From positions 1 to 32,072 of the IMG/VR virus record IMGVR_UViG_3300019487_000073: a stretch of 32,072 bases of DNA. One strand, 5' to 3'. Positions 1-32,072 of the stretch are shown here, one piece after another. The position numbers and the translations under genes were made by a program. The notes beneath the pieces were generated by a model, which saw only the letters and a list, made by a program, of their open reading frames with translations, had not been told where the DNA came from and did no database searches. Position 1 is the stretch's first letter; every line of letters starts with the position of its first letter. Origin of the DNA: a virus.

Positions 1-2
1 AT

Positions 3-350
3 GATTCCGGTAGTGGCGGGAGTGGTGATGTCACTATCATTTCGCCTCTGCCATTACCAGTTTCTACAAAGAATGACTTAACACCACTTTCTCCTATGGC
101 TGCAATAGTAGGAACTTCTAGTTCACAAGTAGTTGCAGCCAATGCAGATAGGACCAGTTTGAGATTGATAAATACTTCGACCAATCGAATTTCACTTGGA
201 TTTGGTTTTCCTGCTGTATTGGATAGTGGATTAACTTTATTTCCAAATGGTGGCACGTTTAACATGGATGAATATGATTATGATACTAGTGCAGTGAATG
301 CAATTGCATCTGCTGCTGGAAGTAATCTAGCTATACAAGAATATGAATAA
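3..350 (+). CDS. Partial virion protein, Gly/Ser linker plus beta-rich domain (5' end outside window)
   Basis: The frame is open from base 3 to the stop at 348-350, so the start lies upstream; the ATG at 96 is an internal Met and not the start. The 115 visible residues begin with a Gly/Ser-rich linker (DSGSGGSGD), then a Pro/Ser stretch, then a compact domain rich in Thr, Asn, Gly and hydrophobics (LINTSTNRISLGFGF). Such a linker-plus-domain layout is typical of phage fibre or head-decoration proteins, and the Gly-rich protein at 19073 has a similar style. It is followed by more small beta-rich proteins on the same strand. Role as a virion surface protein is inferred; no family was recognised. 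Confidence 0.75.
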   Translation, partial: DSGSGGSGDVTIISPLPLPVSTKNDLTPLSPMAAIVGTSSSQVVAANADRTSLRLINTSTNRISLGFGFPAVLDSGLTLFPNGGTFNMDEYDYDTSAVNAIASAAGSNLAIQEYE

Positions 351-646
351 TGGCTGTAATTAATCCCAGTTCATCTATTGTTGATGTAAAGCAGACTGAA
401 GTTGATTTTGGCGCGTTGCCTTCTTTCCAGCAAATATTTATTGTAACTGATTCCGATGTAACTCCAACGTCTCAATTAATAGGAACTGTAGCATACGAAG
501 CACCTACTGGAAAAGATTTAGATGAAATGGAGATGGATGATATTGATATTAAATTTGGTCCTGGAAGTGGTCAGTTCGATGTAATAGTAACTGGAATGGA
601 AGGTTACTTGGAAGGTAATTTTAAGATAAATTATCTAGTTGGCTAA
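350..646 (+). CDS. Small beta-rich virion protein, unknown family
   Basis: 98 residues. The ATG overlaps the TAA of the previous gene (TAATG), which points to coupled translation. The chain alternates short hydrophobic runs (QQIFIVTD, LIGTVAY, FDVIVTG, FKINYLVG) with acidic turns (DLDEMEMDDIDI), as in an all-beta sandwich. It has no signal peptide or membrane segment. Its neighbours are all fibre- or decoration-like, so a surface or fibre-attachment role is likely but unproven. Confidence 0.75.
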   Translation: MAVINPSSSIVDVKQTEVDFGALPSFQQIFIVTDSDVTPTSQLIGTVAYEAPTGKDLDEMEMDDIDIKFGPGSGQFDVIVTGMEGYLEGNFKINYLVG

Positions 647-650
647 TTAA

Positions 651-1310
651 ATGGCAGTTATTAAATCCGGTGCGAGCACAGACCAATGGACAATAGACCC
701 AACTTCTAAAGCGGGTCGAGTCACTCTTTATGATTCTGCTGGAAATGAAATTACTACTATTTCTATTAGTGGAACTGTTACTGTTCAGCAATCAACTGCA
801 GCGAATTTAAATGCAGAAGTAGTAGGTGATATTGCCCATGATTCTGCAATAGCTGGAAATCCTATAGCAGTTGGTGGGGTGTCCCAAGATATGGATGACA
901 CTGCTCCACCAAATAGAGTTAGTGCGGAAAACGATGCAACTCGTATAGCAACTGATAGAGATGGCACTCAGTTTGTTCATCCACATGGCCCACAAATCTG
1001 GTCATATCACTCTAATGGTTCTGCAGCTTTAACAGATGCTTCTGTTCATGCAGCACCTGGAGCAGGACTTAGTCTTTATGTAACATCAATAGTCGTTTCT
1101 ACAGGAGCTGCAACAGCACTTAACGTATTTTTTGAAGAAGGCTCTACAATTGTTCTTGGTCCTTACTATCTTGAAGCTGTTGCAGGTAGAGGACTTGCAC
1201 TTTTCTTCCAAGTTCCTAAGAAGATTACTGCGAACACTGCATTAACTGTTACTACATCAGCAGCAATTGCTCAGTGTGTAGATGTAATGGGATTCACTGC
1301 TTCAGGTTAA
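651..1310 (+). CDS. Phage structural protein, beta-rich, likely fibre/decoration
   Basis: 219 residues, starting 4 nt after the previous stop. The N-terminal part (about 1-60) looks like a beta-stranded stem (GRVTLYDSAGNEITTISISG). A Pro/Asp/Asn-rich middle (about 60-115, AIAGNPIAVGGVSQDMDDT) is of a type common in phage tail/head accessory proteins. The C-terminal 100 residues form a beta-sandwich-like domain (LYVTSIVVSTGAATALNVFF, then LTVTTSAAIAQCVDVMGF). The 112-residue protein at 18735 looks like a free-standing copy of this C-terminal type of domain. Virion role inferred from composition and context. Confidence 0.8.
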   Translation: MAVIKSGASTDQWTIDPTSKAGRVTLYDSAGNEITTISISGTVTVQQSTAANLNAEVVGDIAHDSAIAGNPIAVGGVSQDMDDTAPPNRVSAENDATRIATDRDGTQFVHPHGPQIWSYHSNGSAALTDASVHAAPGAGLSLYVTSIVVSTGAATALNVFFEEGSTIVLGPYYLEAVAGRGLALFFQVPKKITANTALTVTTSAAIAQCVDVMGFTASG

Positions 1311-1333
1311 AGATAAAAGAGGTTGTTAATCAT

Positions 1334-1609
1334 ATGGCTACTTTAACTATGGCAGACGCTGGAGAGATTCGAGAGTCAATCTATCAAGTTGGACTTGGTA
1401 AAGAAGAATTAAAAGCACTTCCAGCCATTCCATCACAATCACAGCAATTAACAGCATTTCAAGCATTAGAAGACCGGCTTATAACATTATTTCCAACGCT
1501 GAAAATAGATATTGAAATAGCATTTGGTTTAACGGTCACGAATATTCTTGCACAGAAAATTGTTGTGGGTTATTTGAAATGGAAGATTAAAAAATTGTTA
1601 GGATTATAA
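1334..1609 (+). CDS. Small hypothetical protein, amphipathic helical C-terminus
   Basis: 91 residues. The start at ATG 1334 was chosen because the frame only opens upstream inside the preceding gene (Met at 1274) and a GAGG sequence at 1318-1321 precedes this ATG. The sequence is mostly helical (EELKALPAIPSQSQQLTAF), with a hydrophobic middle (IEIAFGLTVTNILAQKIVVGY) and a basic C-terminus (LKWKIKKLLGL). The C-terminal third could lie on a membrane, but it is not long enough to call a clear transmembrane helix. Not recognised. Confidence 0.7.
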   Translation: MATLTMADAGEIRESIYQVGLGKEELKALPAIPSQSQQLTAFQALEDRLITLFPTLKIDIEIAFGLTVTNILAQKIVVGYLKWKIKKLLGL

Positions 1610-1612
1610 TAT

Positions 1613-2131
1613 ATGGCATCACATAGAATGTCAATTCTTGGTAACGAGCGCCCTGATTCAGGTGTTCTCCTAGATTTGATTTCAAATCAGATTACTGCAG
1701 CAACTGCGCCATCGATTGGTAATAATCTAGCATGGGTAATGAATGATGCTGGTGCTGATGAAGGAATATATGGCACTTTTGATATTCCTGAGAATTACGT
1801 TGGTTCACCAACAATTATTGTAAAAGCTGTTCTTGACGGCGCCCCAGGCGCTGCAGATACATTAGGATATGGATTCAGAAAGCGTGCAAATGCTGATAAT
1901 GAAGTTGCAGATGGAACTTTTGATGCTGAGCAGACAATATCTTCAACAATAGGTTCAAATGGTGGTGGCTATAGTAATGAAGATGAATGTAATCTCACAA
2001 TTACATTAACTGCTGGAGATTATGCTGTTGGGGACCAAGTAGAGTTTTATCTGTATATTGATGCAAGTGGAACATCATATGCAGGGAATGTACTTTTGCG
2101 TGATGCTATTTTTCGGTATTCGGATGTATGA
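1613..2131 (+). CDS. Beta-rich virion protein, unknown family
   Basis: 172 residues, rich in Gly, Ala, Thr and Asp. Beta-type stretches such as SPTIIVKAVLDG, CNLTITLTAGDY and QVEFYLYIDASG suggest a jelly-roll or carbohydrate-binding-type fold. There is no signal peptide, and a single Cys is seen (residue ~126). Its stop overlaps the next gene's start (ATGA-type), which encodes a LamG domain; the two may form parts of one fibre. Receptor or glycan binding is inferred only from this pairing. Confidence 0.75.
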   Translation: MASHRMSILGNERPDSGVLLDLISNQITAATAPSIGNNLAWVMNDAGADEGIYGTFDIPENYVGSPTIIVKAVLDGAPGAADTLGYGFRKRANADNEVADGTFDAEQTISSTIGSNGGGYSNEDECNLTITLTAGDYAVGDQVEFYLYIDASGTSYAGNVLLRDAIFRYSDV

Positions 2132-2844
2132 TGGCGACACTTTTTAATGCAACTGCGGAGACCTTTGGACGAACAGCTAACTTACCATCTATTTCTTCGT
2201 TCACAGTAATGGGGTGGATTTATCTAGTTAGTGATGTCAATAATCAAGTTGGAATGTTCAGGTTTGGTAATTCAGGCCCCGATTTGAACTATGAGCTTGT
2301 TACACTTAGTGATGGAACCACACTTTCTACCTGGAATGGGGCTGTAGGAGCTAGTTCTGTATCAGGATCAGCGCTTTCCTTAGCTACGTGGTATCATGTT
2401 GCCATAACTGTTTCTGGCACGGGTGCTGGACAATTCTTAGCGTATCTTAATGGAGTTCTGGATATTACTAATAATGGAGATGCAACTAACACAGCTGTTC
2501 AATTGGACATTTCTCAAGATATAGGGTCAAGTAAAAATATCCGTATCGCAGCGGTTAAAGTCTGGAGTGCAGCGTTATCGGCTACTGATATAATCTCAGA
2601 AATGAGACAGTACGCACCAGTACGCTGGTCTGATCTTAATGCTTGGTATCCAATGCTTAATGCAGCAACAGATAATAATGATTTTAGTGGGAACGCTAAT
2701 AACCTGACTATTACTAATGGTTCTCCAACAACAGCAGAAGGGCCTCCACTCCCTTGGATGCGTTACAAAAATCGAAAAGCTTCATTCACAACAGCAGCAA
2801 CAAATCGAGGATGGTATATCAGTTCAGCTGGTGGTTGGTGGTAG
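2128..2844 (+). CDS. LamG/concanavalin A-like lectin domain protein
   Basis: 238 residues. The first ~165 residues have the hallmarks of a laminin-G/ConA-like jelly roll: FTVMGWIYL, then LATWYHVAITVSG, an AYLNGV turn, and IRIAAVKVWSAALSATDI near the end of the domain. These match the order seen in LamG domains of phage fibres (edge strand, W-Y-H-V, L-N-G, K-V-W-A-L). The tail (about 180-238) carries DNNDFSGNANNLT and ends GGWW. The start is ATG 2128, overlapping the previous stop, with a second ATG at 2131. Likely binds host surface glycans as a fibre or decoration protein. Confidence 0.8.
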   Translation: MMATLFNATAETFGRTANLPSISSFTVMGWIYLVSDVNNQVGMFRFGNSGPDLNYELVTLSDGTTLSTWNGAVGASSVSGSALSLATWYHVAITVSGTGAGQFLAYLNGVLDITNNGDATNTAVQLDISQDIGSSKNIRIAAVKVWSAALSATDIISEMRQYAPVRWSDLNAWYPMLNAATDNNDFSGNANNLTITNGSPTTAEGPPLPWMRYKNRKASFTTAATNRGWYISSAGGWW

Positions 2845-2856
2845 GTAAGGAAATTT

Positions 2857-3036
2857 ATGACAACAACATTTTGGATGGTATATCAGGGAACTAGTATCAA
2901 TAATGTGGTTGCATTGTTTAGACAACAGAATGATGCCAATACCTATGCAGCTACTAATCCTGAATATGTTGTAGTGAGGGCAGAAATTGAAGTCCCTTTT
3001 AATGCGTATCCTGCGCAACTAGTAACACCAGTATAA
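2857..3036 (+). CDS. Small hypothetical protein, 59 aa
   Basis: ATG at 2857 to TAA at 3034-3036 encodes 59 residues starting MTTTFWMVYQGTS and ending QLVTPV. An AAGGA sequence at 2847-2851 lies at good distance from the ATG, and the frame fills an otherwise empty 214-base gap between genes, which supports it being real. It is hydrophilic to mildly hydrophobic with no recognised motif. It probably belongs to the fibre block. Confidence 0.65.
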   Translation: MTTTFWMVYQGTSINNVVALFRQQNDANTYAATNPEYVVVRAEIEVPFNAYPAQLVTPV

Positions 3037-3058
3037 TAGTAGTGAGTAATTTGGAACA

Positions 3059-3295
3059 ATGGAATGGGCTTCCCTAGGAGTTCTATTATCACTTTGTGTA
3101 TTTGTTGCGACAGTGATATATAACACTGGAAAGGTTGCATCGCGCGTGGAAGCATTAGAAAAATGGCGCTGGACCATGCGCGAGGATATGCATGAGATTT
3201 CAGATATTCTAACTAGGATGCAAAATGAATTACATCGTCTCACTACTCTAATAGAGGAAAGAACGGAAAGACGAGGGGATAGACGAAATGACTAA
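3059..3295 (+). CDS. Membrane protein, one TM helix plus coiled coil (lysis-associated candidate)
   Basis: 78 residues. An N-terminal transmembrane helix (about 4-21, LGVLLSLCVFVATVIY) is followed by a charged helical stretch with heptad-like spacing (VEALEKWRWTMREDMHEISDIL and on). The N-terminus is acidic and the first residues after the helix are basic. By the positive-inside rule this places the C-terminus in the cytoplasm, which argues against an i-spanin. The layout recalls small holin-associated proteins. It overlaps the next gene, a holin candidate, by 8 nt. A role in lysis is inferred from topology and pairing. Confidence 0.65.
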   Translation: MEWASLGVLLSLCVFVATVIYNTGKVASRVEALEKWRWTMREDMHEISDILTRMQNELHRLTTLIEERTERRGDRRND

Positions 3296-3512
3296 CAAAC
3301 AAACAGGTTATTTAGTATTTCTAGCATCAGTTGGTATGATGTTGGGATTGCTAGCACTTGATGTTCAGAAATTAACTACATGGACTGATGTAACTACTCC
3401 GCAGTTCATCGCGGAATTAATGGGTCATCTCGCGTCAGTTATTGCAGCTTTCGTTGGAGGCAAATTAATTCCAACTGAACCTACTAATCAAAGGTCTGAT
3501 GATGCCTCTTGA
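3288..3512 (+). CDS. Putative holin, two TM helices
   Basis: 74 residues with two likely membrane helices (about 8-25, YLVFLASVGMMLGLLAL, and about 44-60, MGHLASVIAAFVGGKLI). They are joined by a short polar loop, and the tail is hydrophilic (PTEPTNQRSDDAS). Both ends should be cytoplasmic, as in class II holins. A strong GAGGGG site lies upstream at 3276-3281. Holins make inner-membrane holes that time lysis. The endolysin candidate is far away (21333), so the usual holin-lysin cassette is split. No sequence family was recognised. Confidence 0.6.
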   Translation: MTNKQTGYLVFLASVGMMLGLLALDVQKLTTWTDVTTPQFIAELMGHLASVIAAFVGGKLIPTEPTNQRSDDAS

Positions 3513-3705
3513 ATTTGATGATGCAATCAATAAACATCTCGATGACAATGCTGAGAATTCCCTTGAAGCAACTGTTAGCAAGGATGGAGTAGGCGCCGAA
3601 ATCAAACGAACTTGGAATAATGGTTGGGGAATTGCAGCATATATAAAGAGTAAATGGAGTAAGAAAGAAACTGAAGCTGGTGCAAAAATTACTAAGACTT
3701 GGTGA
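3499..3705 (+). CDS. Small hypothetical protein upstream of terminase
   Basis: 68 residues; starts ATG 3499 (or the adjacent ATG 3502) with AAGG at 3491-3494 upstream and overlaps the holin candidate's end. Composition is charged, with Lys/Trp-rich repeats at the C-terminus (IKRTWNNGW, IKSKWSKKE, ITKTW). Its place just before TerL is where a small terminase subunit often lies, but it is too short and has no helix-turn-helix that I can see. Function unknown. Confidence 0.6.
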   Translation: MMPLEFDDAINKHLDDNAENSLEATVSKDGVGAEIKRTWNNGWGIAAYIKSKWSKKETEAGAKITKTW

Positions 3706-3723
3706 ATTAAGACTTGGCAATAA

Positions 3724-5346
3724 ATGACTACTGGCAATAAGGAATGGCGCCCAACTAAAAAGCAGGAAGTATTGGTATCTCTACCTGATACTATTCTTGA
3801 AGCTTTCTATGCAGGTGCTGTGGGTGCAGGTAAAACTGATATACTTCTTCTGCTTCCATTCCTTAAAGGTTGGCATAGAAAAGCAGGATTCAAAGCTCTA
3901 TTTTTGCGGCGCACTTTCACTGAATTGAAAAACGAAGTTATTCCAAGAACTCAAACTGGTAATATTCGATTCGACCAATTTGGTGGTAAATATAATACCA
4001 ATGATAAAGTATGGACATTTCCAGAATTCGGTTCATACTTTTTCTTTGGCCATTGTGAAAATGAAAAGGATGTATACAATTATGATTCAATGCAGCCTAA
4101 TTGTGTTCTATTTGATGAGTTAACTTCATTTCTTGAATTCCAATATCTTTATATTACTCTTACTCGTGTTCGTTCTATTCTTGGAAGTGGATTACCAGCA
4201 GTAGTAAGAAGTGCAAGTAACCCAGGTAACATTGGACATAATTGGGTTAGACAAAGATTCATTGACCCCGCACCAAAAGGATTCAAATTAATTAGAGGCA
4301 AAAGTGGAATTAAAAGAATTTTCATTCCTGCTACAGTTAATGACAATCCTCATATCGACCCAGTATATAGACAGTCACTTGAGGCATTGCCTGAAGCAGA
4401 GAAACAAGCTAAACTATATGGTAATTGGTCTGCATTTGAAGGTTCAGTATTCAGTGAATTCAGAGAGAAACATTATCCTGATGAACCAGAGAATGCTCTC
4501 CACATAGTTAAGCCATTTGATATTCCAGCGTTTTGGCCACGTATTGTTACAATCGATTGGGGCTATGCTCCTCCAGCAATGACCTATGTCGGTTATGGTG
4601 CAATTTCACCAAGCAAAAGAATTTACTTCTATAGAGAACAATCTTGGCAAAAGACATCTATAGAAGAATGGGGTGGACACGTTAAAGCATTTATTGATAG
4701 AGAAAATCCTCGCATCATTCGAGTTTGTAAAAGCGCGGGGCAACATCGTGGACAGAAAACTATTCAGGAACAAATTGAAGAAGCACTGAATAGACAAATT
4801 GAACTGACTGATAATTCACCAGGAAGTCGAGTAGCAACTAAACTGGTATTGCATGAATACCTAAGGTGGAAACAGAAGTTTGTTCCAGTTAATGAAGTTC
4901 CAATTTACGATGAAGAAAAAGCTCAGTGGATTCTACGTAACAAAGGATTAGAATCCTATAAACTTTATTTATCGATATTTGACCAAATTGAAGAGGAACA
5001 GAATCTTCCCAAGTTACTTATATTTGAACAGTCACCCGAAGGAAATGAAATCAAATTACTACCAAATGCAATCAAGACATGCGTATATGATAAGACGCAC
5101 ACACAGGACGTTGCAGAATTCCCAGGTGACGATGCTTACGATGTTATTCGTTATATGGTTGAATGTGCTGATAACTATTTTGGTGAAGCTGAGTCTGAGT
5201 TTAAGAAAGTTCAAAAACAGCAAGAACTTATTGATAAACTTACAAGAGACCAAGACTGGACAGCATTCTATCGAAATTCATTAGTAGTTGAATCTCAAAC
5301 GAAGATTCAACCGATTAATCGTTATCATAGGAAGAGAATTCACTAA
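3724..5346 (+). CDS. terL: Terminase large subunit (DNA packaging ATPase/nuclease)
   Basis: 540 residues, normal length for TerL. The ATPase domain has Walker A GAVGAGKT (31-38), Walker B CVLFDE (127-132) and the coupling motif SNPGN (165-169). The C-terminal RNase H-like nuclease starts with IDWGY (Asp278) and ends with the acidic cluster FPGDDAYDVIRY (469-473). TerL docks on the portal, pumps DNA into the prohead and cuts the concatemer. One oddity: where many relatives have Asp-Pro-Ser/Ala in the second nuclease strand, this protein reads RVCKSAGQ (332-340), so the usual acid is not there. No convincing small subunit is seen nearby. The Shine-Dalgarno is weak. Confidence 0.95.
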   Translation: MTTGNKEWRPTKKQEVLVSLPDTILEAFYAGAVGAGKTDILLLLPFLKGWHRKAGFKALFLRRTFTELKNEVIPRTQTGNIRFDQFGGKYNTNDKVWTFPEFGSYFFFGHCENEKDVYNYDSMQPNCVLFDELTSFLEFQYLYITLTRVRSILGSGLPAVVRSASNPGNIGHNWVRQRFIDPAPKGFKLIRGKSGIKRIFIPATVNDNPHIDPVYRQSLEALPEAEKQAKLYGNWSAFEGSVFSEFREKHYPDEPENALHIVKPFDIPAFWPRIVTIDWGYAPPAMTYVGYGAISPSKRIYFYREQSWQKTSIEEWGGHVKAFIDRENPRIIRVCKSAGQHRGQKTIQEQIEEALNRQIELTDNSPGSRVATKLVLHEYLRWKQKFVPVNEVPIYDEEKAQWILRNKGLESYKLYLSIFDQIEEEQNLPKLLIFEQSPEGNEIKLLPNAIKTCVYDKTHTQDVAEFPGDDAYDVIRYMVECADNYFGEAESEFKKVQKQQELIDKLTRDQDWTAFYRNSLVVESQTKIQPINRYHRKRIH

Positions 5347-5807
5347 TGGCTCCAAAATTTAAATTATTTGATCCCTCGCGGTTGAACTTAGAACAGCAAC
5401 GGGATTTTGCTGCGCTAACAAGAAATACTGGAGGTAATTTCACTAATCTTGGTGGTGAAGAAGGATTAATGAAAAGGTATGGACAGCGTTCTCCACTTCC
5501 TATTGCTGGTGGTGGAATTAGTATTGGCGGGCCAACAAATCTTCCTCCAATGCTAATGAGTGACCCTATTAGTCCAACAGGACCATTTAATAAACCTCCA
5601 ATGCCAATGGCTGGACCAATATCTCCTACTGGTCCATTAAATAAACCCCCAATGAGTGGACCTATTAGTCCAATAGGGCCGACAAATAAACCACCTATTA
5701 ATCCCATTAGTCCAACAGGACCATTTAATAAACCTCCTATAAAACGTAAAGTTCCCTCTGTAGGTAGTCCTTCTAGTAGAATGATGAATAAGATGGGAGT
5801 AAGATAA
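5346..5807 (+). CDS. Pro/Gly-rich tandem-repeat protein
   Basis: 153 residues. A short N-terminal segment (1-45, KFKLFDPSRLNLEQQRDFAA) leads into a region (about 60-135) of imperfect repeats of the type GPISPTGPFNKPPM, four to five copies of 14-17 residues with small inserts. A basic tail (KRKVPSVGSPSSRMMNKMGVR) closes the protein. The start overlaps the terL stop (TAATG). The repeats should form an extended, PPII-like or disordered rod with regular Asn-Lys charges. Not recognised; a virion-internal or linker protein is possible since it sits between TerL and portal. Confidence 0.8.
   Translation: MAPKFKLFDPSRLNLEQQRDFAALTRNTGGNFTNLGGEEGLMKRYGQRSPLPIAGGGISIGGPTNLPPMLMSDPISPTGPFNKPPMPMAGPISPTGPLNKPPMSGPISPIGPTNKPPINPISPTGPFNKPPIKRKVPSVGSPSSRMMNKMGVR
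5568..5737 (+). repeat. Direct repeats within the Pro-rich gene
   Basis: A 32-base unit is identical at 5568-5599 and 5706-5737 (starts ATTAGTCCAACAGG, ends AAACCTCC). Diverged copies lie between them, near 5617 and 5661. The spacing keeps the reading frame, so copy number can change by recombination without breaking the gene. Confidence 0.85.
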
Positions 5808-5995
5808 TGGCAGGTGATCCTTCTGCTGGTTTTCTGGAACGTATTTTTAAGAAGAAAAGGAAGACAGATATTGAACTTCCTAATGAATCTGGTATGGTAG
5901 ATAAAAGAATTCCTGATATTCCTGGAGCATTTTCAAAGGCTGCTAAGAATTTTAAGGAATATCAGCGGAAGAAGATTCTTTCTAGAAAAAACTAA
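5807..5995 (+). CDS. Small basic protein, shares N-terminal tag with next gene
   Basis: 62 residues, strongly basic (FLERIFKKKRKTD; KNFKEYQRKKILSRKN). A GGGAG lies just upstream of the ATG. The N-terminus (MAGDPSAGFLERIFKKK) resembles that of the next gene (MPAEPTSASLARLLRKP): small residues with Asp/Glu-Pro-Ser/Thr, then Leu-x-Arg and Lys/Arg, followed by a later ELP. This suggests a shared targeting or docking peptide. Function unknown. Confidence 0.7.
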   Translation: MAGDPSAGFLERIFKKKRKTDIELPNESGMVDKRIPDIPGAFSKAAKNFKEYQRKKILSRKN

Positions 5996-6471
5996 TGCCT
6001 GCTGAACCTACTTCTGCTTCGCTAGCACGATTACTACGGAAACCACCTAAAGTGGAACGGAAAGAGTTGCCTACGAAAGGAATTGACCCTACTTGGTTGT
6101 CACAAGGTTTTGAAGGAATCATGGATATTATTCGTGGTTCATTAGGTGGTGGAACTGGAAATAAAATGAATCTAGTAGGAGAAATGCTTGGTATGGCAGT
6201 TCCTGTTAGTAAAACACTTAAAGGCGGTATAAGTAGAATGAAAGGATTACCCGCGCAATTTACTCCTTCTCCAGGAGAATATGATGAAGCTGGTAGACTT
6301 CTTTCATTAGGTCCATCAGCTCCTTCTGAATATCTTTCTGGAGTTAAAAGAATAGAAGGACCACAAATAGATTGGGCTGAAGAACAATTTAGAAAAGCTA
6401 CTAGGCGTAATCCTATTTCTGCTCCTGAAGGATATCAGCAGGAACAATTTAGGAAAGCGGTGAAGCGATGA
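5995..6471 (+). CDS. Hypothetical protein with Gly-rich hydrophobic middle
   Basis: 158 residues; the start overlaps the previous stop (TAATG). The N-terminal tag resembles that of the 5807 gene. Residues about 40-85 are Gly/hydrophobic (GIMDIIRGSLGGG, LVGEMLGMAVPVSK). The C-terminus repeats the motif EEQFRKATRR / QEQFRKAVKR, about 22 residues apart. The amphipathic, glycine-rich character is like that of proteins ejected with phage DNA, but this is inference. Its stop overlaps the start of the next gene (ATGA). Confidence 0.7.
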   Translation: MPAEPTSASLARLLRKPPKVERKELPTKGIDPTWLSQGFEGIMDIIRGSLGGGTGNKMNLVGEMLGMAVPVSKTLKGGISRMKGLPAQFTPSPGEYDEAGRLLSLGPSAPSEYLSGVKRIEGPQIDWAEEQFRKATRRNPISAPEGYQQEQFRKAVKR

Positions 6472-6815
6472 TTAAATGGATTCATCATTTACTTAATCCT
6501 CATTGTGAACATTGTATTGAAGAGAAACTTGAAAGTTCTATTTGTAAAAGCTGTGAGACTTTGAAATCAATACTAGAAATTTCAAATCATGAAAAACAGA
6601 AATTACTTGAAAGACTTCTTGAAAAACCTGAAACAGAACTGGTTAAAGAGAAGATTGAAATAACTGCTCCTAAATTAATGAATTGGAAAGTTAGGCAGCA
6701 AATGCTAGAAGCTGAAGATAGGAAACGTGCTCAGTTATTACGGGACTACAAGAAAACTGAGGAATTAGAAAGTCAAGTTTTGGATAACAAAGAAGAGGAA
6801 AAAGTAAATGGTTAA
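6468..6815 (+). CDS. Zinc-knuckle-like small protein with coiled coil
   Basis: 115 residues. The N-terminus has HCEHC (13-17) and, about 10 residues on, CKSC (27-30), a likely zinc-binding pair. A long charged helix follows (LERLLEKPETELVKEK; AEDRKRAQLLRDYKKTEEL). I recall proteins of this layout next to portal genes in other uncultured phages, but their role is not known to me. It begins at ATG 6468 inside the previous stop and ends overlapping the next start by 8 nt. Confidence 0.75.
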   Translation: MIKWIHHLLNPHCEHCIEEKLESSICKSCETLKSILEISNHEKQKLLERLLEKPETELVKEKIEITAPKLMNWKVRQQMLEAEDRKRAQLLRDYKKTEELESQVLDNKEEEKVNG

Positions 6816-7035
6816 CCATACTCTTACAATTACTGGAACAACTGGGCCAGACCAAGATGTAACTACACTTTTATTTGAATATGTTACTGATTTGAATTTT
6901 GATTTGGTGCGAGGGGTTCTCACTGTTTTCTATAATAAAAATGGCACCATTCTTAATCAGGCGTTTGATTACACTCTTGTTACTACTGTTACTTGGACTA
7001 TCACTTCTGGTATGACTGCTGTTGTGGTTTCATAA
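6808..7035 (+). CDS. Small beta-rich hypothetical protein
   Basis: 75 residues, rich in Thr, Val and Asn, with alternating hydrophobic residues (LTITGTTG, FDLVRGVLTVFYNKNG, VTTVTWTITSGMTAVVVS) that fit a small beta barrel or sandwich. GAGGAAAAAG precedes the ATG at good spacing. No Cys and no signal. Likely a minor virion protein by context; not recognised. Confidence 0.7.
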   Translation: MVNHTLTITGTTGPDQDVTTLLFEYVTDLNFDLVRGVLTVFYNKNGTILNQAFDYTLVTTVTWTITSGMTAVVVS

Positions 7036-7040
7036 GTGGT

Positions 7041-7061
7041 TTCCTAAGTAAGAATTAGGAG
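7041..7061 (+). promoter_or_regulatory. Hairpin covering the Shine-Dalgarno of the 7072 gene
   Basis: TTCCTAA (7041-7047) pairs with TTAGGAG (7055-7061): six Watson-Crick pairs plus one T-G, with a 7-base loop. The AGGAG of the ribosome binding site for the ATG at 7072 is wholly inside the 3' arm. This could lower translation of the downstream gene unless ribosomes leaving the 6808 gene (stop at 7035) open it. Seen in sequence; regulation is inferred. Confidence 0.5.
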
Positions 7062-7071
7062 ATAAATAGAA

Positions 7072-7224
7072 ATGCCAGTTAAATCAGCTAAGCAATTTCG
7101 ACTGATGCAAGCTGCAAAACATGGTTCACTAAAAGCAGGCGGCCCAAGTAAAGAAGTTGCTGAAAAGTTTTTGAGGAAGACTAGTGAAAAACAGAAATCT
7201 AAATTTGCTCGTTCTAATTATTGA
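7072..7224 (+). CDS. DUF3008-like small phage protein
   Basis: 50 residues, MPVKSAKQFRLMQAAKHG to FARSNY. Strong AGGAG upstream (7057-7061). The pattern MP-x-K-S-x-x-Q-x-R-x-M near the start and P-S-K-E-V-A-E-K-F later matches the small DUF3008-type proteins found beside phage head genes. Their function is not established. It lies directly before the portal gene. Highly basic. Confidence 0.75.
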   Translation: MPVKSAKQFRLMQAAKHGSLKAGGPSKEVAEKFLRKTSEKQKSKFARSNY

Positions 7225-7230
7225 TTAATA

Positions 7231-9537
7231 ATGGCAACGAAGCTGAGTGATGAAGAAAAACGACTATTAAAACAAATAGTCGACCATTTCGAGAATGAGG
7301 ATAGAGACGTAAGAGATAGACAGATTCGTCTATGGAAACGTCTTAAACTCATGTGGGATGGATTTCATAGAATCTGGTATAGTGAAGTTGCGCACGATTG
7401 GCGTGTATGGGATGAAGTTCAGGACTATGATACGTCTAACCAGGAATATTATGATAAGCCTATCAATGTATTCCGGGCTTATCTTGAAACGATTATCGCG
7501 GCATTATCAACTACTATTCCACCAATTAAATGTTATCCAGATGATGCGGATTCTCCTCTTGATATTGCTACTGCTAATGCTGGAGATAAAATAGCTGACT
7601 TGGTTCAGAAGCATAACGATGCTTCAATGATTTGGTTACAAGCTCTTTATGTTTATTGCACAGAAGGAATGGTTGCAGCATATAATTATACTGATGAAGA
7701 TGAAAAGTATGGGACTTATGAAGAAGATAAATATGAAGATGTTCAGGAAGAAATAGAAACTCTTAATTGCCCTGAATGTGGTGCTGTAATTAATCCTGAT
7801 GAATATGACCCTTCTATTGAAACTTCTGAGCAATTAATGAATGAAGTACCAGAAGAATTAATGGCAATGAATGATATGATTTCGTGTCCTTCCTGTGGTA
7901 ATTCTATAGACCCAATTACAGGCAAGGAAGAGATTACTGTAACTCGTTTAGTTGGTAAAATCAAGAAACCAAAAGCAAGACAATGCATTGAAGTATATGG
8001 TGGTCTCTATATAAAAGTTCCTAATTACGCTAAAAAGCAATCAGATATTCCTTATCTTCTTTATAGTTACGAAACGAACTATGCTCTCGCGAGGCATCAT
8101 TATCCTGACATCAGAGATAAAATTCATCCTGGACAAGGTAATCCTGCAGAACCATATGCTAGATGGGGTAGAAATAATCCACAGTATCAGGGCGAATATC
8201 CGATAGATACTGTTACTATTCGTAACTGTTGGCTTCGTCCATCAGCATTTGAAATTCTTGAGGATGAAGATGAATGTAATTTACTTAAGAAGAGATTTCC
8301 AAATGGTGCTAAAGTAGTATTTGTTGAAGAAGAATGCGCAGAAGCACGAGATGAATCACTTGATGACCATTGGACTCTTACTTATAATCCTCTCGCGGAT
8401 TACTTAGTGCATGATCCAATTGGATTGCTGCTCACTTCAATTCAAGAAATTACTAATGACTTAGTTTCACTTACAGTCCAAACAATTGAGCATGGTATTC
8501 CACAAACATTTGCTGACCCAAATGTTCTTAATTTTGACCAGTATAGGCAAATGGAAACTATTCCTGGTGGAGTATACCCTGCTACTGCTAAATCAGGACG
8601 TTCAGTTGGAGATGGATTTTATGATGTAAGAACTTCTACTTTGTCACAAGAAGTAATTCCATTCATAAATATGGTCCAGTCATTTGGACAAGTAACATCT
8701 GGTGCTCTTCCAAGTCTTTTTGGTGGTCAATTAGAAGGAAGTGAAACTGCCTCTCAATACTCAATGAGTAGAGCACAGGCATTACAGAGACTACAGAGTA
8801 CCTGGAAAATGTTTACTGTATGGTGGAAACAGATTTTCGGTAAGGTTATTCCAGCATACATCAAAACAATGAAGAGTGATGAACGAGTTGTGCAAAAGAA
8901 TGAACTTGGGGGATTTGTTAATATTCTAATTCGTAAAGCAGAACTTGAAGGTAAGATTGGTTCTATTGAATTGGAATCGAATGAGAATCTTCCAATGTCA
9001 TGGAATCAAAGGCGCGATATGGTAATGAAGTTACTTGAGGCTAATAATCCTCAGATACTTCAACTTATTGCACATCCAGAGAATTTACCACTTATTTACG
9101 AGGCAATTGGCATTACTGATTTCTATGTTCCTGGTGAAGATGATAGGAACAAACAATACAATGAAATTCGTCAATTGGTGATTAGTGAACCAATTATTCA
9201 ATCAGTTACTCCTGAAGAAGAATTTGCTGCTGTTGAAGCAGGAATGCTTCCACCTGAACCAATGGAAATGCCATCAGTTGAAGTAAATCCAGAAATTGAT
9301 AATCATATTATTGAATTTGAAATTTGTCGTAAATGGTTAATTAGTGAAGAAGGCCAGATTGCAAAGATTGAAAATGAAGCAGGTTATAGAAATGTTCTTC
9401 TTCATGCTTTGCAGCATAAGCAATTCATGATGCAGTCAATGATTCCTAATGAGACTGGTGCTGCTCCATTAGAGAATCCAACAGAAAATACTGAAGCACC
9501 AATTCAAGGTGAAGCAAATGTCGGAACTACTCAATGA
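7231..9537 (+). CDS. Portal protein (P22-like) with inserted zinc ribbon
   Basis: 768 residues, long like P22 portals (about 725). The N-terminus is helical and basic (RQIRLWKRLKLMWDGFHRIWY), followed by a wing region. A central segment (PNVLNFDQYRQMETIPGG, then GALPSLFGGQLEGSETASQYSMSRAQALQRLQSTWKMF-type helices) resembles the stem/crown part of large portals. The portal is the dodecameric ring at one capsid vertex through which TerL pumps DNA and to which the tail binds. Unusual: residues ~180-222 hold CPEC and CPSC pairs (C180, C183, C219, C222), separated by an acidic loop, which look like a zinc ribbon set into the wing. The acidic C-terminus runs into the overlapping scaffold gene. Confidence 0.85.
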   Translation: MATKLSDEEKRLLKQIVDHFENEDRDVRDRQIRLWKRLKLMWDGFHRIWYSEVAHDWRVWDEVQDYDTSNQEYYDKPINVFRAYLETIIAALSTTIPPIKCYPDDADSPLDIATANAGDKIADLVQKHNDASMIWLQALYVYCTEGMVAAYNYTDEDEKYGTYEEDKYEDVQEEIETLNCPECGAVINPDEYDPSIETSEQLMNEVPEELMAMNDMISCPSCGNSIDPITGKEEITVTRLVGKIKKPKARQCIEVYGGLYIKVPNYAKKQSDIPYLLYSYETNYALARHHYPDIRDKIHPGQGNPAEPYARWGRNNPQYQGEYPIDTVTIRNCWLRPSAFEILEDEDECNLLKKRFPNGAKVVFVEEECAEARDESLDDHWTLTYNPLADYLVHDPIGLLLTSIQEITNDLVSLTVQTIEHGIPQTFADPNVLNFDQYRQMETIPGGVYPATAKSGRSVGDGFYDVRTSTLSQEVIPFINMVQSFGQVTSGALPSLFGGQLEGSETASQYSMSRAQALQRLQSTWKMFTVWWKQIFGKVIPAYIKTMKSDERVVQKNELGGFVNILIRKAELEGKIGSIELESNENLPMSWNQRRDMVMKLLEANNPQILQLIAHPENLPLIYEAIGITDFYVPGEDDRNKQYNEIRQLVISEPIIQSVTPEEEFAAVEAGMLPPEPMEMPSVEVNPEIDNHIIEFEICRKWLISEEGQIAKIENEAGYRNVLLHALQHKQFMMQSMIPNETGAAPLENPTENTEAPIQGEANVGTTQ

Positions 9538-10678
9538 TGAATTGAATGAGGAATTAGTCGTAACAGATGAAGAGGAATTAAAGGAAGAAGAATTAAAAGA
9601 AGAAGAGGAACCTGAAAAAGAAGAAAAAGAAAAAGATGAACTTGATGAAATTGAAGAAGATTTAAAGGAACCTGATGAAGACAACCTGGAACTAACCACT
9701 CCAGTTAAAAGGCGAGAAATTTTAGCTAAGTATCCACAACTTTTCAAGGATTTTCCATATCTTGAGAAGGCTTATTATAGAGAGCAGCAGTTTACAGAAT
9801 TAATTCCTACGATTGATGATGCGAGGGAAGCTGTTAGTAAAGCGAATACTCTTGATAGATTTGAATCAGACCTTTCTCGGGGTAATATTGAAACCACTCT
9901 TAAAGCAATAAAGAGTGGTGAAGGTTTTGAGCAGATGGTAGATAATCTGCTTCCGACTTTGGCATCAATTGATAAGGATGCATATATTCATGTAACTGGA
10001 AATATTATAAGAACCACTGTAATGAATATGATTAATTATGCAAAAGAGAAAAATAATGAAGAAGTAATGGAAGCTGCAAGAATCCTTAATGAGTTAGTAT
10101 TTGGCACTACCAAAATTGAAGAGCCAAAGAATCTTGCTAAACCTAGAGATGATAGTAAACAGGAATTGGAAAATGAACGTATTGCAATTGTTCAGGAACA
10201 GTTTGAAAATGTAAGGGATGAATTAAGTAATACCTTGAACAATGTTGTTAAAGGGTTAATTTCAAGTAATATTGATCCTAACGATTCGATGAGCAATTGG
10301 ACTAAAAAGAATGCAATTCGAGACTGCCACGAGAAGTTAGAGTCTCTTCTTAGTAATGATAAAAGACTCCAAGCAGTTATCGATAAATTGTGGGAAAATG
10401 CATTTAGAAGTAGATTTTCTAAACCATCGAAAGACCAAATCAAATCGGCTTGGATTTCTAGAGCTAAATCACTGTTGCCTGCAGTATTGAAACAGGCCCG
10501 AAATGAAGCTCTAAAAGGTGCAGGTAAAAGAAGTAATGATGAGGATGACACTCCTAAAAAAGGTCCAGTTCCTGTGGGTGGTCCTAAAAAGGTAATGGGT
10601 AACAAGAATAATTCACAAAAATCAAAGGAAATTCCAGCAGGAGTATCTACTCTGGATTTTCTAATGAGTGATGATTAG
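9518..10678 (+). CDS. Capsid scaffold protein
   Basis: 386 residues from ATG 9518, chosen over the GTG at 9509 because AAGGTGA lies just upstream at good distance; it overlaps the portal end by 20 nt. Residues 1-60 are almost entirely Glu/Lys/Asp/Leu (EELKEEELKEEEEPEKEEKE), then long helices, and a basic C-terminus (RNEALKGAGKRSN, KKGPVPVGGPKKV). An acidic helical body with a basic C-terminal coat-binding end, placed between portal and major capsid genes, is the classical scaffold pattern. It directs prohead assembly and is then lost. Confidence 0.8.
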   Translation: MSELLNDELNEELVVTDEEELKEEELKEEEEPEKEEKEKDELDEIEEDLKEPDEDNLELTTPVKRREILAKYPQLFKDFPYLEKAYYREQQFTELIPTIDDAREAVSKANTLDRFESDLSRGNIETTLKAIKSGEGFEQMVDNLLPTLASIDKDAYIHVTGNIIRTTVMNMINYAKEKNNEEVMEAARILNELVFGTTKIEEPKNLAKPRDDSKQELENERIAIVQEQFENVRDELSNTLNNVVKGLISSNIDPNDSMSNWTKKNAIRDCHEKLESLLSNDKRLQAVIDKLWENAFRSRFSKPSKDQIKSAWISRAKSLLPAVLKQARNEALKGAGKRSNDEDDTPKKGPVPVGGPKKVMGNKNNSQKSKEIPAGVSTLDFLMSDD

Positions 10679-10707
10679 CTCATAAGGGCTAGGGAAATGG
10701 AAAAATT

Positions 10708-11955
10708 ATGGCAGTAGCTGAACAACAGGTAGTAGCTCTAGAATTAGAGCGCGTAATTCCTAAGATTCGTGTTTTGTTTGAACGGGATGATGTGTTCTTT
10801 GCACATATTCAGAAGCGAGATGTGGAAAGAATTAGTTATCGCCAGATGCGAATTCCTCTTGAAATTCGTCCTGGTGGTAGCTTTCAGTATTTTAATCCTA
10901 ATGGTGGTGATTTGGGTCGCGGGGGTGGTCCTACTTGGGATAAGGCAGTAGTTAATTCAGTATTTGTAAGTGAGAATATTGAATATACTAAACTTACTCA
11001 GTGGGCTACTGATTCTGACCGTAAAGCAATTACTAATGCTGTTAGGAGACTTACTGCAACTGCATTGGATGAATTGCGGCGACAGCTTGATGCTCAGATG
11101 ATGCAAGCTGGAACTGGTGTAATTGGAACGATTACTACTGTTAGCACAAGTGGTGGAGTAGATACTTATACTCTAACTACTGATGGATTTGGTGCGCGTC
11201 TGATGCGTTTTGGTCAGACTATTCAGGTGTTTGATTCTACTCTTGCAACAAATCGCGGTAGCGGAACCATTACTCAGTGGGATGTCGAGAATAAGACTAT
11301 TCAAGTCACTCCTGCTATTGCTGGTGCTGTTGCTACAGATTTGATTGTAACAGCGGGTATTGATTCTCCATTGTCATTGCCTGCATTGTATGGTGTTCCT
11401 TATCATCACAGCAATGCATCGACTGGAACATGGCTTGGATTCAGCCGTTCATCGAATCCCGAAATTCGTTCCAATCGTGTTAATGCTGGTGGTTCTACTT
11501 TGTCGTTGCCACTTCCTCGATTGGCAATTAATAAGATTGGTAATCGAGTTGGTTTGAAGAATAACTTTAAACCAATGGCATGGATGCATCCTGCTCAGAA
11601 ACAGGCTTATGAACAGATTGGTCAGCTTGTTTCAACTATTTTCAAGGAACCAAAAGAGCAGGGATTGAATATGTATTTTGACCGTATGCAAATGGCTGGT
11701 GCAGAGGTCAATGTGTCATTTAATTGGAATACTAAACGTATTGACTTTGTATCTCCTGAAGTTTGGGGTCGTGGTGAAACACTTCCAATTGGATTCTATA
11801 CCACGGATGGGCGTAAGATTTTTGAAATTCGTGGGTCATCGGGTGGAGTTGCAACAGCTGAAATTTTCTACATGGTCGTTGGAACTCAGTTCTTCGTAAA
11901 CAATCCAGCAGCAACAGCTTATATTGATAATCTGTTGGTGCCAACTGGTTACTAG
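10708..11955 (+). CDS. Major capsid protein (HK97-fold)
   Basis: 415 residues. The N-terminal arm is helical (LELERVIPKIRVLFERDD). It is followed by an extended loop (E-loop-like) region with IRPGGSFQYFNPNGG, then the spine helix (ITNAVRRLTATALDELRRQLDAQMM). Residues about 115-205 form a beta-rich insert (TITTVSTSGGVDTYTLTTDG, TITQWDVENKTIQVT), placed like the insertion domain of P22-type coats. The C-terminal P/A-domain includes a MHPAQKQAYEQIGQL helix. Its position after the scaffold and before a small decoration-like protein supports the call. No propeptide cleavage or protease gene is seen. Confidence 0.9.
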   Translation: MAVAEQQVVALELERVIPKIRVLFERDDVFFAHIQKRDVERISYRQMRIPLEIRPGGSFQYFNPNGGDLGRGGGPTWDKAVVNSVFVSENIEYTKLTQWATDSDRKAITNAVRRLTATALDELRRQLDAQMMQAGTGVIGTITTVSTSGGVDTYTLTTDGFGARLMRFGQTIQVFDSTLATNRGSGTITQWDVENKTIQVTPAIAGAVATDLIVTAGIDSPLSLPALYGVPYHHSNASTGTWLGFSRSSNPEIRSNRVNAGGSTLSLPLPRLAINKIGNRVGLKNNFKPMAWMHPAQKQAYEQIGQLVSTIFKEPKEQGLNMYFDRMQMAGAEVNVSFNWNTKRIDFVSPEVWGRGETLPIGFYTTDGRKIFEIRGSSGGVATAEIFYMVVGTQFFVNNPAATAYIDNLLVPTGY

Positions 11956-11969
11956 AAAAGAGAGAAATC

Positions 11970-12284
11970 ATGAGTGACCTTCTACATCAAAATTTCTCTA
12001 CTGTTCAGAGTAATCAGCAGCCTGCTCCACCGACAATTGCAAGTGCAGCTACTATTACTCCCACTACACGTTTCTCGTTTGTTAGTGGAACTGCACAACT
12101 GGAGAATATCACTTCACCCACAACTGGGTATGGTGAAATTGTATTGATGTTTACCAACGCGGCACCTGGAGTATTTCTGACTACTGGTAATATTCTAACT
12201 GCTTACCAGCCAATTCAGAATCGACCTGTAACTTTGTATTACGTGCAGCAAACTGGTAAATGGTATGTTCAAACAGTAGCGTAG
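11970..12284 (+). CDS. Head decoration-like protein
   Basis: 104 residues directly after the major capsid gene, with an AGAGAGAAA binding site. A flexible Pro/Gln/Ser-rich arm (about 1-28, NQQPAPPTIASAA) leads to a beta domain (RFSFVSGTAQLENI, GEIVLMFTNAAPG, VTLYYVQQTGKWYVQTVA). Small proteins with an N-terminal arm and beta barrel after the coat gene often cap or cement the capsid lattice. This role is inferred. A structured RNA element starts 3 nt after the stop. Confidence 0.7.
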   Translation: MSDLLHQNFSTVQSNQQPAPPTIASAATITPTTRFSFVSGTAQLENITSPTTGYGEIVLMFTNAAPGVFLTTGNILTAYQPIQNRPVTLYYVQQTGKWYVQTVA

Positions 12285-12286
12285 TT

Positions 12287-12350
12287 TATTCTTGGCTGGG
12301 GCTTCTTGAATTTGGATAAGAAGCCCTGGCATTATTGCTGGCCGAGAATA
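12287..12350 (+). ncRNA. Structured intergenic RNA element A (two nested stems)
   Basis: The 79-base gap after the decoration gene folds well by eye. TATTCTTGGC (12287-12296) pairs with GCCGAGAATA (12341-12350): 10 pairs, one of them T-G. Inside, GGGCTTCTT (12299-12307) pairs perfectly with AAGAAGCCC (12318-12326), loop of 10. No U-tract follows, so it is not a typical terminator. It ends right before the GGAGAAAAAT binding site of the 12364 gene. It could be an mRNA stabiliser, processing site or translation control element. Confidence 0.55.
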
Positions 12351-12363
12351 GGAGAAAAATAAA

Positions 12364-13224
12364 ATGGGTAATTTGGGTGGCGGAAGTATTTGGCCTTCAA
12401 TTAAGGCTTATGCAAGTGGAGCATCACTAACAGGACTTCCATTTGCAAGGAATCAATGGTATGTAGGTGCATTGTCTCCTGTATTTGGAACTCAAGTAGG
12501 AACAATTTCAGAAATGCTGGCACTCGCGCAACCTGGAGACGTTGCATTTCTAGGCCCACAGCAACATACAGAAGGTAATTTGGTTATTCCAGCAACACTA
12601 ACCAATTTTACTATGATTGGTGCTGGTAATCGTGGTTCAGCTTTTATTGAACCATCTACTGCTGGAGATGAAGGACTAACAGTTCTAGCAGATGATGTAA
12701 CTCTAATCAATGTTGGAGTTGCTGATGGTGGTTCGGGTGATTATGGTTTGTCTGTTGGTAGCCAAACTGTATCGCCTGATAGATTCCGTGCATACGGTTG
12801 TAAATTTGAAGGAAGTGCAATTGGTGCTCGATTGTATGGCGCGGGAGATATTCTACTTGATGATTGTGAATTTGCTTGGGCTAACGTGGGACTACAATTC
12901 AGAGCAAATGATATTGGATTTGTTACGCAGGCTTTTGTCCAGCGTAGTAGATTCCATAACAATGCTACTGCTTGTGTCAGTCATAATGCAGCTAGTCAGG
13001 TAGTTAACAATCTTCAGTTATGGAATAACATTTTTGACCAACTTGAAGATGGGACTGAACCAGCTGATTTCATTTTGCTTTCAGATAATGGAAACACTGG
13101 AGTTATTGCAGGTAACATGTTTGCAATTGCAACTAATGATACTAATAAATTAACTATTGGAACTGGATTGATGTGGGCACCAAATGGAACTGAAGCTGGT
13201 TGGTCTACGGCTAGACCTGCATAG
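12364..13224 (+). CDS. Parallel beta-helix virion protein
   Basis: 286 residues with a strong GGAG-type binding site. After an N-terminal segment (LPFARNQWYVGALSP) come stacked short strands typical of right-handed beta-helices: TEGNLVIPATLTNFTMIGAG, LTVLADDVTLINVGV, AYGCKFEGSAIGARLYGAGD, ILLDDCEFAWANVGLQF, FVQRSRFHNNATACVS, LQLWNNIFDQL. Asn/Asp ladders and Gly turns recur about every 20-25 residues. Such folds occur in phage spikes, often with glycan lyase or hydrolase activity, but I see no defined active site. Its place in the head block, not among the fibres, suggests a head-surface protein. Confidence 0.8.
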   Translation: MGNLGGGSIWPSIKAYASGASLTGLPFARNQWYVGALSPVFGTQVGTISEMLALAQPGDVAFLGPQQHTEGNLVIPATLTNFTMIGAGNRGSAFIEPSTAGDEGLTVLADDVTLINVGVADGGSGDYGLSVGSQTVSPDRFRAYGCKFEGSAIGARLYGAGDILLDDCEFAWANVGLQFRANDIGFVTQAFVQRSRFHNNATACVSHNAASQVVNNLQLWNNIFDQLEDGTEPADFILLSDNGNTGVIAGNMFAIATNDTNKLTIGTGLMWAPNGTEAGWSTARPA

Positions 13225-13239
13225 AAAGGAGAATAAACA

Positions 13240-13428
13240 ATGCCACAGGATGCAATTCAGCGTCGTTTTGAAGTTGGACAAGTTGTTAATGTTCCTTGTA
13301 TCGTTACTGCTGTGGGAGGTGATGGAGCAGAACCTACAGTAACAATGACAACTAAGTATGCAGGATTCAATGGTAATACTGATACTGTTGGTCCATTGGA
13401 TGCAAATCAAGTGATTGTTGACCAGTAA
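13240..13428 (+). CDS. Small beta-barrel-like head protein
   Basis: 62 residues with a perfect AAAGGAG binding site 8 nt before the ATG, suggesting high expression. The sequence (RRFEVGQVVNVPCIVTAVGG, TVTMTTKYAGFNG) fits a small SH3-like or OB-like barrel. A single Cys. It follows the beta-helix gene and precedes a structured RNA element. A minor or abundant head accessory protein is likely; no family recognised. Confidence 0.7.
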   Translation: MPQDAIQRRFEVGQVVNVPCIVTAVGGDGAEPTVTMTTKYAGFNGNTDTVGPLDANQVIVDQ

Positions 13429-13432
13429 TTTT

Positions 13433-13531
13433 TAGTGGGCTATTCATCATGAATAGGGCAACTTATTTGGGAACTATTCTCTTGGAATGGTAGGTTGAGC
13501 AAGCAGCTAATAGATTGCAAATAACCCACTA
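13433..13531 (+). ncRNA. Structured intergenic RNA element B (multi-branched)
   Basis: The 118-base gap starting 4 nt after the 13240 gene has a closing stem TAGTGGG (13433-13439) with CCCACTA (13525-13531). Inside are hairpin 1 CTATTC (13440-13445) / GAATAG (13451-13456), loop 5; hairpin 2 ACTATTC (13473-13479) / GAATGGT (13485-13491), one G-T pair, loop 5; and a weak third GCAA (13499-13502) / TTGC (13515-13518). The closing stem is followed by a run of five T, as in intrinsic terminators. It precedes the AGGTGA site of the 13547 gene. Not a tRNA. Function unknown. Confidence 0.55.
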
Positions 13532-13546
13532 TTTTTAGGTGATAAG

Positions 13547-14077
13547 ATGGATAAAGAAATTGAATATATTAATCAGAAATTAATTGATAATTTTGGATTG
13601 GATACTTCTACAGGTCGACCTATATGGCGCGTGGTATTCAGTGATGACCAATTTGAAAAAAGACTAATGGATGTTACTGATGAAGGACTACAACTGCTGT
13701 ATCCAGTAGTGAGAGAAGTTCCAAAATATAGACAATGGATTCAGCATAAATGGGTTCTTGAAAGGTTAGTTGTGGTTCCCGAAGTGAATCAGAAAGAATT
13801 ACCTGATTTGAAATTAAGTTATGAACCACTCTTTGTATTTGAAGATGGAAAAGGAAATCCACTTCCCGCTAAATGGGAAGTTGCTAAGTTTGTAGTTGAT
13901 ACTGTATATGCAGCTACCGGAAAGGAATCATTGGCGAAATATAAAGAAGACCCAGATGCTGCAAAGAAGAGAGTGAAACAGATAGAAGAAGAACTTTTTG
14001 GTGATGTTCAGTCAGATGTAATTGACTCATTACATACAAAACAGGGAGTAGTCGTCCCAGAAATGAAGGAGAGTTAG
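13547..14077 (+). CDS. Conserved-type phage head protein, unknown function
   Basis: 176 residues. The N-terminal part has RPIWRVVFSDDQFEKR and VPKYRQWIQHKWVLERLVVVP, a pattern I recognise from uncharacterised proteins beside capsid genes of other environmental phages. The C-terminus is charged and helical (AAKKRVKQIEEELFGD). An AGGTGA lies just upstream of the ATG. Likely a soluble head completion or assembly protein, but no function is known to me. Confidence 0.75.
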   Translation: MDKEIEYINQKLIDNFGLDTSTGRPIWRVVFSDDQFEKRLMDVTDEGLQLLYPVVREVPKYRQWIQHKWVLERLVVVPEVNQKELPDLKLSYEPLFVFEDGKGNPLPAKWEVAKFVVDTVYAATGKESLAKYKEDPDAAKKRVKQIEEELFGDVQSDVIDSLHTKQGVVVPEMKES

Positions 14078-14081
14078 TATC

Positions 14082-14765
14082 ATGCCGTTTCCTGGTATTG
14101 CAGATTTTCGTAAGAGAACAATTAGAACTCCTGAGAACCCTCTTGATAAATGCACTATTGTATCGATTTATCCTCGTGAAATTGATGAGATAAAACATAC
14201 AATTCAGCCCGGTAGATTTATTCTTCCTGCAGGTTCATATGAGAATCCCGCTGTTTTAGTTGTTGGTTCATCATCTTGGTGGAAAGATATAGATGAAAAT
14301 CAACCTCTACTTGAAATTCCAAATTCTTCTATTCAAGTAGCAGACTCAGTCGTTAAAGATTATTGCAGTGGTATCCTTGAATGCAACATGGCTGATATTA
14401 TGCCCGGTATCTTTTATATTCCTGGCTCTCATACCACCATTGATATTAAAACCAAGCATAAAGTTCAGCTAGATAAGGCAAGGGATAATCAACTTCGCTG
14501 GTATAAGCGATTGATTTTTGTGGCTGATTATCTTTGGGCAAATAGCCAAGGTAATCCGCTTGCGATTAGTGATGATATGAGACTCGCTGCTAAAGAATTG
14601 GGACAGAATACTAAAGAATGGTTGCAGGATTTCCAATTGACTGAAACGGTTCGCTGTGTTGCCTGTGGTCATTTGCGTAATCCTTTGTTTCCTGTGTGTC
14701 CGAATTGCAAGTCAATTATTGATACAGGTAAAGCTAAGGAATTGGGCATTAGGACTGCGCAGTAA
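14082..14765 (+). CDS. Hypothetical protein with C-terminal zinc ribbon
   Basis: 227 residues, starting 4 nt after the previous stop. The main body is mixed alpha/beta (CTIVSIYPREIDEIKHTI, NPAVLVVGSSSWWKDI). The last 40 residues contain CVACGH and CPNCK (Cys about 191, 194, 207, 210), a classic rubredoxin-like zinc ribbon. It is placed between head and connector genes. I have seen similar proteins in this position in environmental phages, but their role is not established. It may help head completion or bind DNA or the host RNA polymerase. Confidence 0.75.
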   Translation: MPFPGIADFRKRTIRTPENPLDKCTIVSIYPREIDEIKHTIQPGRFILPAGSYENPAVLVVGSSSWWKDIDENQPLLEIPNSSIQVADSVVKDYCSGILECNMADIMPGIFYIPGSHTTIDIKTKHKVQLDKARDNQLRWYKRLIFVADYLWANSQGNPLAISDDMRLAAKELGQNTKEWLQDFQLTETVRCVACGHLRNPLFPVCPNCKSIIDTGKAKELGIRTAQ

Positions 14766-14771
14766 TTGCTA

Positions 14772-15485
14772 ATGGATGAAAGAGAAATGAGCACACCACA
14801 ATTTTCTGCTGGTTCAGTTATGGATAAAGCTGCTGCATTGCTAAATGACAATGCTAAGCAGATTTATACTTATGAAGTTCAACTTCCCTACTTGAATATT
14901 GCACTACAGGATTTGAGAAAGGAATTGCAACTGAATAATTCTCCAGTTACAAATAAAACTAATGGAACACCAATAGAAATTCCAGCAGGAACAATTGAAG
15001 TTCCATTTAATGCACCATCTGGTCCTAAATTGCCAGTTGATTTGATTGAAATTCAACAATTATGGGAATCAAATGATGGAAATTATTTTACTCCCATGAC
15101 TAAAGTTGAATTTCTTCCTCATTATTTGGAAGGTTCAGTAATCAATCAATTGCTTATGTGGGAATGGAGTGGAAATTCAATTAAGTTTCTCCCTGCGAGT
15201 GCAGATAATTTTATTAAAATTGATTACATTCGAAATTTATTTCCTGCCCTCAATCATTCTAATGATAATATTGGAGTGATTAATGCGGATTCTTATTTGC
15301 AATTTCGCACCGCGTCACTCCTCGCGCAATTTGTAGCAGAGAATCCAACTCGCGCGGCTGCATTGAATACTGAAGTAATTATGGCCAGAGATAATCTTCT
15401 AGGAATTGATAATAAAGGTAAACAGGCAATTGCTACTAGGCGCAGACCATTTAGAGCTAGATGGAAACAGAGAGGATGGTGGTAA
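14772..15485 (+). CDS. Head-tail connector/adaptor protein
   Basis: 237 residues from ATG 14772; the frame also has a TTG at 14766 and an ATG at 14787, which would give 232 residues beginning MSTPQFSAGSVMDKAAALL. The N-terminus is helical (VMDKAAALLNDNAKQIYTYE, LPYLNIALQDLRKELQ). A beta middle follows (IEIPAGTIEVPFNA), then helices (LQFRTASLLAQFVAENPTRAAAL) and a basic tail (RRRPFRARWKQRGWW). Helical ring-forming adaptors of this size lie between portal and tail hub in P22-like phages (gp4 type). Call rests on architecture and position. Confidence 0.65.
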   Translation: MDEREMSTPQFSAGSVMDKAAALLNDNAKQIYTYEVQLPYLNIALQDLRKELQLNNSPVTNKTNGTPIEIPAGTIEVPFNAPSGPKLPVDLIEIQQLWESNDGNYFTPMTKVEFLPHYLEGSVINQLLMWEWSGNSIKFLPASADNFIKIDYIRNLFPALNHSNDNIGVINADSYLQFRTASLLAQFVAENPTRAAALNTEVIMARDNLLGIDNKGKQAIATRRRPFRARWKQRGWW

Positions 15486-15824
15486 TTGTCTCTTACAGGT
15501 TCATATAAAATTACTCCTACTTTGGTTGGAGATTTGGAATTTGCTCAAGATTTTAGTTCAGCAGAGAACGATACTTCTCCTGGTCAAATTCAATTACTGG
15601 AATTAACTACAGGAGCAAATACAATTTCTGTTCCTGATGATACAGTTGCAGCAGTTGTAATTCCTCCGGTAATTAATACAGAAACTATTACTCTTAAAGG
15701 AATAAGTGGAGATACTGGAGTATCATTGCATCCTTCTAATCCATCTTTAATTGGACTGAATGCTGTTTCATCTTTTGTTCTTACTGTTGGTGGTGATGTT
15801 ACAGTTAGAATTATTTTTGTTTGA
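15486..15824 (+). CDS. Small beta-rich virion protein with TTG start
   Basis: 112 residues. The only start available is the TTG at 15486, directly after the TAA of the previous gene and in the same frame; AGAGGATGG lies upstream and can serve as its binding site. The protein alternates beta strands (LTTGANTISVPDDTVAAVV, INTETITLKGISGDTG, VSSFVLTVGGDVTVRIIFV), giving a jelly-roll-like pattern common in minor fibre or decoration proteins. Stop readthrough from the upstream gene is an alternative explanation but is not needed. Confidence 0.7.
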   Translation: MSLTGSYKITPTLVGDLEFAQDFSSAENDTSPGQIQLLELTTGANTISVPDDTVAAVVIPPVINTETITLKGISGDTGVSLHPSNPSLIGLNAVSSFVLTVGGDVTVRIIFV

Positions 15825-15834
15825 CAAATAAAAA

Positions 15835-17340
15835 ATGAGAGATCATATTCCAATTACAATTGATGAATTCATGGGCCTCTGGGATAGGGGCGATGAGGAA
15901 TCATGTCCTATTGACCATTGGACTAATGCTAATAATGTTAAATTTGTAGGTAATAATTCATTTGCAACTAGAGATGGAGTTGGAATTCATCAAACTGTAG
16001 CTGTTCCTTTGTCAAATGTAAAAAGAATTTATAACTATCCTACTCCAAATGGAAATACTCTTATTGTTCTTATTGAAAATGACTCCGGGGAAGGAGAAAT
16101 TTATCATGTAGTTGATGCAGATACAGTATTTGGTCCACTCCTTACTATTGATGAAATGACTGATTTCGCTTTCATTCCATATGCTGGAAGAGGATATATC
16201 AGTCCTTTTACTACATTTGTAGCAGGTGAATTAAATGTAGAAAAAGGATTAGAAGATGAATTTTTATATGTTTACCTAGGAGATGGCACCGCAGCACGGC
16301 CTGCTGCCGGAGTTGCGCCTAGTGGAGATATGATAATTTCCAATGGAACAGGGAATACTGATGCGGGAATTCATGTATTTGGAGTTGTATTTGAAACTAA
16401 TTCAGGTCATTTGACTCCCCCCGGAGCATTAGAAGCATTTACTACTAGTGCTAATTTTGGAGTTTCATTTGCTAATATTCCAACTGGAGATACAACAGTA
16501 GTTCGCCGTCACTTAGTTGCTACAGCTAAGATTAATGATTATAATGGCAATCTTACAGGATACCAATTATTCTTTATTCCTGATGGAACTATTGATGATA
16601 ATGTGACTACGACTCTTCTTAATGTCACTTTTTTTGATGCTGATTTATTAGAAGATGCCTCGCATTTGCTTGATAATTTTGAAGAAATTCCAGCGGGTGC
16701 AGTTCTTAGTCTTTATCATGAGAGACTTTGTTTAGCCACTACTTTTGATGACATTTCTGTTGTATATCTTTCTGCACCTGGCGAACCAGAAGCAATTAGT
16801 CAAATTGATGGATTGGTAATTGTAGCATTGGATGGAAATCCTATTACAAATGTGCAGGAATTGCGCGATGTTATGTATGTATTTAAACGCGCGAGGACCG
16901 TTTCATATGTAGATAATGGTGAGGAACCATCATCATGGCCTGCTACTTTAATTGATAATGCATTAGGAACTTTTGTTCATGGTATTGCTACTGTTCTTGA
17001 TAGTGGTTCTGCATCAGTTGACTATTTAATTATTTGCACTTACATGGGCATTCAACTTTTCAATGGTTTATATGCTAAACCTGAATTAAGTTGGAAGGTT
17101 GAGGCTTTGTGGAAAAGACAAGATAGAAATGACTTTCGATTTATTCAAATTCTTAATTCTCCAGTTCAAGAACAGATTTATATAGTCCTTCCTAATCAAC
17201 AGTTATTAGTAGGCAATTATGCAAAGGGAATGGATCCAAAGAAAGTTAGGTGGACTAGATGGACTTTTCATACTAGAGTTAATACAGTAAGTATTTGGAA
17301 TATTGATGAAATCATAATTGGTGCGGAGTTGCTTTCGTAA
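15835..17340 (+). CDS. Tail hub / DNA stabilisation-like protein (gp10-type beta-propeller)
   Basis: 501 residues. The start fits these tail proteins: ITIDEFMGLWDRGDEESCPIDHW, then FATRDGVGIHQ (a 'genes in order, normal sample' motif of the type F-x-x-R-x-G). Repeated beta blades follow (RIYNYPTPNGNTLIVLIEND; ERLCLATTFDDISVVYLSAPGEPEAI; DYLIICTYMGIQLFNGLY; QEQIYIVLPNQQLLVGNYAKG). This looks like the beta-propeller tail hub of P22 gp10 and relatives, which plugs the connector and holds packaged DNA. Spacing and overlap with the following fibre gene (TAATG) agree. Confidence 0.75.
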   Translation: MRDHIPITIDEFMGLWDRGDEESCPIDHWTNANNVKFVGNNSFATRDGVGIHQTVAVPLSNVKRIYNYPTPNGNTLIVLIENDSGEGEIYHVVDADTVFGPLLTIDEMTDFAFIPYAGRGYISPFTTFVAGELNVEKGLEDEFLYVYLGDGTAARPAAGVAPSGDMIISNGTGNTDAGIHVFGVVFETNSGHLTPPGALEAFTTSANFGVSFANIPTGDTTVVRRHLVATAKINDYNGNLTGYQLFFIPDGTIDDNVTTTLLNVTFFDADLLEDASHLLDNFEEIPAGAVLSLYHERLCLATTFDDISVVYLSAPGEPEAISQIDGLVIVALDGNPITNVQELRDVMYVFKRARTVSYVDNGEEPSSWPATLIDNALGTFVHGIATVLDSGSASVDYLIICTYMGIQLFNGLYAKPELSWKVEALWKRQDRNDFRFIQILNSPVQEQIYIVLPNQQLLVGNYAKGMDPKKVRWTRWTFHTRVNTVSIWNIDEIIIGAELLS

Positions 17341-18437
17341 TGGGCACTTTTATTATTCGTCCAACTGTTCTTGCTAGTGGTGGAACTCCGTTCTCTAATG
17401 GTCCAATTACAGGAAATTTTACTTCATGGTTTGCAACTACTGGAACTTTGATTGATAATATTAGTGACCCATTGAAATCTGTTTCAGGGGTCTGCGGAGA
17501 TTTCACAGCTCCTTTTGATACTACATTATTCTTTTCTGATACGGCTAGATTTTCTTTCGCTGGTAATTCAATTTATTTAGATGGTTCACTGGTTCCTATA
17601 GATATTAATAGTTTACCATCTGGATTTTCAGTATCATCTGCAAGTTTGAAAGTTGATTGGGGTTATGCTGCAAGTGACCCAGCTAATACAAGTCGTATTT
17701 ATATCCAAAAGAATATTGTTCAAGAAACTGAATTAGGAGCACCCATAACAGACCCCACAGGTAGTGCAGATATTGCTTATTTTGGTGCTGAATTAAATAT
17801 TATTATTTTAACTGGGCTTGGTGTAGGAATAAGAGCTAATTTAAATAATGGTGTCAACCAAACTAATGGAACAATTAGTGGATTCTTTAGTAACCTGAGA
17901 ATTGAAGGCGAATATATTACTGAGCAATTTTCCAATCAACTTACTTGGAACATACCTGACCCTGGACCATATAAATATGGGGAATACGTAATAATTAAAG
18001 GAAAAGATGGAAATCCAAATTTAAATGATGTAGATAATGTTACCGTTTTAATTGGGAGTGAAGAAGTTCCAGCAGATATTATTTATCAAGATGAAACTAC
18101 TATTATATTTATAATGCCAGATCCCGGTGGAAATACTGGAGATTTACCAGTTACATTAAATTCTAAAATTAATCAGAGCAGTATTGGTAAATCTCCAGTA
18201 TTTTCACCAATTGATCAGAATGGTGATGGTGATGGTGATTCTGGTTTAGGAAAACCAATATATACTCCTCCTGTTAGTCCAGGAATAATTGAAGTTCTTT
18301 ATGCAAATGGTAGTGGAATGTATACTCTAGTTCCTAATAAAAGAGATGACACACTTTATTTAAGAGACGAAGAAGAAACTACAATTGACTTGGCTATTCC
18401 CGCGCCATTTATAAAAACCGGATTCTTTGGTTCATAA
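17340..18437 (+). CDS. Tail fibre-like protein with IPT/TIG-type domain
   Basis: 365 residues, ATG overlapping the previous stop. Residues about 1-195 are a large beta domain (DTTLFFSDTARFSFAGNSIYL, SVSSASLKVDWGYA). Residues about 205-275 look like an Ig-like IPT/TIG domain (YGEYVIIKGKDGNPN, VTVLIGSEEVPADI, TTIIFIMPD). An Asp/Gly linker NGDGDGDSGLG (about 297-307) could bind calcium. The C-terminus is a short beta module. Modular Ig-like domains with flexible linkers are typical of fibres near the tail hub. Confidence 0.7.
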   Translation: MGTFIIRPTVLASGGTPFSNGPITGNFTSWFATTGTLIDNISDPLKSVSGVCGDFTAPFDTTLFFSDTARFSFAGNSIYLDGSLVPIDINSLPSGFSVSSASLKVDWGYAASDPANTSRIYIQKNIVQETELGAPITDPTGSADIAYFGAELNIIILTGLGVGIRANLNNGVNQTNGTISGFFSNLRIEGEYITEQFSNQLTWNIPDPGPYKYGEYVIIKGKDGNPNLNDVDNVTVLIGSEEVPADIIYQDETTIIFIMPDPGGNTGDLPVTLNSKINQSSIGKSPVFSPIDQNGDGDGDSGLGKPIYTPPVSPGIIEVLYANGSGMYTLVPNKRDDTLYLRDEEETTIDLAIPAPFIKTGFFGS

Positions 18438-18439
18438 TT

Positions 18440-18727
18440 ATGGCTAAAAATAGTGAAGGAACATTAATTCATTTTGGAGCAGTAAGACTTCGTGTAAAAG
18501 GAGAGGGTACTCTTCTTCAATTTCTTCATAGTCTTCAAAATGTAAGTAGAGCACGACTCACAGATAATTTATTAATATCTATTAGTGATAGAGAAAAAGT
18601 TACGTTGGCTAATTTCATTAATCAACGTGCTCAATATGAATTAAGAACTATTGAAAAAGATGAATACTTTGAGGTTTCTAAACTAGTAGTATTTATTAGA
18701 CCAACAGCATCCACTTTTCCTCAGTGA
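18440..18727 (+). CDS. Conserved-type phage tail/virion protein, unknown role
   Basis: 95 residues. The pattern FGAVRLRVKGEGTLLQFLHSL, then LANFINQRAQYELRTIEKDEYFEVSKLVVFIRPTASTFP, matches a type of small virion protein that I recognise from many environmental phages, where it sits among tail hub and fibre genes. The fold appears all-beta with one helix. Its molecular role is not known. It starts 2 nt after the previous stop. Confidence 0.75.
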   Translation: MAKNSEGTLIHFGAVRLRVKGEGTLLQFLHSLQNVSRARLTDNLLISISDREKVTLANFINQRAQYELRTIEKDEYFEVSKLVVFIRPTASTFPQ

Positions 18728-18734
18728 GTAAATA

Positions 18735-19073
18735 ATGGCAGGAACACTTAAACGAATTGCTGGTCCGGCATTTCTTGCAAGTAGTGCAGCTGACTTATAT
18801 ACACCACCAGCATCAACTATTTACACTGTAATCCGTCATATTCATTTTGCCAATGTTACTGCCAGTGCAGTTACAATAAGTATTTATGTTGGTGCTACAG
18901 GTGGTTCTGCTAGTGGTACGGAATTATTTGGGACTTTCTCAATTCCAGCAAATGATGTATATGATTATCTTACTTCAGGACTTCGTATGGCTAGCACTGA
19001 TTTTCTTACAGGCTTCGCGAGTAGTGCAAGTGCAGTGACATATACAATTATGGGTGAACAGGCTGTAGTCTAA
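18735..19073 (+). CDS. Beta-sandwich virion protein
   Basis: 112 residues. Strands include TIYTVIRHIHFANVTASAVTISIYVGA, ELFGTFSIPANDVYDYL and SAVTYTIMGEQAVV. The pattern (interface strands with Val/Ile at alternate sites, Gly/Thr/Ser loops) matches the C-terminal domain of the 651 gene product, suggesting a repeated structural module used in two fibres or decorations. It overlaps the next gene by 1 nt (TAATG). Confidence 0.7.
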   Translation: MAGTLKRIAGPAFLASSAADLYTPPASTIYTVIRHIHFANVTASAVTISIYVGATGGSASGTELFGTFSIPANDVYDYLTSGLRMASTDFLTGFASSASAVTYTIMGEQAVV

Positions 19074-19432
19074 TGGCATTAAATATAGATAGACTTCAAT
19101 CGTCATTACTAAAAAGTAAAGTTCAACAGTCTAATAATCCTTTATGGTTTGTTATCAGTGAAATAATCAAGGCTTTACAAGAAGTAATAGCACGGATAAA
19201 TGGTGGTGGGACAACAGGTGGTGGTAGTGGAACAACAATAAATAATATATTCAATAGAACAGTATTTATTCCATCAGAACCTGGTGAAGACGGTGAAGAT
19301 GGAATGATTATTATTAGACAAAATGGTGGAAATAATATTTTTGTTGAATGGTCAGTTCTTACTAATGGAGACCCTGATTTTCCTGAATTAGTATTTGCTG
19401 GCGGTGACGTAATAATGACTCATACACCATAA
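19073..19432 (+). CDS. Tail fibre stem protein with Gly-rich and collagen-like segment
   Basis: 119 residues. An N-terminal helix (PLWFVISEIIKALQEVIARI) is followed by a Gly-rich hinge (GGGTTGGGSGTT), then NIFNRTVFIPSEPGEDGEDG. The last part is a short collagen-like run often seen in front of receptor-binding tips. A beta ending (IIIRQNGGNNIFVEWSVL) completes it. The gene is followed after 1 nt by the probable fibre tip gene. Fibre attachment/stem role inferred from this layout. Confidence 0.7.
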   Translation: MALNIDRLQSSLLKSKVQQSNNPLWFVISEIIKALQEVIARINGGGTTGGGSGTTINNIFNRTVFIPSEPGEDGEDGMIIIRQNGGNNIFVEWSVLTNGDPDFPELVFAGGDVIMTHTP

Positions 19433-19433
19433 T

Positions 19434-20015
19434 ATGGGTTCACCAGTTTGGATTGATCCGTCGGATAATGGGCAATTAAAAGCTTGGATTAGTGGTGTCC
19501 TTACTGACCTGTCCATTGCATTACCAACTGAATTACTTGATTTAATACATGGGCAAATAAAATTTCCAGCCACTCAGAATCCTTCAAGTAATGCTAATAC
19601 TCTTGATGATTATGAACGAGGTTCGTGGACACCTGTTTTGGGCGGAACGGGTGGTGAATCTGGTCAAACCTATGCTACTCAACTTGGGCGCTATGTAAAA
19701 GTAGGCCGCTTAGTTTTTTGTGAATTCCTTATTATTTTCACAGAAGATGGAACTATTAATGGTGATTGTGAAATAAAGGGACTCCCATTCACTGTTGATA
19801 CTTCAGTTTTTATGAATGGTGGGGGTATTATTGGTAATTGGCAAGGACTAGCAACTGCTGTTTCAGTAATCAATTTATTACCAATTACAAACTCAACAAT
19901 TGCACGTGTTTATATCTCGACAGGTAATTCTGTATCTTCTGTTGCTTCGTTGAATGCTGATGTTGGTAATACTGCTGTTTATCAGGGCTCCCTTATGTAT
20001 CAAGCGAGTGCTTAA
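19434..20015 (+). CDS. Tail fibre tip-like protein (YxxGxWTP domain)
   Basis: 193 residues. It has IKFPATQNPSSNANTLDDYE followed by RGSWTPVLGG, the widespread fibre-domain signature (F-P-A-T-Q-N, N-T-L-D-D-Y, G-S-W-T-P), then a beta jelly-roll region (GRYVKVGRLVFCEFLIIF, CEIKGLPFTVD, GIIGNWQGLATA). Proteins with this signature are common as C-terminal parts of phage fibres or virion surface proteins and probably bind host surface structures. The start is one base after the previous stop, so it is expressed together with the stem gene. Confidence 0.8.
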   Translation: MGSPVWIDPSDNGQLKAWISGVLTDLSIALPTELLDLIHGQIKFPATQNPSSNANTLDDYERGSWTPVLGGTGGESGQTYATQLGRYVKVGRLVFCEFLIIFTEDGTINGDCEIKGLPFTVDTSVFMNGGGIIGNWQGLATAVSVINLLPITNSTIARVYISTGNSVSSVASLNADVGNTAVYQGSLMYQASA

Positions 20016-20017
20016 TT

Positions 20018-20266
20018 ATGATAACTGAACGCAAAATCTTTGGAAAAATTGAAATTCTCGAAGACGGACAGATTCAACTTCGAGAAGATACTATCATTGA
20101 ACGAGATGGAATAGAATTAATTCGTATTTATCATCGCAGAGCTTTAGAACCTGGTATGGATACTTCAAATGAAACTGATAAACGATTAAAAGCAATCATA
20201 GGAGTTATCTGGACTCCCGAAATGATTGAGGAATATAAAAAGAATAAGCCTAAACCGGAACAATAA
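20018..20266 (+). CDS. Small conserved-type phage protein of the fibre cluster
   Basis: 82 residues: KIEILEDGQIQLREDTIIERDG, then IYHRRALEPGMD and VIWTPEMIEEYKK. I recognise this pattern (E-D-G-Q-I-Q-L-R-x-D-T-x-I, Y-H-R, W-T-P-E) as a small protein that recurs beside fibre genes in many environmental phages. Its function is not known; an assembly factor is possible. Two bases separate it from each neighbour. Confidence 0.75.
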   Translation: MITERKIFGKIEILEDGQIQLREDTIIERDGIELIRIYHRRALEPGMDTSNETDKRLKAIIGVIWTPEMIEEYKKNKPKPEQ

Positions 20267-20268
20267 AA

Positions 20269-21336
20269 ATGAATTTAGAAGATGTCCTCTTACGTGATAC
20301 TAGAGCAAATCAACCTGCTGCTGGAGATTTAGCAGAGGGAACTCTTTTTTATGTTACTGATGAACAAGTAACTGAACAAAGTCGTTCTGGTGCATGGGTT
20401 GATTATTCTGATGGTGGTGGTAGTAGTGGAGATGTAGTTGGACCTGGTTCCGCTACTGATAATGCAATTACTCGTTTTGATGGAACTACTGGTAAATTAA
20501 TTCAGAATAGTGCTGTCACAATTGGTGATACAGGAATAGTTGCTTATCCAGATGATATAAGACAAACATTTAATCCTGGTGCAAATGCTTCTGGATTAAA
20601 TGTTGGTGCTCAAGCTGGGGACCCTGGAACTCCTGTTAATGGAGATTTAGTTTATAATTCTACTACCAATGAGTTAAGAGCAAGAATTAATGGTGCATGG
20701 GTTTCATTAGGCGCTGGTGGTGGTTCAACTAATGCTGTTGGTCCTGCATTTACTGCACCTGTAGATGGAGATTTCGCGTGGATTAATCAGGGCACAGCCA
20801 GTGTTGATACTACTGGACAAGGAATTCAATTAATTGTTCCTGCTGGTGCTAATGCAATTGACTTAAGAATACGAAAGAAAGCCGCGCCATCTACTCCTTA
20901 TACTATTACTGCAGCCATATTCCCAACATTAGGCACTCAATCTTCTTCTGGTGCTTATCATGGAATTGGTTTTCGCCAATCATCTGATGGTAAATTACAT
21001 TTACTTCTATGCTATCAATCCGTAGCAGGAGAAATTCTATCAATTAAATTTACTGACCCAAATACGTTCTCAGCACTTTATAATCCTCCAGGTTCTGTAG
21101 TTTTAAACACTGGTGTGCAAATGCCAATTAAAGAACTCCCACCACTTTGGTTTAGAATTGGAGATGATGGAGTTAATAGGACTATGTCATTTTCAGTTGA
21201 TGGATATTATTTCTTCCCATTTCATTCAATTGGTAGAACAGACTTCTTAACTGCTGATGAAGTTCTGTTTTTTAATAATGCTCAGAATGCAACTCAAGAA
21301 GCCCGAGTTAGATTAGTATCTTGGTTACAAACATGA
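20269..21336 (+). CDS. Tail fibre protein with C-terminal lectin-like domain
   Basis: 355 residues. N-terminal motif TRANQPAAGDLAEGTLFYVTDE (about 11-32), then a Gly/Ser hinge. GSATDNAITRFDGTTGKL (60-77) is a very common phage-fibre repeat, and NGDLVYNSTTNELRARINGAWVSLG a second. The C-terminal 200 residues look like a ConA-type jelly roll (YTITAAIFPTLGT, YHGIGFRQSSDGKLHLLLCY, MSFSVDGYYFFPFHSI). It probably binds the host surface. It overlaps the endolysin start by 4 nt. Confidence 0.8.
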   Translation: MNLEDVLLRDTRANQPAAGDLAEGTLFYVTDEQVTEQSRSGAWVDYSDGGGSSGDVVGPGSATDNAITRFDGTTGKLIQNSAVTIGDTGIVAYPDDIRQTFNPGANASGLNVGAQAGDPGTPVNGDLVYNSTTNELRARINGAWVSLGAGGGSTNAVGPAFTAPVDGDFAWINQGTASVDTTGQGIQLIVPAGANAIDLRIRKKAAPSTPYTITAAIFPTLGTQSSSGAYHGIGFRQSSDGKLHLLLCYQSVAGEILSIKFTDPNTFSALYNPPGSVVLNTGVQMPIKELPPLWFRIGDDGVNRTMSFSVDGYYFFPFHSIGRTDFLTADEVLFFNNAQNATQEARVRLVSWLQT

Positions 21337-21680
21337 CACTAAGAGAGAAGCAATCTATATTTGCGAATTTAGCAGCTGAACTTATATTTCAAGCTCAGAA
21401 AATGGGATATGCAGTAACTCTTGGGGAAAGCAAACGGAGTGAAGAAGAAGCATTAAGATTATTTAAATTGGGAAAAGGAATTAAAAATTCATTACACATA
21501 GTTAGACTAGCAATTGATTTAAATCTTTTTAAAGATGGTATATATTTAGATAAAACTGTAGACCATAAACCTTTAGGGGAATGGTGGGAAGAACAATCAT
21601 TTGGTGATATTAAATGTTGTTGGGGTGGTAGATTTGGAGATGGAAATCATTATTCCCTCGAACATGAGGGACGTAAATAA
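21333..21680 (+). CDS. M15-type peptidoglycan peptidase (endolysin)
   Basis: 115 residues from ATG 21333, overlapping the fibre stop (ATGA). A TTG at 21321 is also in frame but has no clear binding site. Zinc-site motifs of the VanY/L-Ala-D-Glu peptidase group are visible: SLH-x6-D (His55, Asp62) and D-x-x-H (Asp103, His106), with WGGRFGDG before it, as in the M15 endolysins of T5-like phages. Such enzymes cut peptide cross-bridges or stem peptides for lysis. No export signal, so it needs a holin; the candidate holin is 18 kb upstream. No cell-wall-binding domain. Confidence 0.85.
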   Translation: MTLREKQSIFANLAAELIFQAQKMGYAVTLGESKRSEEEALRLFKLGKGIKNSLHIVRLAIDLNLFKDGIYLDKTVDHKPLGEWWEEQSFGDIKCCWGGRFGDGNHYSLEHEGRK

Positions 21681-21695
21681 GTAGGAGATAAAATT

Positions 21696-22769
21696 ATGCC
21701 CCCACAAGGTGTAGTAGTTCCGGGGTGGCAACCCCCCATGCAGCCAAAGAAAAAAGAAACTTATGCTGCTTCAATTGAACAGCAGGCGAAAGACTATGAC
21801 GAAATAATGAATCGTTATAGACAATATGCTGATAGAGTTGGACAGCAACCTAATAGATCTTTACAGGATTTACGAGGATTAGCATCACAGTATCAACAAC
21901 CTTATACTGGTGCCCCTTATACTGGTGCCACTTATACTGGTGCCACATATACAGCAAGTCCTGCATATACTGCAGGGCCTGCTTACCGGAGAAGTTCTGA
22001 ATTGGAAGGAGCATTTGGAAATCTTTCTGATTTGGCTAGAACGGGTGGATACTCAGGAGAAACATTAGCAAATATTAGGGCACGAGGAGTTAGTCCTCTT
22101 CGTTCAGTTTATGCTAATGCTCAGAGAAATTTACAAAGACAGAGAGCATTACAAGGTGGATATAGTCCTAACATGGGAGCTATAACTGCTAAAATGGCAC
22201 GAGAACAGGGACAACTACTTTCTCAAGCTATCGGAGATATTGAAGCTGGAATTGGTGAAAGAGTTGCACAGGGTAGACTTAGTGTTGGTCCACAATTAGC
22301 TGAATTGGCAGCAAGAGAAAATGCATTAAGAACTCAATATGAGCAGGCTGAAGCAGCGCGTCAATCCGAATATGGTCAAAGTGAAGCAACACGTAGAACA
22401 CAATATGATCAAATTGAAGCAGCACGTAAATCTGCATATGATCAAAGTGAAGCAGCACGCAGGACTGAATATGGTCAAACTGAAGCAGGGCGCAGGTCTG
22501 AATATGATTTAAATCGTCTTAATGCATTACAATCTCTTTATGGTCAATTAGCTCAGGCCGAACAAACTGAAGGAGATAGAGGATTTAGAGCAGCAGAAGG
22601 AATGCGTGCTTTATATGGAACTACTCCTGCTCTACCTGCTCTATATGGACAACAAGCAGTTCAACAAGCAGCATTAAAACCTATTAGAAGGCCTGCTCCT
22701 AGGGGTGGAATATCACTAGGCGGATTGACAGGGCAGTATCAACCCAATACTCAAATTAGACTTGGGTAG
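21696..22769 (+). CDS. Internal/ejection virion protein with tandem repeats
   Basis: 357 residues, strong AGGAG binding site. The N-terminus is Pro/Gln-rich. Residues 70-97 repeat YTGA/YTAG units. Residues 100-200 are a helical Ala/Gln/Arg region (NAQRNLQRQRALQGG). Residues 213-267 are five 11-residue repeats of the form x-x-Y-x-Q-x-E-A-x-R-x. The rest is Tyr/Gln/Ala-rich with a Gly/Arg tail. Ala/Gln/Arg-rich repetitive proteins before the end of the late operon are often virion core proteins ejected with the DNA in short-tailed phages. Function inferred. Confidence 0.7.
   Translation: MPPQGVVVPGWQPPMQPKKKETYAASIEQQAKDYDEIMNRYRQYADRVGQQPNRSLQDLRGLASQYQQPYTGAPYTGATYTGATYTASPAYTAGPAYRRSSELEGAFGNLSDLARTGGYSGETLANIRARGVSPLRSVYANAQRNLQRQRALQGGYSPNMGAITAKMAREQGQLLSQAIGDIEAGIGERVAQGRLSVGPQLAELAARENALRTQYEQAEAARQSEYGQSEATRRTQYDQIEAARKSAYDQSEAARRTEYGQTEAGRRSEYDLNRLNALQSLYGQLAQAEQTEGDRGFRAAEGMRALYGTTPALPALYGQQAVQQAALKPIRRPAPRGGISLGGLTGQYQPNTQIRLG
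22332..22496 (+). repeat. Five 33-base repeats encoding an 11-residue helix motif
   Basis: Units at residues 213-223, 224-234, 235-245, 246-256 and 257-267 of the 21696 product follow TQYEQAEAARQ, SEYGQSEATRR, TQYDQIEAARK, SAYDQSEAARR and TEYGQTEAGRR. An 11-residue period suits a right-handed or straight coiled coil. The DNA repeats are imperfect, so they are likely old. Confidence 0.85.
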
Positions 22770-22776
22770 GTGACTT

Positions 22777-23709
22777 ATGGCTAATAGTTTTCTTGAAAAA
22801 CTAAGATTAGATAATTTATATCCAGCTCTTCCTTTTAGTAGAATAAGGGAGAGAGAACCTGAAATGCCACAGAGAATTACTGGCGCGGGGCCAATGGATA
22901 CTCTTGAATTGGCACAACGACAAAACATGCTAAGAAAGATAGCAGAAGATACACTTGCTCCTACTCCTTCTCCTGAATCTACTAGGAATGTGGTATTTCA
23001 GCCACCATTGAGTGACCAAGTTCAATTGTTAAGAGCAAAACAATCAATGATTTCTCCTTATCAGCAAGGACTACTTGAAGCTAAAGAAGCTGATAGAGAA
23101 TTGAAAGCTCAGCAACAGGGAAGTCAGTCTCAGTTAGCCGAAAGAAAAATGACTGATGCTGAAAAGAAAACTGCTATTGCTGAGATTCGTGAAAACAAGC
23201 GAATGAATGAACAGGAAAAAACTGAATTAATAGGAAGAATTGAATCTGGTCAAATAGAGCAACGCGGCCAAATTGAATCTGAACAAATTGGACAAAGAGG
23301 AGAAGAAGAAAGAAAGACTGAAGGAGTAAGGCAAACTGGAAGAGAATCACTAGCAGAAATGCAAGCTAGACATAAAAGGGAACAAGCACAATTTGAATCC
23401 ACTTTACCACCTAGAACAGGTGATTTACCAAGTCAGCAAGCAAAAGATTTTCAGAATAAATATAGTGTTCTTATTAATCAGAAACCAGAATATAGGAAAT
23501 TTGTTACATTAAATAGACAGACTGGAATGCCTGAAATTGTTCAACCAGGTTCAACTTGGCTTGGTGGAAATAGTCCTACTCAAGAACAATTTAATGAGAT
23601 TAGTAGATTCATTTTTGGTGGTACTTCTGCTGCTGCTCCACTGGTGACTACACCTGCACCAGTAACTACTGCAACGCCAAAACCAGACCCCCTTGGAATT
23701 AGGAAATAA
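22777..23709 (+). CDS. Internal virion protein, charged helical
   Basis: 310 residues starting 7 nt after the previous stop. N-terminal MANSFLEKLRLDNLYP is like the short tags at 5807/5995 only in having Phe-Leu-x-Lys/Arg. The middle (about 85-215) is a long Gln/Glu/Arg-rich helix with a local repeat (IESGQIEQRG / IESEQIGQRG). A Pro/Thr/Ala-rich tail ends the protein. Placement between two large repeat proteins suggests it is part of the same ejected core. Not recognised. Confidence 0.65.
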   Translation: MANSFLEKLRLDNLYPALPFSRIREREPEMPQRITGAGPMDTLELAQRQNMLRKIAEDTLAPTPSPESTRNVVFQPPLSDQVQLLRAKQSMISPYQQGLLEAKEADRELKAQQQGSQSQLAERKMTDAEKKTAIAEIRENKRMNEQEKTELIGRIESGQIEQRGQIESEQIGQRGEEERKTEGVRQTGRESLAEMQARHKREQAQFESTLPPRTGDLPSQQAKDFQNKYSVLINQKPEYRKFVTLNRQTGMPEIVQPGSTWLGGNSPTQEQFNEISRFIFGGTSAAAPLVTTPAPVTTATPKPDPLGIRK

Positions 23710-23711
23710 TT

Positions 23712-26408
23712 ATGCCAGGCCAATTAGCAACTCTTATTAGAAATAAATATCCAGGTCAGTACGATGACATGGATGATGCTACGTTAGAGTCTTCTATATT
23801 AGCTAAGTATCCTGATTATGCTGATTTGGTAGAAGAAACTCCTACTCCTGTTCCTGCTCCGGTGGGGGCACCAGCACCAGTAGTAGCACCAGCAAGACCA
23901 GACCCAAACAAATTTGTAAATACTCAAATGGCTAGTGCAGAAGATTATGAACCGACTCTTTCATCTTCACTTCAAAAAGGACAATTAGGTAGTTTTCTTG
24001 CAACACAAGCAGGTAGATTTTGGAAAGGAATTAATGAACCATTTGATTTTGCAAAGCCAATAATAGAATCTGCTACCAAGTTTGGTCCTGACCCTAAAAC
24101 ATCAATGGGCCAAATTTATAAAGAATCAATTGGTAGTGCATTCAGTCCATTAGGAATTGGAAGTGAATTGCTTGGTGCTGTTGGATTATTGGGTAAGTAT
24201 GGTAGAGGTGGGAGACTCCCTCAAATTGCTGATGAAGTTGTTTCTGGAGCTGTTAGTCCAAAAACAAAGGAATTGGATCTCAGTATAGTTGGGGAATTTG
24301 ATCCTGAATATACTAAAAATGTTCTTAATGAAGCAGGAGTTGGAAAGCCGGGATTATCTGAAACCGTTCGCCCTGGGGGCTTTTTTTCTGAAGAAGCAGA
24401 AACTTGGGGCAGCCGTTCAATTACTTATAGAGACCCCCAAGGGAATCCCATAGCAACTGCTAAAATAATGCAAACTCCGGACGGACAATGGTTAGTAGAT
24501 GAATTCGCTGCTGATAAGACAAAAGGATTGCTATATGGAAGAGCTGTTAAATCAGTAGGTGAAAAATTAATGGAATTGGGCGCTACGAAACCCGCATCGG
24601 TAGTAACTCCAAGTTCATTTAATATAATGAAACGTGCTGGACTTATTGATGAAGCTATTGATATTGCTCCAATTAAAGCTGCTCCTGAAATACCAGTTAC
24701 TCCAGAGTTACCTTCAGTAGCACCAACTACAATTGGACCAGAACTGCCAATTGGGCCAGTAACATCACAGTTACCAATTAAACCAGAAATTCCAGAACCA
24801 ATAGCTAAACTACTTGGAGCATTAGAAGAGTCAAAACCATTAACAAAAGAACAGGCTAAAATCTATTCAACAGAAAGAGGGCAACGGGTAGCAAAGGCAG
24901 AAGCAATTGAAACTAAGGGATTGGCAGGGCATTATGAAAAATTAGGTCAATTGGCTGGAGAGCATACTAAAGTTTCAATGGAACCCCTTAAATTAGAGCA
25001 ACCAGATATTGATGCTTTGGCTGATATAATTGAAAATACTAAAACACTACAATTTTATGAGAGAAGAAAGGCTACTGATGGATTGGTTAAGATATTAGCA
25101 GGAAGAGTTCCACAGGATAATGAAATTCGTCTTCTTGGAGAAGTATTTGGTCCAGATGTAATTAATAATATTCGAGCAAAACTTCCTAAGATTGATACAA
25201 AGAGAACACTTCTTAGTGAAGCTGCAAATTTTCCTCGCGCCATCCAGTCTTCATGGGATATTTCATTTCCATTCAGACAGGGGTTACCACTAATTCATAC
25301 CAAAGCATGGTGGACTAGTTGGGATGATATGCTTAAGTCATTTGGAAGTGAAAAAGCATATCGTGGTGTGATGGATTCTATATTGGACCATCCTAATTTT
25401 CAAGGTGGAATGAGTCCCACTGGAAAGAATCTTCCATCATTTGCTGAAGAATCCGGATTGAAATTGTCTGACCTAACTGATTTGAGTAAACGTGAAGAAG
25501 CAATTATGTCTACTTGGGCAGAAAAGATTCCTGGAGTGCGTAGAAGTAATAGAGCATATACTGCATTTGCAAATAAACTTAGGGCTGATAATTTTAATTC
25601 GATGATTACGGATGCTGAGAGACTTTATGAATCAACTAAAGCATTAGCAAAGAATCCTGCCGAATTAGCACAAGCTGAGAAATTAAATCCAAGGACTAAT
25701 CTAGCACTAAGCAAGGAAATTGCAGGTTACATTAATAATGCATCAGGTCGGGGTGATTTAGGTAAATTGGAAAGGCATGCTCAATTATTGAATAGTACTT
25801 TGTTTAGTCCGCGCCTCATTGCTAGCAGAGTTCAAATGATGAATCCTCTTAATTATATATCTAAATCTCCACAAGTTAGGCAGGCTTATTTGAAATCTCT
25901 ATTGGCTACTGCTGGAGCATGGATGACTGTAGCAGGATTAGGTAAAGCTGCGGGTGGTGACGTTAGTCTATCACCAATGAGTTCTGATTTTGGTAAGGTT
26001 AGAATTGGTAACGCGCGGCTAGACCCTGCTGGGGGATTTCAACAATATTTAGTTCTTTTGAGTCGTCTTGCTAGTGGTCAAACTACATCTTCTACTACAG
26101 GAGTAACAAGTGAATTAGGTGGCAGTTTTGCTGCACCTACAAGGAAAGATATTATGGAAAGATTTGGTAAAGGTAAGTTAGTTCCGCCGCTGACGTTTGC
26201 ATATGATATGTTGAATGCTAGTAAGTATAGACCATTTAACGCTGCTGATAGAACTGCTCAATTGTTTATTCCAATGATTGCCCAAGATGCTATTGAAATT
26301 GCAAAGGAGGACCCCTCGTTACTACCATTTCTTCTGCCTCTTACTGCTATTGGAATGGGCACTCAAGTTTATGGTGAAAGACCTGAAGCATTATTGTTTG
26401 AGCAGTGA
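23712..26408 (+). CDS. Large internal virion protein with GNAT-like segment and polyvalent-type C-terminus
   Basis: 898 residues. Residues 10-40 carry a KYPGQYDDMDD / AKYPDYADL repeat known from phage internal proteins. Pro/Ala linkers lie at about 41-64 and 318-365. Residues about 190-311 resemble an acetyltransferase fold: antiparallel strands (SITYRDPQGNPIATAKI), a KGLLYGRAVKSVGEKL turn-helix and a SSFNIMKRAG end. The last ~400 residues (FSPRLIASRV, SSDFGKVRIGNARLDPAGGFQQY) match a domain that I know from very large phage 'polyvalent' proteins. Hydrophobic helices at about 727-745 and 868-885 may insert in the host membrane. Likely ejected with the genome; last gene of the late strand. Confidence 0.7.
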   Translation: MPGQLATLIRNKYPGQYDDMDDATLESSILAKYPDYADLVEETPTPVPAPVGAPAPVVAPARPDPNKFVNTQMASAEDYEPTLSSSLQKGQLGSFLATQAGRFWKGINEPFDFAKPIIESATKFGPDPKTSMGQIYKESIGSAFSPLGIGSELLGAVGLLGKYGRGGRLPQIADEVVSGAVSPKTKELDLSIVGEFDPEYTKNVLNEAGVGKPGLSETVRPGGFFSEEAETWGSRSITYRDPQGNPIATAKIMQTPDGQWLVDEFAADKTKGLLYGRAVKSVGEKLMELGATKPASVVTPSSFNIMKRAGLIDEAIDIAPIKAAPEIPVTPELPSVAPTTIGPELPIGPVTSQLPIKPEIPEPIAKLLGALEESKPLTKEQAKIYSTERGQRVAKAEAIETKGLAGHYEKLGQLAGEHTKVSMEPLKLEQPDIDALADIIENTKTLQFYERRKATDGLVKILAGRVPQDNEIRLLGEVFGPDVINNIRAKLPKIDTKRTLLSEAANFPRAIQSSWDISFPFRQGLPLIHTKAWWTSWDDMLKSFGSEKAYRGVMDSILDHPNFQGGMSPTGKNLPSFAEESGLKLSDLTDLSKREEAIMSTWAEKIPGVRRSNRAYTAFANKLRADNFNSMITDAERLYESTKALAKNPAELAQAEKLNPRTNLALSKEIAGYINNASGRGDLGKLERHAQLLNSTLFSPRLIASRVQMMNPLNYISKSPQVRQAYLKSLLATAGAWMTVAGLGKAAGGDVSLSPMSSDFGKVRIGNARLDPAGGFQQYLVLLSRLASGQTTSSTTGVTSELGGSFAAPTRKDIMERFGKGKLVPPLTFAYDMLNASKYRPFNAADRTAQLFIPMIAQDAIEIAKEDPSLLPFLLPLTAIGMGTQVYGERPEALLFEQ

Positions 26409-26750
26409 TTCCAATTGAGGGGGTTCAAACGAATCCCCTTTAACTGTTTTTCCATTTATCTTTTCAGTAGATTTAGTCATGTTGCTTCGATGAACTTCTG
26501 CAAAAATTTCATCCATTGGTATTCCATAGGACAGTGCTGTTCCAAATACTACATAAAGTAAATCCGCGAGGCCATCTGCAATAAGAGTCTTGTCAGCAGT
26601 ATACATTGCATTTCTTAGTTCATTCCATTCCTCTTGTATAAGCCTTACCCTCAATTCATATACTTCTTGGGGGAGCCATCCAATTGGTCTATTTGCAATG
26701 AAATGACCATACTTCTTATGGAATTCCCTAAGGGCAATCATATAATTCAT
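26391..26750 (-). CDS. MazG-like NTP pyrophosphohydrolase
   Basis: 119 residues from the ATG at 26750, preferred over the upstream ATG at 26771 because GAGGAAAAG lies just before it. Motifs of the all-alpha MazG/PRA-PH group are clear: EEWNE (Glu47, Glu48, Glu51 counted from 26771) and D-x-x-x-D in ADGLADLLYVVFG (Asp66, Asp70), with VHRSNMTKS near the end. These residues bind Mg2+ and hydrolyse nucleoside triphosphates or similar. In phages, such enzymes may adjust nucleotide pools or (p)ppGpp. Last gene of the replication operon; its end overlaps the late gene's end by 18 nt on the opposite strand. Confidence 0.85.
   Translation of the reverse strand: MNYMIALREFHKKYGHFIANRPIGWLPQEVYELRVRLIQEEWNELRNAMYTADKTLIADGLADLLYVVFGTALSYGIPMDEIFAEVHRSNMTKSTEKINGKTVKGDSFEPPQLESLLKQ
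26418..26451 (+). terminator. Rho-independent-like terminator of the late operon
   Basis: AGGGGGTTC (26418-26426) pairs with GAATCCCCT (26431-26439), nine pairs with one G-T, around an AAAC loop. It begins 10 nt after the stop of the 23712 gene. T-rich DNA follows (TTTAACTGTTTTT to 26451). It works only for + transcripts; on the - strand the flank is not T-rich. The hairpin lies inside the coding end of the MazG-like gene (residues Lys-Gly-Asp-Ser-Phe-Glu-Pro-Pro). Confidence 0.65.
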
Positions 26751-26973
26751 TTCTTCTTTTCCTCGTTTCATATGGTGGAATTGTTATATACTGTTCAAAT
26801 CTACTACCATCAAAACAAGTCCATCTAATTCTAACTATCTCAGTTTCAAACGCTGTTATTGGAATAATAATGCGATTTCTCAAATACTTTTTTTCGTCTT
26901 CTTTCTTTTTCTTCAGTATCCCTGGCGCATTCAATTTCATCCCTGCAAATATGATCTTTAAAAGTTGAATCAT
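26728..26973 (-). CDS. Small basic hypothetical protein
   Basis: 81 residues, basic (LKKKKEDEKKYLRNR near residues 20-34), then beta-like VRIRWTCFDGSRFEQYITIPP. A TGAGGT lies before the ATG at 26973. It overlaps the downstream MazG-like gene by 23 nt and follows the glycosidase gene by 19 nt. No family recognised. The in-frame Met12 is a less likely start. Confidence 0.55.
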   Translation of the reverse strand: MIQLLKIIFAGMKLNAPGILKKKKEDEKKYLRNRIIIPITAFETEIVRIRWTCFDGSRFEQYITIPPYETRKRRNELYDCP

Positions 26974-26992
26974 ATCTTACCTCAGGTTCATA

Positions 26993-28216
26993 TCATTTGG
27001 CTTCATTTCTAAAAGGGCAGCAATTAATCTCTGTCTCATTCCATAGGACTGAAAAATTCCCCGCAGAAGTATGATAGAAATAACCACAACAAGTTCCTTC
27101 TGCTGTCACTGCCATCTGTCTTGATATGTCTAAGTCACTCATATATATCTGACCATTATATTGATTGGGACCACCGAACTTATCAGGTTCCCCAGAGAGA
27201 ATTGCCATTCCTTTCTTTATATAATTGGGATGGTCTAATACACACTGGTCCTTAACTCTTTTCACATCTTTCCGGGGAACATGAAAATCATGAAAATCCC
27301 AATAGGGTGGTGGAGTTAATTGACTTCCATATTTATCATTATAACTACCTGAACTAAATGCAATTCCAGTAGGCCGGGTGAATGCAAGAGGATTAGCTGT
27401 TGCATTTGTTCCAGTATATGGTTCATTTACTAGTTCCCCAATCGTATTATTTCTGGTCTTTAATTGGGCTACTACTTCATTAAAGAAATTGATTTGTTCT
27501 CCTGCATTCGGCATAACCACGCGGGTGTCAGCAAATACAGTCCAGTATACATACAATCCTTCAAATGCGCATGAGTCAAGGAATGCTGGCATAGCATCTA
27601 GGTATGCTTGAACTCCGTATTTCTGCGGGGTATAATCAAACCATGAAACCATTCCAATTACTCTTACTGCATTGCAACCATTTTCTTTTCTCTGTCTAAG
27701 TAGGAATGTAATATCATGGCCCTCAAGAAACCATTTGAATAGCATGAAATCAGTGGTTCCCTGGATGTAAACCTTTTGGCCTAACTCATTATAGAAATAT
27801 CTACCAGAAATATGAAGTCTAGGTAGGTCATGAATTGGATTTAAGTCTACTATATTTAGTCTCTCTTTATCTCCCTGAGTATTCTTAGTAGCTTCCATGT
27901 GTTCATTAACTTCATCTAATCCCATGAAATTTCCATGAACAGATTTGTAGCCATCTTCATTTATTTTATACCATCTTTCCCATAAACCCCTAGAAGTTCT
28001 ATTAGTTGAAATATCTCCATTATCTTCTGCTGTAACGTAATTACCATTATTTGTTTTTAATGAAACTGCACCATCTTCAAATGGTTCTTCTACAAATTGT
28101 TCCCATCCCAGAGGAGTTGTTCTATTTGCAATAAGTGAACCAGGCCCAATATAACCACCGCCACCTTCCGCAGAAACAAACTTACCGTTACTTGCTATTA
28201 TATTGATTAGTCTCAT
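26993..28216 (-). CDS. GH5-like glycoside hydrolase with N-terminal fascin-type beta-trefoil
   Basis: 407 residues; start ATG 28216 has a strong GGAGAAC site. Residues ~1-112 hold fascin/beta-trefoil repeats (NGKFVSAEGG, NGNYVTAEDNG, ANRTTPLGWEQF, NRTSRGLWERW), a sugar-binding fold. Residues ~130-390 fit a clan A TIM barrel: VYIQGTTDFMLFKWF, NAVRVIGM, acid/base VNEP (Glu265), HDFH (309-312), and a second Glu in LSGEP (Glu343). Such enzymes cut beta-glucans, mannans or related polymers. No signal peptide; two CC pairs. It lies in the replication operon rather than with virion genes, so it may be an auxiliary gene released at lysis, or a virion enzyme. Confidence 0.8.
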   Translation of the reverse strand: MRLINIIASNGKFVSAEGGGGYIGPGSLIANRTTPLGWEQFVEEPFEDGAVSLKTNNGNYVTAEDNGDISTNRTSRGLWERWYKINEDGYKSVHGNFMGLDEVNEHMEATKNTQGDKERLNIVDLNPIHDLPRLHISGRYFYNELGQKVYIQGTTDFMLFKWFLEGHDITFLLRQRKENGCNAVRVIGMVSWFDYTPQKYGVQAYLDAMPAFLDSCAFEGLYVYWTVFADTRVVMPNAGEQINFFNEVVAQLKTRNNTIGELVNEPYTGTNATANPLAFTRPTGIAFSSGSYNDKYGSQLTPPPYWDFHDFHVPRKDVKRVKDQCVLDHPNYIKKGMAILSGEPDKFGGPNQYNGQIYMSDLDISRQMAVTAEGTCCGYFYHTSAGNFSVLWNETEINCCPFRNEAK

Positions 28217-28406
28217 TTAGTTGTTCTCCTCTATTTTTCCACTCAGTAAATGAGCGCCCTATAGCACAGCAAACATTTCTATCTTCTCCATTTATTTCAA
28301 ACCATAAATCATCACCATATCCATTGTCATCATCGTCATGACAAGATTCACAACACGATTCATATGTAACTTCTTTAAATTGTTCTTTTACTTTATTACA
28401 TTCCAT
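28188..28406 (-). CDS. Small Cys-rich, Asp-rich putative metal-binding protein
   Basis: 72 residues from ATG 28406 (TTG 28409 also in frame). It has CCESCHDDDDNGYGDDLW and NVCCAIGRSF: at least five Cys plus a His in two clusters, consistent with zinc binding. The ATG overlaps the stop of the helicase gene (TGATG), with GAGGGG upstream. Its end overlaps the glycosidase start by 29 nt. Similar short Cys-rich proteins occur in phage early regions, often as host-takeover factors, but no function can be assigned. Confidence 0.75.
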   Translation of the reverse strand: MECNKVKEQFKEVTYESCCESCHDDDDNGYGDDLWFEINGEDRNVCCAIGRSFTEWKNRGEQLNETNQYNSK

Positions 28407-29668
28407 CAATTTTTCCCCTCAAGAAAGTCTCTCATCTTATTTACTTGTTCATCAGGCATAACGTAAACTATTTGGTTACCATGAGTTTCAATTACAATTA
28501 ATCCTGCAGTATCAAATCCTTTCATGATTAAATCCCATTCATCTACAGTGGCATGCATCCAGAATTGTTTATTCAATTGCGCGCGGCTCATAGCATGATT
28601 ACTTCTCTTCATTAATTCTTCAATGACTATAGTTTTCTGCATTGCATAACTACTCTTACCTTTCTTTCCCATTGTAGTCTTTCTTACATTTCCAATTAAT
28701 TTCTCACACTGACCTATTGCTTCGACTAATGAATCTTTGTCTATAATTAGTTCGGGGCGCTTGGACAGACTAATTAGCATCGCGACTTTCAATACCGCGT
28801 CACCAAATCGATTTACTGTTCCAGTTTCGTCCTTCATTCCTTCAGTTGCTTCACTAAATTGCTGATACCAATCATTATACATCTTGCCTACGGGAGACAG
28901 AAATACAATATCAGGTCCCATACGATGCTCAATAGTATGAATATCACTCCTTTCTCTACTTCCTAATGGTTGGAATTCACCTTTTAATTTAGCTAATTCT
29001 CTTAAGTAAAGAGCGAGCCCATCCTTATCTAATTTTTCTTTGGGTGGAACCACAAGTGAATTGATATTTTGTCTTTTCGTTTCGTGTATAATGAAAGTCC
29101 TTGCATAGAATCCACCTTGTATATCTCTCTTAGTGAAAAAATCTTCATTATGGGCTTCATTAGTTGCAGTGAACATTATTACTGTTGGGTCCTTTAACTG
29201 GAATGATTCCATTTTCAACAATGATTTCCAGTCTCCATTATTATAATGTCTATCATATAAATCAGTTAAAATGGTTGCTGCTACCTTATCTTCGACTATA
29301 GAGGAACTAAGCTCAGAAGAAATAATAGCTACATGGGATTTAGTTTCAATTTTTCCTCCCGGTTTAGTTTCTCCGGTTCCCATTTCTTTTAGGATACCTT
29401 GAATTGAACTTCTTCCGGAGATGACTTTAATATTATTCACACGAGATATAAGGTCTTTAGCAAGGTTAATTGGTGGACCTTTCTTAAGACCACTATCTGC
29501 ATGTAACATTACATAGATATTTGGGTAAAGGTTATACAATCCTGCGCGGTTAATCCATATATTATCTTTAACTACTGCTGAAATAGTTACTAATGCAGAC
29601 CAATACCAAAATGAAATTGGACTTTCTAATTCCTTGGTTGGGCCTAGAATATTATCTAGGAATGTCAT
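28406..29668 (-). CDS. DUF3987-like replication helicase/ATPase
   Basis: 420 residues. It opens like DUF3987 phage proteins: ELESPISFWYWSAL, then LYNLYPNIYVMLHADSG (44-60). The P-loop is degenerate (DSGLKKGPP, Lys63), the Walker B-like strand reads VAIISSELS (113-121) without the usual Asp, and sensor 1 is TATN (167-170), followed by GGFYAR (Arg190, possible Arg finger). A winged-helix-like C-terminus (MSRAQLNKQFW, GLIVIETHGNQIVYV) follows. These proteins are thought to act as replicative helicase/primase-type ATPases. ATGA overlap with the upstream Cys-rich gene and proximity to DNA polymerase fit a replisome role. Confidence 0.8.
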   Translation of the reverse strand: MTFLDNILGPTKELESPISFWYWSALVTISAVVKDNIWINRAGLYNLYPNIYVMLHADSGLKKGPPINLAKDLISRVNNIKVISGRSSIQGILKEMGTGETKPGGKIETKSHVAIISSELSSSIVEDKVAATILTDLYDRHYNNGDWKSLLKMESFQLKDPTVIMFTATNEAHNEDFFTKRDIQGGFYARTFIIHETKRQNINSLVVPPKEKLDKDGLALYLRELAKLKGEFQPLGSRERSDIHTIEHRMGPDIVFLSPVGKMYNDWYQQFSEATEGMKDETGTVNRFGDAVLKVAMLISLSKRPELIIDKDSLVEAIGQCEKLIGNVRKTTMGKKGKSSYAMQKTIVIEELMKRSNHAMSRAQLNKQFWMHATVDEWDLIMKGFDTAGLIVIETHGNQIVYVMPDEQVNKMRDFLEGKN

Positions 29669-29859
29669 TTCCTTTCCAATTCATAAAGTTTCTTAATTAG
29701 TTCATGCACTCTTTCGTATTCATAATTCACAAAAGTAGGTGCTAATATTACTAGTAATTCAATTCCTGTTTCATAGTCTATTGTAATTCCGTGACATGGA
29801 CATTCACAACGCCCACAGAATTCATGTATATTACTTGAGCAATCATCACTAGTATTCAT
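29665..29859 (-). CDS. Small Cys-rich putative zinc protein
   Basis: 64 residues. CGRCECPCHG near residues 15-24 gives a dense Cys/His cluster after a first Cys at residue 7. The second half is an acidic helix (YEYERVHELIKKLYELERK). It overlaps the polymerase stop and the helicase start by 4 nt each (ATGA), so the three are translationally coupled. It could be an accessory replication or DNA-binding factor; not recognised. Confidence 0.75.
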   Translation of the reverse strand: MNTSDDCSSNIHEFCGRCECPCHGITIDYETGIELLVILAPTFVNYEYERVHELIKKLYELERK

Positions 29860-32072
29860 GCTATTTCTCTTGAAATGAATTCACCACGAAACTTTTTTAA
29901 ATCCTTATAATTAAATCCAACTTCAGCTTCACTAGGAATTATAAGGGTTCTTCTGGATAGAGAACAGTTTTCAAATGATATAGGCCGTTCCATTTCAGTT
30001 GTACCAATCTTGACTGCTTCAAGTTGTTTCTCAATAGGAACTGATAATAATAGAGAATCGTGGGATTCCAATAGGATTCTAATCCAAGGGTATTTACTCC
30101 TAATTCGAAGAGCGGCAGCCTTTGTGTTATCAGAGACAGTTCTTTGTGGAATATATGAGAATGCCTCGCGAAATAATTCGTCGCCCCATCTCTCATAAAA
30201 AATCCTTTTCCCTCCAGTTGGAGATTCAATTCCATATGGTAGTGCCGCGATGAGCATTCTAGTCTTTCTTAATGCTTCTATAATTCCTGCATGAAATATC
30301 TTCTGAATCTTAGGTTGTTTCCGATGAAAAATTTCTAAGGCTTTACCTGCTTGTGCTTCTGTGACATTGATTGGGATTTTATACTTTCTAGCTTGCGTGT
30401 TGACTTCTGTTGCTGCTCTTCTTTTCCCTGCTCCTAGGTGTCCTGCGTGGCGTAATGTCTTCCCTGCAAATCTAATAGGACTTTCGTATCCAAGTTTCTT
30501 CTTCGAGTAATCATCTTCAGTCCCACCAAAAAACCAAGACGCAGTAAGGGCATGATAGTCATGAGTATCAATATCCTCTAAAGCCTGTTCATCATCTGCA
30601 AGTAGAAATACTACTCTTGCTTCTGCCTGGGATGAATCTAATTGAATTAGAATTTCACCTTCATCAGCAACTAATTGTGACCTTATATCCTCACCAATAT
30701 CACCATGTTTAGTCATGGTTTGAAACGCGAGACCCACTGCTTTCTTTTTCTTTTTCCCTTCATCATCTTTATATTCAAGAGTCGGACGTATTGGCTCTTC
30801 TAATAAGTTTGTTCCCGTCCGTCCAGTCTTAAGACACAAGAAATAAGAAGTCTTCATTCTGCCATCATAATCAGGGCGCGCCATTAAATAGGTTCCAATA
30901 GTCTTATCAACACGACGCCTATCCAGAATTGTTTCTAGGATTTTCTTTCTATCATTATTCTTTTCACTCTTAAGTAACTTGGTAATTACTTCTTCTCCGG
31001 TTCCTTCTCCATAGTTAGGAAGACCTAGTTCATCATAAAGAAGTTGGGAGACCTGCTTAGGTGAATTGACATTGACATATTTACCCGAGAGTTTCCACAT
31101 CTCATACTTAAGAGATTCACTCCAACTTATATACTTACATAGCAATTCATCGCGCTTGTCATAATCAATTCTAAATCCCTGATTCTCTATTTCTCCATAT
31201 AATGGGCTGAGTTTCATTAGGAAGTTTTCATAGAATGGGCGCATTCCTAATTCATCTAAATCTGCATCCATCGCGTCATCAACTTCTACTGTTACGCAAC
31301 TATCACGGGCACATCCAATTAATAAATCTTCTACTGAACCCTCATACATTCCCTCATCTTTGTAATAGGGTTCCTCTGTATAGAGACTAGTATTGAATCC
31401 TAAATTCTTAGGCAGTTCGGGATTAATTGCGAATGCCTTTAGCATTGTATCGCTGTATAATGAGCGAATAATGAATCCTAAACGCTTTAGTTTATCTCTA
31501 TCATAATTGAAGTTACTGCCGCGCACATCTGAATTAGCTAGCAAGTGAGATAGTAATACCCAACAATTAGCAATGTCACTATCTGGTAATGTGCTAATTG
31601 TTTCTCCTTGAATTGTATTCCAAAGAGGAACTGTCATTCCTTCGCTTTTAGTAAATGCAATACCTACACAGACAGGTAAACACAATCCACGAGCTTCAAT
31701 ATCTATTGCTGGTTTCTCGTATTTCTGATAGCGACTTATGAAGTCCGCTAATTGCGCTGATGATTTACATACACTTAATGAGCGGCTTGGCCTGCGAATT
31801 TCAGGAAAATAACTCTGAGTAACTGCCCGTTTCATATCGAATATCATTACTTGTCGCTGCCAGTATCCTAATGTTTCTCCGCCCATATGAAGTAAATGCG
31901 CGGGGTGATAAGTAGCAACTACCTTCTTACCCATGCCTAATAGAATAGAACCGCGATATTTTTCTATTTCTTTCTTACCAGTTAGTGCCCATAGCGCAGT
32001 TGCTCCTAGGGTTAGAATAAGGTTTGGATTAATCTGTTTTATTTCTTCTCTTAATTCATTCAACTGAGCATC
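29856..32072 (-). CDS. Uracil-DNA glycosylase / family A DNA polymerase fusion (5' end outside window)
   Basis: The frame is open to the window edge (GAT GCT CAG before the TTG at 32063), so the start lies outside. Numbered from that TTG: residues ~1-75 are the C-terminal half of a family 4-type UDG (LTLGATALWALTG, then ATYHPAHLL, HP-A at 53-55). A 3'-5' exonuclease follows with DIEARG (Asp121, Glu123) and NFNYD (Asn184-Asp188), but exo III lacks its Tyr (GCARD, Gly250-Asp254). The polymerase has TGRTG (413-417), motif A LDSSQAEAR (Asp476), motif B R-x3-K-x3-H (Arg531, Lys535, His539) and motif C SHDS (Asp669). No 5' nuclease domain; UDG takes that place. Confidence 0.9.
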   Translation of the reverse strand, partial: DAQLNELREEIKQINPNLILTLGATALWALTGKKEIEKYRGSILLGMGKKVVATYHPAHLLHMGGETLGYWQRQVMIFDMKRAVTQSYFPEIRRPSRSLSVCKSSAQLADFISRYQKYEKPAIDIEARGLCLPVCVGIAFTKSEGMTVPLWNTIQGETISTLPDSDIANCWVLLSHLLANSDVRGSNFNYDRDKLKRLGFIIRSLYSDTMLKAFAINPELPKNLGFNTSLYTEEPYYKDEGMYEGSVEDLLIGCARDSCVTVEVDDAMDADLDELGMRPFYENFLMKLSPLYGEIENQGFRIDYDKRDELLCKYISWSESLKYEMWKLSGKYVNVNSPKQVSQLLYDELGLPNYGEGTGEEVITKLLKSEKNNDRKKILETILDRRRVDKTIGTYLMARPDYDGRMKTSYFLCLKTGRTGTNLLEEPIRPTLEYKDDEGKKKKKAVGLAFQTMTKHGDIGEDIRSQLVADEGEILIQLDSSQAEARVVFLLADDEQALEDIDTHDYHALTASWFFGGTEDDYSKKKLGYESPIRFAGKTLRHAGHLGAGKRRAATEVNTQARKYKIPINVTEAQAGKALEIFHRKQPKIQKIFHAGIIEALRKTRMLIAALPYGIESPTGGKRIFYERWGDELFREAFSYIPQRTVSDNTKAAALRIRSKYPWIRILLESHDSLLLSVPIEKQLEAVKIGTTEMERPISFENCSLSRRTLIIPSEAEVGFNYKDLKKFRGEFISREIA

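Follow-up and report, generated by a model that had tools for sequence, protein, structure and literature searches.

Background

Why should the genome of a tailed phage do almost without two four-letter words? The window, by which we mean the whole stretch of 32,072 nucleotides analysed here (positions 1..32072, a virus record of its own, G000), has 17 GATC and 11 GTAC sites; it lacks about five-sixths of the GATC sites expected, and the loss of GTAC is equally large. An earlier note on this DNA, made from the letters alone, had seen the shortage of GATC and read it as escape from a GATC-cutting defence of the host. We think that the best account is selection by the hosts' orthodox Type II restriction enzymes, cutting GATC and, separately, GTAC, and we would give this reading a probability of about 0.84.

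The window is part of the genome, of about 45 kb, of a tailed soil phage from an uncultivated group; since the contigs of full-length relatives measure about 44-49 kb, roughly a quarter of its genome is absent. Its forward strand carries a terminase large subunit (3724..5346; PF03237, 3e-7; phrog_979, 1.5e-34), a portal-like protein named from position and size (7231..9537; cluster 5), a scaffold-like acidic protein named from its position between the portal-like and capsid genes (9509..10678; cluster 4), the major capsid protein (10708..11955; phrog_14242, 4e-7), a conserved protein of the structural block (15835..17340; cluster 10), an M15-type endolysin (21321..21680; PF13539, 2e-4; phrog_1768, 1e-6) and a large protein that ends this block (23712..26408; cluster 23); clusters 4 and 5 are present in 27/27 genomes. 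On the reverse strand lie a DUF3987-type primase (28406..29668; PF13148, 1e-6; phrog_14296, 6e-14) and a family A DNA polymerase with an N-terminal UDG-like domain, truncated by the end of the window (29856..32072; PF00476, 3e-22; PF03167, 1.5e-5; phrog_17, 6e-52). Between the structural and replication blocks, a reverse-strand ORF (26993-28216) combines an FRG1/DUF7910-like N-terminus with a GH5 cellulase-like domain. In the window, neither Rfam nor tRNA searches returned a match.

Results

Two palindromes are missing from the window

The 17 GATC positions listed in the earlier note are exact: 2366, 2632, 5370, 5816, 8413, 10274, 15841, 17233, 18120, 18213, 19455, 21856, 22407, 22440, 24276, 24300 and 26953 (a span of 2366..26956). 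Its GC estimate of about 36% was slightly low (we compute 38%), and its chance expectation of roughly 100 sites falls within the computed range of 93-125, namely 110 from base composition, 125 from a first-order and 93 from a second-order Markov model. Even against the lowest of these, the Poisson probability of the observed count is 4e-22, and in coding sequence 16 sites are observed against 102 +/- 6 under synonymous codon shuffling (z = -14.3). The Markov-corrected check that the note had proposed, with a ratio near 1 as the contrary outcome, gives 0.14-0.18, which is far from 1. The note was also right that GGCC, counted there at about 30, is near expectation (35 observed, 27-53 expected). 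The GATC-free stretch that it pointed out from 26957 to the end is indeed there, but such a terminal gap is not significant (P = 0.05), and the spacing of the sites along the window is uniform (KS p = 0.56).

What the note missed is that GTAC is equally scarce, with 11 sites (2090, 2610, 2620, 7846, 8798, 18507, 18916, 23621, 23759, 25795 and 30001; span 2090..30004) where 60-91 are expected: 60-80 from Markov models, and 90.5 ± 7.3 in coding sequence under the synonymous shuffle (z = -10.9), that is, a ratio of 0.12-0.18. GATC and GTAC are the two most depleted of the 256 tetramers in the window, and no further four-base palindrome comes near them, AGCT being next in the shuffle test at 0.64. 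Both words are under-represented after correction for composition (CB < 0.8); the elimination grade (CB < 0.1), which most relatives reach, lies beyond the window's 0.12-0.18. Words one step away are not depleted in the window (GACC 1.41, GATT 1.20, GATG 1.08, GTTC 1.50). A single enzyme of GWWC type was considered for both losses and rejected, as neither GAAC (0.98) nor GTTC (1.50) is depleted in the window.

Other biases of the window are mild: AAAA, TTTT and AGCT are low and CGCG is high. The excess of CGCG is 2.3-fold over the synonymous-shuffle expectation; it is also seen in G035, G024 and G022 and reaches 4-fold in relatives, yet the ratio is 0.36 in G012.

Sites are lost through synonymous codons

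For both words a synonymous escape exists in every reading frame, and the loss of sites is a matter of synonymous codon choice. The shift in Asp codons described in the earlier note is borne out by the counts: there are 13 GAT and 48 GAC codons before C, but 427 and 58, respectively, before other bases, so that GAT makes up 21% of the Asp codons before C and 88% elsewhere; likewise ATC is used for none of the 75 Ile codons that follow G, and GTA for 3 of the 94 Val codons that precede C. The same choices are more extreme in the 18 genomes from which GATC is nearly or fully eliminated (GAT at 1.5% of Asp before C vs 80.6% elsewhere; ATC at 0.2% of Ile after G vs 22.4% elsewhere) and in the 12 genomes purged of GTAC (GTA at 0.3% of Val before C vs 39% elsewhere; TAC at 0.3% of Tyr after G vs 29% elsewhere). 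In the seven genomes that keep GATC, GAT makes up 72% of Asp codons before C vs 78% elsewhere.

The residual sites of the window tell us something about its state. In coding sequence, 13 of the 16 GATC sites consist of an Asp GAT codon and the C after it, a context in which one C-to-T transition is enough to restore the site; for this reason we think that the window, which has about 16% of the expected GATC and GTAC, suggests a weakened or recently relaxed pressure. Incomplete purging would give a similar picture, and the relatives, with DNA identities of about 70%, lie too far away to tell the two apart. At the site of position 8413, in the portal-like gene, 41 aligned relatives have GACC and 19 share GATC with the window. 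The idea that the residual sites came in with recently imported DNA was rejected, because they are evenly spread and show no significant excess in unaligned parts (4 of the 17 lie in aligned sequence, where 6.2 are expected).

Avoidance switches on and off among relatives

A search with the major capsid protein found 229 relatives in IMG/VR and no match among 50,697 phage records; 82 loci were compared, and 26 relatives were fetched at length. GATC is nearly or fully gone from 18 of 27 complete or near-complete genomes and retained in seven. Ten genomes have no GATC at all (G013, G015, G023, G033, G039, G042, G043, G044, G025 and G018), with 107-266 sites expected from a first-order Markov model (146-212 for the first five, which are complete); among the remaining fetched relatives, eight have 1-11 sites, G006 has 33 and seven have 92-190. 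GTAC occurs 0-7 times in fourteen of the fetched relatives and 12 to 217 times in the other twelve. Relatives that keep GATC are still mildly low in it (0.74 of the shuffled expectation).

Among the loci with enough sequence the GATC ratio is bimodal, at most 0.05 in 40 of 72 and 0.4-0.9 in about 20. GATC is below 0.1 at 44 loci; GTAC is likewise below 0.1 at 30 of these and reaches 0.4 or more at 10; conversely, all 35 loci with GTAC below 0.1 show GATC below 0.4, which indicates that the near-complete loss of GTAC is nested within the depletion of GATC. On the capsid tree the minimum number of changes is 12 for GATC and 13 for GTAC, exact counts being soft as the tree comes from a quick search with some short loci; its well-supported branches force 7 GATC changes (shuffled mean 19.4). 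Which enzymes and hosts were involved, and in which direction each change went, is what we infer from these patterns. The window's nearest capsid relatives differ in state, L006 and L010 being partly purged and L026 and L059 having kept GATC.

Two further observations concern single members of the group. In L042, L045 and L003, GGCC is also low (0.14-0.31), perhaps a third four-base specificity. G042 (L139-L142) is a 62-kb contig in which the tail and replication modules occur twice, in copies 68-89% identical, with both parts free of GATC; it probably consists of two related phages joined during assembly.

Avoidance extends to longer palindromes

When the 27 genomes are pooled, 26% of the palindromic 6-mers that do not contain GATC or GTAC fall below 0.3 of the synonymous-shuffle expectation, vs 0.08% of non-palindromes. 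The losses are severe: GGGCCC occurs once where 42 are expected, GAGCTC 8 times vs 159, AGCGCT 6 vs 112, AGGCCT 6 vs 98 and CTCGAG 7 vs 106. Among palindromes containing four or more G/C, genomes range in ratio from 0.10 (G044) to about 1, with 0.76 in the window, which avoids six-base palindromes weakly (55 vs 72, P = 0.02). A phage lineage exposed to many Type II systems would be expected to carry such a trace. In plasmids, avoidance of 6-bp sites increases with host range (PMC10359461).

Gene content does not separate the two states

Avoiders and non-avoiders have the same core genes, and in the 27 genomes we found no gene cluster that every avoider has and every non-avoider lacks; the most avoider-biased clusters (34 and 37) belong to the tail block and occur in at most 6 of the 13 complete avoiders. 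As no gene divides the two sets, a difference between hosts is the simplest cause.

Methyltransferases of families PF02086 (D12) and PF01555 (N6/N4) are absent from all 46 records, the window being an incomplete genome, and a motif search found no catalytic methyltransferase motif in a plausible enzyme. Protection by a methyltransferase was also considered as the cause of the kept sites and rejected: none was found by family or motif, and there is one methyltransferase-like accessory match among non-avoiders. In the accessory genes of the latter, one protein matches the phrog_2675 model 'DNA methyltransferase'; Methyltransf_24 is also matched by one protein, which may be identical with the first; ten candidate accessory proteins checked singly did not include an identifiable source of the match. 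That a single such cluster, out of 133 scanned, should account for seven GATC-keeping genomes is improbable. Another accessory protein of the non-avoiders (alignment A2) matches the Acb2/Tad1 hairpin domain, a family that blocks signalling-based phage defences. A search of 27 virus records, some of them fragments, gave no tyrosine integrase.

The hosts

The only relative in a cellular genome, from one scan of a genome collection, is L158, a provirus-like locus with 45% capsid identity and 65% GC in an Acidobacteria MAG. It looks integrated in a bacterial genome, because its contig carries cellular genes on either side (urocanase, homoserine dehydrogenase, RecJ and TonB-type outer-membrane genes); a chimeric contig is also possible. 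GATC and GTAC have normal frequencies in L158 and its flanks (L167-L170, contig 36 of G046). Among 396 genomes of the same phylum there is no other with a capsid relative, and a comparison of window positions 12073-32072 with these genomes gave no spacer-grade match (best E 0.003 per genome, at chance). A DpnII-family gene is strong and full-length in 7 of the 396, with weaker partial matches in three more; GATC restriction genes thus exist in this phylum, which does not by itself tie the window to it.

A Bacteroidota-type host was also considered for the group and is unlikely: Bacteroidota use few Shine-Dalgarno-like motifs, and here such motifs precede 52% of core genes vs 11% background. 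In the window they lie upstream of 4 of 16 core genes vs about half in relatives, the numbers being small.

Discussion

If hosts' Type II enzymes are responsible, as we think, they would cut incoming unmethylated phage DNA at GATC and, separately, at GTAC, and in other members of the group at various six-base palindromes. Any synonymous mutation that removed a site would then raise the chance that such DNA survives, and GATC would be purged by using GAC for GAT before C and ATT or ATA for ATC after G, GTAC by using Val codons other than GTA before C and TAT for TAC after G; in a lineage that shifted to enzyme-free hosts, sites would drift back. Selection of this kind explains the specificity for palindromes, the multiple specificities, the synonymous route, the on and off states and the lack of self-methylation, although a methylase could lie in the absent part of the window's genome. 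The earlier idea of escape from a GATC-cutting defence stands in so far as the loss is palindrome-specific, synonymous and bimodal among relatives; GATC alone is insufficient, as at least two specificities are avoided. The note's further statement that the DNA is left unmodified at GATC goes beyond what a sequence can show.

The note had left the enzyme between MboI/DpnII and DpnI types, and the former is favoured only because GTAC and six-base palindromes accompany GATC. Cutting that depends on modification, by DpnI-like or Mrr-like enzymes or a phosphorothioate-linked system, would have the host mark GATC and enzymes directed by the mark then attack it, and the pattern of avoidance would be identical whichever methylation state is cut. 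Indeed, an Mrr of Haloferax cuts GATC-methylated DNA and has been invoked for the HF1-group viruses (PMC7230728). We consider this improbable here: GTAC would require a second system, no depletion is seen in the window for GAAC and GTTC (0.98 and 1.50), which a GWWC-type mark would also cover, and published avoidance concerns mainly orthodox Type II sites. GATC, a Type IIM site, is an exception to the latter, with CB<1 in every one of the 46 phages with a host that encodes a matching enzyme (PMC6286503).

Evasion of mismatch repair, in which Dam and MutH could not act on DNA devoid of GATC, as proposed for phiX174, also seems to us a poor candidate. It has in its favour that Aeromonas phage 1233, whose host genus is Dam+, is nearly free of GATC too, and that in phiX174, which has no GATC, added sites lower the mutation rate (PMC5014478). 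However, it predicts neither that the window, whose depletion is not confined to GATC, should have lost GTAC to the same extent, nor that relatives should have lost GGGCCC, GAGCTC, AGGCCT and other words; its contribution could extend to GATC alone.

It is very improbable that the phages themselves encode a nuclease that cuts host DNA at GATC and GTAC and therefore avoid these sites: HNH and endonuclease VII genes do occur among the group's accessory genes, but no cluster is universal in avoiders and missing from non-avoiders. A bias in mutation or codon pairs, acting without selection on the site, to which the mild biases in AAAA, TTTT, AGCT and CGCG might point, can practically be dismissed, since whole palindromes are lost in all frames beside normal neighbour words, the loss appears and disappears among relatives that have their genes in common, and zero sites against more than 200 expected are observed beside near-normal relatives.

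The earlier note had accepted that the same shortage of GATC in unrelated phages would speak against it. Such a shortage is present in two of eight control phages, Pelagibacter phage HTVC115P with no sites and Aeromonas phage 1233 with two, so GATC loss alone is not rare; GTAC loss is seen in none of the eight. What stands out in the present group is the pairing of GATC with GTAC, and the switching within one group. Two phages (L175 and L174) have peculiarities of their own: HTVC115P is devoid of GATC, ACGT and CGCG, and Roseobacter phage CRP-9 of CCGG and CGCG.

Returning to selection by Type II enzymes, a broader picture has in our opinion about even odds: avoidance of GATC, GTAC and many six-base palindromes would have been gained and lost repeatedly and partly independently, the missing words would record the recent restriction exposure of each lineage, and half-purged genomes such as the window would record ongoing changes of host or enzyme.

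Comparison with known systems

Escape from restriction by loss of sites is already known, and our findings fit this phenomenon, in a form that is unusually clear and switchable. The earlier examples that we found are surveys of single phages, or one group purged almost uniformly. Here, members of a group with common core genes cover the span between complete absence and near-normal numbers of GATC and GTAC, and the states change a dozen times or more on the tree. This amounts to a natural replicate design, which could address how quickly sites go and return, whether host switches can be predicted from restriction exposure, and whether the palindromes that a genome lacks help to assign hosts to uncultivated viruses.

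The dsDNA phages surveyed by Rusinov et al. 2018 (PMC6286503) resemble ours in having specifically lost short Type II palindromes, GATC being the classic case, and elimination there is found mainly in non-temperate phages; in our group, by contrast, the state differs repeatedly among close relatives, two four-base sites are involved, the window is only partly purged and the host and its enzyme are putative. The HF1-like haloviruses (PMC7230728) resemble our phages as a group without GATC that also lacks a second four-base palindrome and some 20 six-base palindromes, but they are archaeal, their second site is CTAG and not GTAC, and the isolates are uniform, whereas here the range extends from zero to near-normal. 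Nor does the window's capsid protein, with no match in the 50,697 phage records, give any sign of virion proteins homologous to theirs. In phiX174 (PMC5014478) GATC is absent and the link is to mismatch repair; this is, however, a small ssDNA phage for which the repair link was tested, and in our group GTAC is lost as well. Finally, the closest polymerases in the phage collection, at 24-25% identity, are those of Desulfofustis phage LS06-2018-MD01, Microcystis phage Mel-JY34 and phage ctMlz233, which share with the window the polymerase, an adjoining primase-type gene (DUF3987 in Mel-JY34) and an oppositely oriented structural block; unlike the window, each of them has an annotated DNA methyltransferase gene, and GATC and GTAC are not strongly depleted in their genomes.
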